64,000 bases of DNA, from the NCBI GenBank assembly GCA_017553575.1, contig JAFZKQ010000016.1, forward strand, positions 1-64,000, written 5' to 3'. Below the pieces are notes generated by a model, which saw only the letters and a program-made list of their open reading frames with translations, was not told the origin of the DNA and did not search any database. This DNA is from Paludibacteraceae bacterium (GTDB lineage: Bacteria; Bacteroidota; Bacteroidia; Bacteroidales; Paludibacteraceae). A program made the position numbers and the translations under genes. This document shows positions 1 through 64,000 of the stretch, piece by piece (position 1 is the first letter of the stretch; each line of letters begins with the position of its first letter).

Positions 1-352
1 CCTTCTGCAAGTCAGCTTCCTTGAAAGAATCTGTATCGATGATGATACATGCAGTTGGCTTACAGAACTTATATTGAGTCTTCAACGCTGCTGGGTTCAT
101 TGCAACAAGCACGTCACACTTATCTCCAGGGGTGAAAACCTTATTTGCACCGATATGCACTTGGAAACCGGAAACTCCCGTCAACGAACCCTGTGGGGCG
201 CGAATATCTGCCGGATAATCAGGGAAAGTACAGATGTCATTACCAACTGTAGCGGAAATCGTAGAGAATATATTTCCAGCCAATTGCATTCCATCACCGG
301 AATCGCCAGAAAAACGAACCACTACTTGGTCCAAATCTTCAACTTTAGCCAT
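1..352 (-). CDS. korA: 2-oxoglutarate:ferredoxin oxidoreductase subunit alpha, N-terminal part (cut by left edge)
   Basis: Translating the minus strand from the ATG at 352 gives MAKVEDLDQVVVRFSGDSGD and then a GMQLAGNIFSTISATVGND-type stretch and FPDYPADIRAPQGSLTGVSG. This is the pyruvate-ferredoxin-oxidoreductase gamma domain that opens Bacteroidota KorA proteins. The family oxidises 2-oxoglutarate to succinyl-CoA and reduces ferredoxin, with a KorB partner normally encoded just downstream, here beyond the edge. About 117 of some 600 residues are visible. The start is supported by a near-perfect promoter (389-419) 37 bases upstream. It is separated from the next gene by a terminator at 534-565, so the two are not one operon. 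The choice of 2-oxoglutarate over other 2-oxoacids rests on overall resemblance. Confidence 0.85.
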   Translation of the reverse strand, partial: MAKVEDLDQVVVRFSGDSGDGMQLAGNIFSTISATVGNDICTFPDYPADIRAPQGSLTGVSGFQVHIGANKVFTPGDKCDVLVAMNPAALKTQYKFCKPTACIIIDTDSFKEADLQK

Positions 353-388
353 AACTTTATTGGTCTTATAGATAATACAATTAATATG

Positions 389-419
389 CAAATTTAAAGA
401 AATATGCACAATGTGCAAA
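389..419 (-). promoter_or_regulatory. korA promoter with overlapping palindrome
   Basis: On the minus strand TTTG (419-416), a 19-base spacer and TAAATTTG (396-389) match the Bacteroidota sigma-ABfr consensus. A perfect palindrome, TGCACAaTGTGCA at 405-417, covers one base pair of the -33 box and half of the spacer. That is a typical place for a repressor or activator site. The palindrome is seen directly; its role as an operator is inferred. Confidence 0.75.
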
Positions 420-533
420 GCAAAACGACTAATTTCCAATCAAAATCACAAAAAAATAGCCATTCAGGTGAATATTATGCAAAAAATATACGAGATAGGT
501 TTTCGAATCAGGCGGAAGCCCTCCCCAGGGAGA

Positions 534-565
534 CAAAAAAAAGGAGAAGCCTGTGTGGCCTCTCC
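534..565 (-). terminator. Rho-independent terminator of the CoA-transferase gene
   Basis: On the minus strand GGAGAGGCC (565-557), loop ACACA and GGCTTCTCC (551-543) form a 9-bp stem with one G-T wobble, followed directly by at least eight T. It lies 26 bases past the CoA-transferase stop. Confidence 0.85.
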
Positions 566-590
566 CCTTGCTATATCTATTTCGACCTGC

Positions 591-2090
591 TTATCGAGCC
601 AAATAGTTGTTCCAATCCGTATTACGCATATCGGCGCTCTTGGCGAACTCCAAGTGCATTCCGAATGCACACTGCAAGCTATGCGGAGTGTGGAGATTTT
701 TGCCCAACTTCAAGTAGTCCCAAAGCAACTGCTTATAGTCTGGGTGAACACAATTCTCAATGATGGTCTTCGCTCTTTCGATTGGTGACTTACCACGCAA
801 ATCGGCGATACCTTGCTCCGTAATCAAGACATTCACAGAGTGCTCACTATGATCCACATGGCTTACCATTGGAACGATAGGGCTGATCTTGCCGTCCTTC
901 TGCGTAGATGGACAGGTATAGATGGAGATGTATGCGTTACGGGTAAAGTCGCCCGAACCACCGATACCGTTCATCATCTTCGTACCCAAGACATGAGTTG
1001 AGTTGACATTTCCGAAGATGTCGGCCTCCAACGCCGTATTAATGGTAATCAAGCCCAAACGACGGATCACCTCAGGATTGTTGGAAAGCTCGATAGGACG
1101 CAACACAAACTTATCCTTGAAGAAACCGAGATTGCCATAAATATCGTCCATAACTGGGTCGCTCACAGTCAAAGAACAACCGCTGGCGTATGAAATACGG
1201 CCTTCCTTCATCAATCCGATCACTGAGTCTTGGATTACCTCCGTATACATCGTAAAGTTAGGAATCTCCTTGTTTTCGCCCAAAGAACCCAACACGGCAT
1301 TGGCTACATTACCCACACCTGACTGGATTGGCAAGAACTCCTTAGGAATGATACCCAACCTCAACTGCGAAGCCAAGAAATCAGCTACGTTTTGACCTAT
1401 CTTCGCAGTAACGGCATCCATTGGCGTAAATCCAGCCACGCTATTGCCCAAATTTGTCTCAACGACAGCGACAATCTTTGACGGATCCACCTTCAAGACC
1501 TCAGCACCACCACGGTCGCTCACCTTGTAGATAGGAATTGCGCCACGATAAGGAGGATTTGCAGGCTCAAAAAGGTCGTGCATACCCTTGATCTCCACAG
1601 GGTGCTTTCTGTTCAACTCGACGATGATCTTTTTCGCCATGTTCGCATAGGTAAGGACATTACCCACACCCGACGTTAGAAGGATCTCTCCCTTCTCGTT
1701 CAAGTCGGCAGCCTCGATGACGGCAACATCAATATCACCATAGAAGCCATAACGGAGCTCTTGTGCCAAATGAGACAAGTGCATATCCGAATAAGAGACT
1801 TCTTGGGAATTGATAGCATTCCTCATATCCTTGTTACTCTGATATGGGGTTCTGAACTTCACTGCTTTGGCACGCGCCAACGCACCATCCAACGCATCAC
1901 CGGCAGAGGCTCCGGAAAAGATGCCTATCTGAAATTCATTTCCCTTTGCATGCTCCTCTTCCGCCATTTTTGCAATTGCGGCAGGAACAGCCTTAGGCGT
2001 TCCTGATGGGGTGAAACCACTAAAACCTACTTGGTCTCCATTTTTCACAAAACGAGCAGCCTCATCAGCTGTCATAATCTTGAATGCCAT
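591..2090 (-). CDS. Acetyl-CoA hydrolase/transferase family CoA-transferase (succinate/acetate/propionate type)
   Basis: 499 residues, the normal length for class I CoA-transferases of the Cat1/AarC/ScpC kind. These move CoA between acyl-CoA and a carboxylate such as succinate, acetate or propionate, in the cytoplasm. Visible marks are the N-terminal Rossmann-like half, the segment TEVIQDS whose Glu284 is the expected residue forming the glutamyl-CoA thioester, and GIGGSGDF at 375-382, the glycine-rich oxyanion/CoA-binding loop. HVDHSEHSV and LITEQGIADLRG follow near residues 410-440. It is a single-gene unit with its own -7 box at 2184-2191 and terminator at 534-565. In propionate-forming Bacteroidales such enzymes couple propionyl-CoA release to succinate activation; substrate preference cannot be read from sequence. 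Confidence 0.9.
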   Translation of the reverse strand: MAFKIMTADEAARFVKNGDQVGFSGFTPSGTPKAVPAAIAKMAEEEHAKGNEFQIGIFSGASAGDALDGALARAKAVKFRTPYQSNKDMRNAINSQEVSYSDMHLSHLAQELRYGFYGDIDVAVIEAADLNEKGEILLTSGVGNVLTYANMAKKIIVELNRKHPVEIKGMHDLFEPANPPYRGAIPIYKVSDRGGAEVLKVDPSKIVAVVETNLGNSVAGFTPMDAVTAKIGQNVADFLASQLRLGIIPKEFLPIQSGVGNVANAVLGSLGENKEIPNFTMYTEVIQDSVIGLMKEGRISYASGCSLTVSDPVMDDIYGNLGFFKDKFVLRPIELSNNPEVIRRLGLITINTALEADIFGNVNSTHVLGTKMMNGIGGSGDFTRNAYISIYTCPSTQKDGKISPIVPMVSHVDHSEHSVNVLITEQGIADLRGKSPIERAKTIIENCVHPDYKQLLWDYLKLGKNLHTPHSLQCAFGMHLEFAKSADMRNTDWNNYLAR

Positions 2091-2183
2091 AAATATCTAT
2101 ATCTAATTTAATTTTCCTTCCAATCCGGCAAGCCTCTTCGGAACAGGACAAAGACCTGAAACGGGCTTTTTCATTTGTTTCCG

Positions 2184-2191
2184 CAAAAATA
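2184..2191 (-). promoter_or_regulatory. -7 box of the CoA-transferase gene
   Basis: TATTTTTG on the minus strand fits TAnnTTTG. No good TTTG is seen at -33. The predicted leader is about 87 bases. The rest of 2091-2284 holds nothing recognisable. Confidence 0.5.
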
Positions 2192-2284
2192 CAACAATCC
2201 GCTCATTTTATTCTCTTTTTATGCTTTTTTTATAGGCGGAACGTCTAAATATGCCGTTTTTTGTTCAAAGTCATTAATAAATAT

Positions 2285-2325
2285 GCAAAAAACGCCCTGA
2301 ACTTTTCAGTCCAGAGCGTTTTTGT
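2285..2325 (-). terminator. Terminator of the PepSY-like lipoprotein gene
   Basis: Arms at 2286-2302 and 2309-2324 (AAAACGC...GCGTTTT with two internal mismatches) close a short loop and on the minus strand run into six T. It is close to symmetric, so it could also act on plus-strand transcripts. Confidence 0.75.
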
Positions 2326-2348
2326 CTCCTAATCTCCTCTCCCGTGGC

Positions 2349-3191
2349 CTACTCCATAAACTCATCGTCTACCAAGGCTCCTACACGAGAGAACGAGAGG
2401 TTCACCTCATTAGGCTTTCCCAAACGGATCTTATAGCCATAACTCTTTTTCGCCAAACGCATCAATTTCTGGTCGGGATAATTGGTTTGGACATACTCGA
2501 CAGCTCGACGAGGAAGTAGTTCGAATAGAGCCTCAGGCAATCCTTTCTTCTTGGAAATCATCTCAATGAAAGCGCCCTTTCTATCAAATAGAATCTGTAT
2601 TCCTTTGGAAAAATAGATGCGATAGTTACGACTCCGCTCCCGCTCCACGAAAAGCAACTCCTCTTCGGAGAAGTACTTATCCACGAAAGACTGCGCCTGT
2701 TTCGGAAGCTTCACCTCCGAAGCGTTCTTCATGGCCAATTCTCCATGCCGATCAAAAGAGAGTTCGACGTTGTTCGCCTTGCTCAACCTTACCCGATAGC
2801 CCTGCATTCTTGTATCGGGGAAGGTCCGTTCAATCTTTTTCACACGGCTGTTGGGATAATTCGTCGAGATATACTCCAATAGTTTAGGAGGGAACTCCGC
2901 ATCCAGGCTTTGAGGCAAGTCATTCTTATTGGAATTGAGTTCGATCCAAACTCCCTTGTGGTTGAATTCCAACTCCACGCCCGAGGAGAGCAACACATAA
3001 TACTCCTTGTCCAACGACTCGCTCATACTGTCGATCGTTGCCTCCGGGAAATGGGTTTTGATGAATGATTGTGCCGAAAATGGAAGTTGTTTTTCCTTGA
3101 TGTTCACCGAACACGCCTCAACTAGAAGCATCACAACCAGAAGGGATGAATACAACAATCCTTTATTTCCGAATATCCTTACGCCTTTCAT
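2349..3191 (-). CDS. Lipoprotein with PepSY-like repeats
   Basis: 280 residues. The N-terminus carries a signal peptide ending in LVEAC, so Cys27 is the likely lipidated residue (SPII). The remainder contains about four half-domains of the pattern 'hydrophobic-Phe-Ile-x-x-x-(Tyr/His)-(Phe/Tyr)-Pro ... YYVxLSSGVELEFNHKG', at roughly residues 38-95, 103-160, 163-215 and 222-275. These are the alpha-beta-beta repeats of the PepSY-like (DUF2874) family, common in periplasmic proteins of Bacteroidota. The biochemical role of the family is not settled; PepSY domains are proposed to bind or inhibit proteins. It is monocistronic, with a -7 box (3219-3226) upstream and a terminator downstream. Confidence 0.8.
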   Translation of the reverse strand: MKGVRIFGNKGLLYSSLLVVMLLVEACSVNIKEKQLPFSAQSFIKTHFPEATIDSMSESLDKEYYVLLSSGVELEFNHKGVWIELNSNKNDLPQSLDAEFPPKLLEYISTNYPNSRVKKIERTFPDTRMQGYRVRLSKANNVELSFDRHGELAMKNASEVKLPKQAQSFVDKYFSEEELLFVERERSRNYRIYFSKGIQILFDRKGAFIEMISKKKGLPEALFELLPRRAVEYVQTNYPDQKLMRLAKKSYGYKIRLGKPNEVNLSFSRVGALVDDEFME

Positions 3192-3218
3192 TTCTTTAAT
3201 CTTATGCCATTAACTTTC

Positions 3219-3226
3219 CAAAGATA
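3219..3226 (-). promoter_or_regulatory. -7 box of the PepSY-like lipoprotein gene
   Basis: TATCTTTG on the minus strand is an exact TAnnTTTG match, 28 bases before the ATG. The -33 position is not convincing. Confidence 0.6.
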
Positions 3227-3319
3227 ACCTTTTTTATCATAAGGGAAGAGCATGGAACCCGTTTTTTCAACAAAAAGAGCATTAGGCCAGTTTTTCCGAC
3301 ATTCCCTCCTAAGAAAGAA

Positions 3320-3351
3320 TTAGGTCATGTCCAGAAAAAAAACTATCTTTG
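3320..3351 (+). promoter_or_regulatory. Promoter of the kinase-peptidase-PqqD-nucleotidyltransferase cassette
   Basis: TTAGG (3320-3324), a 19-base spacer and TATCTTTG (3344-3351) form a Bacteroidota promoter. The -7 box lies inside the first codons of the longest ORF that follows, so transcription would start near 3357, downstream of the ATG at 3327. The same TTAGG-N19-TA arrangement precedes the CAP lipoprotein gene (11103-11134). Confidence 0.6.
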
Positions 3352-4271
3352 CAACGATATATCATTTGTGTTTATTCATAAACATACTCATATTGGAAAC
3401 ACTTCTATATTGTGTAGCAGAGCACACTCTTGAGATTTCTCTTCAAGATCCACAAATCACGGAAGAATGGATCCCCTCTTTCTCTCCTTTCAAAATAGCA
3501 AACGGCGTGAAAGACCTTTTCAGCCTAACTATACTCTCCAACGAAGCGACATTAACAGAAGAGGGTTCGTTCGTAACGGAATTCAACGTGGACGGCATGC
3601 TGTTTCAGGTATACCGACTTTCAAATAACGGTTATCGATACAAGATTTCCAATCCCAAGGAGCCAGAAACATGGTGCAGCCTCTTCACCAACGAAGACTT
3701 CTCCGAAGGTAAGGCCTTCCTAAAAGGGGCAAATTGGCTGAAGCACTACTCTCTCAACAACTTCCTGATGTTGATGTATGGCTTCTCTTCCGCCACGAAG
3801 GAGACTCTGCTGTTCCACTCGTCCGTCATAGAAAAAGACAACAAAGGTTATCTATTCCTCGGAAAAAGCGGAACAGGAAAGAGCACGCACAGCCGACTCT
3901 GGTTGGAGAACATACCTGACACCTCCCTCCTCAACGACGACAACCCCGTCATCCGAATCATTGACGGAAAAGCGTTCGTCTATGGCTCACCTTGGAGCGG
4001 CAAAACGCCTTGCTACAAGAACCGAAAAGTGGAGATTGGCGGTATCGTCCGACTAAAGCAATACCCAGCTAACATCATCGAGAGACAAACAGGGGTGAAG
4101 GCTTATGCCGCACTGCTTCCTTCCATCTCCAATATGATTTGGGACAAACGGGTGAGCCACAGCATCTCCGACACCATATCATCCTTGGCAAGCATCTGCC
4201 AAGTGTTCCAACTGCAATGCCTTCCTAACGCGGAGGCAGCAGAACTCTGCTTTAACACACTGTCGAAATGA
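3327..4271 (+). CDS. HprK-like serine kinase-family ATPase
   Basis: Up to 314 residues. The C-terminal half has a P-loop LGKSGTGKST (178-187), then the acidic motif LLNDDNP (201-207), GSPWSGKTPCYKN (about 226-238) and a following EIGGIVRL strand. This is the layout of HPr kinase/PEP-carboxykinase-like proteins that occur beside PqqD proteins. In lasso-peptide clusters of the paeninodin type such kinases phosphorylate the precursor peptide. The N-terminal 160 residues are the family's beta-rich domain. The ATG at 3327 is doubtful because a promoter -7 box covers 3344-3351; the in-frame TTG at 3393 would give a start just before YCVAEHTLEI, which better resembles a domain start. The stop overlaps the next gene by four bases, so the products are probably made together. 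Confidence 0.75.
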   Translation: MSRKKTIFATIYHLCLFINILILETLLYCVAEHTLEISLQDPQITEEWIPSFSPFKIANGVKDLFSLTILSNEATLTEEGSFVTEFNVDGMLFQVYRLSNNGYRYKISNPKEPETWCSLFTNEDFSEGKAFLKGANWLKHYSLNNFLMLMYGFSSATKETLLFHSSVIEKDNKGYLFLGKSGTGKSTHSRLWLENIPDTSLLNDDNPVIRIIDGKAFVYGSPWSGKTPCYKNRKVEIGGIVRLKQYPANIIERQTGVKAYAALLPSISNMIWDKRVSHSISDTISSLASICQVFQLQCLPNAEAAELCFNTLSK

Positions 4272-4720
4272 AAAAACTCGTCAATAACGAACTACTGCTC
4301 GACTGCGCCGATGAGATGCTGAAAGAGGGGCACTCCGTCACCATCCGTGTGGCGGGCTACAGCATGCGCCCCATCCTGGAGCATAGACGTGACGATGTCA
4401 CCCTTGTAAAGCCCGACCTTGACGCATTATCGCTCTACGACGTAGTGCTCTTCAAACTGAACGGACGCTACATCATGCACCGAATCATCGCCATCGACGG
4501 AGACCGCTTGACGCTCATGGGCGACGGCAACCTTCAGGGATGCGAATCATGCACCAAGGCAGACGTGGTGGGAATCGCCACCAAATTCAAACGCAAAGGG
4601 AAAGAAATCGACTGCCAATCGGCAGGCTTCAGACGATACGGAAAGGTGTGGAATGCACTCCGCCCCATACGAAGATGGCTATTATATGCCTACCGCATCA
4701 AATTGAAACTAATTCCATAA
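4268..4720 (+). CDS. S24/S26 (signal peptidase-like) protein with a Ser/His pair
   Basis: 150 residues. AGYSMRPIL places Ser32 as the nucleophile of the S24/S26 fold, and a LLxVKPD...YDVVLFK strand pair, HRIIAIDGD and MGDGN follow as in signal peptidases. At the general-base position there is His71 (IMHRII), as in SipW/ER-type signal peptidases, rather than the Lys of bacterial LepB. No membrane-spanning segment is seen, so it is predicted to be cytoplasmic. In the context of PqqD and a kinase it could be the leader-removing peptidase of a modified peptide, but this is inference. The start overlaps the preceding stop as ATGA. Confidence 0.75.
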   Translation: MKKLVNNELLLDCADEMLKEGHSVTIRVAGYSMRPILEHRRDDVTLVKPDLDALSLYDVVLFKLNGRYIMHRIIAIDGDRLTLMGDGNLQGCESCTKADVVGIATKFKRKGKEIDCQSAGFRRYGKVWNALRPIRRWLLYAYRIKLKLIP

Positions 4721-4760
4721 GAGTCACAGCTTACGTTTACATATCAAAAACAAGAGTATT

Positions 4761-5027
4761 ATGAAAGAAAAGAAAGGTTTTGGATTAAGAGATATAGCCG
4801 GACAGAAGGTCATCGTAGCAGAGAGTGCCGAAAACATCAATTTCGGCAAGGTGATTGCCATGAACAACTCGTCAGCCTACCTTTGGCAGGCCTTGCAAGG
4901 AAAAGAGTTTGATGCTCAAGTTATGGCAGACCTACTCACCCAAAAATACGAGGTAGAAGTAGAGAAGGCTCTCGCCGACTCGCAAAAGCTAATCGAAGCT
5001 TGGAAAAACGCTGGCATCATCGAATAA
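4761..5027 (+). CDS. PqqD family protein (peptide-chaperone fold)
   Basis: 88 residues, the family's normal size. The pattern is typical of PqqD/RRE (RiPP recognition element) proteins: an N-terminal strand pair (GQKVIVAES, FGKVIAMN), the NSSAYLWQAL helix, and a winged-helix end with DLLTQKYEVEVEKALADSQ and a final helix ending in GIIE. PqqD proteins bind leader peptides and hand them to modifying enzymes. It lies between the peptidase-like gene (40 bases upstream) and the nucleotidyltransferase (12 bases downstream). No radical SAM enzyme, ATP-grasp or cyclase gene is near, so the peptide it would present is unknown. Confidence 0.85.
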   Translation: MKEKKGFGLRDIAGQKVIVAESAENINFGKVIAMNNSSAYLWQALQGKEFDAQVMADLLTQKYEVEVEKALADSQKLIEAWKNAGIIE

Positions 5028-5039
5028 CCGACAATCAGG

Positions 5040-6143
5040 ATGGATAAACAGAAGGAACAATTGATCGATTTGGTCAACTCCGCCCTTTGGGGAACGCCTG
5101 CCCACGCAGAACTATTCGGAGAAGGGACCAACTGGGAAGCTCTCTACCAGACGGCTAAAGAGCAAGCCTGCTTAGGGTTAGCCTTCCAAGGTATCTCGAC
5201 CCTCCCCAACGACCGGAAACCCAACCGGATTCTCCTTCTGAAATGGTACGGTTTCGTCGCCGAAATGGAGAACCACTATGCCCACCATGTAGACATCTTG
5301 GGACAAGTCTTCCAACTCTTCGGAAAGGAACATCCCATCCTCCTAAAAGGTCTGAGTGTCGCTGCACTCTATCCCAACCCCAAACTCCGCCATTTGGGCG
5401 ACATTGACCTGCTTCTCCCAGAGATGGACGAAAAGAAGAGTGCGAAACTTCTCCGTTCCAAAGGCATCCATGTGAATTCCGACCATCAAACAAGCAAACA
5501 CATAGGCTTCGATTTGGATGGCGTGGAAATCGAATTGCATTGGGAAATCGGGCAACCTCTCAACCCTTTCTGCTACAAAGCCTACAAAATGTTTGAAAGG
5601 CAATCGGCAAAAATCACAAGGGAAGAGACGATCGAGGGGGTCAAGGTGAACCTGCTTCCGTTGGAGTTCAACGCAGTAACTTTGCTCATCCACATGGTTG
5701 ATCACTTTACGGCAAAAGGTCTCGGTCTCCGCCAAATCTGCGATTGGACCCTCTTCTTGAACAGGCACCATGCCGAAATGGACAAGAACCTCCTAAAAGA
5801 GATGCTAAGCCAATTGAAGATGATGAACGATTGGCAATTGTTCTCCAACTTCTGCGTCAACTATTTGGGCTTGTCCACTCAAGCCGCCATTTTCTATAGC
5901 GAAAGTAAAACAAAGAAGGCTCAGAAGCTTGCCGAAGTGGTTTTTGCCTTGGGCAATTTCGGTGAATACAACCCCGTATGGAAAGATCAGCCAACCGCCT
6001 ACTGCAAACGAAAGATAGAGGCGCTATGGGGTAACATCGAACACTTCTTCCGAACATTCTCCATCTCGCCAAGCAACGCGCTCTTCAACATTTTCTACTT
6101 CTACCCTATCGATGCTTTCGGACGATTAAAAAAGAGGAAATAA
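5040..6143 (+). CDS. Nucleotidyltransferase family protein (NTP_transf_5)
   Basis: 367 residues. LLKGLSVAALYPNP (101-114) followed by LRHLGDIDLLLP (116-127) is the Gly-rich helix and DxD metal motif (Asp121, Asp123) of the uncharacterised NTP_transf_5 nucleotidyltransferases. ELHWEIG (about 168) would supply the third carboxylate, and HMVDHFTAKGLGLRQICDW is the family's C-terminal helical signature. Members are frequent next to HprK-like kinases and PqqD proteins, and some lasso-peptide clusters carry one. The natural acceptor is not known. It is the last gene of the cassette; a hairpin at 6154-6178 follows. Confidence 0.8.
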   Translation: MDKQKEQLIDLVNSALWGTPAHAELFGEGTNWEALYQTAKEQACLGLAFQGISTLPNDRKPNRILLLKWYGFVAEMENHYAHHVDILGQVFQLFGKEHPILLKGLSVAALYPNPKLRHLGDIDLLLPEMDEKKSAKLLRSKGIHVNSDHQTSKHIGFDLDGVEIELHWEIGQPLNPFCYKAYKMFERQSAKITREETIEGVKVNLLPLEFNAVTLLIHMVDHFTAKGLGLRQICDWTLFLNRHHAEMDKNLLKEMLSQLKMMNDWQLFSNFCVNYLGLSTQAAIFYSESKTKKAQKLAEVVFALGNFGEYNPVWKDQPTAYCKRKIEALWGNIEHFFRTFSISPSNALFNIFYFYPIDAFGRLKKRK

Positions 6144-6146
6144 GAT

Positions 6147-6178
6147 AAAAAACAATCCCCGCACTTTCGTGTGGGGAT
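6147..6178 (-). terminator. Terminator between the cassette and murI (convergent)
   Basis: AATCCCCGCAC (6154-6164), loop TTTC and GTGTGGGGATT (6168-6178) form an 11-bp stem with one G-T pair. Six T follow on the minus strand, which suits murI. On the plus strand it lies 10 bases after the nucleotidyltransferase gene and may stop that transcript too, although the tract after it is not T-rich. Confidence 0.8.
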
Positions 6179-6235
6179 TCTCTATGTCTAACTGGAAGGG
6201 TTACATTCCCGTCCTCCCTTAACGCTCAAATCTTC

Positions 6236-7087
6236 CTACTCTTCCAAGCGAATATGTTTCACATCCACCTCTTCCTTCAAGAAGACAGAGGCCGAACGAC
6301 GGAATTTCTCTTCCGACTCAGTCGTAAAGAAAGAGCAGGTGGCATTTTTCGACAATGAAGCCTCCAACTCCGTATGTCGACGGAGATAATCGGCTAGACT
6401 CTGCGCCACGATGTCTCCCTGCGAAACCACATTGATCGTATAAGGAACATATTTCTCTATCTTAGGCAACAACAACGGATAATGCGTACAGCCCAGGACA
6501 ATCGTATCGATTTCCGGATCTCTTGACAGGAGGGTGTCCGTATACTTCTTCACAAAATAGTCCGCTCCGTCAGAGGCGTACTCGGAGTTCTCCACCAAAG
6601 GCACCCACATAGGACAAGCCTCGCCCGTGACCACCACATCAGGGAAAAGTTTGGCAAACTCTATCGGATAAGACTCGGACTGAATCGTTCCCATCGTACC
6701 CAACAAACCCACATGGCGACTACGCGTAATCAAACCCACATGCTCCACCGTCGGACGAATCACGCCCAACACCCTAAAAGCAGGATCCCACTGTGGAATG
6801 TCCACCTGCTGAATCGTTCTTAACGCCTTAGCCGAAGCCGTGTTACAAGCCAAAACGACCAATGGACACCCCATCTCATACAACTTCCTGACCGACTGGC
6901 GCGTAAACTCATAGACCACATCGAACGAACGAGAGCCGTAGGGCGTACGGGCATTGTCACCCAAGTAGAAATAGTCATACTGCGGCATCAACTTACGCAC
7001 CTTATCAAAAATGGTCAAACCACCATATCCGGAGTCAAAAACCCCGATGGGGCCACACTTCCGTATTTTTTCACTTTCCACCTTCAT
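6236..7087 (-). CDS. murI: Glutamate racemase
   Basis: 283 residues, normal for MurI. It converts L- to D-glutamate for peptidoglycan in the cytoplasm. Seen: IGVFDSGYGGLTI (14-26), the YLGDNARTPYG segment (41-51), and the two catalytic cysteines in ACNTAS (Cys81) and LGCTHYP (Cys200). In many Bacteroidota murI directly follows the two Skp/OmpH genes; here it is on the same strand but about 9.7 kb downstream of them, with accessory genes in between. A -7 box (7116-7123) and a palindrome (7095-7113) precede it. Confidence 0.96.
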   Translation of the reverse strand: MKVESEKIRKCGPIGVFDSGYGGLTIFDKVRKLMPQYDYFYLGDNARTPYGSRSFDVVYEFTRQSVRKLYEMGCPLVVLACNTASAKALRTIQQVDIPQWDPAFRVLGVIRPTVEHVGLITRSRHVGLLGTMGTIQSESYPIEFAKLFPDVVVTGEACPMWVPLVENSEYASDGADYFVKKYTDTLLSRDPEIDTIVLGCTHYPLLLPKIEKYVPYTINVVSQGDIVAQSLADYLRRHTELEASLSKNATCSFFTTESEEKFRRSASVFLKEEVDVKHIRLEE

Positions 7088-7094
7088 ATCGCCG

Positions 7095-7123
7095 TTTTTG
7101 TTTCAAACAAAAATACAAATCTA
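7095..7123 (-). promoter_or_regulatory. murI promoter (-7) and leader palindrome
   Basis: TAGATTTG on the minus strand (7123-7116) fits TAnnTTTG. Between it and the start lies a perfect inverted repeat TTTTTGTTT-C-AAACAAAAA (7095-7113), placed around the expected transcript start. It may be an operator or a weak leader hairpin. Confidence 0.5.
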
Positions 7124-7196
7124 ATGCGGAGAAGACAAGATTAAACGGGAAAGAATGTCGCAGAATCACAAATCCATCATCTTCCTTGAACCGACA

Positions 7197-8387
7197 TTAT
7201 TTTCCTCCGAGCCTTACTTCAAACTTTATCAACGCCTTTCGCCTTTCCTCTTCTTCCTCAAACTCTTTATAAATCTTATCATCCGACTTGAAGTAGTATC
7301 TCCAACGGAGGCCCTGCTCACGACATTCCATTTCTGACGCCGAGCCAGTCGCCTTTTCCATAAACCGAACCAACTCACACAAATCCCTATAGGTGTTGTC
7401 GTGGGTCAAATCGACAAGAATCAGGGAGGTGTCTGCGTCTAAACGATAGTTCGCATCTACCGGCTTGCCGTTCAGATAGATGGTGTCGTTGCTCCGATAA
7501 AGTCTCACCTTGGCATCACGGACTGTTTCCATAAAGATTCTTTTGCAGCGCCAGAAAGCACCCGCATCTCCTCTATCACTTTCAGGCACTGAATCATTGA
7601 CAGCAAACGGCATTTTCACAATCGAATCTATCAGTTGCCTTTCCTTGAACAACAAAGCATTAGTAATCCTCCTTTTTTCTGCCTTGCCAAAACCCTTGCC
7701 TTTGATATATAGAAGAGGGGCATAATACCGTAACGTGTCGATCAGCTCTACAGGAGAATCAAAAGCCACAATGATCGGATTAAACTCCGTTCCTCCTACA
7801 TCTTCCATGGAATCCCGAGCCTGAATCATCGCTTTCTCCATGGCTCTTATGGAGGGTTGTCTGACCCCGTTAAAGTAATAAGCAGAATCCTTGATAAGGA
7901 TAGTCGGCAATGGGATGGTCATGGAGGCAACCTCGCCGTTTGGCAGATACAAAGTACTATCCACTATGAGCAGGCAGGAATCTTGGTTAATAAACTTCAT
8001 CGACGGATGGGTCAAGAGGTAATTGGGAGCAATAATCATGGAAGTCGGATCTTTCCCTACCCAAAAATCATTGAGGCGTGGCCAAGTTTTGAGATAATCC
8101 ATCTCTTTCCCTAACGAGTCAGATATAAATTCATCCACCTTCTCTTTCGGATATCCTTCGCTTAAAAAGAACTCCCTCATATCACGGATGTGGTTCTCTA
8201 AATATTCCTCTTTAGTCGGAATCTCCCCCGTACTTCTCACATATCCATCCACCCATTGCCAAAGAGCGGAAGAACCTATTTTGTCATTTTGGGTCACCTC
8301 CTTTTTGGATTGACAGCCTGCCAACACCAAAAGAGGAAGGGCAAAGAGCAGCCCTTGACGCAACAGACCTCGTAATAATTTATGCAT
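7197..8387 (-). CDS. Putative lipoprotein, ExbD-like second half, function unknown
   Basis: 396 residues from the ATG at 8387. An upstream ATG at 8441 would add 18 residues before the signal peptide and is less likely. The signal peptide ends in LVLAGC, with Cys25 as the lipidation site. Two related segments, near residues 140-200 and 310-370 (VDSTLYLPNGEV... and SNDTIYLNGKPVDANYRL...), share a strand-Gly-strand pattern and a VDLTHDNTYRDLCELVRFM helix resembling the periplasmic domain of ExbD/TolR. That resemblance is loose. No enzyme motif is visible. It lies 109 bases upstream of murI on the same strand. Confidence 0.55.
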   Translation of the reverse strand: MHKLLRGLLRQGLLFALPLLVLAGCQSKKEVTQNDKIGSSALWQWVDGYVRSTGEIPTKEEYLENHIRDMREFFLSEGYPKEKVDEFISDSLGKEMDYLKTWPRLNDFWVGKDPTSMIIAPNYLLTHPSMKFINQDSCLLIVDSTLYLPNGEVASMTIPLPTILIKDSAYYFNGVRQPSIRAMEKAMIQARDSMEDVGGTEFNPIIVAFDSPVELIDTLRYYAPLLYIKGKGFGKAEKRRITNALLFKERQLIDSIVKMPFAVNDSVPESDRGDAGAFWRCKRIFMETVRDAKVRLYRSNDTIYLNGKPVDANYRLDADTSLILVDLTHDNTYRDLCELVRFMEKATGSASEMECREQGLRWRYYFKSDDKIYKEFEEEEERRKALIKFEVRLGGK

Positions 8388-8531
8388 ATAGTCCATAATC
8401 CTACTAATAAATGTACTATAAAGATAATGATTATTCTTCAATTGAATCAGCTACGGTGAAGACAAACTCAAAATAAGCCTTTCAGACTACAGACCAGATT
8501 TCGCCGACGATAAAACATTGCAAAACTTGAA

Positions 8532-9363
8532 CTAATAAAATTCTAGTTTCGTGCCCGAAGGGAAAGTCTTGTCACTTATTTTGCAGCTCTTTGACACTTT
8601 CACCACCTTAAGATTAGAGCAACCCTCAAATGCCCATGGTCTTATCTCTTTGATGTTTTCAGGCAAAAATAGTCCTACAAGTCCAAGACAATTCTTAAAT
8701 GTGTTTTGTCTGATTACCTGAATGGATTTTGAGAACCTTACAGACCGTAGTTTTGTACAATTTTCAAAAGCACCAATTCCCAATTCCGTAAGACAATCCG
8801 GCAATTCAACCGTCTCTATACTTTCACAACCATTAAACGCACACTCATCGATTGCTTTCACCGAATTCAAGAAAGACAAATCCTGAAGCGACTTGCATTT
8901 TCCGAAAGCCCACTTTCCTACCCAGCTAACAGATTTTACATTCAATTGTTTTAAAGATGTACACCCCCTAAAAGCTACCAATGACACATAGTTGATAGAG
9001 TCGGGAATCGTTACGGAAACAAGGTTCGTGCAATTAGAAAACCAAGCTGTACCGATGAAGTTTATTGAACTAGGTAAATCGACCGTTACGATTGATTTGC
9101 CCCATAAATGCAAAACGATTAATTAATCTCACCTCAAAAGAGTCCCCTTTCTCATCAAACACAAAGCGAGGAATGGAGATGTGGGCCTCATCCCCAGTTA
9201 CTGCACACACCTCTGCCTTACGGAACTCCACCTCGCAAGAAGCCAACACCCCAAAAGTATCTATCTCTTTCGTTATTGCATACGTGGGTGATAGGAATAG
9301 GAACGATAACACCCCAAAGATGAAAATCGTTCCTAATTTGAAGTCCTTGAAAAATCTAGCCAT
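8532..9363 (-). pseudogene. BspA-like leucine-rich repeat secreted protein, frameshifted
   Basis: The frame opening at 9363 encodes a signal peptide (cut after SPTYA) and the first strand of an LRR_5 domain, then ends at 9070. A second frame from 9113 to 8532 continues the repeats (TVDLPSSINFIGTAWFSNC, LVSVTIPDSI and so on; about eight LRR_5 units ending in GTKLEFY). The frames join if one base is dropped from the GGGG run at 9103-9100, which gives NRFAFMGKSIVTVDLP and restores the repeat spacing. The downstream frame has only a TTG at 9113, with no reason to act as a start. Intact relatives are surface or secreted LRR proteins. The defect is either a real inactivation, phase variation in a short G run, or a sequencing error. 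Confidence 0.75.
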
Positions 9364-9395
9364 TGGTCTTTCAAAATTCGCGTCACATCGCGTTC

Positions 9396-9765
9396 TTAAA
9401 ACCCTGCATAATCCTCAGGGCCTATGCCTAAGAATTTCATATCCCTGAAACCGATGGCAATACCATGGTCCGGGTCGCACTCACACTCACCAGCAATAGA
9501 GATGTCGGGCATATCCTTATGCTTTTTGCTAATTGGCACTTCATTATAGTCCATGCCAAAAGACATACCTAAATTAAACTGAGCCCCGGCATCACCTTGT
9601 TCAGCCGCCTTTGTCATCCATTCAAGGTATTTCTCGACATCACGTTTAAATCCGGATCCACCCTGTAGAGAGAATGGCAAGATCCTTTTGTGCCTCCACA
9701 TCCCCCTGCTCGGCCAACTTTTGAAGTTCTTCTATTTTTTCTTGTTTTTCCATATTCCATTCCAT
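9396..9765 (-). pseudogene. Sel1-repeat protein, frameshifted
   Basis: The frame from ATG 9765 (MEWNMEKQEK) gives LQKLAEQGDVEAQKDLAIL and then runs into a stop. The other frame continues with SLQGGSGFKRDVEKYLEWMTKAAEQGDAGAQFNLG to 9396. Joined, they make one standard Sel1 repeat plus a C-terminal tail with two close cysteines (ECECDPDH). The shift lies within or near the CTCTCT stretch at about 9666-9675. The start sits four bases after the stop of the upstream Sel1 gene, so the two would be one operon and the pair looks paralogous. Sel1 repeats are alpha-solenoid protein-interaction modules. Confidence 0.7.
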
Positions 9766-9768
9766 CTT

Positions 9769-10878
9769 TTACAAATCATCATCAATACACTCGATAACAC
9801 GCCTCAAGTTGTCGTTTTCCACATACACCTTCTTCGTGTCGCCGTCGCACCACACCCACGTTCTCTTTTGGGAATTATAGAATATATAGTCGTTGTTGAG
9901 GCAATAGGCAACAGGCACATAGCCAATCGACTTATAATCGACACCATACTTCTTCTCAGGATTAAGTACCTCGTCAAAGGTCAAGATCCGCATAATGCAT
10001 ACATCTTCGCTGTTGTACAGACAATTATCATCATCGTCACTGCAAATGGAAATCATGCGTTTAACCATATCGGGAAGTGTTGAGAGCCCATAAGCCTTCT
10101 CCACTTGGGAGACCTTCTTGTCTTCAATTTTGCAAGAGCCAAGCAAATCCATGAAATCGGCAATAGGATCGCTATATTCATCCTCGTCGTCGTGATATTC
10201 TTTGACTGAATTCGATTTTGCAGTAGTCCCTGCTTCTCCTCTTTGGACACTCTCCTTGTCAGATCCACCACGAAACGAGGCCAACCACTGATTGTAACCA
10301 AAAAATATTTTCCCCATCTGCTCATCAGCTATTCCTTGCTTGTAAGCAGGAATATAATCCTTCGCCTGATCAGATCCATTGGCATCCGCCTTCTCCATCC
10401 ATTCCACAGCCTTAGCAAAATCCTGCTCGACCACACAACCATAGGCATAGAAAACACCCATATAGAAGCAAGCTATATCGTTATCATGTTTGGCAAGGAG
10501 ATTGAAAATTTCAAATGCCTTTTCCAAATCCTGCTCAAGCCCTACGCCTTGCATATATTTCGTGCCTATATTACACAGATAGTAAAGGAACATCTCATTC
10601 CCTTTTTCGATTGCTTTTTCATACCATTCAGCCGCCTTCGCATAGTCTGGAGCGACGCCATAGCCATTCTCGTAACAAAAGCCCAAATAACCCAGCGCCT
10701 CAGGCTCTTCATCCTCTTCTCCCGCACGCTTGAACCATCCAAAAGCCGCCTGTAAATCTTGCCCAACGCCAGTTCCTTCGTAGTAGCAGAAAGCCAGTTC
10801 CACCTTCGCCCTGGCGTCGCCTTTTTCCGCAGCTTCCCTATACCGCCTTACTTTCTCTTCTAAATCCGATTGTTCCAT
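9769..10878 (-). CDS. Sel1-repeat (TPR-like) protein
   Basis: 369 residues with no signal peptide. Residues 5-190 hold about five Sel1 repeats of 36-39 residues with the usual signs (AAEKGDARAKVELAFCYYEG, GVxxDYAKAAEWYEKAIEKGN, GVGLEQDLEKAFEIF, DFAKAVEWMEKA). The C-terminal 170 residues start with an acidic linker (YHDDEDEYSDP) and end in an unrecognised domain with KRMISICSDDDD and WVWCDGDTKKVYVEN. Sel1 proteins act as scaffolds; no partner can be named. A -7 box TAATTTTG lies at 10909-10916, with a TTTG 16 bases beyond it, closer than the usual 19. Confidence 0.85.
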   Translation of the reverse strand: MEQSDLEEKVRRYREAAEKGDARAKVELAFCYYEGTGVGQDLQAAFGWFKRAGEEDEEPEALGYLGFCYENGYGVAPDYAKAAEWYEKAIEKGNEMFLYYLCNIGTKYMQGVGLEQDLEKAFEIFNLLAKHDNDIACFYMGVFYAYGCVVEQDFAKAVEWMEKADANGSDQAKDYIPAYKQGIADEQMGKIFFGYNQWLASFRGGSDKESVQRGEAGTTAKSNSVKEYHDDEDEYSDPIADFMDLLGSCKIEDKKVSQVEKAYGLSTLPDMVKRMISICSDDDDNCLYNSEDVCIMRILTFDEVLNPEKKYGVDYKSIGYVPVAYCLNNDYIFYNSQKRTWVWCDGDTKKVYVENDNLRRVIECIDDDL

Positions 10879-10908
10879 CTAAGTGTATTTAATAGATTTT
10901 TGAATATA

Positions 10909-10916
10909 CAAAATTA
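10909..10916 (-). promoter_or_regulatory. -7 box of the Sel1 operon
   Basis: TAATTTTG on the minus strand fits TAnnTTTG 31 bases before the ATG. The rest of 10917-11100 holds no gene. Confidence 0.5.
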
Positions 10917-11102
10917 GATAAGAAGGCCACTGCAAACTCATTTTCAGAATCTTCCAAGAACAGAGGTCTTTCTTATGGTTATAATAATCTCTACGATACA
11001 AATATATACCATGTCTATTAAATTCGTCCGCCTTGTTTTATGTTATACAACACAAAATAGTGCTTTCCAATTTACCCCAGCGGTTATTTCTTAAAAATCA
11101 TA

Positions 11103-11134
11103 TTAGGCCGATTAAGAATATTTTACTACCTTCA
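11103..11134 (+). promoter_or_regulatory. Promoter of the CAP-domain lipoprotein gene
   Basis: TTAGG (11103-11107), 19 bases and TACCTTCA (11127-11134), one base off TAnnTTTG at the end. The layout equals that at 3320-3351. Confidence 0.45.
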
Positions 11135-11182
11135 TACTATCTATTTTAATCAATTAGAATTCACACCAAAAAGAGATACACC

Positions 11183-11926
11183 ATGAAAAAAGGTCAACAT
11201 TTTTTACAGATTCTACTGTTCGCTTCTTTTATGCTTTCATATAGCGCTTGCACCGTCGAGACCCCCGATGACACTCCGTATGAACGGGAAGAGAGAAACC
11301 AAAATAGGGATAAAGAGAACAATCGAGGAGAGGATAAGAAAGATACCCAAGACCCTCTTGAGAGCTCTTTTTTCTCTGAAGAACAACTATCTAAGGCCAA
11401 CACTGCCGAAAAGTGCGACTATCTAAGCGAAAGCGAAAAGCAGACGATCCTTTATATGAACTTGGCTCGGTTAGACGGAGAAGCCTTCACGAAAGCTTAT
11501 TTGAGCGATCTCCAGAACTCAACTAACCCCAACGAACAGTCGCTAATCGACACACTAAAAACCATAAAGGACAAGCCTATGCTGATTCCGAACCAAAAAC
11601 TCTGCGAAGCTTCTAAATTCCACGCAAACGACATCGGAAGCGCCGGAGAGGTCAGCCATAATTCCACCGACGGAACTAGTTTCGGTAACCGAATACGAAG
11701 ATACTACAACGGAGGCGCCATCGCTGAAAACATTGCATTCGGCAATAGCCAACCCCTCAAAATCGTGCGCCAACTGCTGATAGACAACAGCAGTTCGACT
11801 CATGGACACAGAAAGAATATCCTAAGCGAAAAATATTGCAGAGTAGGCGTCGCCATAGCTCCCCATGCTTCATGGAGCTACTGTTGTGTTCAAGATTTTT
11901 CCGACAACAAGGGAGACAATCAATAA
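11183..11926 (+). CDS. CAP-domain (SCP/PR-1-like) lipoprotein
   Basis: 247 residues. The signal peptide ends SYSAC with Cys23 lipidated. Residues 27-60 are a charged, disordered linker (ERNQNRDKENN...). The CAP domain fills residues 85-240: MNLARLDGEAF helix, CEASKFHANDIGSAGEVSHN with His147 and His159, AENIAFG with Glu182, the STHGHRKNIL segment (His207, His209) and RVGVAIA. These are the usual CAP cavity residues. Bacterial CAP proteins are secreted, and some bind lipids or metals or act on peptidoglycan; the role here is unknown. Its own promoter and a terminator at 11949-11988 make it monocistronic. Confidence 0.88.
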   Translation: MKKGQHFLQILLFASFMLSYSACTVETPDDTPYEREERNQNRDKENNRGEDKKDTQDPLESSFFSEEQLSKANTAEKCDYLSESEKQTILYMNLARLDGEAFTKAYLSDLQNSTNPNEQSLIDTLKTIKDKPMLIPNQKLCEASKFHANDIGSAGEVSHNSTDGTSFGNRIRRYYNGGAIAENIAFGNSQPLKIVRQLLIDNSSSTHGHRKNILSEKYCRVGVAIAPHASWSYCCVQDFSDNKGDNQ

Positions 11927-11948
11927 AAAGTACCTTCCATAGAACAAG

Positions 11949-11988
11949 ATAGGAGCCCACGATCACACCGTAGGCTCCTATTTCTTTT
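11949..11988 (+). terminator. Terminator of the CAP lipoprotein gene
   Basis: ATAGGAGCC (11949-11957) pairs with GGCTCCTAT (11973-11981) over a 15-base loop and is followed by TTCTTTT. The convergent gene at 12007 may share it. Confidence 0.75.
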
Positions 11989-12006
11989 GAGAGTGATTCC
12001 TTATCA

Positions 12007-12564
12007 CTAATCTAAGTATTTGTCTGAAACGATTTTCAACTGGAGCGTCTTGCCGTTCTTCAATTTACCATCAATTGTGATGGTGATAGGCGTTCCGTCA
12101 TTGTTTCCAGAGACACGGAAAGTTCCGCTGCTGAAGATGGACTCGTTTTCAAATTGTTGCCCCTCAATAGAACCGGACAAGCCCTTATCACCGTTATAAT
12201 AGCCATGATAAGAGATTGTGAATGCCCCATCAACGAACCATTCAACCATCATTCCATCCGACCACTGATCCATATTGGCAAGGTCCACATTCTTGTTCCA
12301 AAGTTCAGGCATAATGTGGATGCCCTCAATACGAAACGTAGGCTTGCCATTCTCAAGCACTTCACTGGAATAGGCGTCCACAAGTGTCAATTCTGAATGG
12401 AAGTAATTCACCTCCACAACGTCAATCTTATAAGTACGTCCGTCGTAAGAGACGGTGTTATCGGCCATGCTCTGCACATCATCTGTTTTATCATCGTCCT
12501 TGTCACAAGCGACAAAGGTCATCATAGCTGCCATAAAGGCGAAAAGAATTGCTCTAAGTTTCAT
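12007..12564 (-). CDS. Small lipoprotein, single beta-rich module
   Basis: 185 residues. The signal peptide ends TFVAC and Cys20 begins a typical Bacteroidota surface-lipoprotein stretch (CDKDDDKTDD), which is close to the acidic lipoprotein export signal. The body starts NTVSYDGRTYKI and ends DGKLKNGKTLQLKIVSDKYLD. The same frame (DGTLKSGIAVLIKLNV; GTLTNGKVLKLRVSTYY) occurs twice in the neighbouring gene, so the two are paralogues. No known enzyme motif. Such families in gut Bacteroidales are mostly uncharacterised surface proteins. Confidence 0.7.
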   Translation of the reverse strand: MKLRAILFAFMAAMMTFVACDKDDDKTDDVQSMADNTVSYDGRTYKIDVVEVNYFHSELTLVDAYSSEVLENGKPTFRIEGIHIMPELWNKNVDLANMDQWSDGMMVEWFVDGAFTISYHGYYNGDKGLSGSIEGQQFENESIFSSGTFRVSGNNDGTPITITIDGKLKNGKTLQLKIVSDKYLD

Positions 12565-12621
12565 AAAAATATGTTTTAAAGGTTAAGTGAGTTCGATAAG
12601 ATTTGTATTGGATTTCCCTCT

Positions 12622-13587
12622 TTAATAATAAGTCGAAACACGAAGTTTGAGGACTTTGCCGTTGGTCAGAGTTCCGATGGCGATGAAAGACATTTGGCCA
12701 CGATAAGCTCCTATCTCAGCATAGCCATCAACGAAAGGGTTGGCAACACTCTTTCCATCCAACTGACACTCTAAATGGTCATTATTCCAGAAATAAGAAA
12801 GTTGCAATTCCGGAAGAGAAACATTGAAAGCAAATTGGTAACCGTCTCCAGAGGGTTGATCAGGCAAATCCGCATGTAAATTATCGGAGCTCGGATAGAT
12901 GTCGCCCGATGAACTAATATTCGCCGATTCATTATTGCCGGTCCAATGAATAATCGCATTCGACGGATTCTGCTTAGCAGAAGAAGTCAACTCATATTTC
13001 ACACCATCGTAGATAAGGGTATTCCTTGAGAGAGGGACGATCTTCTCGGTAAAAGGAACATTCAACTTGATGAGCACAGCGATGCCACTTTTAAGCGTAC
13101 CATCAATGACAAGAGTATAGCCACCCTCTATCTGTTTCGTAGTCAACGTACCACTGGCAAAGATTGGCTCATCCGTGCCTTCCTCATGTTTGTAGTCGCT
13201 GTAGACATTACCAAGGTCGTTTCGCTGAGTGAATTGGAGGCCTTCCTCCTGTTCAAGAAATTCCTCATATCGGAACCAGTACTCTTCTGATGCTTGCGGA
13301 GTGGCGAGGTTTATCGTTTTTCCTATCGACTCCCAGGCAATGCCGGCACTAAAATGGATGCGTTTCCCTGCCTCCATTCCTCTGGCACTAAAATTAGCTT
13401 CGCCAAAATCATCAAACATCAAATCGCAAGACAACGAAGATGTTACATCTCCTACCTTAGCACTATTATCCGAATTAGAGATAGTCTCTCCACCCTCCTC
13501 ATTCTCATCGTCCGAACTATCCTTGTCACAGGAAACTATCGCCACCGCAAATAGGGCAGCCATCAAGTTTATAAAAAATTTCTTCAT
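12622..13587 (-). CDS. Lipoprotein with two tandem copies of the neighbour's module
   Basis: 321 residues. The signal peptide ends AIVSC with Cys20 lipidated, followed by the acidic export-type stretch CDKDSSDDENEEGGE. Module 1 (about 45-180) ends GYTLVIDGTLKSGIAVLIKL and module 2 (about 185-321) begins NTLIYDGVKYEL and ends FIAIGTLTNGKVLKLRVSTYY. Both match the single module of the gene 57 bases downstream, pointing to gene and domain duplication. Function unknown. No promoter of the TAnnTTTG form stands out in the 111 bases upstream. Confidence 0.7.
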   Translation of the reverse strand: MKKFFINLMAALFAVAIVSCDKDSSDDENEEGGETISNSDNSAKVGDVTSSLSCDLMFDDFGEANFSARGMEAGKRIHFSAGIAWESIGKTINLATPQASEEYWFRYEEFLEQEEGLQFTQRNDLGNVYSDYKHEEGTDEPIFASGTLTTKQIEGGYTLVIDGTLKSGIAVLIKLNVPFTEKIVPLSRNTLIYDGVKYELTSSAKQNPSNAIIHWTGNNESANISSSGDIYPSSDNLHADLPDQPSGDGYQFAFNVSLPELQLSYFWNNDHLECQLDGKSVANPFVDGYAEIGAYRGQMSFIAIGTLTNGKVLKLRVSTYY

Positions 13588-13683
13588 ACTGTTTGATATT
13601 TAAAAGTTTATAAAATGGTTATCTAAAAACATCCTAGTTTCAAGAATAGCGAACACCCGTATCTCCACGAAGAGGACAAAACA

Positions 13684-13709
13684 GAAGAGAGGGCGCGATC
13701 ACCCTCTTC
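13684..13709 (-). terminator. Terminator overlapping the end of the TerY-like gene
   Basis: On the minus strand GAAGAGGG, loop TGATCGCG and CCCTCTCTTC form a stem whose 5' arm is the last codons and stop of the VWA gene; TGTTTTG follows. Terminators that start inside the coding end are not rare. Confidence 0.5.
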
Positions 13710-14739
13710 CTCGCGTTATATCCATACCGCCATCCTGAATGTCGCCCAACGTTCCCTCCATACCGCACCAAGGACAAGAACACGTACGTCCGTCGGAACA
13801 CATGATATTGCCACACTCACATACGACAAGGCCATACTGATTGCCACAGCAAGGACAAGTCGGCACACCCATCAAATCATTCGTGTTTATGTTTCGATTC
13901 GAAAGGCCATCGGAAAGCGATTCAAACGAGGCCTCCTCAATAGGATAGGCTCCCACCAACCTATATTTCAAGACGCTGAAATTTGGCAGAAAATCGGATG
14001 CTCCCACACGCTTGGCGAACTTAATCAAATAGCGGTTTCGCGTGTTCGAACATCGGCCATGCAGTACGACAAAATTCTCATCCACCACAGAACGCCTCTC
14101 CGTATCGACCTTCTCCAGACTGATTCCGTTTAAAGGAGCCAACTTCAACTCATCAACTCCCATATCGGAAACCGATACGCTGCTTGTCTTGATAGAGGCC
14201 GTCACCCACTTGAAAAAGGCCTTGAAAGAGTACTCGTCGGTACCGTTCAACCGCAAGACATTTTCCGAGAGTTTTCCCAATAGGTTCGTATCGGCATTGT
14301 CGCCAATCGAGATGCAAACCATGTTGCACTTCGTCTTGTAACGTCTTTGCCACTTTTCTATGGCAGAAGTCGGATCGTCCGTAGGCGTTCCATCCGTAAA
14401 CAGAAAAACGATAGGCTTCCAATCGCCCTTCACCTCAAGCGTAGTCTTTTGGACCGAACGCTCCATATCGTCCATCAAATAGTTTAGGGCCGCTCCTAAA
14501 GCCGTACCACCGCCAATCGGGAATTTCGGAGGATAGAATTTGTATAGTTCCGTGAGAGGAGAAAGACTTTTCGCCCGCCCTGCGAAAGCGATAACAGAAA
14601 CAAAGACCGTCTCAAGAGCATAAGGGTCTGTCCTCAACTCCTGTATGATTGTACGCATACCATCTTCAACCTGCTTGATAGGTTCTCCTACCATTGACTC
14701 TGATACATCGATCAGAAAATATATTGGCAATCGTCTCAT
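13699..14739 (-). CDS. TerY-like VWA domain protein with C-terminal zinc-ribbon
   Basis: 346 residues. A von Willebrand A domain occupies 1-200 with a full MIDAS: DVSES (Asp11, Ser13, Ser15), GGGTALG (Thr79) and FTDGTPTD (Asp116). The C-terminus (293-328) has nine cysteines in CxCC...CxC...C...CxC..C spacing, as in the TerY-C zinc-binding domain. TerY proteins usually travel with a PP2C phosphatase and a protein kinase (the TerY-phosphorylation triad linked to tellurite resistance and stress or phage response). Neither gene is present within this window, so this is an orphan. It is cytoplasmic, since no signal peptide is seen. Confidence 0.85.
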   Translation of the reverse strand: MRRLPIYFLIDVSESMVGEPIKQVEDGMRTIIQELRTDPYALETVFVSVIAFAGRAKSLSPLTELYKFYPPKFPIGGGTALGAALNYLMDDMERSVQKTTLEVKGDWKPIVFLFTDGTPTDDPTSAIEKWQRRYKTKCNMVCISIGDNADTNLLGKLSENVLRLNGTDEYSFKAFFKWVTASIKTSSVSVSDMGVDELKLAPLNGISLEKVDTERRSVVDENFVVLHGRCSNTRNRYLIKFAKRVGASDFLPNFSVLKYRLVGAYPIEEASFESLSDGLSNRNINTNDLMGVPTCPCCGNQYGLVVCECGNIMCSDGRTCSCPWCGMEGTLGDIQDGGMDITRGRG

Positions 14740-14928
14740 AAGTATAATTTTTTCTAAATATAAGGATTTTTTGAATGCTACATTTCAGGAAGAATACAAT
14801 TTTTCACCGCAATACAATTCAACCTATGAAAGCCTACGAGGAAATCCTTATTCCCTATAGTAACAAGCCATAAGTTTCCCCTCTAAAAAAGTTGCAAGAC
14901 ACTCAACAGAATAGTAAAAATAACGTAG

Positions 14929-14936
14929 TACTTTTG
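14929..14936 (+). promoter_or_regulatory. -7 box of the decayed FISUMP gene
   Basis: TACTTTTG fits TAnnTTTG, 75 bases before the ATG at 15012. The rest of 14740-15011 shows no gene. Confidence 0.4.
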
Positions 14937-15011
14937 TCAATGACGATCAGATTTTCGACATTTACATTTCGCTAATCGCAACATAGACAAACAATTATAT
15001 TCGTTACTCTT

Positions 15012-15411
15012 ATGAAGAAGATTGCTTTTTCATTGAGCACATTACTTGCCCTGATGACAGAAAGTTGTGTACTCGGACAGATAACGCCCTCCAGCAACGG
15101 ACAAATTAGTGGACACGACTACGTGGATTTGGGTCTGCCAAGTGGACTGAAATGGCAACCTGCAACATAGGAGCTAACACCCCTTGGGAATCAGGCGATC
15201 TTTTCGCTTGGGGAGAAACAACTCCCCCAAAAGGTGTATAACTGGGACACCTGTAATATGGTGTGAGAACAAAAAGGTTCTCTCCGAAGAGGAAAATCTA
15301 GCCTCCTATTTCGCCGATTGCCTAACCTCCTCCCTCAATAACGAACGCATAGAGACAACATACTGCAACTATCGTTACCATGGGCAATGCATTCGAGCCG
15401 TGGCAAAATAA
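15012..15411 (+). pseudogene. Decayed FISUMP-type (Fibrobacter succinogenes major paralogous domain) protein
   Basis: From ATG 15012 a signal peptide (MKKIAFSLSTLLALMTESCV) leads into GHDYVDLGLPSGLKW and then a stop at 15168. The sense continues in another frame as ATCNIGANTPWESGDLFAWGE, shifts again after TTPPK to KVYNWDTCNM, and again to NKKVLSEEENLASYFADC. The ORF then ends at 15411 with YRYHGQCIRAVAK. That is at least three frame changes and loss of most of the C-terminal core, so it is a true relic rather than one sequencing slip. Intact family members are secreted or lipid-anchored surface proteins, abundant in Bacteroidota. Confidence 0.75.
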
Positions 15412-15426
15412 AGGAATTACTGTCTA

Positions 15427-16092
15427 TCACTCTCCTGAAGAGAAATAAGTATACAAAAGTATCTCCTTGGGAGATTCCTCAATAATCGATTTCGCCTTTC
15501 GGAAACCAGCTGTCGTAATCGTCACGCAACCCGAACAGGCACCTCCATTCAAAGGGAGATGCGCCGATGGAACCAGTAAACACTTGTCAAGGTAATAGGA
15601 ATCATGGATCATCAAGCCACGGGCACGGGCATTACTATTTGTCTTGTCCAACCCCGAAATCAATCGGCTCCGCTTCTCTCCTAGCGAATTCCCATACAGG
15701 TTCTTTTTGACAACGAACCGGCCCAAGGAGGAACAATTGCTCCCTTTCTCATTACTGAAAACAGGCACTTTGGCCGTACTTCCCTTGCCAGGACCATGTA
15801 GGCAATAGTCTGAATATTCGATTTTGTCAGTTGCGAAATTCCAGATAAAGAACCTTGGTTGCCCCGATGGTATGGAATAATCCACAAGAAAGCAATGATC
15901 TGTATCGTATTTGTGTTTGATGGCATACTCCTTCAATGCATAGGCTCTCTTCTTCGCTAAACTATACACAGAGGTGCCACTTTGCGGCGGAATGCGTTTG
16001 TAATAATTCACCATCCACAAGACACCCAACACCAAAGCGGAAACCAAAAGAAGGCCTAAAACTAGGCGAGTTAGAATCTTCTTATATGACAT
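15427..16092 (-). CDS. L,D-transpeptidase-like (YkuD_2 family) membrane-anchored protein
   Basis: 221 residues. A single N-terminal membrane helix (7-28) anchors a periplasmic domain. The core shows SNCSSLGRFVV (118-128), GLMIHDS (His163) and GGACSGCVTI (Cys189), the His/Cys signature of murein L,D-transpeptidase catalytic-domain family proteins, which remodel peptidoglycan or attach proteins to it. The two extra cysteines (Cys120, Cys186) may form a disulfide. The neighbour on the left is the FISUMP relic on the opposite strand; upstream lies grpB-like, 28 bases away on the same strand, so they may be co-transcribed. Confidence 0.8.
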   Translation of the reverse strand: MSYKKILTRLVLGLLLVSALVLGVLWMVNYYKRIPPQSGTSVYSLAKKRAYALKEYAIKHKYDTDHCFLVDYSIPSGQPRFFIWNFATDKIEYSDYCLHGPGKGSTAKVPVFSNEKGSNCSSLGRFVVKKNLYGNSLGEKRSRLISGLDKTNSNARARGLMIHDSYYLDKCLLVPSAHLPLNGGACSGCVTITTAGFRKAKSIIEESPKEILLYTYFSSGE

Positions 16093-16120
16093 GTATTTAT
16101 GTTTTTATCTATGCTAATCT

Positions 16121-16702
16121 TTATATCGAACAGGAACTATCACACTTGCCACCGTAGACTTTTCGTGCCTCGGCAGTCCATTTCGCAACAAAAGCAGTCT
16201 TTGCCTCCGTATAAGCATCCCTGTCATGCTCATATTTCTTCCACAAACCCAGTTTAAGCGACTCATATTCCTTTGCTACCTGAGGATGTTCGTTCAAATA
16301 ATCCCGAAAATACAACTCGTCATTATCCCCTGCATACCTGAGATGAACGTGATAGACTTTCTCCGCAAATCCCCTCTTTGTATAGCCTTTATTGAACGAA
16401 ACCCTTGCGTGGTCAGAAGACATCCTAATAAAACCGCCTTGCCCTATCTTTTCCGCCACCATCTCAATATCCTCCGTATTGGGAATTTCAATCAACACAT
16501 CAACGATGTTCTTCGCCCATATCCCCCTTATCGCCGTGCTTCCTATATGACTAATCCGAATGGGATAATTCTGCAAAAGATTGCGTAGCAGGGCTTCCAC
16601 TTCGTCATAATAGGCTGACCATTTTCCATCAGGCTCCACAAGAGAGATGGGGAACAACTCCCAGAGTTCTGCCAACGTCATTTCCGATAATTCCTTTTCC
16701 AT
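16121..16702 (-). CDS. GrpB/UPF0157 family nucleotidyltransferase-fold protein
   Basis: 193 residues. SHIGSTAIRGIWAKNIVDVLIEI (starting at 51) is the family signature, a nucleotidyltransferase-like fold with Ser55, Lys64 and Asp68. VYHVHLRYAGDNDELYFRDYL and the final EYESLKLGLWKKYEHDRDAYTEAKTAFV helix match the rest of the family. The biochemical function of UPF0157 proteins is not established. Cytoplasmic. It probably heads a short unit with the L,D-transpeptidase-like gene. Confidence 0.9.
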   Translation of the reverse strand: MEKELSEMTLAELWELFPISLVEPDGKWSAYYDEVEALLRNLLQNYPIRISHIGSTAIRGIWAKNIVDVLIEIPNTEDIEMVAEKIGQGGFIRMSSDHARVSFNKGYTKRGFAEKVYHVHLRYAGDNDELYFRDYLNEHPQVAKEYESLKLGLWKKYEHDRDAYTEAKTAFVAKWTAEARKVYGGKCDSSCSI

Positions 16703-16774
16703 GTCCCTATAAATCGTTTACAAAACAACCCATATTCCGAGGAAGCAAACCACTTCGCCCTACGAAGAGGCAAA

Positions 16775-16804
16775 AAAACGAAGGGGCGAAAAAACTCCGC
16801 CCCT
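16775..16804 (-). terminator. Terminator of the outer-membrane biogenesis operon
   Basis: On the minus strand AGGGGCG (16804-16798), a loop of nine bases and CGCCCCT (16788-16782) form a 7-bp GC stem, followed by TCG and seven T. It marks the end of the DUF6089-uppS-bamA-Skp-Skp unit, so murI is not reached by the same transcript. Confidence 0.85.
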
Positions 16805-16837
16805 ATCCTATAGTAACTATGATGTTCAAGACATCTT

Positions 16838-17344
16838 TTACTTCACGCCCAACTTCTTCTTCAAGAGCGGAGCGACATCAATAGATTGCTCAGACTTGAA
16901 CAAAATCGTATTTGTGTCGAAAATGTAAAGGAAGCCGTTTTCTGCACCTACCTCATCCATAGCCCTACGGATTCTCTCACGCAAAGGGGCTTGCAACTCC
17001 TCTTGCTTTTGTTGGAGCAAAGATTGAGCTTGTTGATAATAGTTCTGCATTTTGGTTTGAAGAGTCTGCAAATCCTCCATACGGCTCTTCTTGATGGTTT
17101 CGTCAAACTGGCTCTCACCTTGCTTGTACTCAGCAAGTTTACGGTTGAACTCCTCTTCCATCCTCTTGATTTCATTCTCATGCTGAGCGCTCAACTTCTT
17201 CATCGTCGAATCGATTTGCTTAGCCTCTGGCATGGACAAGAACAAAGATTGGACATCCAAATGTCCCAACTTCACTTGCGTGTTTTGAGCAGACGCCATG
17301 AAAGGAGCTGCAAGAAACAACACAATCGCTAATTTTTTAAACAT
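16838..17344 (-). CDS. Skp/OmpH family periplasmic chaperone (second copy)
   Basis: 168 residues. The signal peptide is cut after ASA (residue 19). The mature part starts with a strand (VKLGHLDVQSLF), continues as a long coiled-coil helical pair (about 40-125, rich in Gln, Glu and Lys) and ends with FLYIFDTNTILFKSEQSIDVAPLLKKKLG. This is the jellyfish-like Skp layout, in which trimers hold unfolded outer-membrane proteins on their way to BamA. It is 23 bases downstream of its paralogue and in the same unit as bamA. Confidence 0.92.
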   Translation of the reverse strand: MFKKLAIVLFLAAPFMASAQNTQVKLGHLDVQSLFLSMPEAKQIDSTMKKLSAQHENEIKRMEEEFNRKLAEYKQGESQFDETIKKSRMEDLQTLQTKMQNYYQQAQSLLQQKQEELQAPLRERIRRAMDEVGAENGFLYIFDTNTILFKSEQSIDVAPLLKKKLGVK

Positions 17345-17367
17345 ATCTATAGTTTTTAGTATTCAAA

Positions 17368-17886
17368 TCACTTTTTAGAGTAACCCAACTTAGTCAACAC
17401 ATCATCGCTGATATCCGCCTTAGACGAATAGTAAACGATATTCATGCTTGAAGCCTTATCGAAGACCATTTGATAACCCTTTGCCTCCGAAATATCCTTG
17501 ATGGCAACATATATCTCGTCCTGAATTGGCTTCATCAAGCTCTCTCTCTTCTTGTAAAGTTCTCCTTGAGGACCGAAATATTTACGCTTCAACTCATTCG
17601 CCTCTTTCTCCTTGGCAACAATCTCGTTTTCCTTCTTCACCCTCATCTCGTCAGACAAGAAGACCACCTCCGTCTGATAGTTCTTGTAAAGATTTTTGGC
17701 CTCCTCGTTCTTTGATTCAACCTCCTTCTGCCACTTCTCCGAAACCTGCTTAATCTGCTCGTTAGCGGATTCATACATCGGGATATTTTTCAAAATATAT
17801 TCCATATCCACCATGGCATACTTCTGAGCCGAAGCTGAGAATGCAGCACAGAGCGCAACTGCTACGAATAATAATACCTTTTTCAT
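17368..17886 (-). CDS. Skp/OmpH family periplasmic chaperone (first copy)
   Basis: 172 residues from ATG 17886. The ORF can be read from 17934, but the added residues (MVFHDSKVYN...) precede the signal peptide MKKVLLFVAVALCAAFSASA and are unlikely to be translated. The mature part starts QKYAMVDMEYILKNIP, has a charged coiled-coil from about 40 to 120, and ends YQMVFDKASSMNIVYYSSKADISDDVLTKLG. It has the same fold and role as the next gene, delivering outer-membrane proteins. Two adjacent Skp copies after bamA is the rule in Bacteroidota. Confidence 0.93.
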   Translation of the reverse strand: MKKVLLFVAVALCAAFSASAQKYAMVDMEYILKNIPMYESANEQIKQVSEKWQKEVESKNEEAKNLYKNYQTEVVFLSDEMRVKKENEIVAKEKEANELKRKYFGPQGELYKKRESLMKPIQDEIYVAIKDISEAKGYQMVFDKASSMNIVYYSSKADISDDVLTKLGYSKK

Positions 17887-17979
17887 GTTTATCTTCAATT
17901 TAAAGTTATATACTTTAGAATCATGAAAAACCAAATGGTTTAATCAGACTATCTACTTCTCTATCCAAACTGACCATGA

Positions 17980-20745
17980 TTAATTCTCCGAATTAATGAC
18001 CAAGTGGAAGTTCCAACCGCCATCCCCCTGCACGTATGGCTGATCGAATCCATAACCCACATCCACACCAATCAAGCCGATCATCGGCAAGAGGACACGT
18101 ATACCTCCACCAACTGAACGTTTCAAGTCAAACGGACTGAATTCGGAGAACTCGCTCCACGCATTACCCGCGTCCATGAAGGAAAGCAGATAGATGGTTG
18201 AAGTTGGCTGCAACATCAATGGATAACGCAACTCCATAGACATCTTTGAGTAGAGGTTACCCATCGTACGGTTTCTCCAATCGCGAGGAGTCAACGAACC
18301 GTTGCCATATCCTCTCAATGACACACTCGTCGTAGCATAAGTACTGCTGGATCCCGTCATACCATCACCACCGACATAGTAGCGTTCGAACGGAGAACGA
18401 CGATTCTTGTCATAATAGCCAAGGAAACCATACTCCACACGAGTCATCAAAACCAACTTCTGGTTAGGAGAAATTGGCGTGAAGGTCTTCGACTTAAATT
18501 CCGTCTTCCAATATTCAACCCATCCATACAACTCCTGCTGCATATCGAGGTAATCGGCTTGATCCTCAATCGCCACACTTGAGCCATCTCCATATTTAGC
18601 CAACTGCTGCTTCAAGCGGGAGTTGTCCTTCTTAAACATTGAATATGGCGGTGTAGCCTGCAAAGAGATGGAGAACAAAGATCCCCTCCTTGAATAATAA
18701 GGGTTATCTATTGAATTTCTGCTCAGCGTAAGACCCAAACTCAAGTTGTTAGCCTGACCCGTCTCCAAGTCGAAATAAGACCAATTCTGCAAATCGTAAT
18801 GCCTATAAGCCAACTCCGTATATAGAGAGAAATAATCGTCTGGCCAAGGCAACCTCTTACCAATACCTACAGCCGCTCCTATAGTCGTAATATATTTGTT
18901 CGGATCGGAAGCATACGCATAATAGGAGTTGTAAGAACCATTATCGTAATAGCTTCTGTTATAATAATCAGAGTAAAAAGAGCTATTGACTCCAGTTTGG
19001 TGCGCCCAAAAGAGGGAGGTCGTCAAAGAGGTCGGACGACTACCACCCAACCAAGGCTCCGTAAAGGAGATGCTAGCTGAATTATAGTAGGAAGCATTCG
19101 TCTGGAAAGAGAACGACAACGTCTGTCCATCACCTTGTGGCAAAGGACGGTAGGCCTCCTTGTTGAATATATTCTGGATGGAGAAGTTCATGAACTTAAG
19201 GCCCAAAGAACCCGTCACACCCGTCTGACCCCAACCAAAAGACAACTCAGCTTGGTCGTTACGCTTCTGCTCCAGATTGTAGATAATATCCACGGTACCC
19301 TCCTCCGGATTTGGAACTGGACGGATATCCAACTTTTCCGGATCGAAGTGTCCTGAAGCCGCCAATTCACGTGCCGAACGTTGCAAGTCCGATTTGCTGA
19401 AGAGCTGACCTGGTTTCGTTCTCAACTCACGACGAATCACATGTTCGTAAATGGCCGTGTTACCATTGATGACTACCTCGTTGATCGTCGCTTGCTTACC
19501 TTCGTAGATACGCATCTCCATATCAATCGAATCTCCTTCAATATTGACCTCCACAGGATCCACATTGAAGAATAGGTAACCATTATCCAAATATAGGCTC
19601 GCTACAGCATCGTCATCCGTAGTGAGGCGCTCCGTCAAAAGTTTTTGGTTGTAGACATCACCCTTCTTAATTCCCAACACCTTCGACAAGGCATCATTGG
19701 TATAGATAGTGTTACCCACCCAAGTTATATTCCTGAAATAGTAGCGTTTACCTTCATATACTTTGAGATAAATATCCACCCTATTCTCTTTATATGCCAC
19801 AATACTGTCGCTCAAAATTTCCGCATCACGGAAACCTTTCTCGTTGAACTTGTCAATCAAGAGGCCCTTGTCATTTGCATACTCTTCACGAATAAACTTC
19901 TTGGATTTGAAGATATTACGAAGCTTACGCTCCTTTGTTTTCTTCATGGCGCTCTTCAACTTCTGGTCCTTGACCTCACTGTTTCCGTCAATATAGATAC
20001 GGTGAACCTTCACCTTTCCCTTCTTATCCACATTAACATCCACGATCACCTCTCCAGGATTAGCAGAATCATCACGAAGAACGAGTTCCACATCCGCATG
20101 CTCATAACCGTTAGACTCCAATTTACGCTTAATCAACGTACGAGCCCTATCCACCTGATTAGGAGATATTTGGTTTCCCTTGGTTAATCCAACACCCGTT
20201 TCCAAATCCTCCTTCTCCTTCTTCTTCAAACCATAAAAATTGACCTCCGAAATACGAGGACGAGGCTTCAATGAAATTTGCAACCACACCTTGTTGTCAA
20301 CCACCTTCGTCGCTATAATCTTCACATCGGAGAAGAGGCCTTGCTTCCAAAAACGCTTGATTGCCTGAGAGAAATCATCTCCCGGCATCTTTACCGTCAT
20401 ACCTTTCCGAAGACCCGAATAGTTGACAATGACATTCTTATCATAATTACCTGCACCCTCTACAGAAATATCGGCAACAACATACTCTTTCGGTGAGAAG
20501 GAATAAGTGATCACAGGAACCTCTTCCTTAGGAGCCTCCTTCTCCGGCTTCAAGCCAATTAAGGCAGAAAGAGAATCAGCAACCCGCGCCAACGAATCGG
20601 AAACCGACGTCAAAGAGTCCAATCGGGAAACATTCGAATGACTTTCCGTAGAACCTTGAGACGTAGAATCAAGAGGCTCTGCCTGTTGCGCCGACAAAAG
20701 CCCTATCGATAAAAAAATGAATACTATGCAAAAAATTTTCCGCAT
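17980..20745 (-). CDS. bamA: Outer membrane protein assembly factor BamA
   Basis: 921 residues, longer than proteobacterial BamA (about 800) but usual for Bacteroidota. Signal peptide, then a Ser-rich low-complexity linker (25-65: LDSTSQGSTESHSN...). Five POTRA repeats follow between about 85 and 500 (ISVEGAGNYDKNVIVNYSGLRKG, INEVVINGNTAIYEHVIRRELRTKPG and others), then the 16-strand barrel. The LRGY motif near residue 809 corresponds to the VRGF/Y tip of loop 6, and the chain ends in a hydrophobic strand WNFHLVINSEN. It inserts beta-barrels into the outer membrane and should fold the PorP/SprF protein encoded nearby. Confidence 0.96.
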   Translation of the reverse strand: MRKIFCIVFIFLSIGLLSAQQAEPLDSTSQGSTESHSNVSRLDSLTSVSDSLARVADSLSALIGLKPEKEAPKEEVPVITYSFSPKEYVVADISVEGAGNYDKNVIVNYSGLRKGMTVKMPGDDFSQAIKRFWKQGLFSDVKIIATKVVDNKVWLQISLKPRPRISEVNFYGLKKKEKEDLETGVGLTKGNQISPNQVDRARTLIKRKLESNGYEHADVELVLRDDSANPGEVIVDVNVDKKGKVKVHRIYIDGNSEVKDQKLKSAMKKTKERKLRNIFKSKKFIREEYANDKGLLIDKFNEKGFRDAEILSDSIVAYKENRVDIYLKVYEGKRYYFRNITWVGNTIYTNDALSKVLGIKKGDVYNQKLLTERLTTDDDAVASLYLDNGYLFFNVDPVEVNIEGDSIDMEMRIYEGKQATINEVVINGNTAIYEHVIRRELRTKPGQLFSKSDLQRSARELAASGHFDPEKLDIRPVPNPEEGTVDIIYNLEQKRNDQAELSFGWGQTGVTGSLGLKFMNFSIQNIFNKEAYRPLPQGDGQTLSFSFQTNASYYNSASISFTEPWLGGSRPTSLTTSLFWAHQTGVNSSFYSDYYNRSYYDNGSYNSYYAYASDPNKYITTIGAAVGIGKRLPWPDDYFSLYTELAYRHYDLQNWSYFDLETGQANNLSLGLTLSRNSIDNPYYSRRGSLFSISLQATPPYSMFKKDNSRLKQQLAKYGDGSSVAIEDQADYLDMQQELYGWVEYWKTEFKSKTFTPISPNQKLVLMTRVEYGFLGYYDKNRRSPFERYYVGGDGMTGSSSTYATTSVSLRGYGNGSLTPRDWRNRTMGNLYSKMSMELRYPLMLQPTSTIYLLSFMDAGNAWSEFSEFSPFDLKRSVGGGIRVLLPMIGLIGVDVGYGFDQPYVQGDGGWNFHLVINSEN

Positions 20746-20885
20746 CCTTGTATACTATAGGTGAATTACCCAAATTCACCGTTTTGAATTAATAAACAAA
20801 AGGGAGTCCAAAAGATTCCGCCCTCTCGAATCCAAGCTATCGAAAGCCATCAAAGAATCGACGGAAGCATTAGTGACTCCAAATA

Positions 20886-21629
20886 TTATTTAGAGATCTG
20901 TTCACTCGTCTTGCCAAAACGTCTCTCCCGCTTTTGATAATCGACAATTGCCTTAGACAACTCCTCCTCATCAAAATCAGGCCACAACGTTTCCGTAAAA
21001 TACAACTCCGAATAAGAGAGTTGCCACATCAAGAAATTACTGATACGATACTCGCCACTCGTCCTAATCATCAAATCCGGATCTGGGATACCTGCGGTGG
21101 TAAGGTGGTTGGAAACAAGGTCCTCATCTATCTGAGAAGGATCCAACTCGCCAGACTTAGCCTTCTCGGCAATCTTTTTCACCGCATCGACAATCTCCCA
21201 ACGGGAAGAATAACTGAGGGCTATCACCAACTTCAAGCCATCATTTTTCTCCGTAAGCCGCATCGCCTCATTAAGATTGTTGCGCGACTTATCCGTCAAA
21301 CGCGACATATCTCCAATCACCAAAAGACGGACATTATTTTTGCAAGCCTTCTCAATGTATTTCTTGATAGCCTCGGACATCAAGTCCATCAAGAAGTCCA
21401 CCTCGGCTGTCGGACGGTTCCAATTCTCCGTAGAGAAGGCATAAAGCGTCAAATACTCAACGCCCAACTCCACGCAAGCAACCGTTATCTTATCCACCGC
21501 CAAGACTCCGTTTTGGTGGCCGAAGAAACGCTCCTTTCCCCTTGCTTTCGCCCATCGTCCATTACCATCCATGATGATGGCTATATGGCGGGGAATCCTA
21601 TCCTTTCGTATCTGCTCTCTATATGTCAT
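20886..21629 (-). CDS. uppS: Isoprenyl transferase (undecaprenyl diphosphate synthase)
   Basis: 247 residues, normal length. It makes the C55 lipid carrier for peptidoglycan and surface polysaccharides in the cytoplasm. Seen: HIAIIMDGNGRWAKARG with catalytic Asp21, GHQNGV, YLTLYAFSTENWNRP, RTSGEYRISNFLMWQ and ELYFTETLWPDF, all family signature blocks. It lies 10 bases after the DUF6089 gene and 140 bases before bamA, the normal order in Bacteroidales. Within 20746-20885 no gene is seen. Confidence 0.97.
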   Translation of the reverse strand: MTYREQIRKDRIPRHIAIIMDGNGRWAKARGKERFFGHQNGVLAVDKITVACVELGVEYLTLYAFSTENWNRPTAEVDFLMDLMSEAIKKYIEKACKNNVRLLVIGDMSRLTDKSRNNLNEAMRLTEKNDGLKLVIALSYSSRWEIVDAVKKIAEKAKSGELDPSQIDEDLVSNHLTTAGIPDPDLMIRTSGEYRISNFLMWQLSYSELYFTETLWPDFDEEELSKAIVDYQKRERRFGKTSEQISK

Positions 21630-21639
21630 TTTCCAAACA

Positions 21640-22338
21640 TTATCGCAATTCAGTACATCTGCCCTTCCTCTTTATGATATCCATAGAAAGATAAAGGAAA
21701 GCAAACGAATACCAGTCATTATTTTTAATCGAACTATGTCCGACCTTATAGGAATCGTCCAAGAATTTATTAGACGAGTTTGTCACATCGAAATCATCCC
21801 TGAAAAGTTTCCTCATTGACCACTCGACACCGACATTAAAGCGATCGGCGAATTTAAACTTGTAACCCAAACCGAAAGCTATATTATACGCATACTCGTT
21901 CTTGTCGGAAGTCTGATAGATCGCCATGCCAGGGCCCAACAAAATATAAGGCGTGTGGCACTTCACGTTCTTATCCCACGTCTCAGGGCCATACTTAAAG
22001 AAGTTCAACTCATACTGCAAGCCCAACTCCCAGAAATCACGTTCGAACTTTGCTTGTTGGTTTTTCGGAAATTTATTAGGAAAATTCTCCGTATCGCCCG
22101 ACACGGAAGCCTTTGCTATATCCAATTTGAGAACCGACCTTTTCGTGAAAGAAGCCCTAAAAAGACCACCAAGCATCAAATTGTTTTCCACGAAAGGCGT
22201 GGTTGAATTCGCATCACCATTGTAATAGGAAACACCCCCTATCACACCAATCTCACCGATATACTGAGAATTGGCAATGCCCAAGGAGCAAATTATAAAT
22301 ATGAAAACAAGATAAAACCTTTTGCTAATATAGCGCAT
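21640..22338 (-). CDS. DUF6089 family outer-membrane beta-barrel protein
   Basis: 232 residues from ATG 22338. The longer reading from 22380 adds 14 residues before the signal peptide MRYISKRFYLVFIFIICSLG and is not favoured. After cleavage near NSQ the chain begins YIGEIGVIGGVSYYNGDAN and alternates short strands (LKLDIAKASVSG, YILLGPGMAIYQ, FGLGYKFKFADRFNVGVEWSMRKLF), fitting an eight-stranded OmpA-like barrel. The family is always found next to uppS and bamA in Bacteroidota. Its function is unknown but the place suggests a part in envelope assembly. It is first in the operon. Confidence 0.85.
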   Translation of the reverse strand: MRYISKRFYLVFIFIICSLGIANSQYIGEIGVIGGVSYYNGDANSTTPFVENNLMLGGLFRASFTKRSVLKLDIAKASVSGDTENFPNKFPKNQQAKFERDFWELGLQYELNFFKYGPETWDKNVKCHTPYILLGPGMAIYQTSDKNEYAYNIAFGLGYKFKFADRFNVGVEWSMRKLFRDDFDVTNSSNKFLDDSYKVGHSSIKNNDWYSFAFLYLSMDIIKRKGRCTELR

Positions 22339-22380
22339 TTCCGTCAATTTTAGGAGTGTAAAGGAGATTCCGCCCCACAC

Positions 22381-22658
22381 TCTATTTGAAATTTAAACGA
22401 AGATTAAAAGCCTTTATTTTGAGCCACTCCGTATTTTTGACAAAAATAAACATTATCTTCCACATTATTGGCACCAAGGCACCTGACAAAAGACTTAATT
22501 TAACAAAATTTACTAACGAAGGTGTCACATGGAACAAATAACGGGAATGCTCTCAAAGAGAAGAACTCATTCAAAAGGGAACAAAAAACACCCTTTGAGC
22601 AAATACGGATGAGGTGTAGGAGCTACAACGATTAACGAATTTCCTAAGAGACAAACAC
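22381..22658. other. Intergenic stretch with no recognisable gene
   Basis: AT-rich spacer between the DUF6089 operon and rpmH. It should hold the operon promoter; only a poor -7 candidate (TAATCTTC on the minus strand) is visible. No RNA gene was recognised. Confidence 0.4.
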
Positions 22659-22690
22659 AAAAAAAGGCGAAGTTGAACCTCCGCCCTTCT
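22659..22690 (-). terminator. Terminator of rpmH
   Basis: On the minus strand GGCGGAG, a five-base loop and CTTCGCC form a 7-bp stem with one G-T pair, extended by AAG/CTT-like pairs and followed by seven T. Confidence 0.8.
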
Positions 22691-22707
22691 TTATCTTATT
22701 TAGAATA

Positions 22708-22866
22708 TTATCTTCTACATGCAGGCTCATCAGAAACTGTTAGTTTCTTTCTGCCGTGTGCTCTACGAGATGCCAATACTCTACGTCCATTTGGAGTCTC
22801 CATTCTTGAACGGAAACCATGCTTGTTCTTTCTCTTCCTGTTAGAAGGTTGAAATGTTCTTTTCAT
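22708..22866 (-). CDS. rpmH: 50S ribosomal protein L34
   Basis: 52 residues, read by eye from ATG 22866 to TAA 22708. [20 protein letters not shown] followed by [21 protein letters not shown] is the L34 signature, with the usual very basic composition. The C-terminal tail ([11 protein letters not shown]) is a few residues longer than in E. coli L34, as is common in Bacteroidales. It stands alone with a strong promoter (22910-22940) and its own terminator. Confidence 0.97.
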
Positions 22867-22909
22867 TGCCGTATATTATTTTAATTTTATAATCCACATT
22901 TTCGGACTG

Positions 22910-22940
22910 CAAAGTTACACATTATTTGCGTAAAAACAAA
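22910..22940 (-). promoter_or_regulatory. rpmH promoter
   Basis: TTTG (22940-22937), 19 bases and TAACTTTG (22917-22910) on the minus strand match the Bacteroidota consensus at both boxes. It is the best promoter in the window together with that of korA. Confidence 0.85.
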
Positions 22941-23027
22941 TTGTTGATAACTTTTTATCCGAACTAGGAACACTTTCTTGCTGACTACCCCTTCATGGAA
23001 GATTCCAAGCAAGGGAGAGAAGAAGGA

Positions 23028-24038
23028 TTACCAGTATACAACAGGACAAGGATAACGCTCGTGCCGTTGATAGATGTAGATGAAGGAAATCTCATGAGAC
23101 CAGGATCCGTTTCCCTTATGGGAAGTATACAAGTCATAAACATAGTAGGCTTGCAAGCCCTTATACGTACCACCCAACATGAATGAAATCGTATTGATAC
23201 CTCCATCGAGGGCACGCTTATAGGCCAAACCTCCAATAATAGGTGAAATCATGACACCGGCACCCATATAGGCTGTCTTGTAGAAAGGATCTTGGTATTG
23301 GAAGTTCGCATTCACGAACAAAGACTTGTCCGATAGTTCCGTACGACCCCACAATCCGTTGGAAGACTCCAAGTCCCGCACATAACTTGCATGGAATGCA
23401 TATTTTCTATAAAGGACTTCATCCTGTTCTTCAGCGATACCACTGAAAGGCTGTCCGATATGCGAAACAGAGAGACCGACCGTCAACATGTTGGAAACGA
23501 CAAAGGCCGCACCGAAACCGAAATCGACGAACGTAGTAGAAGCGCCTTCCACACCATCCTCAGAAGTTTGACCAGAGCCATCACCCGTCACATCCCAATA
23601 CTGATCACCAAATTGATGATCCGCACCATATTTGTTATAGAACACGGCAGCCGTTACACCCAAACGAAGGAAATATTCCGTACCCATATCCTCCGCCAAA
23701 CGCATCGTATGACCATAGCCCAAACCAATCTCGTTGGTTATAATGTCACTCTGTCCCTTATTGTCATAAATATAATAAGCGGCAAAAGAACACATTCGCT
23801 TATAGAAATTCTGGTCATAGGAAAGACGCACCGTGTTGAAGTGGTTGTCCAACGTAGGCCATTGCCTACGGTAATTCAAACCACACCTGATTGCATTGGC
23901 ATTTCCTATCAACGCAGGATTAAGACTGAAAGGAACTATGTTGTGGTTCGTGAAGGTGTAGTCCTGCGCATACGAGGACCACACCATAAACAAACCCATA
24001 ACCGCTGCTACTAACTTTCTCATCATAATTTTCATCAT
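23028..24038 (-). CDS. PorP/SprF family type IX secretion outer-membrane protein
   Basis: 336 residues. Signal peptide (MRKLVAAVMGLFMVWSSYA from Met6, or with five more residues from ATG 24038). The mature start QDYTFTNHNIVPFSLNPALIGN, with the NPALIG motif, and GLNYRRQWP just after are the hallmark of PorP/SprF proteins. The rest alternates barrel strands (LGYGHTMRLAEDMG, YFLRLGVTAAVFY, GFGAAFVVSNMLTVGLSVSHIGQP). In Flavobacterium SprF is needed to secrete or anchor SprB. The ATG overlaps the stop of the giant gene (ATGA), so it is almost certainly its dedicated partner. The far C-terminus (YQRHERYPCPVVYW) is unusual. Confidence 0.92.
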   Translation of the reverse strand: MMKIMMRKLVAAVMGLFMVWSSYAQDYTFTNHNIVPFSLNPALIGNANAIRCGLNYRRQWPTLDNHFNTVRLSYDQNFYKRMCSFAAYYIYDNKGQSDIITNEIGLGYGHTMRLAEDMGTEYFLRLGVTAAVFYNKYGADHQFGDQYWDVTGDGSGQTSEDGVEGASTTFVDFGFGAAFVVSNMLTVGLSVSHIGQPFSGIAEEQDEVLYRKYAFHASYVRDLESSNGLWGRTELSDKSLFVNANFQYQDPFYKTAYMGAGVMISPIIGGLAYKRALDGGINTISFMLGGTYKGLQAYYVYDLYTSHKGNGSWSHEISFIYIYQRHERYPCPVVYW

Positions 24039-24310
24039 TTTAAGATTGTAACATAACCTCTATGCTCTCCATCTCTGATGGCTCCGGCACACTCACCTTT
24101 ATACTTAACGTACCAACCGTAAACACCCGTTGGACAAGGCTTGCCTTTGTACGTTCCATCCCACTCGTCGTCGAAGGAATGACCCTCGTAAACGATTTGA
24201 CCTAATCTATCATAAAGGACGAACTCAAACTCGTCGATGAAGTTTCCACCATAGAACTTAAATGTTTCATTCTTACCATCATTGTTAGGAGTGAAGGCCG
24301 TAGGAGCCCA
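24035..24310 (-). other. Type B type IX secretion sorting domain of the giant protein
   Basis: The last 91 residues begin WAPTAFTPNNDGKNETFKF and continue with FEFVLYDRLGQIVYEG, DEWDGTYKGKPCPTGVYGW and end in GYVTILK. This is the CHU_C/gliding-motility-associated C-terminal domain (type B). Unlike type A domains, it is generally not sufficient alone and relies on a PorP/SprF protein, which is exactly the next gene. Confidence 0.93.
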
Positions 24311-27300
24311 GAAGGTTCTCCAAACAAAGACTGTGTCATAACCGACGTACTCACAACCGTTAGTATCCGTAGCACGGATTGTAACGACTACTGAATCACC
24401 GATTGACTCTGTATCATACTCGTACCTCAAGTCATTACCCCTGATCTCGTTCAAGCCAATTGCAGGAGTCCAAGACCAGTCTGCATTCAATGGAGAAGTT
24501 CCCTTGAACAATACCGTTGGGTTATTTGCATCAATCAAGTGAGGGTTAACCTCGAACAAGAATGGTTGACGAGGCAACATGTCAACACTGACACTCGTTG
24601 AAGCCTCACATCCGTTCTCACCCTTACCTACAACAGTCAACTTAGTTGGCTCGTCGATAAGGAGCGTCAAGCTATCCTCGTGAGAACCTTCACCCAACTC
24701 AGGCAAAGAAGGAATACTTGTCCAAGTGTAGAAGACACCACCCTTGACAGAGACTTTCACCTCATCTGGAGTACCAAGACAGCCCATCTTGTTAGAGATG
24801 TCGATATCCAACATCGGAACTGGCTTCACATCGACAGGATACTCAACCGTTGTGCTACATCCGAACTCATCGTAACCTGTTACGAAGTAAGTCGAAGAAG
24901 AAATCGGAGCGTAGGTAATGGATGATGTGATATCACCCGTACTCCAACGGTAAGAGCTTGCACCCTGAGCCGTAAGAACAAATGCCTCATTTGGACAAAC
25001 CTCCTTATCACCGTATACTACCACATTCGGTGGCAATATCACGTGGACATTGACTTGCGTATCAGACTTACATACTTGCGTTGCACCAGAAAGGAACAAT
25101 GCTATGTCGTGTTGAGGAGTAACGGTGTAGACTGCCGAGTTAGAAACCGTTTGGTTACCCAATACCCACTCATAAGAGGAAGCACCTTGACCAACCAATG
25201 TCACTGTCTCACCAAGACAAACCTCAGTTCTACCAAGCACTGCCAACTTAGGAGCATTGATTGGCGTAACGGTGAAGGATGCCTTGCTTGTACAACCTCT
25301 GTTGTCAGTACCCGTTACCGTGTAAGTTGTCTTCTCGGTTACGATAGGAGAAATCGTAGAGCCAGAGACTCCATTGTAATCCCAAACGTAGAGGATACTG
25401 TTACCAGATGCAACCAAGGTTGCCTCTTGACCTGAACAAACCTTATCATCACCCGAAACGTTGACTACAGGGTTTTGATATACTGTAACATCAACATTGT
25501 TAGAAGCCTTACATCCGTATTGGTCAGTACCCGTCACCTTGTAAGTTGAAGATGTCAACGGAGTAGCAACGAGGGCATCACCTGTCGTGCCATCACCCCA
25601 AGTATAGGTTTCTGCACCTTCAGCTCTCAAGTTAAGTTGCTCGCCCATACACAACGCCGTCTTACCAGTAACAAGCACGTTAGGCAAAGAACGAACCACC
25701 ACATCGACAGTAGCTGTAGAAGTACATCCGTTTGTCGTACCGCTTACGCTGTAAGTGCCTCCAGCCGTTGGCCAAGTAGAAAGCGTTGATGACGCTGTAC
25801 CGTTAGACCACTTGTAAGAGACAGCTCCTTGAGCTACCAAATTCAACTCATCGCCCACACAGATTGTTGGGTTACCCAAGATCTTAACATCAGGGTAAGG
25901 AATCGTCTTAACCGTGAACGATTGCTTAGATTGACATCCATTGACGTCTGTTGCATCAACCACGAATACTGTCGTTGAATTAACAACCGCTTGAGTTTGA
26001 GCACCAGATGCACCCGTATTCCAAACGTAATCTACAATCTGGCTTTCACTAGATGCTGTGAAGGAAGCTTGAGAGCCTTCGCAGACTTGAGCATCACCCG
26101 TGATGACAACCTTAGGCAACTCATTAACCGTCACATCGATTGAGAGTGTATTCTTACACTTGTTAGCATCCGTACCAGTTACGGAATAAGTTGTAGAGAT
26201 CAATGGTGAGGCAACAAATTCACCCGTCGTGTTAGATGTTCCGTTACTCCAAGAGTAGCTATCTGCACCTTCAACCGTCAACTCTACGCGGTCACCCTTA
26301 CAGATGCTGGTGTTACCAGACTTAACCGCAAGGACTGGAAGAGGATTGACTCTGATGTTAACCTCCTTCTTCGTCGTACATCCGTTCTTCGTACCGCTGA
26401 CGCTAATCATCTTATTATTATCGAAGAGGACTTCCATCTTTGAACCTCTTGTCTCATCCGACCACAAGTACTCGTTTGCACCTTGAGCAACCAAGACTCC
26501 ATTGCTGTTGATACATCCGATAGAGTCACCGATGATTGAGATGACAGGATAAGCGATTGGTGTAACAGACATAGTTGCCTTGTTCTTACAACCCCTATCA
26601 TCAGTACCAAAGACGGTAAATACCGTTTGCTCATTGATTGTATACGTGTATTGAGCACCTACGAACGTGTCGGTTGGCAACTCAGGATCAACCCACTCAT
26701 ACATCGTACTGCTACCATTTGCGCTAAGAGTAACTTGACCACCCTTACATACTGAGTTAGGACCAGCGATTCCGATTGTAGGTCTGCTGTAAACCTCAAC
26801 AGGAACTACCAATGAAGCCTGACAACCATTTGCATCCGTTGCATCTACCTTGTAAGAAGTAGAAGTCATCGGTTGAGAAGTCATCGTCTCGTTGTGAACA
26901 CCGTTGCTCCAATCGTAAGTCACAGCACCCGTAGCCGTCAACGACAAGATATCGCCTTGACAGATGGAAGTGTTACCCAAGACACTGATTACAGGAGGTT
27001 GGTTGACTGTCAACGGAACCGTAATCGTGCTAGAACAGTTATCTCTATAACCCGTCAACTTGAGGGTCTTTGGTTGATCCATCTTCACAACCACCGTAGT
27101 TGCCTTAGAGAGAACCTCATCTGTTTCATCAAGTTCCCATACATAAGACTTAGCACCGAGGGCAGTCAATGTAACATCGTTGCCGACGCAAGCGAATGGA
27201 TTACCCTCCGTTGTAATGACTGGCTTATCAACTGGAGTAACCGTGATAGAAGCCTTGTTCGTACAACCGTTAGCATCCGTACCGACAACCTCGTAAGTTG

Positions 27301-30300
27301 TCTCCTCAGAAACGATTGGCTCATACAATGCTACGGCAGGACCATCAACCCATTTGTAGTTGATGCAGCTACCAGTTGCGAGCAAGGAAGCAGCCTCGTT
27401 GATACATACGGAAGCGTCACCCTTGATCTTGATGGAAGGAACATCGAACAACCTCACTGTTACCTCCTTGCTTCCCTCACATCCAAGAGCATCTCTACCA
27501 TAAACTTTATACGTCGTTGCTGTAGTTGGACTACCCGTCAATACATCACCAGTTGCACCGTTGCTCCATGTGTAAGTCTGAGCACCCTTCGCGATGAGCG
27601 AGAACTGATTGCCATGACAGATTGTGGAGTCACCCTCGAAGGAGATGATTGGCAATTGATGAACCTCTACATTAATAATCTTCTTAGTCGTACAACCTCT
27701 GTCTGGATTGCCTTGGATGTAGCTGGTTCCATTTACATAAACCGTTGTTGAAGCCTCAGGAGTGAAGCTGTAGAATGGTTTAACAGAACCATCTTGCCAT
27801 ACTTGAGCATCCACACCCTCAACCCAAAGAGTTACAGGAGTACCAGAACATACAGGCTCTGCACCTCTTACTGTAATCTCAGGATAAGGAACTGGTGTCA
27901 CATCTATAGAAGCTGTATTTATACATCCGTAACCGCTAGTAGCAGTAACCGTATAAGAGGTTGCCACATCTACCTTAGGAGTAATGCTTGCGCCCTTCGT
28001 CATCTCTGGGTCGTTCCAGATATAGGAAGCAACATCACCACCAGCAGTCAACAAGGTCGTTGTACCTTCACAGACTACGTTTTCACCCGTAATCTTAACG
28101 GCTGGCTTAGCATGAACTACAGCAGGAACATCCATGTAGCTTACGCAACCCAAAGCATCCTCACCTCTCAACTTGTAGATAGTGGATGATGTAGGAGTAT
28201 CCTCCCAAACATTACCACCTTGTCCAAGGCCTGCCTTTCCGTTCCAAGTATAGTTCAAAGCACCGTATGCCGTGAGGTTGATCTTACCGCCCTCACAAAT
28301 CTCAGATACACCTTGAACATCAAGTGTTGGCAATGGGTTAACGGTTACCATCTTAGTCTCCTTCGTTGTACAACCATTCTCCGTAGCATTTACGTAAACT
28401 TGAATGTCAACCTCTGGAGTGAAGGTCATTGTACTACCTCTCATGCCGTTATGCCATACATAAGTTGCGTTTCCTCCATTCGTGCTTGCCGTCAATGTAA
28501 CAGTTCCACCGAGACAGGTTGAAGGTTCGCCAGTAATCGTCACTATAGGGTAAGCGATCGGTGCGACCTCAACAGGAAGAGTATTCTTACAACCCTTAGC
28601 ATCCGTACCAGTTACCTTGTAAGTCCAAGGCTTGTCAACGATAGGCGTGATGGCTGGAGAATAAGTGATGTCTTGATTACCATCATTCCAAACATACGTC
28701 ATATCATCTGAACCAACAGCGGTCAACTCTGTCTGTGTACCGTCGCAGACGTTGCGATTACCCTTAACCGTGAATTGAGGCAAAGGATTAACCGTCACAT
28801 GGACATTCGTCGTGTTTTGACATTGATGAGCATCCGTACCAGTTACCGTATATGTTCCAGAAACTGAAGGGTTAGCCAACAACTCGTCACCGACCATACC
28901 CGTATTCCACTTATAAGTACCAGCATCGCCAGCACCCGTAGCTGTCAATTTAAGAAGGTCACCAGCACAAATCTCTGTTTCACCACCAACCAAGATTTGA
29001 GGCAATCCGTGAACTGTAATCTTGTGCGTTGCAGAAGAAGTACAGTTGCCTGTCGTTCCTTCGACTGACAAGGTCAACGTACCTACCGCATCTGGAGTCA
29101 CTGTGATAGAAGCTGTCTTCTCGCCCGTAGACCACTTGTAGTTTTGAGCACCTGAAGCAGTCAACTTAACCGAGCCATTCACACAGACCTCATCAAGACC
29201 AGAGATCTCTACAGTAGGATTCTCAATTACCTTCACATCTACTGTAAGAGAAGACTTACAGTTGTTACCATCAACACCCTCAACCTTGAAGGACTCATCT
29301 TGTGTGATGACAGCCGACATTGTAGGGCTTACAGAGTTGTCATGCAACCAAGTATAGTATTCTGCACCTTGAGCTGTCAACGATACTGAGCTTCCGTTAC
29401 AGATATTTCTGTTACCAACCACCTTGATGACAGGCAACGTATCTACTGTCACAGGAACTGACAATGAAGAGATACAACCCTTAGCATCCGTTCCGACCAA
29501 CGTATAGGTTACAGAACCCATTGGCTTCGTCTGCAAATCAGCACCAGCCTTAACATTGAGCCACTCATATGTTGAAGCACCTTGTGCAAGCAAATCGAGT
29601 TGATCACCTTGACAAATCTTAGTCTTACCAGCAACACTCAAGACTGGCAATGGATTAGAAATCACATTGATGTTCTTCGTAGCCTTACAAGCATTGTCCG
29701 TAGAAGCGTAGTGGGCAGTAGCCGTCACGCCGAGAACTTGGTTAGAAGTAACCGTCAAGTTGACATTACCTGATTGGTCTGCCGTTCCATCCGTCCACTC
29801 GTAAGAGTAAGAGATTGCATCGTTAGCATTTGCCGTTGCCGTGAAGTCCAAAGACTTGCCGTAACATGCTTCTGTATTGCCAATGATGTCGATGGTTGGC
29901 TTTTGAAGAGCATAAACCTTGATGTCAGCTGAATTCTGACACATCTTATTATTCTCTGCCATTACGATGTAACCCGTAACGGTGTAAGTAGTAGTATCTG
30001 TGATAAGCGGTGTAAACTCTGCCGTATTCGTCTTACCATCGTTCCACTCATAGTATGTTGCACCTGAAGCAAGGAGAGAAGCGTGGTCATCGACACAGAC
30101 GCGAGGATCACCGGAAATCGTCAACTTAGGCAAGTCATAAACCTTAGCGACAATCGTCGTATCAGAAGAACATCCGTAAGCATCCGTACCGATCAACTTG
30201 TAAGCTGGAGCAGATGACTTAGGAGAATCCTTCAAGATCTCACCATTATCACCCTCACCTGCAGCACCATTCCAAGTGTAGGTTTGAGCACCACCAGCGG

Positions 30301-33300
30301 TGAGTTCCAAAGTCTCACCAGAACAGATGGAGAGAGCACCCGTTATAGTCAAGGTAGGAGCCTTGATCGCCGTAACTGTTGAGTACGCTGTGTTCTGACA
30401 AGATACCGTTCCTTCAGAACCAACATAGTTTGCAGTTACCGCAACACTTACAGAATTTTCTCCAATTGCATTTGGAAGAATTGATGCTGTTTGCGTCGTT
30501 GTTCCATTTGACCACAAGTACTCATAAGATTGAACCTTTTCAGCCGATACCAAGACAGCCATATCTGCGGAAGTACCGAAGCAGACCGTAGCAGGCTCCA
30601 AGGTAAGTTCTGGAACGTCTACCGCATGGAGTGTAACAGTAGCCTTGTTCTCACATTGGTTGTTGTCAGTACCGGTAACCGTGATGACATGCTCATCAGT
30701 TACCACTGGCTTGATGGAAGCTGTACCGGTCTCGCCCGTACTCCAAGCATAGCTCTGAGCACCCGTAGCCGTCAAGTTAGCCTCTGTATTCTCGCAGACA
30801 TACAACTCACCAGCGATTTGTACATCTGGCAACTTATTCAACGTTACCGTTACAGTCTCGGAAGAAGAACAATTGTTATCATCCGTACCAACGATATTGT
30901 AAGAAGAAGTGAGTGCAATCGGAGTATAAATCATCTCTGCGTCACCATCAACACCGTTCCACTTATAAGAAGTAGCACCGGAAGCGACAATCTTCACATC
31001 ATCACCGATACATCCGTGAGTGATTACATCGTGCTTGATGATTGGCAATGGGTTGACAGTTACCTTGACAACCTCATTCTTCTCACATCCTGTCATAGAA
31101 GAAGTACCCTTGACATAGACGTTCAAAGAAGTTGCAGGGCTAAAGATGAAGGTTTGACCCGTCACCGTCGTATCACCCGTTGTCCAGACGTAAGCCATAG
31201 ACTCAGAAGGGTTCTTAATCGTCATCGTAGCTTGGTCACCGAAGCAGAGCGTTACAGGATCAACCTCGAAGGTAGGATAGCTGTAAGGGCTAACCGTAAT
31301 CTTCGCATCGTTCTTACATCCGTTCACATCCGTACCAATTACGTAGTATTCCAAAGTCTCACTTACGTTGACCTCCAACTTAGAAGCCTTCGACAAGATG
31401 GTCTCCTTATCAGAGCTCAATGACCACAAATAGTTGTTAGCACCGTGAGCCGTGAGCGTTGTAGGAGTTCCGTCGCAGACGCTTGCTGTACCCGTAATAG
31501 ATACGGTAGGCAACTCGTTGACTGTAACAGGAACCGAGATTGTAGCCTTACAAGCAATGTTCTTTCCGTTGAACGTATGGTTCTGCGTACCAACCAACTT
31601 GTATGATTGAGAGTTGGTAGGAACCTCTATCAACATATCTTGATTATCACCTTGGCCGGCGTTACCGTTCCAAGTATAAGAGTCAGCATTCAACGCCTTC
31701 AATTGGAGTTCGTCGCCCTGACAGATAGTCGTCTTACCATCGTAAGCAACCTCTGGCAATGCGTAAACCTCAACCTTGATCTCCTTTTGAGAAGTACAAG
31801 TTGTCTGAGTTCCATTATATGAAGCTGTAGCGTTGACATATACTGGATAGTTCGCTGTAGCAGCAGCTGGCTTAACTGTAATCGTTTGGTCAGTCTCGCC
31901 TGTAGCTGTCCAATAGTAGCTGTACTTGATACCATCAGGAGCAGTAGCGGAAACTGACAACGAAGCGGTCTCGCCCAAACAGATGGCAGCATCGTCAGCC
32001 GTGATGGTTGGAGGAACAAGCGTATAGACTTGTACCGAACCTCTTCCTTGACATCCGTTGTTATCCGTACCGACTACTGTGAATTCAGCATCCTCAGTAA
32101 TCTTCTTCGTAATCGTAGCCGTCTCAGTTCCGTCAAACCACTTATAAGTATTAGCACCCTTAGCCGTTACAGAAACCGCATCGCCGACACAAGCCTTAAC
32201 GTCACCCTCGATTGAGATGACTGGCAATGGATTAACCACCACGTCAACAGGCAATGTGTTCTTACATCCTATTGTTGCAGTTCCGAATGCATGGTTCTCA
32301 GTTCCTTCCAAAGTGATCGTCTGAGAGCTCTTCAAGGCTTCGGTATAAGCATCGCCCGTTACCTCACCCAAATTGCTATGCCATACATAAGTGTCAGCGC
32401 CCTTAGCCTTCAAATCGAAGTTGTCACCGAAACAGATGGTCTTGCTACCCTCAGCAGCGATAGTTGGCAAGTTGTAAACTGTCACCTTAACAGACTTACG
32501 AGTAATACAGCTTGTGCTCTCTTCCCTACCGTGAACATATACGGTCGTTGTTTGAGCAGGAGAGATTGTAATTGTAGAACTGTAAGTCGTATCATTATCA
32601 ACTACCCAGTAGTAAGCGTAATCACTTGCTTGGTCTGCAATGCTCAAAGTAACTGATGAACCATAGCAGATAGCAGTATCCCTAACCGTAAAGTCTGGAT
32701 GTGCATATGGATTAACCGTCACTTCGGCTGTGTTCTTACACTTGTTCAAGTCTGTACCGACAACCGAAATCGTCTTCACCTCATCAACTGTAACTTTGAT
32801 GGAGTTGCTTGTCTCGTTCGTACTCCATACATACGTATTAGCATTGTTAGCAGTCAATGTTGTCTCTGAACCACCGCAGACATTGAGATCACCCGTGATC
32901 TGAACATCAGGCAATGGGTTAACGGTAACAGGGACATTGATTGAGTTCTCACAACCATTAGCGTCAGTACCCTTCAAGACGTAAGTTACAGAAGTTGTAG
33001 GTACCTCTCTGAAGAATTCTCCATGGTCACCCTCACCCTTAACATTGTCCCAAGTATAATCAACAGCACCCTTAGCCTCCAAATTGAGAGCATCGTTCTG
33101 ACAAACTACAGTAGAACCCTCAAACTCGATCTCTGGCAAGTTATTAACCGTTACAGAGACAGTCTTGGTAGAGGCACAAGTCGTTGCGATTCCATCGTAA
33201 GTTGCGATAACCTCCACTTTATAGTTTTGAGAAGTCTTAGGAGAAACTGAGATAGAAGCGGTCTCCTCGATCAACGTACCGTTAGGCTCTGTCCATTGGT

Positions 33301-36300
33301 AGTGGTAAGAAGAACCTCCCGTAGCGGAAGCGGTCAACTTAGCCGTCTTGCCCAAACAGATGGTTGCATCCTCAGCCGTAATGACTGGACGATCAACCGC
33401 CTTGATCGTGATTTCTATGTCGTTCTTACATCCATTAGCATCCGTACCAACCAATGTCACCTTCATATCCTCCGTGATCTTAGGAGAGATACGTGGATTT
33501 TGGCTGATTGGCTCAAGGTTGGAAGTCGTTGAATTGTACCATGCATAGTTGAGTGCACCCTCGGCCTTCAAAGTAGCCTCAGCATCCTTACATACGTTAC
33601 GATCACCAGTAATCATCACATCAGGCAATGAATATACCGTGATAGGAACGATGATGGAGTTAGAACAACTCTTCTGCATGTTCTCGTAAGTATAAACCTT
33701 CGTTCCTTGCAACGTATAATCCCTACTCATCGTAGGAGTCTCTGCAAGGTGAGCATCTTCCACATTGAACTCACCGCTCCACTTGTAAGTATCAGCACCA
33801 GCAGCAGTAAGATCGAGAGGCGTTCCGAAACATACCTTGCTTACACCTGAAGTAGTAAGCGTAGGCAACTTGAAGGAAACCACCTTCGCTGTAGCCGTAC
33901 TTGAACAAGTGTTTGAAGTCAAGTCGTAGTGAGCAGTTGCCTTCACCTCGTTGGTGATTGTACCCTCACCTTGAGACTTAACAATCAAGGTTGGGCCATT
34001 AACCTTCGCAACTGGCCACTCATAATCGATGCTGGAAGAGTTAGCAGCCACAGCAGAAGCAGAAAGTGTCACATCCTCACCCACACAAAGGAGAGTTGTC
34101 TTATCCAATGTGATCTCAGGATAAGCCAATGGATATACCGTCACAGTGGTAAAGCCTTGACAATCGTTGTTGTCCGTACCAACAACCTTAAAGGTCTCTT
34201 GCTTATCTACGGTCAACTCGTAAGACTTACCTGTATGAACAGTCTCAACCTCGTTATTATTCTCGTCAAGTCTAATCCATGTGAATGAAGAAGCACCAGA
34301 TGCAGTCAACTTCGTCTTGTCGCCCTTACATACGCGAGGCTCACCTTCGACAACAATAGTCGGAGTCTCCGTCATGACAACTATTACAGAAGCCTTGTTC
34401 GAACATCCGTTAGCATCCGTACCTGTAACTTCATATATCTTGCTGTCTGAAACTACATGTTCAATATGCAATTTCTCGTGCATTGAACCAGAAACCTCAG
34501 TTGCAGTATTTGCGAATCCAGTCCACTTGTAGCTTGTAGAAGAACCCTTAGCCTCCAAATCCAATGGAGCGTTAGGACAAATCGTCAAGTCTCCATCAAT
34601 AGATACCGAAGGCAAGTTGTTAACTACCAAAGAGAATGTCGCATTAGAAGTACATATTTGGTCGTTCTGTCCATCTACGGTATAAGTCTTAGAAGCGGAC
34701 AACTTAACCACCTTCGTACCGTATGTGTTGCCATAATCAGCAGGTTCAACCATTGCGATATGGTCAGAAGCAGCCAACTTGACTCCAGAGATGGTCCATA
34801 CATAAGAACCAGGATCTGCCGTTGCAGGAGCCGTCAACTCTACAGAAGAGCCCAAGCAGACCTTGCTGTCTTCCGTTGCCAACTCAGGACGCGCAAGAGG
34901 AACAACCTCGAAGGAAACCTCATGCGTACAGTTGTTGGCATTCGTACCGATTACTCGATAGGTTTGTGTCTCTTCTACCTTTGGAGAGAACTCTGCCGTA
35001 GCAGAGATTACCTCTTCTTCATCGCCCTTGAACCACTTGTAATCCCTAGCGCCTGTTGCAGACAACTTAGCCGTCTCACCGTGACAGATTTGCTTGTCAC
35101 CAAGAACAGCAACCGTAGGCAACTCAAATACCGTAGTAGGCACCGTGATAGTAGAAGAACAAGCTACGACCTTCTCTTGTGTCGCATTTCCATCAGTATA
35201 AGAGAATGGATGGTTCTCCGTACCAATCAACGTATACTCGTAAGACTCTTCTGGCGTGATTTCCAACTTGTCGTTATGCTCACCCGTAATCAACTCATTT
35301 CCGCGCTTCCATACATAGGTGTCAGCACCATGAGCAGTGACATCAAGAGGCAACTTCTTACAAACCTCAGTCGTACCATCGAAGGTAACATCAGGCAAAG
35401 CGTAAGTAGTTACACGAACAATCACATCCTTATAACACTCGAATCGTTTGTCATCCTTCACATAGACAGCAGAACCTCTGAAGCTGATTGGCATTACGCC
35501 AGCTGCATTTGGCTTCACCTCGTAAGTAGGAGCCACGTTATTATCGGAAGCCATCCAACGGTAAGCGAAGGTAGCATCCTCTGCCGTAAGAGCAGGAGCG
35601 AATGTCACTGAGTTGCCCAAACAGATAGCCTCGTCATGAAGATCTGCGATAGTAGGGTAATCCAAAGGAGAAACTGTAACTGTCGTTGAACCGCCACAAG
35701 TCTTAGCATCCTTACCCTCAACCGTGAATGTTGTCTCCTCGGTTATAGTAGGCTCGTAAGTTGCTCCTTCGAAGAGAACATCACCGGCCGCATTCTTCCA
35801 AATATAAGAGGAAGCACCTTGAGCGGTCAATTTCGCTTTTCCTCCGTAACATACGTAGCGATCACCAACCACCGTGATAGTAGGCAACTCGTTGACTATG
35901 ACATCGACCTCAATCTTATTGTCACATGTTGTCGTCGTATTCTTACCATACAATTCAAATGTCTTGTCAACGCTAAATGGATTTTCGATCAATGTAGCTG
36001 TATTTGAAACAACCTCATTATTGAAGCTCCACTTGTACTCGTCAGCACCACTTGCAGTCAACTCCAACTTACCATCCTTACAGATAGCAGTAGAACCTTC
36101 CACCGTAAGTTTTGGCAATCCGTGAACTGTCAATTGGAATGACTCGTCCTTAGAACAAGAGATAGGGTCGCCATCTGTAGTATAAACAACCGTACCACGA
36201 ACTCGAATAGTTGGATTTGCTTGAGATGTTGGCGTGTAAGCCAAGACAGAACCAGAAGCATCCTCCATCAATTTGCCATTGACTGTCCACTCGTACATAT

Positions 36301-39300
36301 CTGCGTTGACAGCGTCAGCCGCATCAGACTGTACACTCAACGAAATCTCTCTGTCAAGACAGGTTGCTGGATTCTCAGGAACCTTAATTGTAGGTCTCTT
36401 CAACGCCGTCACCTTAACAGTAACCGTATCGCTACATGTATTGACATCCGTACCGATAACAGTGAAGTTGACATCCTTATTAATTACTACATTTCTATAA
36501 TCAGGTCTGCCGTTCAAGCTAGATGCCAAGTCAGGATCCTCATCCTTGTTGAACCAACGATAGTACTTAGAACCAGAAGCAGTCAATGTAGTAGTTGCGC
36601 CTTCGCAGACATTCAACTGACCATCCACCGTCACAGCATCTGGCGTGTTGACCTTCACTGGAATGTTCTCCAATGTAGCAGGACAGTAAAGTGTATGATC
36701 CTCATTTGCATAATCATCTGGTGTAGTATATATATTCGTACCAACCAAAGTCAAGATGGTTGAAGTCTCGAATACTTTATCCAAGGTATTCTCATCAGAG
36801 AGGACTACTTGTCCATCCTTCCATTGGTAAGTACCTGCCGCATTCACACCAGTTGCAACGAGTTGAACAGGATAACCCTCACAAACTATATTGATACCTG
36901 TTTGCTGAAGTTTAGGCAAAGCGTAAGCTTGAACCTCGACAGTTTGGTCTTTAGAACACTTGTACTTGTCCACACCAAACTCATAAACAGCACGACCAGT
37001 GAAACGAACCCTCGTAATACCCTCACTCAATGGTTTCACTGTCTCCTGACTGTTATAATTATCTACATTAGAAGACCAAGCATACTCAAAGCCATCAGCT
37101 CCATCAGCAGAGACGATTGCACTCAAATGAGCCTCGTCACCCAAACATACACCTATAGATTTCAACTCGGTGATTTCTGGGATTGCCAAAGGTTGAACCG
37201 TGACTGTCGTGAAGTTACCACAGTCGTTACCGTCTGTACCCTCCACATAATAAGTTGCCACCTCTGTCACCTCAGGAGTATAGGTTGCCTCTGTTGATAC
37301 AACTTCGCCATCCTTGTTATTCTTCTTCCATACGAAGGAAGAAGCACCTGTAGCAGTCAATGTGGTCGTAGATCCTTGACAAGCATATCTGCTTCCTTCC
37401 ACTACGATCGTTGGCAAGTTGTTGACTACAACATTAATTATCTTCTCCGACTTACAACCAAATCCATCGATACCAGTCAAGATGTATGTCTTGTCTGCTT
37501 TGAAGTTTGGAACTTCCAACTTGTTGTTGTCGCTGATATGCGTATCTGGTGAATTTGATTCAGCCCAGAAATAAGTACCAGCCGTATTGTTGCCGTCTGC
37601 ACCTGCAGCTGTCAAAGAGAGATCGCTATCATAGCAGAGAGCCGTGCTACCCGTGATAGTCAAAGCAGGCAAAGGACGAACCTCCAATTGGAAGTGAGCC
37701 GTTGTCTTACAAGTTTGAGGGATACCACGTTCATCAGCCACCGTATGCAACTTGCTTCCTGTTACTTGAACATCCATGGTTCCAACCAAGGATGGAGTAT
37801 AAGTAGCCGTCTTATGTCCGTCGATTTCCGTACCGTTGACCATCCAAACGTAAGTCGCAGCATCATCCTCGGAGTTAGCATTTGCCACATCGAATGTGAT
37901 TGGAGAATTCAAACAAGTTGCCTCGTTTTGAACCTCAATAACAGGATTAGCAAATACACCAACCGTAACCTCAGCAGAATCCTTACATCCAGTAGCGTTC
38001 ATAGCAACTACCCTATAAGTTGTATTCTCTGTGATTGCTGGTGTAACAAAGGTTGCCTCCGTCTTACCCGCCTGTTCCTCTCGTGTATTACCGCTCACCT
38101 TATACCATTGATAAGTATTGGTACTTCCGACAGGGACAACAGCCGTCAACTTCGTAGTAGAACCAGAACAGATATCCAATTGACCAGAGATAGCCACCTC
38201 AGGCAAATCGTATACCTCAACCGTTACATCCATTGTCTTCTCGCAAGAGAGAGCATTCGTATACTTCTTTGTACCCGTCAACTGATATGTATGAGAACCA
38301 GCAGAAGCCTCTAGAGTCAAAGTAGACCCGTTGCCCAAGACTGTCGTTCCATTCTTCCATTCATACGACATGTCTGGCTCAGAAGATTCAACTGTGAATG
38401 TAACATTCTCACCACGGCAGACATTCTTAGCATAAGCGGAGAAGACTGGCAATGCACGAGTAGTCAAATCAGCTTGAACCGTCTTGTAACAAGAGTAGTT
38501 CTTAGATACCTCGTTAACGGTTCTTGTGTACTCTGCCGTACCTCTAAAGGTAACCTTGCTGGTACCAGCCACATTAGAAGTAATCTCCAAAGTGTTGGTT
38601 GCCACATCTGGATAACCTTGCCATGTGTAACCGAAGTTAACACCACCATCGATGTCTTTTTGATCATCAATAGAAACTGTAGCAGTAAACTTAGCTTGAC
38701 CACCCAAACAAATATCGTCGTTGTTCAACTCAACCTTTGGAATATCCAAAGCATAAGCATTAACCGTCAATGGCTCGCTGTAGCATCCCTTAGCACTCTT
38801 ACCGATTACTGTATAAACAGAATCACCGTTCATGACTGGCTTGTAAGTTGCCAACTTGGATACCACTACGTTATTTGCATTCGTCCACTCGTATGAGTTA
38901 GCTCCGCTGATTGTGATATTAGCAGCCGCACCCTCACAAGCGTAGAAGTCGCCAGAAGCTGAGATGACAGGTTTATCAACGACAGTTACGTCTACTGTTG
39001 CCTCAGACTTACATCCGTTTGCATCTATCGCCTCATAACGGTAGGTTGCATCGCTCATCAACTCATCAACAGAATACTCAGCATTATCGGAAACCTTAAC
39101 ATTTCCAGCATACCAAGAGAAGGTGGTAGGATCAGCATCATTATAAAGATTAGATGCCGTCAAATCCAACTTCGTTCCTATACAAACTTCCGTAGCACCC
39201 ACCAAAGACAAGAGAGGCAAATGTTTAACATCCAAAGAATACGTAAACGTCTTCTTACATTCCAAAGAAGTTCCGTACAATTGGTAAGACTTAGATGCCG

Positions 39301-42300
39301 TAACATATACTGGCTTTTGATCTCCAACAATAGTAGGAATAATCCTTTGGGCAGAAGAAGTAGATGACAAATCCTTACCCTCGAAACGCCACTTGTAATT
39401 GCCATCATCACCACCAGGAAGTGTCCATTCGATAGGAGAACCTACGCAGACCTTCTTATCATTGTTATCAACCAACACAGGATATGCTTGTGGGTGAACC
39501 GTCACATAAGCCGTACCGATACAACCCGTAGCAGCCTTTCCGACAACCATGAGAGAAACCTCTTCGCTTCCGATTTGATCGGAATAGGTTGCCGATGTAG
39601 AGATTGGCGTATCGTCACCCACCTTATACCAAGTATAGCTCTTCGCACCTTGTGCAGTGAATGTATATCTTGAGTTCTCACAAACGAGTGAGTCACCCAC
39701 GATAGAGACGATAGGCAAATCAACGATGCTAATCGTTACATCCTTCGCACTAACACAACCCTTATCGCTCGTACCCTCCAATCTATAAGCCAAGATAGAA
39801 GAAGTTGTGACATTTTCAACCGTCAACTTATCACCATCCTTAAGAGGAGCCACCGTATTGTCTTGATCGTAGGCAGCCGCATCATACCAAGCATAGGTTG
39901 AAGCACCACTTGCCGTGATGGTCAAATCGCCCTTTTCACATATACTCGTTGAAGAGTATGCCAATACAGGCAATGGGTTCACTGTGATAGTGAAGTCTGC
40001 TGATGTGTTGGAACAAACCACGTCACCATCCGACGTTGTATAAGACTTAGAAGCAACTACACGACCTACCTTATCAGTCTTTGAAGTAGCCTCATATGTA
40101 ATAGAAGAAGCGTCGCCATCCAAAGTCACACCACCGATAATCCACTTGTAAGAGTTGGCATCTGCCTCGCCCTTCGTATCTTCCAACAGAACTGAGCTTT
40201 CATGACAAACCTCCACGTTCTCAATTTGGAATGTCGGCTTAGCCAACGCCTTAACATCCACATCTTGGTAACCAACACATCGGAGATCGGAAGTTCCGTA
40301 AACCCTCAACTGGATATCCTCAGTAATGTTATTTTTCGTATAAGTTGGCAACTTAGAAAGTGGCTCGGCATTCTCATCGACCGTCTGACCATCACGGGCA
40401 AACCACTTGTAAGTGTAAGCACCCGTTGCAGAGAGGTTGACAGAAGAGCCCTCACAAAGGTTCTTCACACCACTAACCGCTATAATTGGCTTAGCATTGA
40501 TAGTCGGTGTGACATCTGTTGAATTCGTACAGTTCGTCACTGTATTCTTAACGGTCAACTTATAAGACTCACCCTTAGCAGGAACACGCTCCAACGTCCT
40601 TGTTGTAGAGAGAACCTCATCCGTACCAATCAACGTCCACTTATATTCTCTGTCCGCGTCAGGACCTGTTGCCGTCAAAGTCATCAGATCGTCTTCACAA
40701 AGTGTCGTACTACCAGAGTAGGCAACACTTGGCAAATCGTTAACCGTAACATTGATTACCGCAGGAACCGTACATCTTGTCTGTCCAGTTGGCGTGTTAT
40801 AGATATTAGATCCATCCAAATAAACCTTATGCGATGCAGCCGTAGTAGGCTTGATGGAGAAGGTGTTGACACCTGTACCGGAAGTTTTCTCTGTTCCAAA
40901 CGTCCACTCGTAATAGTCTGCACCCGAAGCACTCAAGTTAGCCGTCTCGCCCAAACAGATGACAGCATCGGCAGCTTGAAGTTCAGGCTTATCCAAAGGA
41001 GTAACAGGGACATCCAAATCATCCTTACAATAATCACCACCCTCCAAGAGGAGTTTAGCCAATACCTTATAGGTCTTAGGCTCATCTGCCTGCACCTTGA
41101 AGTTATCGACAGCCGATACGCGAGTATCACCATCGTACCACTCGTAGATAGCACCCTCAGTGCCACCTGCTGTCAAATTGAAGTAGTCACCCTTACAAAT
41201 TTGAGTAGCACCCGTAATTACGATAACTGGCTTTTGTTGAGTCGTTACAGGAATCGTAATCTCATTCTTACATCCCGTAATAGGATCCTCACCTACCAAC
41301 TTATAGGAAGTATACTTAGCCGTTAGATTTGCAACCACAAGATTTGCGGTAGTCGATACCGTCGCATTAGAAGCATTTTTCCATATATAGCTTCCACCCT
41401 CAATGCCCGTTGCCGTCAATGACAAGGTAGAACCCGTACACAAATCCGTATTTCCTATGAAGTCCACATTAGGAAGAGGATTGATAGTCACCTTCACATC
41501 CTCAGACTTGGAACAAGAAATGGTTGATACATTATACTTAGCCGTAGCCGTCACAGTAACCGTAACATCACCAGAAGGAGCGGTAGGAGCGTATGTGAAG
41601 GAAGATCCTGGATATTGACCCTCCATTGCATCCCACATATAAGACATGGATGATTGACCCTCTGCCGTAGCAGATGCCTCCAACTTAACAGAACCACCCG
41701 CACAGACGCTCTTGTCAGCAGCAACAATTACAGGAAGCTTAAGCGGCTTAACCGTGTAAGTCTTAGAAGCAGGACAAGAGTTATGAGAAGAAGGACCATC
41801 AGCCGTAACTTTAAAGGTGGTCTCCTCCGTTATGTTATGAGTCACAATCGTAGCACCCGTTTCACTCCAAGAAGCGTTCTTATCAGAAGTCCACTTGTAG
41901 TTAGTCGCACCATCCTCGGAAGTTGCCTTCAAGATGACTGTACCGTTGGTACATACATAGTCAGTACCAGAAACAAGGATGGCAGGAGCCTCATAAACGA
42001 CCACCTCAAATGTGGCAGTGTTCGTACAAGTCAAACCTCCTTGCTTCTCCTCCGTCATCTCTACCGTATAAGTGGTCGTACCCGTAGGAGATACACTCAC
42101 CTTGTACTCTCCATCCGCATTAGGAGCCACAGCTACGTTATCCAACTTGTAAGAAGTAGCGGGACCGTTGAAGGTAACTTCTGCCGATTCTCCGTTACAG
42201 ATTACTGGTTTCACAAGCGTGAAGGCCACCGTTGGCAAATCTTGGTAGGTTACCGTTACCGTAGCAGGCTTAGAACATACCGTTCCATCCGTATACTTAT

Positions 42301-45300
42301 AAGAACCAGTAACAGTTTCCTTGATTGGTTGAACATTGACATTGCTTACTACCGTAGTTGGTGTATTCGCACCCGTTGTCCAACTATAAGTTGTCGTAAC
42401 GGATGGATCCGTATGGTCAGGGACATTGGCTACCAACGTAGCATCAGCACCCTTACAAACTTTCACATCCTCAGCCGTGATAGTAGGATAAGCCAACGGA
42501 GCTACCGTAGCTTTCTTTATCTTGCTTTCACAACCGTCATTACCCTTCACAGCGTATGTCTTTTCAGCATCAACTACTACTGTCAAGTTAGACTCTGTCT
42601 CACCAGGCAACTCTACGGCTGTCTCGCCATCCATCCTATACCATTGATAAGAGTTGGCACCCGTTGCAGACAAAGTTGTCCCAGATCCATCACAGACCTT
42701 CAACTTACCAGTGATAGCAACAACAGGCAATGCCTTCACCTTCACATCAACCGTTGCTGATTGAGGACAACCCTTGCTGGAAACAACTTCCAAACGCAAT
42801 GGCATTGTCGTAGTAACATCCGTCGTGTAGGAAGTCTGCCACTCATGAGTCGTAGGAGCTTGGCCTTCAGCATCTGGGTAAGTTCCGCCCAAAAGTGTAG
42901 AACCGGAATACCACTTCGCACTCTGAACGTCAGCCCCGTTGTTGCCGAGCGTATAATTCAAATTGAAGAGTTCTCCTGAACAAACCTCCTTCGTCTCAGG
43001 TGTAATTTGAGGGATTGGATTAGCCGACAACGTAACGAACAACTCATTAGAACAGTTGTCCTTCGTACCTGTCAACTTAACCACCTTGTTTTGACCCAAG
43101 TTAATAGCCTCTGAAGTATAGGTTGCATAGGCACTTGCAGATTGGTCTTCCCAAGCGTATTGGATACCTGATTGTTGACCATCAGCAATCAAAGTCGTCG
43201 TACCTCCGTCACAGACCTCCAGATTTCCAGTATACGCCAAAGTAGGCTTGGAAACTGGTGTTATTGTGTGATTTGCATATCTCTTACAGAATCCGTTGTC
43301 ACCCATCATGTAAAGAGTGGTAGGATTCGTAATATTAGTCACCTTATACGTTGCACCGTTTCCGACAGCAACTATAGAATTGTTAACCTCTGGATTCTCG
43401 TTATACCAAGCGTAAGTGATTGGTGAAGAAGAGGAGGAAGCCGTCAAGATAGCATCCGTACCAGAACACAACTTGTCAACACCCGAAATCTGCAAATCAG
43501 CTGGATAAGAGTGAACATGAACGGTTACATCACGAGAATCGGTACAACTGGTTTGCAAATCCGTTACAGTAATCGTAATCGTGTAGTCTCCAGATTGGGA
43601 TGGCGTATATGTATAGACATTTCCCGGTACCTCATTGCCACCCTGCAACTTCCATGAGTAAGAATAATTTGCATTCGATTCGTAAGACAATCGTATTTGA
43701 TCTCCTATACAGATATCGGTAAGACCCTCTGGCATAGGCACAGCAGGTTGTGTCTGCACCATATCAATCTTAATATCATCAAAGCCTTTACAACCATCTT
43801 TCGAAGTCACCGTAACCGAATAGACTTGGTCGTTTTGAGGAGATTCCAACGTCAAATTTTTCGTTTCATCACCCGTATTCCAATAGTAAGAATATGGACC
43901 ATTGGACTCTGTCGTATTCTTCACATCCGCAGACAAAGTAATTCCCGCAGCATCATCCGCACATACACTGTTTTTACTAGAAGAGATTTCTACAACAGGC
44001 TTCTTGTAGATATTAATGTAATAGACAATCTCTTGTTCACAATTATTGGCATCAACAACCTGAGCTTTATATGTGAAGCTCTTCTCAACAACATCCCTGA
44101 TTTGAGTTCCTGTCGCATTCATGTTTTCTGTCGACTGAACGTTGGTCCACGTATAGCTTTTGAGATTGATTTGACCCAAGGAGTTGTTCTTGATCTTAAA
44201 GACGGTTTCCTCGCCCTCACAAACTATTGATGGAGCCTCAATTTCAACAGAAGGGACCTCACGAGCCTTCACCTCCGTTGTTGTAGATGCAGAACAATAA
44301 GCATCTGTAACATCCACTTGGAATCGAACAGTCTCGGAGTCATTTATCTTACGAGTTTCATAAGTACTTGCAGCATTCTCTTCCTTCACATTGGTTGAAA
44401 GGTCGGTCCATGTATAATTCAAAGTAGAACCATTAGCCGCCGTAGCATTAGCAGTCAATGTGGTTGGCTCATTTGGACAAACCATAACAGAAGCAGGAAG
44501 TGTAACCGTAGGCAATGGCTTCACCTCAACAGGGAATGACTCAGTGCTGCTACAAGTAACCGTTGTGTTACCCAATTTAGGATTACCTTGATATATCTTC
44601 GTAGAAGTCAAAGAGACAGTGAAGGTACCAGAAACGGTCGGAGTAAAGGTAAACTCTGCAGCGGAACCCGTCAAATCACCCATCTTCCATTCACGGGAAC
44701 CTGCATTACCCTTATCCTTCAACGTGATGGACTGGTTCACACAAGTTGGATCATAATCATCCAATGTGATGGTTGGCTTATCCAACTTCTTGATTTCAAT
44801 CTCCGCAGGAGCACTATTACAAGAGTTACCATCCGATGCCTTCACGATGAACTTCGTATCAGCTGTGATAGTTGGCTCATAGGTCGCGGAGTTGGACTTC
44901 AACAACGTCGTTCCATCAGCAGCATACCAGTTATACTTTCCTCCCTCAATACCAGAAGCCGTCAACAAAGTTGCATTTCCGTCGCAGGCATATTCACCTG
45001 ACAACGCAACAGTAGGCAATAGATATACATCAACTGAACCTTCGATGTCATAACTACAAGCAAGACCCGACTTGTTTCTAACGCTTACCGTATAATTGTA
45101 CTTGCGAGCAGTTGTTGTGGAAGAGTTCGTATTAGACTCAGTAACAGGGACGAGGACAGACTTCTCTGTTGTCCATGCACCACCGTTCCAACTATACTCA
45201 TAGTCTTCACTCTTCGCATAAGTCACTTCCAACTTCACATTACCACCCAAACAAGTAGGGGTCGCCTTGATTGTCACTACAGGCTTAGCCACCACATTAA

Positions 45301-48300
45301 ATTTATAAGTTGCATCCGTATAACAACCATCAGAATTAGTACCTGTAACCGTCAACGTGTTCTCTCCCGTCATGACTGGAGTATAGGTAATCGTATTCGT
45401 CGTAGCTCCCGTTGACCACTTCCAACTGTTGGCAGCAGCAAGACCCGTACCTGTGAGTGCACTAACTGAGATTTGTTCACCCTCACAGATTTCAGCCGTA
45501 GCAGGATTGAACGTAATAGTAGGCACTGTGTTGACCTTCACATCTTTACTGAATTCGAAGGTACAACCCGTATTCTCATTCAAGGCAACCACTGTGATGG
45601 TCGTATCCTTCGTAATGGAGTAGCTGTTGCTCGTACCCTCATAAGAACCATCATTGTTCCAATCATATTTGTAGGAAGCATTAGCATCCTTCAATTTTAC
45701 AGTAAATTCTTTATAAGGACAAACTGCTTTTATCGGCTCGAAGTCGAAGGTTGGCAAATCCTCAACCGTAATCGAGACAGGATAAGAATTAACACAACCA
45801 TTAGCATCCGTACCCTTCAATAAATAAGACTTAGACTCTGTGGAAGCAAATGTTTTAGAGAAAGTTGCCCCAGTTGCGATCAAAGTGTTCTCATTATTTG
45901 TGGTCTCATACCAAACGAAAGACGTAGTAGGATCAGCCTCGTTCACACCAGTAAGTGTGATTACCGAATTCTTACATACGGAACGTCTACCCGTAACTGA
46001 CAAATCAGGCAATGCATTGACAATGACATCAACATATTGTGTAGCCACACACTTCTGACCGTTCACATAAGCTTCCACCTTCAAACGTTTCGTACCCAAT
46101 GAGGTTGGCGTATAAGAAGGTAGGATGTCGGAAGTCGCAATCTTATCTCCCTTCTCGTCATACCAGGTGAAAGTAACAGTTCCCGTCACACCTTCGACTT
46201 TTGCCTTCAACGTCGTAAGTGGCGCATTCAGACAAACAGGGTTGTTTCCTTCTATCGTAATTGCTGGAAGAGTGTATGTATCAATCGTCCTAGAATTAGA
46301 TCCCTTACATTGATAAATGTCTGTAGCCTCCACTGTGAAGGTGGTAGGAGAAGCGATAGAAGTAGTCAACTCATCTGACGTACTCAAGACATTTTCCGTA
46401 TCCTTGATTTTCCATTCGTAAGAAGTTGCGTTATCCTTCTCCACATCCGTTCTCTTGACAGACATAGTGAAGAGGGAATCCGCACAGACGGACGGACTAG
46501 TGATTTGCAAGGTTGGCAATGTGTGTACATTGACACTGAAATCCTTATAAACCTCACAACCCAAATCGTCTTTCGTCGTAGCAGTCAACTTAAATTTAAA
46601 TGAATTGTCGTTAACTCCATCGTTATAACCAACAGTATTCATCTGAAGATTCAAGTCAGCACCGTAAGACTCATAATTAGTGCCTTCCCATTTATACTCC
46701 ATTTCAGCATTAGGGTTCGGCATACTTGCAGTAAGTTCCAATTCTCCTCCCTTACAAACATCCATGCTACCCGTAATTTTAGGTGCCGAAACAGTAACTG
46801 CGGTAATTCTAACTGGCGTAGGAGTTGTAGCCTCACAGCCATTCTTGCCTAACGGATAAACATAGAGAACTGAGTTTTCTTTAGTTGGCGTGAACGAATA
46901 TTCAAAAGCCCCGCTCTCTTCTTCGTTACCATATTTAAATGTGTAACTCTTAACGTCTATATTATCAGGAGGCGTAACCGTTGTGGAATTGCCCATACAA
47001 ACTGTTTGGTCTGGAATAGAGACTACCGGATATTCCTTAGGTCTAACCGTGACAGTGGCCTGCCCATGACAAGTTCCATCAAAGACATCTACTGTATAAT
47101 CCGTTGCATCTTCAACAGCTGGAAGAGTAATCTTACGGGCATCCGAATTGTTATGCAACCACTTGTATACCAAACCATCTTGTCCGCCTACCGCTGTCAA
47201 ATCCTGAGTCAAGCCACGACAAACTTCCGTAACTCCATTAATAGAAGGTTCGATAGCAACAGATGGATTCTGCCTAACATTAACAGTAATTGGTCCATAC
47301 TCGGTACTACAACCATACTTATCCACTGCAGTCAATGTATACTTATAACCCTCCGCAGGACTGGAATTCACCATAACCTCCGTATATGGATTAATTGTCA
47401 CAGGAGTAACTCCGGAACGCTCCCATGTATATGTCAAATCTCCATTACTAGAAATCTCTCGACCCGTCAAATTCAAAGTCTCGCCAGCACACAATGAAGT
47501 CTCTCCTGTATAACTAATCTTTGGACTCGTATAGACTGGCAACTCTATCTCTGTGAAAGACTCACAATTATCCTTTGTTCCTGTCAAACGAACAGTCGTT
47601 GTCTTATCATAGGTGGCAGTATACAACTTACTTTCAGACAATACCGTAACGCCATTAACAGACCACTCGTATCTTGTATTATTGGAATTATCCAAACTAT
47701 TTGAACCTGTCAACGTCACTTCACCCCTATCACAAATTGGCAAACCTGTTGGCTCAATCGTCAAAAGTGGCTTTTCAACTGGAGTTATCTTAAATACAGC
47801 AGGTTCACTACTACATTGATAGATATCCGTACCAACCAATGTCACAGTGAAATCTGAATTGATCGGAGGTGTCGGGAAGTTCTCACTTAAAGTGGACTGC
47901 TTTTCTCCATTCTCATCGTAATACTCCCAAACATAATTTACCTGAGTAACATGCTGCATGTCCTTGGCCTTCAAAGTAGTGGAAGAACCACGACAAAGCT
48001 TTGACACACCCTCTATAGAGATGGTAGGGGTAGGACGAACTGTAACGCGAACTATCTCCTCCGATTCAGAAGGACAGTCAACACTTCCACCAACCGTAGT
48101 GGCCTTAACATTAAATTCAAAAGGCTTACCTTCTTCACTTGGGGCCATCATCAACTGATCAAGAGTTTCTCCCGTAACCGAACCCTTCCATGTATAGGTG
48201 TAGACCGCCCCCTCAATGTTAGAAACCGCCTTCAAATGCAACCATTCACCTTGACAGATTGTAGTTTCTCCTTCGATATGGAAGGATGGTCTGTCGTTAA

Positions 48301-51300
48301 CCTCCGCAACAATACTAGAAGAACCCGTACATCCATTTCCTGAAGTCACCTCTACAGAAACCTGTTGAGCCTTATCGGGGACAAAAGTTACCGTTTCGCC
48401 CTGATCATTGGCAGAGGTAGACCATTGATAATTATATGGTCCAGCTGCATCTGCTTGGTTGGTAACAACTGCCTTCAAGGCCAACTCGTCACCTGAACAT
48501 TTAGGCGTATTACCCGTAATGGTTATTTGTGGCAATTTCTTTGCTGTAACAATTTTCTCAGCATAAGCGGTACAGTGCAAATCAGTCTTGTCCGTCACAT
48601 CCACACGATAGGTACGTGTCTCAGCCGTAATAGGAGAGATGAAAGATGCCATAGAATACTCGTCATCGTTCCACAAGTAAGTCACATCCATGTTGGATGA
48701 TGCCATCAACGTGTTTGGTTGACCGACACAAACAGCCGACTCACCCGAAATTGAAACCGTAGGCAACTCTTGGATATGGGTCGTTACATCTATTTTATTC
48801 TCACAACCATTCACATCACGACCTCTCAACGTATACTTTTGGTTATCGTTATTCAAAGAATTAACCACCAATGGATTGACAAGTTGCTCATTCCACCAAT
48901 AGTCTTTTGCACCAAGAGCCGTCAACTCCAACTTGGATCCCTTACAAACGGTCGTCGCACCGTCATAGCTAAGTTCTGGCAACTTATTGACAGTGATGTC
49001 GATTGGCACTGTGGTAGAACATGTGACATCGAAAGTATTTAGAGAACCTACCGTCTTTGTAATACTACCCGTTACATAAATCGTCGTAGAGTTCTCTGGT
49101 TTTATACTATATGCGGCCGAAGTTCCATCTCCATCATTCCAATTCCAAGAGGTATTGGCTAAGTTGGAGCTCGCTGTCAAATGAGCATACTTACCTTTAC
49201 ATATCACATTTTCTCCGTTCACCGTCAACTTTGGCTTATCTACACCATAGACTATATATGAAGTAGAACCCTCACACTTGTTCGCATCCTTACCCCTCAC
49301 GGAGAAGGAGCGCGAAGCATGCTCAACAAGAACCTCCCTATAATCCAATTGGGAACCATCTCCCCATTCATAGGATTCAGCACCCGAGGCTGTCAAAATA
49401 ACAGTCTCTCCCATACATGCGCCTCCCTTATCCGCTGTTATTTTAAGTTGAGGCAATGGCATGATCTTCACCTCGATATTCGTTGTCGTGGAACAACCAA
49501 GACTGTTTGTACCCGTCAATTGATAGGAGTTGTCTTGCGTAACATTCGTCAAACTCAATACTGGTCCATCCTCACTATTTGCACTCCATCTATAAGATTC
49601 TGCTCCCACCGCAGTCAAGACTAAGTCGCCACCCTTACATACCTTTGCAGGCTCACGGGTTGACAATGTCGGAACAGGATTGACGGAAACTAGAACCTCC
49701 TTCGATGTCGAACAACCTTCATTAGAGCCCTCGATTTCCGTGGTTCCCTCCACCGTCAAAATCAAATCTGACTGTACCTTGTCAATACTAATCGTTGATG
49801 TAGTTGCACCTGTTGACCACAACCATCTTTGTGCAGTATTACTAGATGCTGTCAAGGTGACTGTCTCGCCAGCACAAACCTCCGTCGGCCCATCCACTTT
49901 TACTGTAGGATAAGCGACTACATTAATAGTCTTTCTCTTTTCTGAAGAACAACCATGCTCGTCAAATCCTTGCACCCAATAGGTAGCTTTATCATTTACC
50001 ACAACATCACGGTAATTCTCCGTCGTATTATCACTCCACAAATAACGTGTACAAGTAGGAGATGTTACTTTCAAACGGACTGAGCTTCCCTTACAAACCT
50101 TAGATGGCCAATTATCAATTTCCATCAAAGGAGCGTTATAGGCCGTAACCGGAACTTCAATCGTGTTCGTACATCCGTTCGCATCCGTACCTGTCAAGGT
50201 ATATTTCGTGTCGGATGTCACATTCGTCAATTTCAAAGTTGCATTGGTATTACCATTACCCCAATCATACGTTGTAGCACCTGTTGCCGTCAACTCCAAC
50301 TTTCCACCTGAACATACTCCCAAATCACCCAAGACCATCAAAGTAGGTTTAGGGTTAACCTCTACATCCACATAGTCTACAGAAGAACAACCGTTCAAAG
50401 TACCAGTTACCGTGAGTCGGAAATTTCCTGCTGGAGTGTTTTCATATTTTATAGCACTTACTGTATTCTCTCCATCATCCCATCTATATGCAGTACCACT
50501 TGGTCCACTAGGCGTCAAACTGACTTTATCGCCCTCACAGACACCTCTATCACCCAAGATAGTGAAGACTGGAGGAATACGCAATGCAGGAGTATAATTA
50601 TTCTCGCCTTCGCATCCATAATTATCGGTCACAGTCAAATAGAAAGTCTGTGATTGCTCAATCGGATCTGTCGTAACATGGTCGTACGCACCACCGCTCT
50701 TTGACCAACCGGCACCATTAGACCATGAGTATTTGACAGGATAGGCTTTGTACTCCACATCGCCTGCCGTGAAATCATTGTAAGTAGTATTCTCTGCGTC
50801 AATGGACAACTCAGCAGAGTTCCCCTTACAAATAAAACTTTCGCTTATTATTACATTTGGTTTTTCTATCACATATACATCTATTGACTTTTGAGCAGGA
50901 CAGCCACTGCCCAAATTCTGACCCGTCACAACATAAGTATGGTGACCCACACTTGGTGTGAACTTTTTCGATGCTCCAGTACCCAAGTTGTTGTCCCAAC
51001 TATATATTGCACCATCGTCCAAACCTCCTGCAATAAGTTCCAACTCCGATCCTTCACAGATTGGAGCGGTTGGAGCACCCAATACATTCAAATCTGGTGC
51101 TGGCATTACATTTACCGTATGAGATTGCTCAGCACTCTCGCAGACCTTAACATTTTCCCCTTTGGTTCTCGCCTTTACATAAACAGTTGTAGTTGTCGAA
51201 GTTGGCACAAAAGACATCTGATTACCAGTCTCTGGCTGAGTAACAATTTCGCCCGCTCCAGAACCAATACGCCACGTATATTCAAGTGAAGGTTCACTGG

Positions 51301-54300
51301 CAGTCAACGTAACTGTACCGCCAGGACAGACATTGAAATTACCTGTAACATTAAAGGTTGGTAGAGGGGTCACCGACACCGTAAACTCCGCCTTACTATG
51401 ACATCCTTTATCATCAATAGCAGTCACCTCATAAGTGGTCAAATCAGTTGGTATAGGTTGAATGACATCACCAGAAAGGTTACCTGGCATCCAAGACCAA
51501 GTCTTGATATTGTCTGTTGATTTAGCTACGACCTTAGCAGGGGAGCCCTTGCAGACCCAATTGATACTGTTTGCATAATCGATGGACACATTCGGCAACT
51601 TGTTGAAAGTAACGGTAAAATCCTTGGATGACTGGCACCCGTTGTTATCCGTACCTACCACCGTATAATTATAGGTAGTAGCTTGCGATTCGTTGAATTC
51701 GAACTTGCCATCCGTAGAAACTGGACGACCTGATATCTCATACGAACCACTTGCACCAGCACCACCAAAAGTCAAGACCGCCGTTTCATTGACACATGCT
51801 TCCGGAACACCATTCTGAACAAGGATAGGATTCTGATTGACAATAACATGCGCCTCTACTGGATTAGAAGAACAACCTCCACGTGTTGCGATGGCCTTAA
51901 AGACGCCTCCATCACTAATTGTGATAGAGGTGGCGTGCGAACCGTTGTTTGCATCTGGTGTCTCCCACGTAACTTGGGTATTCTCACTCAATACAGCAGT
52001 CAAGATCTTTGATGAATTCACACCAGAAGCACAAAGATTGTCATCGCCATCAATCACAACCGTAGGCTCTGGGTAAACTTTATAGGATACATCTTGATTA
52101 GCCTTACATCCGTTTATATCAACAACAGTTACCTTGTAGGATTGTTGCTCACCTGATGAATTTGTTGTTGAGGTAGTGGCTGCTGTTTGAACTTGAGCTC
52201 CATGCAAAGTATTGCTACCCACCCACTGATAACTACCTATTGTCACTCCGCTCTCTGGAGAAGAAGCTTGAGCCTTCAACGTGATTATATCATTTGGACA
52301 ATAAGATACTTTATCTGCAGAAGCCATTACAATAGGGTTCTTGTGAACGACGAAGTCAAACGTCTGCTCAGCTGCACAACCACCCGTCGCAGCAGGACTC
52401 TGCACCCTTACCTTATATCTTACCGTCTTTGCCTTTCCATCTGCATCAAGAGTAGCGACTGAACTTGGAGTATGCCTATTAGGATGACCCGTAACTGCTG
52501 CGACCGGTGTCTCCTGATCCCCCTCAATCTTATACCATGCATAAGAATAGGCGGCACTCTCCTCATATTGGTTTGTCTCCCGATTATAAACCTTCACCGT
52601 AAACACAACATTATCACCCTCACATATAGAAGGCACCTTGTCAATCGTAAAGTTAGGAATATCCTTGACGGTAAGATTCTTGATAACAGACTTCTTACAT
52701 CCTTGATATTCCACTTCAAGTTTGACGGTAGCCATGTTTGCCGACACCTTCAACATCGTATCTTGCTGGAACCTTGTGGCACTATTGTTCCACTTATATC
52801 CATCATTAGGATAGTCTGGATTTGGTGATCCATTGCTAGAAACAGGAGGATTGGCAGTCAAGTGCAACTTCTCTCCATCACAGACTGGCTCTATTCCCTC
52901 AATAGATGGCTCATAATCGTTCTTCATTTGAACAGCCTCAATGGTAGGTTCTCCAGTACAACCATTAAGACCCATTGCCCGGACTTGCACCGTATTGGTA
53001 CCAGCATGCAAAGCATTGGCTGGAATCTGATAAACTGAAGTCATTCGAGTCTCGCTAGAACTATTAACAGACCAATAGTAACCATCACTGAGTGGAGTCT
53101 CCGTTGATTGCGACTCATCTACCACAACCTCCGATGTGACAGATGCACCAAAACAAACATCATTCATCGGACGGAAAGTAAGAGCCGGAACACCCTTTGT
53201 CTTAACAGGAACTTCATGAGTTCCATAACAATAATCACCATTTTTCCCGATTTCCTCATAAAATTTTCTTGCCGTCACCGTATAGGTGGTCGTCACATTA
53301 GGTTGACCTATCTTGGTAGTCACCGTACCTGTTGAATAATCTGAGCCAGGGACAGGAGACCATTTATATGTACTACCCGTAGTTCCAGTAGCGACAGACA
53401 GAGTAAATGGATCATTAGGACAAACTTCAGCGTTATCTACCTTACCCTCTACAGTAGGATTCTCCAACGGTGTAACAGCCACCGTTTTCTCATATTTACA
53501 GACTTGAGTCGTTCCATCCTGCCTAACATACTGAGGAGATTCCACCTTCGCCTTTATATACCGTACTCTGTCAATGCTTGGTATCGTATAGTTTGGACCC
53601 GAATTATCCAAAGAGACCTCACCATCTCCCGCCAAGTTTTCAGTTTCATACCAACTATACATATAACCCGGATATCGGATGTCTGGAGTCAACTTCACCT
53701 CGTCTCCCTTACATGCATAAGTATTTTCCAACCAATCTTCCTGCAAAAATTCAGGAGCCTTCACATATATATCCTTAGAGAAGGAACAATCGCCTGGCTT
53801 TGTATACACAGTCAACGTAAGAGTATCTTCTTTCTTGGTTATGTCTTCAAACTTATAATCTATATCCTTTGCTTCTATGTTTTGGCCATTAGGAAGAGTC
53901 CAAACATAACTTGTTATTTCAGCATTCGGTTTGTCGTCGATTTTTGACGTAACCTTTGAAGTATTGATGAGATGAACAACACCAGCACAGTCATCTACCT
54001 GATAAGCACTCGGATCTGCAGTAATTGCCACCAAATCAGTCTTCAATATAAAACGAGAACAATTACGTGTATCGGTTTGATCTACATTTATATAACAATA
54101 AATTTTTTCTTTAGGCCCAATCGTGGATCTTTTCACCCTAGCCTTATTAGGCTGAGTTGGACTTTGATATATTGGTTTACCACTTGGACGTTCCCAAGTA
54201 TAGGTTCCTGCCACATTGGGCAACCCCCCTGGCGCTGTCAGCCAAACCTGGTCTTCATCACCGTCTTGACAAAAATCCGACTCAATCTCCCATTTACGAG

Positions 54301-55636
54301 TCTCTGCTTGGAAATATCCATAGGAATTATGTCCGCCTGCAATAACAGTTTCTGCTCCATCATAATTGCCATTCATCAAACAATCATGGTTCAGAACTTC
54401 TACACGAACACTGTCTCCTAAATAATCACGCAAATCTGCATAACGAGTCCTCCACCCAGAATAATGATACAAGGAAGAGTAATTCGGGTAGTCTTTTGTT
54501 GGCGCCACAATTGTCGCATATTTAATAAAGCAGTCGTTTGAACTTATCTTGTGATTGTTATGACTACCGTTATTGTTGCAATTATTACTAATATACTCTC
54601 CTCTATTCGCTCCTACTCCGAACCCATCAGTAACAAAAGGAACCTTATCACCATCAGAGCAACTTACATTGTAACAATAACTATCTAAGCCATCATACAT
54701 GGACATCATTCCTGGATAATTCAACTCCGCATTATTAGAACTAGCAATCACATGATGTTCTGCACAATCTACTTTAACCCATTCCCCTGCACTGTTTTTT
54801 GCAGTGATTCTCACAGTCATCTCAGGATACCCATTACCCGAGTGATTCAAAGAGGATTCAGGGGATGCCAAAACTGCCAAAAAACGATAAATTAGCAATG
54901 TGGAATTTTTAGTAACAACGAAATCATAATACATACGCTCAGCTGCCGCCCACGGATTATGAACGTTTTTCGTTGATTCCGTATATGGATTATGCCAATC
55001 ATTAGATGTTAGGCCAGAGCCAGAAGAACCATACCATCCATTACTATGATAGCCATAAAACTCACATCCGAAATCGTAACAATGCTGATTATTTACCTCA
55101 TAGTTTTTTGCAGGATAATTCAGTTTGTTGCCATCAGAATCCTCCGTATTAGGTCCCCACATAGTTCCTTTTATTGTATAGCGTATGCTAGAATTAGGAC
55201 GCCAAGGTACCGGCCGACCAATTCGCATTACACCACTTTTATTTTCGTCTGGCATTACACGAACAGGTACATAAGAAAAAATTCTATCCGTAGTCTCCGA
55301 ATTGTCAAATCGCCAAAAACGAGCCTTCTCCGAATCTGTAAAAGAATAAGTAACATACGTATTATTACTTTGCTTTCTTTTAGCTGTCATGTCTACAATT
55401 GCTATTGGCTTTGAAGTTCCAACAGATTTCTTATCCCAAATGTAGGTATACTCATCCCGGTCAGCTTTCAACGGAGACGTATACCAACCCGTTTGATAAG
55501 TCCAACCTGCTTCACCTTGCGAAAAGTCAAGATTTGGAGTATCCACGTTTCTATCAACCTTCTCATCTTGGGCAAAAGCCACCTGACAGAACGCAAGACA
55601 CGCAACAATATATGATAAAAGTAATCGTTTTTTCAT
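24035..55636 (-). CDS. Giant type IX-secreted multi-Ig-domain surface protein (10,533 aa)
   Basis: One uninterrupted frame of 31.6 kb, predicted mass above 1.1 MDa. Order: signal peptide (1-22, cut AFA-QD); N-terminal region (about 23-530) without tandem repeats; more than a hundred Ig/PKD-like modules of 75-95 residues (about 530-10,350); type B sorting domain (10,443-10,533). A module reads roughly 'P.i.i.G...vC.G..l.L.A.Ga..Y.W.....g.....p....TY.v.GtD..GC.....v.V'; its two cysteines should form one disulfide. Residues NNDGKNETF and YDRLGQIVYEG in the C-terminus identify the gliding-motility-associated domain (TIGR04131 type). The known analogue is SprB, a gliding adhesin of about 6,500 residues. 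Surface display is well supported; adhesion is inferred. It is co-transcribed with the PorP/SprF gene. No type IX core genes are in the window. Confidence 0.93.
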   Translation of the reverse strand: MKKRLLLSYIVACLAFCQVAFAQDEKVDRNVDTPNLDFSQGEAGWTYQTGWYTSPLKADRDEYTYIWDKKSVGTSKPIAIVDMTAKRKQSNNTYVTYSFTDSEKARFWRFDNSETTDRIFSYVPVRVMPDENKSGVMRIGRPVPWRPNSSIRYTIKGTMWGPNTEDSDGNKLNYPAKNYEVNNQHCYDFGCEFYGYHSNGWYGSSGSGLTSNDWHNPYTESTKNVHNPWAAAERMYYDFVVTKNSTLLIYRFLAVLASPESSLNHSGNGYPEMTVRITAKNSAGEWVKVDCAEHHVIASSNNAELNYPGMMSMYDGLDSYCYNVSCSDGDKVPFVTDGFGVGANRGEYISNNCNNNGSHNNHKISSNDCFIKYATIVAPTKDYPNYSSLYHYSGWRTRYADLRDYLGDSVRVEVLNHDCLMNGNYDGAETVIAGGHNSYGYFQAETRKWEIESDFCQDGDEDQVWLTAPGGLPNVAGTYTWERPSGKPIYQSPTQPNKARVKRSTIGPKEKIYCYINVDQTDTRNCSRFILKTDLVAITADPSAYQVDDCAGVVHLINTSKVTSKIDDKPNAEITSYVWTLPNGQNIEAKDIDYKFEDITKKEDTLTLTVYTKPGDCSFSKDIYVKAPEFLQEDWLENTYACKGDEVKLTPDIRYPGYMYSWYETENLAGDGEVSLDNSGPNYTIPSIDRVRYIKAKVESPQYVRQDGTTQVCKYEKTVAVTPLENPTVEGKVDNAEVCPNDPFTLSVATGTTGSTYKWSPVPGSDYSTGTVTTKIGQPNVTTTYTVTARKFYEEIGKNGDYCYGTHEVPVKTKGVPALTFRPMNDVCFGASVTSEVVVDESQSTETPLSDGYYWSVNSSSETRMTSVYQIPANALHAGTNTVQVRAMGLNGCTGEPTIEAVQMKNDYEPSIEGIEPVCDGEKLHLTANPPVSSNGSPNPDYPNDGYKWNNSATRFQQDTMLKVSANMATVKLEVEYQGCKKSVIKNLTVKDIPNFTIDKVPSICEGDNVVFTVKVYNRETNQYEESAAYSYAWYKIEGDQETPVAAVTGHPNRHTPSSVATLDADGKAKTVRYKVRVQSPAATGGCAAEQTFDFVVHKNPIVMASADKVSYCPNDIITLKAQASSPESGVTIGSYQWVGSNTLHGAQVQTAATTSTTNSSGEQQSYKVTVVDINGCKANQDVSYKVYPEPTVVIDGDDNLCASGVNSSKILTAVLSENTQVTWETPDANNGSHATSITISDGGVFKAIATRGGCSSNPVEAHVIVNQNPILVQNGVPEACVNETAVLTFGGAGASGSYEISGRPVSTDGKFEFNESQATTYNYTVVGTDNNGCQSSKDFTVTFNKLPNVSIDYANSINWVCKGSPAKVVAKSTDNIKTWSWMPGNLSGDVIQPIPTDLTTYEVTAIDDKGCHSKAEFTVSVTPLPTFNVTGNFNVCPGGTVTLTASEPSLEYTWRIGSGAGEIVTQPETGNQMSFVPTSTTTTVYVKARTKGENVKVCESAEQSHTVNVMPAPDLNVLGAPTAPICEGSELELIAGGLDDGAIYSWDNNLGTGASKKFTPSVGHHTYVVTGQNLGSGCPAQKSIDVYVIEKPNVIISESFICKGNSAELSIDAENTTYNDFTAGDVEYKAYPVKYSWSNGAGWSKSGGAYDHVTTDPIEQSQTFYLTVTDNYGCEGENNYTPALRIPPVFTILGDRGVCEGDKVSLTPSGPSGTAYRWDDGENTVSAIKYENTPAGNFRLTVTGTLNGCSSVDYVDVEVNPKPTLMVLGDLGVCSGGKLELTATGATTYDWGNGNTNATLKLTNVTSDTKYTLTGTDANGCTNTIEVPVTAYNAPLMEIDNWPSKVCKGSSVRLKVTSPTCTRYLWSDNTTENYRDVVVNDKATYWVQGFDEHGCSSEKRKTINVVAYPTVKVDGPTEVCAGETVTLTASSNTAQRWLWSTGATTSTISIDKVQSDLILTVEGTTEIEGSNEGCSTSKEVLVSVNPVPTLSTREPAKVCKGGDLVLTAVGAESYRWSANSEDGPVLSLTNVTQDNSYQLTGTNSLGCSTTTNIEVKIMPLPQLKITADKGGACMGETVILTASGAESYEWGDGSQLDYREVLVEHASRSFSVRGKDANKCEGSTSYIVYGVDKPKLTVNGENVICKGKYAHLTASSNLANTSWNWNDGDGTSAAYSIKPENSTTIYVTGSITKTVGSLNTFDVTCSTTVPIDITVNKLPELSYDGATTVCKGSKLELTALGAKDYWWNEQLVNPLVVNSLNNDNQKYTLRGRDVNGCENKIDVTTHIQELPTVSISGESAVCVGQPNTLMASSNMDVTYLWNDDEYSMASFISPITAETRTYRVDVTDKTDLHCTAYAEKIVTAKKLPQITITGNTPKCSGDELALKAVVTNQADAAGPYNYQWSTSANDQGETVTFVPDKAQQVSVEVTSGNGCTGSSSIVAEVNDRPSFHIEGETTICQGEWLHLKAVSNIEGAVYTYTWKGSVTGETLDQLMMAPSEEGKPFEFNVKATTVGGSVDCPSESEEIVRVTVRPTPTISIEGVSKLCRGSSTTLKAKDMQHVTQVNYVWEYYDENGEKQSTLSENFPTPPINSDFTVTLVGTDIYQCSSEPAVFKITPVEKPLLTIEPTGLPICDRGEVTLTGSNSLDNSNNTRYEWSVNGVTVLSESKLYTATYDKTTTVRLTGTKDNCESFTEIELPVYTSPKISYTGETSLCAGETLNLTGREISSNGDLTYTWERSGVTPVTINPYTEVMVNSSPAEGYKYTLTAVDKYGCSTEYGPITVNVRQNPSVAIEPSINGVTEVCRGLTQDLTAVGGQDGLVYKWLHNNSDARKITLPAVEDATDYTVDVFDGTCHGQATVTVRPKEYPVVSIPDQTVCMGNSTTVTPPDNIDVKSYTFKYGNEEESGAFEYSFTPTKENSVLYVYPLGKNGCEATTPTPVRITAVTVSAPKITGSMDVCKGGELELTASMPNPNAEMEYKWEGTNYESYGADLNLQMNTVGYNDGVNDNSFKFKLTATTKDDLGCEVYKDFSVNVHTLPTLQITSPSVCADSLFTMSVKRTDVEKDNATSYEWKIKDTENVLSTSDELTTSIASPTTFTVEATDIYQCKGSNSRTIDTYTLPAITIEGNNPVCLNAPLTTLKAKVEGVTGTVTFTWYDEKGDKIATSDILPSYTPTSLGTKRLKVEAYVNGQKCVATQYVDVIVNALPDLSVTGRRSVCKNSVITLTGVNEADPTTSFVWYETTNNENTLIATGATFSKTFASTESKSYLLKGTDANGCVNSYPVSITVEDLPTFDFEPIKAVCPYKEFTVKLKDANASYKYDWNNDGSYEGTSNSYSITKDTTITVVALNENTGCTFEFSKDVKVNTVPTITFNPATAEICEGEQISVSALTGTGLAAANSWKWSTGATTNTITYTPVMTGENTLTVTGTNSDGCYTDATYKFNVVAKPVVTIKATPTCLGGNVKLEVTYAKSEDYEYSWNGGAWTTEKSVLVPVTESNTNSSTTTARKYNYTVSVRNKSGLACSYDIEGSVDVYLLPTVALSGEYACDGNATLLTASGIEGGKYNWYAADGTTLLKSNSATYEPTITADTKFIVKASDGNSCNSAPAEIEIKKLDKPTITLDDYDPTCVNQSITLKDKGNAGSREWKMGDLTGSAAEFTFTPTVSGTFTVSLTSTKIYQGNPKLGNTTVTCSSTESFPVEVKPLPTVTLPASVMVCPNEPTTLTANATAANGSTLNYTWTDLSTNVKEENAASTYETRKINDSETVRFQVDVTDAYCSASTTTEVKAREVPSVEIEAPSIVCEGEETVFKIKNNSLGQINLKSYTWTNVQSTENMNATGTQIRDVVEKSFTYKAQVVDANNCEQEIVYYINIYKKPVVEISSSKNSVCADDAAGITLSADVKNTTESNGPYSYYWNTGDETKNLTLESPQNDQVYSVTVTSKDGCKGFDDIKIDMVQTQPAVPMPEGLTDICIGDQIRLSYESNANYSYSWKLQGGNEVPGNVYTYTPSQSGDYTITITVTDLQTSCTDSRDVTVHVHSYPADLQISGVDKLCSGTDAILTASSSSSPITYAWYNENPEVNNSIVAVGNGATYKVTNITNPTTLYMMGDNGFCKRYANHTITPVSKPTLAYTGNLEVCDGGTTTLIADGQQSGIQYAWEDQSASAYATYTSEAINLGQNKVVKLTGTKDNCSNELFVTLSANPIPQITPETKEVCSGELFNLNYTLGNNGADVQSAKWYSGSTLLGGTYPDAEGQAPTTHEWQTSYTTDVTTTMPLRLEVVSSKGCPQSATVDVKVKALPVVAITGKLKVCDGSGTTLSATGANSYQWYRMDGETAVELPGETESNLTVVVDAEKTYAVKGNDGCESKIKKATVAPLAYPTITAEDVKVCKGADATLVANVPDHTDPSVTTTYSWTTGANTPTTVVSNVNVQPIKETVTGSYKYTDGTVCSKPATVTVTYQDLPTVAFTLVKPVICNGESAEVTFNGPATSYKLDNVAVAPNADGEYKVSVSPTGTTTYTVEMTEEKQGGLTCTNTATFEVVVYEAPAILVSGTDYVCTNGTVILKATSEDGATNYKWTSDKNASWSETGATIVTHNITEETTFKVTADGPSSHNSCPASKTYTVKPLKLPVIVAADKSVCAGGSVKLEASATAEGQSSMSYMWDAMEGQYPGSSFTYAPTAPSGDVTVTVTATAKYNVSTISCSKSEDVKVTINPLPNVDFIGNTDLCTGSTLSLTATGIEGGSYIWKNASNATVSTTANLVVANLTAKYTSYKLVGEDPITGCKNEITIPVTTQQKPVIVITGATQICKGDYFNLTAGGTEGAIYEWYDGDTRVSAVDNFKVQADEPKTYKVLAKLLLEGGDYCKDDLDVPVTPLDKPELQAADAVICLGETANLSASGADYYEWTFGTEKTSGTGVNTFSIKPTTAASHKVYLDGSNIYNTPTGQTRCTVPAVINVTVNDLPSVAYSGSTTLCEDDLMTLTATGPDADREYKWTLIGTDEVLSTTRTLERVPAKGESYKLTVKNTVTNCTNSTDVTPTINAKPIIAVSGVKNLCEGSSVNLSATGAYTYKWFARDGQTVDENAEPLSKLPTYTKNNITEDIQLRVYGTSDLRCVGYQDVDVKALAKPTFQIENVEVCHESSVLLEDTKGEADANSYKWIIGGVTLDGDASSITYEATSKTDKVGRVVASKSYTTSDGDVVCSNTSADFTITVNPLPVLAYSSTSICEKGDLTITASGASTYAWYDAAAYDQDNTVAPLKDGDKLTVENVTTSSILAYRLEGTSDKGCVSAKDVTISIVDLPIVSIVGDSLVCENSRYTFTAQGAKSYTWYKVGDDTPISTSATYSDQIGSEEVSLMVVGKAATGCIGTAYVTVHPQAYPVLVDNNDKKVCVGSPIEWTLPGGDDGNYKWRFEGKDLSSTSSAQRIIPTIVGDQKPVYVTASKSYQLYGTSLECKKTFTYSLDVKHLPLLSLVGATEVCIGTKLDLTASNLYNDADPTTFSWYAGNVKVSDNAEYSVDELMSDATYRYEAIDANGCKSEATVDVTVVDKPVISASGDFYACEGAAANITISGANSYEWTNANNVVVSKLATYKPVMNGDSVYTVIGKSAKGCYSEPLTVNAYALDIPKVELNNDDICLGGQAKFTATVSIDDQKDIDGGVNFGYTWQGYPDVATNTLEITSNVAGTSKVTFRGTAEYTRTVNEVSKNYSCYKTVQADLTTRALPVFSAYAKNVCRGENVTFTVESSEPDMSYEWKNGTTVLGNGSTLTLEASAGSHTYQLTGTKKYTNALSCEKTMDVTVEVYDLPEVAISGQLDICSGSTTKLTAVVPVGSTNTYQWYKVSGNTREEQAGKTEATFVTPAITENTTYRVVAMNATGCKDSAEVTVGVFANPVIEVQNEATCLNSPITFDVANANSEDDAATYVWMVNGTEIDGHKTATYTPSLVGTMDVQVTGSKLHTVADERGIPQTCKTTAHFQLEVRPLPALTITGSTALCYDSDLSLTAAGADGNNTAGTYFWAESNSPDTHISDNNKLEVPNFKADKTYILTGIDGFGCKSEKIINVVVNNLPTIVVEGSRYACQGSTTTLTATGASSFVWKKNNKDGEVVSTEATYTPEVTEVATYYVEGTDGNDCGNFTTVTVQPLAIPEITELKSIGVCLGDEAHLSAIVSADGADGFEYAWSSNVDNYNSQETVKPLSEGITRVRFTGRAVYEFGVDKYKCSKDQTVEVQAYALPKLQQTGINIVCEGYPVQLVATGVNAAGTYQWKDGQVVLSDENTLDKVFETSTILTLVGTNIYTTPDDYANEDHTLYCPATLENIPVKVNTPDAVTVDGQLNVCEGATTTLTASGSKYYRWFNKDEDPDLASSLNGRPDYRNVVINKDVNFTVIGTDVNTCSDTVTVKVTALKRPTIKVPENPATCLDREISLSVQSDAADAVNADMYEWTVNGKLMEDASGSVLAYTPTSQANPTIRVRGTVVYTTDGDPISCSKDESFQLTVHGLPKLTVEGSTAICKDGKLELTASGADEYKWSFNNEVVSNTATLIENPFSVDKTFELYGKNTTTTCDNKIEVDVIVNELPTITVVGDRYVCYGGKAKLTAQGASSYIWKNAAGDVLFEGATYEPTITEETTFTVEGKDAKTCGGSTTVTVSPLDYPTIADLHDEAICLGNSVTFAPALTAEDATFAYRWMASDNNVAPTYEVKPNAAGVMPISFRGSAVYVKDDKRFECYKDVIVRVTTYALPDVTFDGTTEVCKKLPLDVTAHGADTYVWKRGNELITGEHNDKLEITPEESYEYTLIGTENHPFSYTDGNATQEKVVACSSTITVPTTVFELPTVAVLGDKQICHGETAKLSATGARDYKWFKGDEEEVISATAEFSPKVEETQTYRVIGTNANNCTHEVSFEVVPLARPELATEDSKVCLGSSVELTAPATADPGSYVWTISGVKLAASDHIAMVEPADYGNTYGTKVVKLSASKTYTVDGQNDQICTSNATFSLVVNNLPSVSIDGDLTICPNAPLDLEAKGSSTSYKWTGFANTATEVSGSMHEKLHIEHVVSDSKIYEVTGTDANGCSNKASVIVVMTETPTIVVEGEPRVCKGDKTKLTASGASSFTWIRLDENNNEVETVHTGKSYELTVDKQETFKVVGTDNNDCQGFTTVTVYPLAYPEITLDKTTLLCVGEDVTLSASAVAANSSSIDYEWPVAKVNGPTLIVKSQGEGTITNEVKATAHYDLTSNTCSSTATAKVVSFKLPTLTTSGVSKVCFGTPLDLTAAGADTYKWSGEFNVEDAHLAETPTMSRDYTLQGTKVYTYENMQKSCSNSIIVPITVYSLPDVMITGDRNVCKDAEATLKAEGALNYAWYNSTTSNLEPISQNPRISPKITEDMKVTLVGTDANGCKNDIEITIKAVDRPVITAEDATICLGKTAKLTASATGGSSYHYQWTEPNGTLIEETASISVSPKTSQNYKVEVIATYDGIATTCASTKTVSVTVNNLPEIEFEGSTVVCQNDALNLEAKGAVDYTWDNVKGEGDHGEFFREVPTTSVTYVLKGTDANGCENSINVPVTVNPLPDVQITGDLNVCGGSETTLTANNANTYVWSTNETSNSIKVTVDEVKTISVVGTDLNKCKNTAEVTVNPYAHPDFTVRDTAICYGSSVTLSIADQASDYAYYWVVDNDTTYSSTITISPAQTTTVYVHGREESTSCITRKSVKVTVYNLPTIAAEGSKTICFGDNFDLKAKGADTYVWHSNLGEVTGDAYTEALKSSQTITLEGTENHAFGTATIGCKNTLPVDVVVNPLPVISIEGDVKACVGDAVSVTAKGANTYKWFDGTETATITKKITEDAEFTVVGTDNNGCQGRGSVQVYTLVPPTITADDAAICLGETASLSVSATAPDGIKYSYYWTATGETDQTITVKPAAATANYPVYVNATASYNGTQTTCTSQKEIKVEVYALPEVAYDGKTTICQGDELQLKALNADSYTWNGNAGQGDNQDMLIEVPTNSQSYKLVGTQNHTFNGKNIACKATISVPVTVNELPTVSITGTASVCDGTPTTLTAHGANNYLWSLSSDKETILSKASKLEVNVSETLEYYVIGTDVNGCKNDAKITVSPYSYPTFEVDPVTLCFGDQATMTIKNPSESMAYVWTTGDTTVTGQTFIFSPATSLNVYVKGTSSMTGCEKNEVVKVTVNPLPIIKHDVITHGCIGDDVKIVASGATSYKWNGVDGDAEMIYTPIALTSSYNIVGTDDNNCSSSETVTVTLNKLPDVQIAGELYVCENTEANLTATGAQSYAWSTGETGTASIKPVVTDEHVITVTGTDNNQCENKATVTLHAVDVPELTLEPATVCFGTSADMAVLVSAEKVQSYEYLWSNGTTTQTASILPNAIGENSVSVAVTANYVGSEGTVSCQNTAYSTVTAIKAPTLTITGALSICSGETLELTAGGAQTYTWNGAAGEGDNGEILKDSPKSSAPAYKLIGTDAYGCSSDTTIVAKVYDLPKLTISGDPRVCVDDHASLLASGATYYEWNDGKTNTAEFTPLITDTTTYTVTGYIVMAENNKMCQNSADIKVYALQKPTIDIIGNTEACYGKSLDFTATANANDAISYSYEWTDGTADQSGNVNLTVTSNQVLGVTATAHYASTDNACKATKNINVISNPLPVLSVAGKTKICQGDQLDLLAQGASTYEWLNVKAGADLQTKPMGSVTYTLVGTDAKGCISSLSVPVTVDTLPVIKVVGNRNICNGSSVSLTAQGAEYYTWLHDNSVSPTMSAVITQDESFKVEGVDGNNCKSSLTVDVKVIENPTVEISGLDEVCVNGSVKLTASGAQNYKWSTGEKTASITVTPDAVGTLTLSVEGTTGNCTSSATHKITVHGLPQILVGGETEICAGDLLKLTATGAGDAGTYKWNTGMVGDELLANPSVSGTYTVTGTDAHQCQNTTNVHVTVNPLPQFTVKGNRNVCDGTQTELTAVGSDDMTYVWNDGNQDITYSPAITPIVDKPWTYKVTGTDAKGCKNTLPVEVAPIAYPIVTITGEPSTCLGGTVTLTASTNGGNATYVWHNGMRGSTMTFTPEVDIQVYVNATENGCTTKETKMVTVNPLPTLDVQGVSEICEGGKINLTAYGALNYTWNGKAGLGQGGNVWEDTPTSSTIYKLRGEDALGCVSYMDVPAVVHAKPAVKITGENVVCEGTTTLLTAGGDVASYIWNDPEMTKGASITPKVDVATSYTVTATSGYGCINTASIDVTPVPYPEITVRGAEPVCSGTPVTLWVEGVDAQVWQDGSVKPFYSFTPEASTTVYVNGTSYIQGNPDRGCTTKKIINVEVHQLPIISFEGDSTICHGNQFSLIAKGAQTYTWSNGATGDVLTGSPTTATTYKVYGRDALGCEGSKEVTVRLFDVPSIKIKGDASVCINEAASLLATGSCINYKWVDGPAVALYEPIVSEETTYEVVGTDANGCTNKASITVTPVDKPVITTEGNPFACVGNDVTLTALGAKSYVWELDETDEVLSKATTVVVKMDQPKTLKLTGYRDNCSSTITVPLTVNQPPVISVLGNTSICQGDILSLTATGAVTYDWSNGVHNETMTSQPMTSTSYKVDATDANGCQASLVVPVEVYSRPTIGIAGPNSVCKGGQVTLSANGSSTMYEWVDPELPTDTFVGAQYTYTINEQTVFTVFGTDDRGCKNKATMSVTPIAYPVISIIGDSIGCINSNGVLVAQGANEYLWSDETRGSKMEVLFDNNKMISVSGTKNGCTTKKEVNIRVNPLPVLAVKSGNTSICKGDRVELTVEGADSYSWSNGTSNTTGEFVASPLISTTYSVTGTDANKCKNTLSIDVTVNELPKVVITGDAQVCEGSQASFTASSESQIVDYVWNTGASGAQTQAVVNSTTVFVVDATDVNGCQSKQSFTVKTIPYPDVKILGNPTICVGDELNLVAQGAVSYKWSNGTASSTLSTWPTAGGTYSVSGTTNGCTSTATVDVVVRSLPNVLVTGKTALCMGEQLNLRAEGAETYTWGDGTTGDALVATPLTSSTYKVTGTDQYGCKASNNVDVTVYQNPVVNVSGDDKVCSGQEATLVASGNSILYVWDYNGVSGSTISPIVTEKTTYTVTGTDNRGCTSKASFTVTPINAPKLAVLGRTEVCLGETVTLVGQGASSYEWVLGNQTVSNSAVYTVTPQHDIALFLSGATQVCKSDTQVNVHVILPPNVVVYGDKEVCPNEAFVLTAQGASSYRWSTGDITSSITYAPISSSTYFVTGYDEFGCSTTVEYPVDVKPVPMLDIDISNKMGCLGTPDEVKVSVKGGVFYTWTSIPSLPELGEGSHEDSLTLLIDEPTKLTVVGKGENGCEASTSVSVDMLPRQPFLFEVNPHLIDANNPTVLFKGTSPLNADWSWTPAIGLNEIRGNDLRYEYDTESIGDSVVVTIRATDTNGCEYVGYDTVFVWRTFWAPTAFTPNNDGKNETFKFYGGNFIDEFEFVLYDRLGQIVYEGHSFDDEWDGTYKGKPCPTGVYGWYVKYKGECAGAIRDGEHRGYVTILK
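24580..54040 (-). repeat. Tandem Ig/PKD-like module array inside the giant gene
   Basis: About 29.5 kb of protein-level repeats with roughly 240-270 bp per module, so on the order of 115-120 modules by length (estimated, not counted one by one). Most carry the pair vC-x-G and G-C. Linkers follow a cycle of three: an ending of the type 'V.P(L/Y).YP', then 'V...LP', then a third 'V.V...(L)P', so the unit of repetition is three modules (about 750 bp). DNA-level divergence between copies is large by eye. Confidence 0.85.
54040..55570 (-). other. Non-repeated N-terminal region of the giant protein
   Basis: About 500 residues rich in Trp, Tyr, Asn and Ser. A first part (LDFSQGEAGWTYQTGWYTSP) reads like a carbohydrate-binding jelly-roll opening. 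A second part (YDFVVTKNSTLLIYRFLAVL... then EMTVRITAKNSAGEWVKVDC) is a strand-rich block seen at the start of other large Bacteroidota surface proteins. It may be the distal tip of the fibre. No named domain can be assigned with certainty. Confidence 0.6.
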
Positions 55637-55740
55637 AACTCTACTTTTTTGTTTATTTTCAGCAATTTATAATCTCTAAAACCCTATATTTTTTCAGTCG
55701 TCAATAGCATGGACATACTAAATCCTTATACTAGGTCTTG

Positions 55741-55748
55741 CAAAATTA
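55741..55748 (-). promoter_or_regulatory. -7 box of the giant gene
   Basis: TAATTTTG on the minus strand matches TAnnTTTG and would give a leader near 98 bases. The -33 position has only a T-rich stretch. This single promoter would have to drive a transcript above 32 kb. Confidence 0.5.
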
Positions 55749-55821
55749 AGATTATTTATCGTAAAAAAGGTAAAGAAAAGGGCATTTTTTATGATGAAAG
55801 ATAAGATTTTTTCTTTTTGTT

Positions 55822-56037
55822 CCCATGCTGAAGCATGGGGCTAGCAGTTGTGACGTCTCTCCGAGACGAGAAGGGAAAATGCGTTGGCGACGCCTGCCGT
55901 GTCGAAGACACGACACATTTATTAGCCCCGCCTTTCAAGGTGGGGGAAAGAAGAAAGAGACGGAATGGATGCAACGACAGCACCTGCCGTGTCGAAGACA
56001 CGACACACATGCTAGCCCCGCCTTTTCAAGGTGGGGA
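55822..56037. repeat. REP-like palindromic cluster 1
   Basis: One complete unit (55822-55945) made of four hairpins: CCCATGCT-GA-AGCATGGG (55822-55839), CGTCTC-TCC-GAGACG (55853-55867), CGTGTC-GAA-GACACG (55898-55912) and CCCCGCCTT-TC-AAGGTGGGG (55926-55945, one G-T pair). GCGTTGGCGAC lies between the second and third. A partial unit with only the last two hairpins follows (55981-56037). It lies between the starts of two divergent genes. Confidence 0.85.
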
Positions 56038-56043
56038 AGATAA

Positions 56044-56124
56044 AAAATAGAAAAGTCGGATTTTTCTAACATAAAAAATATAGAAAAGTCGTCAAAATAA
56101 TCATGAAATAATATGGAAAAGTCG
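56044..56124 (+). repeat. Three iteron-like direct repeats upstream of the ATPase gene
   Basis: The motif AATA(T)(A/G)GAAAAGTCG ends at 56058, 56091 and 56124, so the copies are spaced exactly 33 bp, about three helical turns, on one face of the DNA. The core GAAAAGTCG is identical in all three. The last copy ends 31 bases before the -7 box, directly next to where the -33 box should be. A protein-binding array that controls the ATPase gene is the natural reading. Confidence 0.75.
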
Positions 56125-56154
56125 TTTTTATGCACCGAAATCCACTGAAAATAT

Positions 56155-56162
56155 TATATTTG
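56155..56162 (+). promoter_or_regulatory. -7 box of the AAA+ ATPase gene
   Basis: TATATTTG matches TAnnTTTG; transcription would start near 56168, about 17 bases before the ATG. No clear TTTG at -33, which may mean the iteron-binding protein helps polymerase. Confidence 0.65.
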
Positions 56163-56184
56163 CGAAAATCAATCCCAATGAATC

Positions 56185-57531
56185 ATGTTATATAGAAAAA
56201 TAGAGAAAGAGATAAAAGATTTCCTAAGCGCAAAACCGAACAAGATTTTGCTTATTGATGGGGCAAGACAAGTGGGGAAAACCTTCATAATAAGAGAAGT
56301 TGGCAAAAAGTTATTTAAAAACTTCGTCGAAGTCAACCTTCTTCAAGATTGGAAAGGAGAAAAGATGTTCAAAAACATACAGACACTATCCGACTTCTAC
56401 CTCCAACTAAGCGTTATCGGAGGAAACCAACTAAACCATGCAGATGACACTCTGGTATTTCTTGATGAAATCCAAGCCTACCCTCACCTTCTGACTATGC
56501 TCAAGTTTCTCAGACAAGACAACAAATACACATTTGTAGCCAGCGGTTCTCTATTAGGAGTCACCCTTTCACAAACCGCCTCCATCCCTATCGGAAGCAT
56601 CCACGTAATGCAAATGTTCCCATTGGATTTCGAAGAATTCCTCATCGCCAATAACGTGGGAAAAGATATGCTCGAAAATATGAGACAACTCTATCAAAAA
56701 GAGTCGGAACTATCCGAGGAAAACCACAACATCATCATGAAGATGTTCAAACGATATTTGCTATGTGGAGGGCTACCAGATGCCGTCAATGTTTTTTTGG
56801 AAACTAACAACATCGTCAAACTGAGAAAAGTACAAAGCGAAATACATCGCTACTATGGGATGGACGCTTCTCAATATGATTCAGAACACCGATTGAAAAT
56901 ACGCAGGGTCTATGAATACATTCCGTCCGCACTTGAAAACAAAAAGAAAAGAATTGTGTTCAAAGAGATTGAAGGAGGTGGGAAAAAAACATTTTACGAC
57001 TATCAAGATGAATTCGATTACCTAATTAATGCCGGCATCGCATTAGAAGTCAAGGCCATATCAACCCCAAAATTTCCTCTATTGGAATCCGTCAAGAAAA
57101 ATCTATTAAAACTATACTTGAATGATGTCGGCATTCTAACCTGCTTACTGTACCAAAACAACTTCAACGCTATTTTCAACGACGAGACAAGCATCAATTT
57201 AGGAACTGTTTATGAATCTGTTGTCGCCCAAGAGCTAACAGCACATGGCCTTTCACTCAACTACTATGACAACAAACAGAACGGAGAAGTCGATTTCTTG
57301 GTGGACGACTTTAATTCTCTATCTGTACTCCCTATAGAGGTGAAATCAGGGAAAGACTATACGAAACACTCTGCACTCACCCGCTTCCTCTCAAACCCGG
57401 ACTATTCCGTCAAAAGAGGTATCGTGTTTTCCAACCATCGCCAAGTGAGGAAAAAAGGAGATGTTCTATACCTGCCAATCTACTATGTCATGTTTATCGG
57501 ACAAACAGATATAGAGGAACAGATTCCATAA
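56185..57531 (+). CDS. AAA+ ATPase with DUF4143 C-terminal domain
   Basis: 448 residues. Walker A LIDGARQVGKT (23-33), Walker B LVFLDEIQAYP (about 90-100), sensor FVASGSLLGV, and the family's EFLIANN and YLLCGGLPDAV segments put it in the AAA_14/DUF4143 group. The C-terminal domain has GEVDFLVDD followed by LPIEVKSGKDY, i.e. D...ExK, the order of a PD-(D/E)xK nuclease-like fold. These ATPases are numerous, often laterally exchanged, and have no agreed function; some are proposed toxin- or mobile-element-linked. It is bracketed by palindromic clusters on both sides and preceded by iterons, so it may move or spread with them. Confidence 0.88.
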   Translation: MLYRKIEKEIKDFLSAKPNKILLIDGARQVGKTFIIREVGKKLFKNFVEVNLLQDWKGEKMFKNIQTLSDFYLQLSVIGGNQLNHADDTLVFLDEIQAYPHLLTMLKFLRQDNKYTFVASGSLLGVTLSQTASIPIGSIHVMQMFPLDFEEFLIANNVGKDMLENMRQLYQKESELSEENHNIIMKMFKRYLLCGGLPDAVNVFLETNNIVKLRKVQSEIHRYYGMDASQYDSEHRLKIRRVYEYIPSALENKKKRIVFKEIEGGGKKTFYDYQDEFDYLINAGIALEVKAISTPKFPLLESVKKNLLKLYLNDVGILTCLLYQNNFNAIFNDETSINLGTVYESVVAQELTAHGLSLNYYDNKQNGEVDFLVDDFNSLSVLPIEVKSGKDYTKHSALTRFLSNPDYSVKRGIVFSNHRQVRKKGDVLYLPIYYVMFIGQTDIEEQIP

Positions 57532-57546
57532 ACACATTTCCATTAG

Positions 57547-57861
57547 CCCCACACTGAAAGCATGGGCTAATAATTGTGTCGTCTCTCCGAGACGGGGAGG
57601 TTGGATGACGACTGAATTCGATTCTGCTAGCCCCATGCTGAAGCATGGGGCTAGCAGTTGTAACGTCTCTTCGAGACGAGAAGGAAAAAATGCGTTGGCG
57701 ACACCTACCGTGTCGAAGACACGACACACATAATAGCCCCGCCTTTCAAGGTGGGGAAATAATTGTGGTGTCTCTCCGAGACGAGAAGGAAAAATGCGTT
57801 GGCGACACCTGCCGTGTCGAAGACACGACACATTTAATAGCCCCGCCTTTTCAAGGTGGGG
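57547..57861. repeat. REP-like palindromic cluster 2 (315 bp, left copy)
   Basis: A variant unit (CCCCACACTGAAAG..., CGTCTC-TCC-GAGACG, then GGTTGGATGACGACTGAATTC) followed by two standard units of four hairpins, all in the same orientation as cluster 1. It matches cluster 3 in composition and in total length of 315 bp. The standard hairpin CCCCATGCT-GA-AGCATGGGG is at about 57631-57650. Confidence 0.85.
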
Positions 57862-57868
57862 AAAGAAA

Positions 57869-58320
57869 TCAATCATCCAGCAAGAAATAACGTTCATCAA
57901 TAACAACATCGTTTTCCACGAGGAAGGAACGATATTCATCAGAGAAAGAACGTGTACGATGATGTTCTTTCTGTTTTTTGATATAACCAACAATCATATC
58001 CCTATCTCGGGATCCATAGCTAAAAGCTGAATATTCATGTTCCCAACCACGGAAATCAGGGAAGAACGGATTCGCTTTTAGCCACTTGCTACTAGTCCCT
58101 TTTATACGCGCACAAACAAAGAAAGAGAAAGGGTCGCAGGCAAGGATGCAAATATATGGATATGGTCAGGCATCCCACCTATACGAAAGACATGACTACC
58201 AAGACCCGTCGCTATGCCATAAATATATGCATATAACTCCCGATCATGTTCCATCAAAATGGTCGGTTTCCTACGATAAGTGGAGAAAACAATGTGGTAA
58301 TACGATTGCGTGTAACTCAT
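57869..58320 (-). pseudogene. IS200-like REP-associated tyrosine transposase (RAYT), frameshifted
   Basis: From ATG 58320 the frame gives MSYTQSYYHIVFSTYRRKPT and then MPDHIHIFASLPATLSLS, with the HUH histidine pair in DHIHIF, ending at 58102. The remainder is in another frame: IKGTSSKWLKANPFFPDFRG, WEHEYSAFSYGSRDRDMIVG, then YIKKQKEHHRTRSFSDEY up to the stop at 57869. The Tyr of GYIKKQ is the expected catalytic Y1 residue. Inserting one base near 58105-58110 joins FVR to IKGTSS, the normal family sequence. Joined length is about 150 residues, as usual. It lies 8 bases from cluster 2 and 112 from cluster 3, the setting expected of RAYTs, which act on REP hairpins. Confidence 0.85.
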
Positions 58321-58432
58321 AGGTCATAATATTATAAAGTCAAAACATAAGATTCTTTCCTACAAAACGGTAGGCTTACAAAGATAGACAAAATACACGA
58401 AGAGGATTATGAGATTTTTACGATTTTTTATT

Positions 58433-58747
58433 CCCCACACTGAAAGTGCGGGGCTAATGGTTGTGTCGTCTCTCCGAGACGGGAAGGTTGGATGACGACT
58501 GAATTCGATTCTGATTCCCCATGCTGAAGCATGGGGCTAATAGTTGTAACGTCTCTCCGAGACGGAAAGGAAGAATGCGTTGGCGACACCTGCCGTGTCG
58601 AAGACACGACACATTCAATAGCCCCGCCTTTAAAGGTGGGGGAAATAGTTGTGACGTCTCTCCGAGACGAGAAGGGAAAATGCGTTGGCGACGCCTGCCG
58701 TGTCGAAGACACGACACATATAATAGCCCCGCCTTTTCAAGGTGGGG
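58433..58747. repeat. REP-like palindromic cluster 3 (315 bp, right copy)
   Basis: Same order as cluster 2: variant unit, then two standard four-hairpin units, same orientation and exactly 315 bp. Substitutions are scattered and no length change is visible. It ends 10 bases before the serA terminator. Confidence 0.85.
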
Positions 58748-58754
58748 GATAAAA

Positions 58755-58792
58755 TGAAAAAAGAGACGCACAAATGCACGTCTCTTTTCTAT
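58755..58792 (-). terminator. Terminator of the serC-serA operon
   Basis: On the minus strand AAAAGAGACG-TGCA, loop TTTG and TGC-GTCTCTTTT form a long stem with one bulge, followed by TTTTTC. It is 20 bases past the serA stop. Confidence 0.85.
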
Positions 58793-58811
58793 CCTTTTAT
58801 ATTGTTGGATA

Positions 58812-59729
58812 TTATTTGTTCACACGGAACTTTTCGTTGCCGTTCTTGATGAAATCAACGATTTGCTTAGCAGCTGCAATACCAGCATTCGTGTTAGCCT
58901 CAGTTGTCTGAGCACCCATCTTCTTAGGTGTTGAGAAGTAACGACCCTCAAACTTAGCGAACTCATCATTAGCAGCAGGCATGATATCCGTGATATACTT
59001 CAAATCCGTACGCTCAGCCAACAACTTAATCAAGCCAGCCTCGTCGATAACCTCCTTACGAGCCGTATTGATCAAGATACCACCCTTCTTCATTTGGCCT
59101 ACCATATCGTAGTTGATGCTGTTCTTCGTCTCTGCAGTCGCAGGGATATGAAGAGATACGATATCACAAGTCTTGAAGAGTTCATTTTGGTTAGCCACAG
59201 CCTTGACACCAGCAGCCTCGATAGCAGAAGCTGGACAGAAAGCATCATAAGCATAGACATCCATACCGAAGCCCTTAGCGATACGTGCCACATTACGACC
59301 TACGTTACCGAATGCCAAGATACCCAATTTCTTGCCCATCAACTCTGAACCAGACTTGCCGTTGTAGAAATTACGAACAGCATAAACCAACATACCGAAA
59401 ACCAACTCGGCTACCGCATTGGCGTTTTGTCCAGGCGTGTTCATCACACATACCTTGTGAGCTGTTGCTGCTTCCAAATCAACATTGTCATATCCGGCAC
59501 CTGCACGGACAACAATCTTCAAATTCTTTGCAGCATCCAACACCTCTGCATCAATCACATCGCTACGGATGATGATAGCCTCAACATTGGCAACAGCGTC
59601 AAGCAACTGCTTCTTCTCCGTGTACTTCTCCAAAAGGACCATTTCGAAACCTGCGGCGTCCAACTCCTTCTTTATTCCGTCAATCGCATCTTTTGCGAAT
59701 GGCTTTTCTGTAGCAACTAAAACTTTCAT
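58812..59729 (-). CDS. serA: D-3-phosphoglycerate dehydrogenase
   Basis: 305 residues from ATG 59729 (MKVLVATEKPFAKDA). An upstream ATG at 59783 would add 18 residues lying in the serC-serA gap and is not supported. It is the short form without a C-terminal ACT regulatory domain. Seen: NAD-binding LGILAFGNVGRNVARI, the substrate-side VRAGAGYDNVDLEAA, TARKEVIDEAGL with the catalytic Arg, and the D...E pair near DIMPAANDEF. The usual C-terminal catalytic His of the 'PH' motif is not evident in this part (STPKKMGAQTTEAN has a Lys-Met-Gly instead), as in other Bacteroidota members. It oxidises 3-phosphoglycerate in serine synthesis. It is 74 bases after serC. Confidence 0.92.
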   Translation of the reverse strand: MKVLVATEKPFAKDAIDGIKKELDAAGFEMVLLEKYTEKKQLLDAVANVEAIIIRSDVIDAEVLDAAKNLKIVVRAGAGYDNVDLEAATAHKVCVMNTPGQNANAVAELVFGMLVYAVRNFYNGKSGSELMGKKLGILAFGNVGRNVARIAKGFGMDVYAYDAFCPASAIEAAGVKAVANQNELFKTCDIVSLHIPATAETKNSINYDMVGQMKKGGILINTARKEVIDEAGLIKLLAERTDLKYITDIMPAANDEFAKFEGRYFSTPKKMGAQTTEANTNAGIAAAKQIVDFIKNGNEKFRVNK

Positions 59730-59803
59730 GCTAATATCTTTTAAACGGGGTAGAGACGATGCGAACACCGTCTCTACGACCAAATTATACCTTATTATAT
59801 ATA

Positions 59804-60886
59804 TTATTTTACGTGAGCTGCCTCAAACTCCTTCATGCAATCAACCAAAGCTTGAACGCTCTCGATTGGCAAAGCATTGTAGCAAGAAGCACGGAAACCA
59901 CCAACCAAACGGTGACCCTTGATTCCGACCATACCCTTAGAGGTAGCGAATTTTGCGAACTCGTCAGCCAAGTCAGCATATTGCTCCTTCAAAACGAAGC
60001 AGATGTTCATGCGAGAACGGTCCTCCTTCTTAGCTGTACCAACGAACATCTTACTGTTGTCGATAGCGTTGTAAAGCAACTCAGCCTTAGCGATGTTTCT
60101 CTTCTCCATCTCCTTAACACCACCTTGAGCCTTCAACCACTTCAAAGTTTGAAGAGCAGCGTAGATAGGCAATACTGGAGGAGTGTTGAACATAGAACCA
60201 TTCTCTGTGTGAGTTCTATAATCCAACATTGTTGGGATGTGGCGAGAAACCTTACCAAGCAACTCGTCCTTTACGATTACGAAAGTAACACCGGCAGGAG
60301 CCAAGTTCTTTTGTGCACCACCATAGATCAAACCATACTTCTTAACGTCGATTGGACGAGAGAAGATATCTGATGACATATCAGCTACAACTGGAATTGG
60401 AGAATCGATGTCGTTCAACAACTCCGTACCAAAAATAGTATTGTTAGTTGTGATGTGCAAATAGTCAGCATCAGCAGGGATTTGGTAATCCTTGCCTGCC
60501 TTTGGAACCCAGTTGAAGTTCTCGTTAGCAGAAGTAGCAACCTCGACAACCTCACCGAATGCCTTAGCCTCCTTCATAGCCTTCTTTGCCCATACACCAG
60601 TATTGACATAAGCGGCCTTCTTCTCCAAAAGGTTGAAAGGAACCATACAGAATTCCAAGCTGGCACCACCACCGAGGAAGATTACCGAATATCCCTCAGG
60701 GATGTTCAATAGTTCTTTGAACAATGCCACAGCCTCGTCTACAATTGGTTGGAAGTTCTTTGCACGGTGGCTAATCTCAAGGAGAGACAAACCATCATTT
60801 TCAAAATCCAAAACTGCTTGAGCTGTCTTCTCGATCACTTCTCTTGGAAGGATTGATGGTCCTGCGTTGAAATTATGTTTCTTCAT
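59804..60886 (-). CDS. serC: Phosphoserine aminotransferase
   Basis: 360 residues from ATG 60886 ([20 protein letters not shown]), the classic SerC start. Residues read further upstream to 61051 cover the promoter and are not coding. Seen: [21 protein letters not shown] for phosphate and cofactor binding, and [12 protein letters not shown] with Lys193 as the PLP Schiff-base residue. The end [11 protein letters not shown] is also diagnostic. It converts 3-phosphohydroxypyruvate and glutamate to phosphoserine. It is first in the serC-serA operon, with its -7 box at 60965-60972. Confidence 0.97.
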
Positions 60887-60964
60887 ACCTAAAAAATAAA
60901 TATTAAAGTAATTTTCTGATATTCTATATATAACCTCTTCCTTTTTTATCGAGGAAAAGTGACG

Positions 60965-60972
60965 CAAAGTTA
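60965..60972 (-). promoter_or_regulatory. -7 box of the serC-serA operon
   Basis: TAACTTTG on the minus strand matches TAnnTTTG; the leader would be about 72 bases. The -33 region is T-rich without a clear TTTG. Between this box and the hairpin at 61171 nothing else is seen. Confidence 0.65.
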
Positions 60973-61170
60973 ATATAAAATTCATACAGAATATAATTTT
61001 CTTGTTTTTTTTTGATAACAAAACAAAGTTCAATGGCCCATAAACCCTCATTTAAAAGCGAAAAATCTTACATTTTGTCAAATTCAAAAACATTTTATTT
61101 ACATAATGTCAATCGAGATTTTCAAAAAGCAAGTTTGCCTATCAAAATGACAAAATGAAGGGAGGCATCG

Positions 61171-61190
61171 CCCCATGTTGAAACATGGGT
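61171..61190. repeat. Solitary REP hairpin upstream of aroB
   Basis: CCCATGTT-GA-AACATGGG equals the first hairpin of the clusters (CCCATGCT-GA-AGCATGGG) with a matched C-to-T and G-to-A change that keeps the pair. The other three hairpins are absent or decayed; CCGCCTCCCCAAGAGG follows. Confidence 0.65.
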
Positions 61191-61272
61191 TACCAATTGA
61201 ACCGCCTCCCCAAGAGGAAAAGCAAGAAGAAACCTTATCTTTCCCCTACGCATCTATTTCAAATTTGTTTCC

Positions 61273-61280
61273 TATCTTTG
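61273..61280 (+). promoter_or_regulatory. -7 box of aroB
   Basis: TATCTTTG matches TAnnTTTG 57 bases before the ATG at 61338, which also argues against the longer reading from 61185. Confidence 0.65.
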
Positions 61281-61337
61281 CACCAAAACTTACGGCAAAA
61301 AGGGCTCACCCATATACACCTAAAACAAATAACGTTC

Positions 61338-62399
61338 ATGGCACAACAAAAAATCATAATTAGCCACGACCTCCAGGCTGATGTCAAGGCAGAATTGAAA
61401 GGGAAAACCACCAACGGACTTTTCATCCTAGTTGATTCCAACACCCACAAAAATTGCCTTTCCCTCTTAGGTGAGGAGATCGTAAGCCAGGCGAAAATAA
61501 TCGAAATCCCAGCTGGAGATGACAACAAGTCGCTCCAAAGCATCGCTGACGTATGGACTTTTCTCAGCAACAATGGGGCTTCCCGAAAATCATTCTTGAT
61601 CAACCTCGGTGGTGGTATGGTGACCGACCTTGGAGGATTTGCCGCATCCACCTTCAAGCGCGGCATGGAATACATCAACATTCCCACTACCCTTCTAGGA
61701 AGTGTCGACGCTGCCGTAGGTGGAAAAACCGGCATCAACTTCAATGGACTAAAGAACGAGATCGGGGTCATCAATCCCGCTGAAAGCGTTATTATCAACG
61801 CCCAATTCCTAAAAACATTGGATAAAGAAAATTTCCTCTCGGGATATGCGGAAATGATCAAACACGGATTGATCTCAACTCCCGAAATCTGGAAACACAT
61901 CTTAGAATTCGATTTGGACCAAGTCAACTACTCCTCATTAACGAATCTAATCGATGAGTCTGTTCGGGTTAAAGAGGAAATCGTCAAGATAGACCCAACC
62001 GAAAAAGGAATCCGAAAAGCCTTGAACTTCGGACACACTGTCGGACACGCTTTCGAAAGCTACGCCATGAAGACGGGGAAACCCAAACTACACGGATACG
62101 CCGTGGCTTGGGGTATGATTGCCGAATTATACCTTTCTTATAAGAAGACAGGGTTGGACAAAGCCATCCTCCGCGAAGGGGTTCAACTCATCAAAGAGAA
62201 CTACGGCGCACTGCCCATCACTTGCAAAGAGTACGATCTTCTCTACGAACTGATGACCCACGACAAAAAGAATGAAAGCGACGGGCGAATCCTATTCTCG
62301 CTCTTAGGCGGCATCGGCGACATCAAAATCAACACGAACGTCGAGAAACAGGAAATTTTCGAATCGTTAGACTTCTATCGCGACACGGTGGGGCTATGA
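61338..62399 (+). CDS. aroB: 3-dehydroquinate synthase
   Basis: 353 residues from ATG 61338 (MAQQKIIISHDLQADVKAEL). Seen: NAD-binding GGGMVTDLGGFAASTFKRG, IPTTLLGSVDAAVGGKTGIN, GVINPAESVIIN, the metal ligand segment SGYAEMIKHGLI, and LNFGHTVGHAFES with two zinc-binding histidines, plus KLHGYAVAWGM with another. All are textbook AroB blocks. It turns DAHP into 3-dehydroquinate in the shikimate pathway. It is 56 bases ahead of aroA on the same strand, so a likely operon. Confidence 0.97.
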   Translation: MAQQKIIISHDLQADVKAELKGKTTNGLFILVDSNTHKNCLSLLGEEIVSQAKIIEIPAGDDNKSLQSIADVWTFLSNNGASRKSFLINLGGGMVTDLGGFAASTFKRGMEYINIPTTLLGSVDAAVGGKTGINFNGLKNEIGVINPAESVIINAQFLKTLDKENFLSGYAEMIKHGLISTPEIWKHILEFDLDQVNYSSLTNLIDESVRVKEEIVKIDPTEKGIRKALNFGHTVGHAFESYAMKTGKPKLHGYAVAWGMIAELYLSYKKTGLDKAILREGVQLIKENYGALPITCKEYDLLYELMTHDKKNESDGRILFSLLGGIGDIKINTNVEKQEIFESLDFYRDTVGL

Positions 62400-62455
62400 T
62401 CATTCATGCCCACTAAGGTGTGTTCCGTCCATTCACCGTATTAATAAAAAAGTTT

Positions 62456-63685
62456 ATGATTTATAACATCACCGCACCCATCAATAAAAAAATAGCAGGG
62501 AGTATCCTTCTTCCCGCCTCAAAGAGCATCAGCAACAGAGCATTAATCCTACATGCCCTCAGCCGATCCACCCTTCCCATCCGCAACATTGCCCACTGCG
62601 ACGATACAGATGTAATGGTGAAGGCTCTCTCCTCTTCAGGAAACGCTATCGACATTGGTGCGGCAGGAACCTCCATGCGCTTTTTGACTGCATACCTTTC
62701 CAATACGGAAGGGGATTGGACCATCACCGGCAGCGAGAGGATGAAGCAACGTCCCATCTCCATCTTGGTGGATGCGCTCAGAAATCTAGGTGCGGAGATC
62801 GATTACATGGAAAACGAAGGTTTTCCCCCATTACGAATCAAAGGCAAGGCGCTTCAGGGTGGAAACATTCATTTGGACGGAAGCGTCAGCAGCCAATACA
62901 TCTCAGCGCTTTTGATGGTGGCACCTACCATGACCAATGGATTGACCCTCACCTTGGACGGGAAAATCATCTCCCGCCCTTACATCCGAATGACATTGAA
63001 GATGCTGGAAGAATTTGGCATACAGGCAGAATGGAACGACAATGTCATCCGTATTGCCCACCAGAAATTCAATCCCATCGACTACGAAGTAGAATCTGAC
63101 TGGTCTGCCTCTTCTTATTGGTATCAGATATGTGCCCTTTCGGAGATAGGAAGTGAAATCAATTTACCAGGACTGAGGGAAGAGAGCCAACAAGGAGATG
63201 CCGCTGTGGCAAAGATATTCGAGCACTTCGGCGTCACGACCCTATACACCCCAGAAGGAATCACCATCAAGCACGACAGAGGTTCCCAAAGAAAACTGCA
63301 ACTCGACTTGGTCAACCAACCTGATTTGGCACAAACCATCGTCGTAACCTGTTGCCTCCTCAATACGCCATTCGAAATCACAGGGTTGGAGACATTGAAA
63401 ATCAAAGAGACGGATCGAATCTCAGCTTTAATTAATGAATGCGCGAAACTAGGCTATCACCTCAAAGGGACAAACTCAAGCCTCAGTTGGGAAGGAGACG
63501 AGAAAGCGAAGAATCAAGAAAGTCCTATCCTAACCTACAAAGACCACCGCATGGCAATGGCTTTTGCTCCGGCCGCATTCCGATTCCCTCAAATAGAGAT
63601 AGAAGATCCTTTGGTAGTAAGCAAATCCTATCCAAAGTATTGGGAGGACTTGAAAACGGTGAAATTCGAGATACAGGAACGCTAA
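62456..63685 (+). CDS. aroA: 3-phosphoshikimate 1-carboxyvinyltransferase (EPSP synthase)
   Basis: 409 residues from ATG 62456 (MIYNITAPINKKIAGSILLP). The longer reading from 62420 lies in the aroB-aroA gap. Seen: LPASKSISNRALIL with the PEP/S3P lysine, GAAGTSMRFLTAYL in place of the classic GNAGTAMRPL, RMKQRPISILVDALRNLGAEI, SSQYISALLM, LKIKETDRISAL and KDHRMAMAFA. The SMRF variant of the glyphosate-site loop is normal in Bacteroidota. The chain is somewhat shorter than E. coli AroA (427). It joins shikimate-3-phosphate and PEP in chorismate synthesis. Confidence 0.95.
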   Translation: MIYNITAPINKKIAGSILLPASKSISNRALILHALSRSTLPIRNIAHCDDTDVMVKALSSSGNAIDIGAAGTSMRFLTAYLSNTEGDWTITGSERMKQRPISILVDALRNLGAEIDYMENEGFPPLRIKGKALQGGNIHLDGSVSSQYISALLMVAPTMTNGLTLTLDGKIISRPYIRMTLKMLEEFGIQAEWNDNVIRIAHQKFNPIDYEVESDWSASSYWYQICALSEIGSEINLPGLREESQQGDAAVAKIFEHFGVTTLYTPEGITIKHDRGSQRKLQLDLVNQPDLAQTIVVTCCLLNTPFEITGLETLKIKETDRISALINECAKLGYHLKGTNSSLSWEGDEKAKNQESPILTYKDHRMAMAFAPAAFRFPQIEIEDPLVVSKSYPKYWEDLKTVKFEIQER

Positions 63686-63694
63686 GGGGAATAC

Positions 63695-63731
63695 CCCTCT
63701 CAGACTAACGGCAGAGGCAAGTCAGAGAGGG
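63695..63731. other. Hairpin downstream of aroA
   Basis: CCCTCTCAGACT (63695-63706) pairs with AGTCAGAGAGGG (63720-63731) with one A-A mismatch over a 13-base loop. No T tract follows on the plus strand, so it is not a classical terminator; it may end the aroBA transcript by processing or protect its 3' end. Confidence 0.45.
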
Positions 63732-63792
63732 CCCCTTCGAAACTGCCCAAAGCGGCCTAAACGGGTCTGCCCAATCTTCCAAATGTGACTGC

Positions 63793-64000
63793 TCATAACA
63801 GCCAGTCCAAATAATTATCAGGGGTTACAACCACTGTTTCTTTGATGGTGTACGCATCAAGGAAAGAATTAGGGAAGGCTGTTTTTCCCTTATTAGGATT
63901 CCACTTCATTTCAAAAGCAGTCATTGAGCCATCACACTCCTCTATATAATCGATTTCTTGTTGTGCCTTAGTACGCCAAAAATAAGTGTTGCAGTAATGT
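63793..64000 (-). CDS. ATP-binding protein with DUF4143 domain, C-terminal part (cut by right edge)
   Basis: Reading the minus strand from the right edge gives NTYFWRTKAQQEIDYIEECD, then GSMTAFEMKWNPNKGKTAFP and a final NYLDWLL before TGA at 63793. EIDYIE...FEMKW is the E/D...ExK core of the DUF4143 nuclease-like domain found at the end of AAA_14 ATPases. About 69 residues are visible. It belongs to a different subgroup from the ATPase at 56185 (QQEIDYIEE against GEVDFLVDD). Confidence 0.75.
   Translation of the reverse strand, partial: HYCNTYFWRTKAQQEIDYIEECDGSMTAFEMKWNPNKGKTAFPNSFLDAYTIKETVVVTPDNYLDWLL

Follow-up and report, generated by a model that had tools for sequence, protein, structure and literature searches.

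The closest described counterpart of the locus reported here is the SprB/SprF pair of Flavobacterium johnsoniae, in which a very long surface protein (6,497 residues; PMC9870892), given as about 200 nm (PMC12635249), carries a type B sorting domain and is encoded directly upstream of a gene of the PorP/SprF family. Export of type B proteins in this species needs dedicated downstream carriers (PMC12618676, PMC9143113), and gene order separates two kinds of pair, since a PorE-like gene adjoins the static ones but is absent beside the mobile ones (PMC12618676). The C-terminal tail of SprF bears a Cys-X-Cys motif that is disulfide-bonded to Cys343 of GldK, a cysteine that PorG uses as well; in Porphyromonas gingivalis, the equivalent PorK Cys356 bonds PorG, which has a single cysteine only (PMC12635249). 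This species offers a second point of comparison, for its PorP likewise holds a type B protein, PG1035, at the surface (PMC9143113). A third is GhpA, the grappling hook protein of Aureispira sp. CCB-QB1, a T9SS-secreted heptamer (PMC11205867) with chains of 5,898 residues.

A giant predicted type IX substrate and its carrier

The DNA analysed (the window) is a stretch of 64,000 nucleotides on contig C12 of an uncultured gut member of the Paludibacteraceae, whose genome comprises 3.39 Mb in 125 contigs. Its main features, defined by ORF reading, profile matches and dN/dS, are as follows.

24035..55636, reverse strand: giant type IX substrate gene, ATG start, 10,533 residues without internal stop
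53726..55567, reverse strand: N-terminal head (residues 24-637), after the signal peptide, the most diverged part
24581..53725, reverse strand: shaft (residues 638-10352), 40 A-B-C triads, together 120 Ig-like modules, with a mean period of 81 residues and two cysteines per module
24092..24307, reverse strand: type B sorting domain (TIGR04131 / CHU_C), by NCBIfam and Pfam profiles
23028..24038, reverse strand: PorP/SprF-family carrier of 336 residues, by profiles, its start overlapping the stop of the giant in ATGA

The preliminary description had already read a single intact frame of 10,533 residues with a type B sorting domain, followed by a PorP/SprF gene, and both readings are confirmed by ORF analysis and profiles. 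The end of the giant scores 50.9 bits with TIGR04131 (cut-off 35) and also matches Pfam CHU_C, while the gene directly downstream scores 115.9 bits with TIGR03519 (cut-off 90.55) and passes the cut-off of PF11751 (PorP_SprF) too. The giant was said to be over half again as long as SprB, which is right (1.62 times).

A draft genome of 125 contigs and a highly modular gene might together hint at an assembly or repeat-collapse artefact, or at a chance frame, but this explanation is barely credible and was rejected, because orthologue lengths, module divergence and dN/dS all contradict it. Two independent assemblies of the same genus (G036 and G062; one from yak rumen, the other from horse faeces) contain syntenic, co-linear orthologues of nearly equal length (10,503 and 10,465 residues, respectively), and no indel of at least 30 residues separates any of the three proteins. 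Even the best-matching neighbour of a module within the protein shares only about 39% identity with it, too little for modules to be collapsed by short reads. Moreover, in the comparison with G062 the positional orthologue is the best match for 116 of the 120 modules, at a mean identity of 0.62 versus 0.39 to the best neighbour within the protein. Since dN/dS against the two assemblies is 0.20-0.21 along the entire length, the frame is not a matter of chance. The 10,533-residue fibre protein is real and conserved.

A PorP scan named relatives in Paludibacteraceae and other Bacteroidales MAGs, chiefly from rumen and horse faeces. Comparable frames elsewhere in the Paludibacteraceae have 6,028, 8,873 and 9,016 residues, each with a carrier, so the length of the giant is held within the genus and varies between lineages. 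In another assembly of the family (G138, contig C83; L096, L028, L029), two giant type B frames, of 8,320 and 8,232 residues, lie in tandem with no adjoining PorP. Within the genus, the number of modules stays constant despite strong sequence divergence, which is greatest towards the head: identity to the G062 protein is about 40-58% over the first 1,200 residues and climbs to about 75-87% over the final 1,500. The comparison with G036 yields a mosaic, in which the first ~1,200 codons show 59-65% nucleotide identity, residues 1601-2200 and 6001-6800 form patches of 98-99%, and the upstream flank is 99% identical, a pattern that suggests exchange of segments between lineages.

Head and shaft

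The giant starts with a signal peptide (residues 1-23, read from the sequence), followed by a head that matches no family among the NCBIfam and Pfam models and found no match when used as query in a scan of genome contigs. A structure model of the head was unusable (mean pLDDT 50) and was discarded. The domain is common to two large paralogues on contig C39 of the same genome, and to relatives at 49-58% identity. Contig C39 encodes three adjacent large proteins (L025/L026; 4,329, 3,153 and 653 residues), the two larger of which bear the head domain, one of them twice; no NCBIfam sorting domain matched their C-termini.

The shaft consists of exactly 120 modules of the Pfam Ig_7/PKD type, nearly all of which have two cysteines (118; the other two have three) and a tryptophan (117 of 120). 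For 91 of the 120 modules, the best match in the protein falls at a multiple of three modules, where 40 would be expected, and mean module-module scores are ~70 at offsets 3, 6 and 9 versus 49 at others, which defines the shaft as 40 A-B-C triads. The tandem giants of G138 have the same three-module period. If the length of SprB is scaled by residue number, the fibre would reach about 320 nm, which makes the earlier estimate of hundreds of nanometres plausible, as an inference rather than a measurement; taking either this scaling or about 4 nm per Ig module, an extended fibre would measure about 300-480 nm.

A four-module stretch of the shaft gave a structure model with a mean pLDDT of 97.6, whose top five structural matches in the PDB are all GhpA fragments (TM 0.68-0.73 over the query), the remaining structures listed reaching a TM of at most ~0.34. 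The giant thus resembles GhpA in its Ig-like fold and in the stacking of its modules. One might therefore imagine a GhpA-like grappling hook, in which a number of chains are wound together as a stiff filament that catches prey or partner cells. GhpA itself is a T9SS-secreted heptamer, a strict period of three modules would lend itself to regular inter-chain contacts, and the C-terminal 5,000 residues of the giant match GhpA by sequence (E 2e-73, a value inflated by tandem repeats). However, the first 1,200 residues of the giant have no match in GhpA at E 0.1, the four-module stretch has no sequence match to it either, and the model is of one chain, from which an oligomeric state cannot be read. 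Orthology, which the E-value might have implied, was rejected for lack of a match to the four-module stretch by itself; the likeness is one of module type, and a grappling hook of this kind is improbable.

The carrier and its tail

In the window and in both same-genus orthologues, hence in three species, the stop of the giant and the start of the carrier overlap by the four nucleotides ATGA. A PDB sequence search with the carrier returned noise only, and a search against phages found no match. Its C-terminal tail includes a single cysteine.

23046..23048, reverse strand: codon of carrier Cys331, in the C-terminal tail PCPVVYW; predicted partner of PorK Cys360, by inference from PMC12635249

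A Cys-X-Cys motif was looked for in this tail and is absent; there is instead a single cysteine, which is conserved within C-P-x-x-Y-W in every one of the 36 readable relatives (39 loci minus two with misread starts and one distant hit), retrieved with search patterns of which the tail motif was not part. Among PorPs of the same genome with readable tails, a few partial hits being unreadable to their end, the CPxxYW tail occurs only in the window carrier and in a 53% identical paralogue on contig C124. It is not found in the PorP of the porK operon, from which the window carrier is distinct. On contig C124 (L023, L024), the paralogous carrier, with the tail CPVTYW, is paired with a type B protein of 1,516 residues, and a further frame, of 2,584 residues, has a weak type B domain.

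As a whole, the genome has 13 PorP hits, some of them partial, and 24 type B domains, whereas P. gingivalis has a single PorP and a single type B protein. A PorE-like OmpA gene precedes the PorPs on contigs C60 and C108, while the window pair has no such neighbour.

Machinery and neighbourhood

Type IX secretion with a dedicated partner, as first proposed, is supported by these 24 type B domains together with the core genes, whose absence would have spoken against it: a search of the genome found SprA, GldK, GldL, GldM, GldN and PorG (contig C71 has PorP, K, L and the first part of M, contig C75 has N and the last part of M). One component lies in the window itself, beyond the carrier and rpmH, and had been overlooked in the earlier reading.

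21640..22380, reverse strand: porG, type IX component (NF052316, 164.6 bits), with a single cysteine in its C-terminal tail (KGRCTELR)
55732..55749, reverse strand: promoter-like stretch of TAnnTTTG shape, ~100 nucleotides before the ATG of the giant; similar in G062

A PDB sequence search with PorG found no match. The promoter-like stretch resembles the Bacteroidota -7 element (TAnnTTTG). Further upstream of the giant (55822-58750) there are several copies of a ~104-nucleotide intergenic repeat with inverted parts, which G036 has too. The wider neighbourhood is as described at the outset, uppS and bamA (for the bamA operon) being recognised by Pfam and the serine and shikimate synthesis genes from sequence only.

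The preliminary description had also set the locus apart from gliding flavobacteria because Bacteroidales are not known to glide in the SprB manner, and this contrast is weakened. Both gldB and gldD score over their cut-offs, and there is a full-length GldJ-like gene, the best match, which at 393.6 bits falls under the curated cut-off of 458.2 and yet is 45-52% identical to GldJs that pass it and, like them, has no GldK cysteine. GldJ was considered as a rare mark of gliding, an idea that was dropped since genes scoring as GldJ are common in the order (223 of 295 sampled Bacteroidales genomes), so that such a gene is no proof of gliding. We found no report of gliding Paludibacteraceae in the literature; gliding in Bacteroidales is hardly described in the literature found, despite the wide spread of GldJ-scoring genes. 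As for the cysteine to which a carrier might be tied, Cys360 of the PorK in this genome aligns with P. gingivalis PorK Cys356.

How the pair might work

From what was read directly (genes, domains, coupling, conservation and cysteines) we infer the following steps: (i) the giant would pass the Sec pathway by its signal peptide and then, by its type B domain, the SprA translocon, (ii) the translationally coupled carrier would receive it from the translocon and hold its C-terminus at the surface, which would leave the variable head outermost, at the tip of a disulfide-bonded shaft of 120 modules, (iii) Cys331 in the periplasmic tail of the carrier would most likely bond the conserved PorK/GldK Cys360 and (iv) this bond would fix the fibre to a proton-driven track of the PorK/GldJ type, which would drag it over the surface. 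These steps are not equally secure. That the giant is exported and held by the window carrier is very probable; a disulfide link between carrier and PorK is slightly favoured; movement of the fibre, such that the cell glides or hauls, is a tentative proposal and on balance doubtful. Taken together, a pair of the SprB/SprF type, whose fibre is exported, anchored by its own carrier and linked to the PorK track, is probably the right reading.

The type B domain and PorP partner, both over cut-offs, the overlap kept in three species, the type IX core genes, gldB, gldD and the GldJ-like gene all fit a pair of this type; the CPxxYW tail, PorK Cys360 and the missing PorE-like gene, as in the mobile substrates of F. 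johnsoniae (PMC12618676), favour a track-linked, SprB-like role for the pair. Against it stand the score of the GldJ-like gene, the wide spread of such genes in the order and the tail itself, for SprF of F. johnsoniae needs both residues of its Cys-X-Cys for gliding and the carrier, like P. gingivalis PorG, has one. The main alternative is that the carrier exports and anchors the fibre without tying it to a moving track, so that it would stay static and serve to attach the cell to plant fibre, mucus or other cells. Static type B substrates exist in F. johnsoniae (PMC12618676), in P. gingivalis PorP retains PG1035 with no gliding involved (PMC9143113), and since the genome has about a dozen PorP hits alongside its 24 type B domains, most type B proteins are unlikely to be motility adhesins. 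However, the conserved cysteines of carrier tail and PorK, the gldB, gldD and GldJ-like genes and the lack of an adjoining PorE-like gene, unlike the PorPs on C60 and C108, speak against a static fibre, and we consider it rather unlikely.

The track-linked pair shares with SprB/SprF a very long surface protein, a type B domain and a directly downstream PorP/SprF gene, as well as, in the genome, the PorK/GldK cysteine, gldB, gldD, the GldJ-like gene, SprA and GldK-N. It differs in the carrier tail (CPxxYW with one cysteine versus Cys-X-Cys) and in its host, a member of the Bacteroidales, and the likeness of the giant to SprB lies in domain, size and gene order. As far as sequence allows it to be classed, the pair is a longer, triad-built one of the SprB/SprF kind, whose carrier tail has a single cysteine and whose host belongs to an order not known to glide. 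A moving grappling fibre is also conceivable, although quite improbable, in which several chains, as in GhpA, would be tied by the single cysteine to the PorK/GldJ track and would haul plant fibre or neighbours or make the cell glide, the 40 three-module repeats setting its length; it would then, if this long shot held, be among the longest SprB-type fibres.

In conclusion, the locus raises the question whether Bacteroidales of the mammalian gut move surface adhesins with the type IX motor. Since the fibre is paired with a carrier possibly linked to the gliding/secretion motor, gut bacteria of this order may glide or haul targets, and the single-cysteine carrier tail might serve as a sequence marker that tells track-linked carriers from static ones throughout the phylum.
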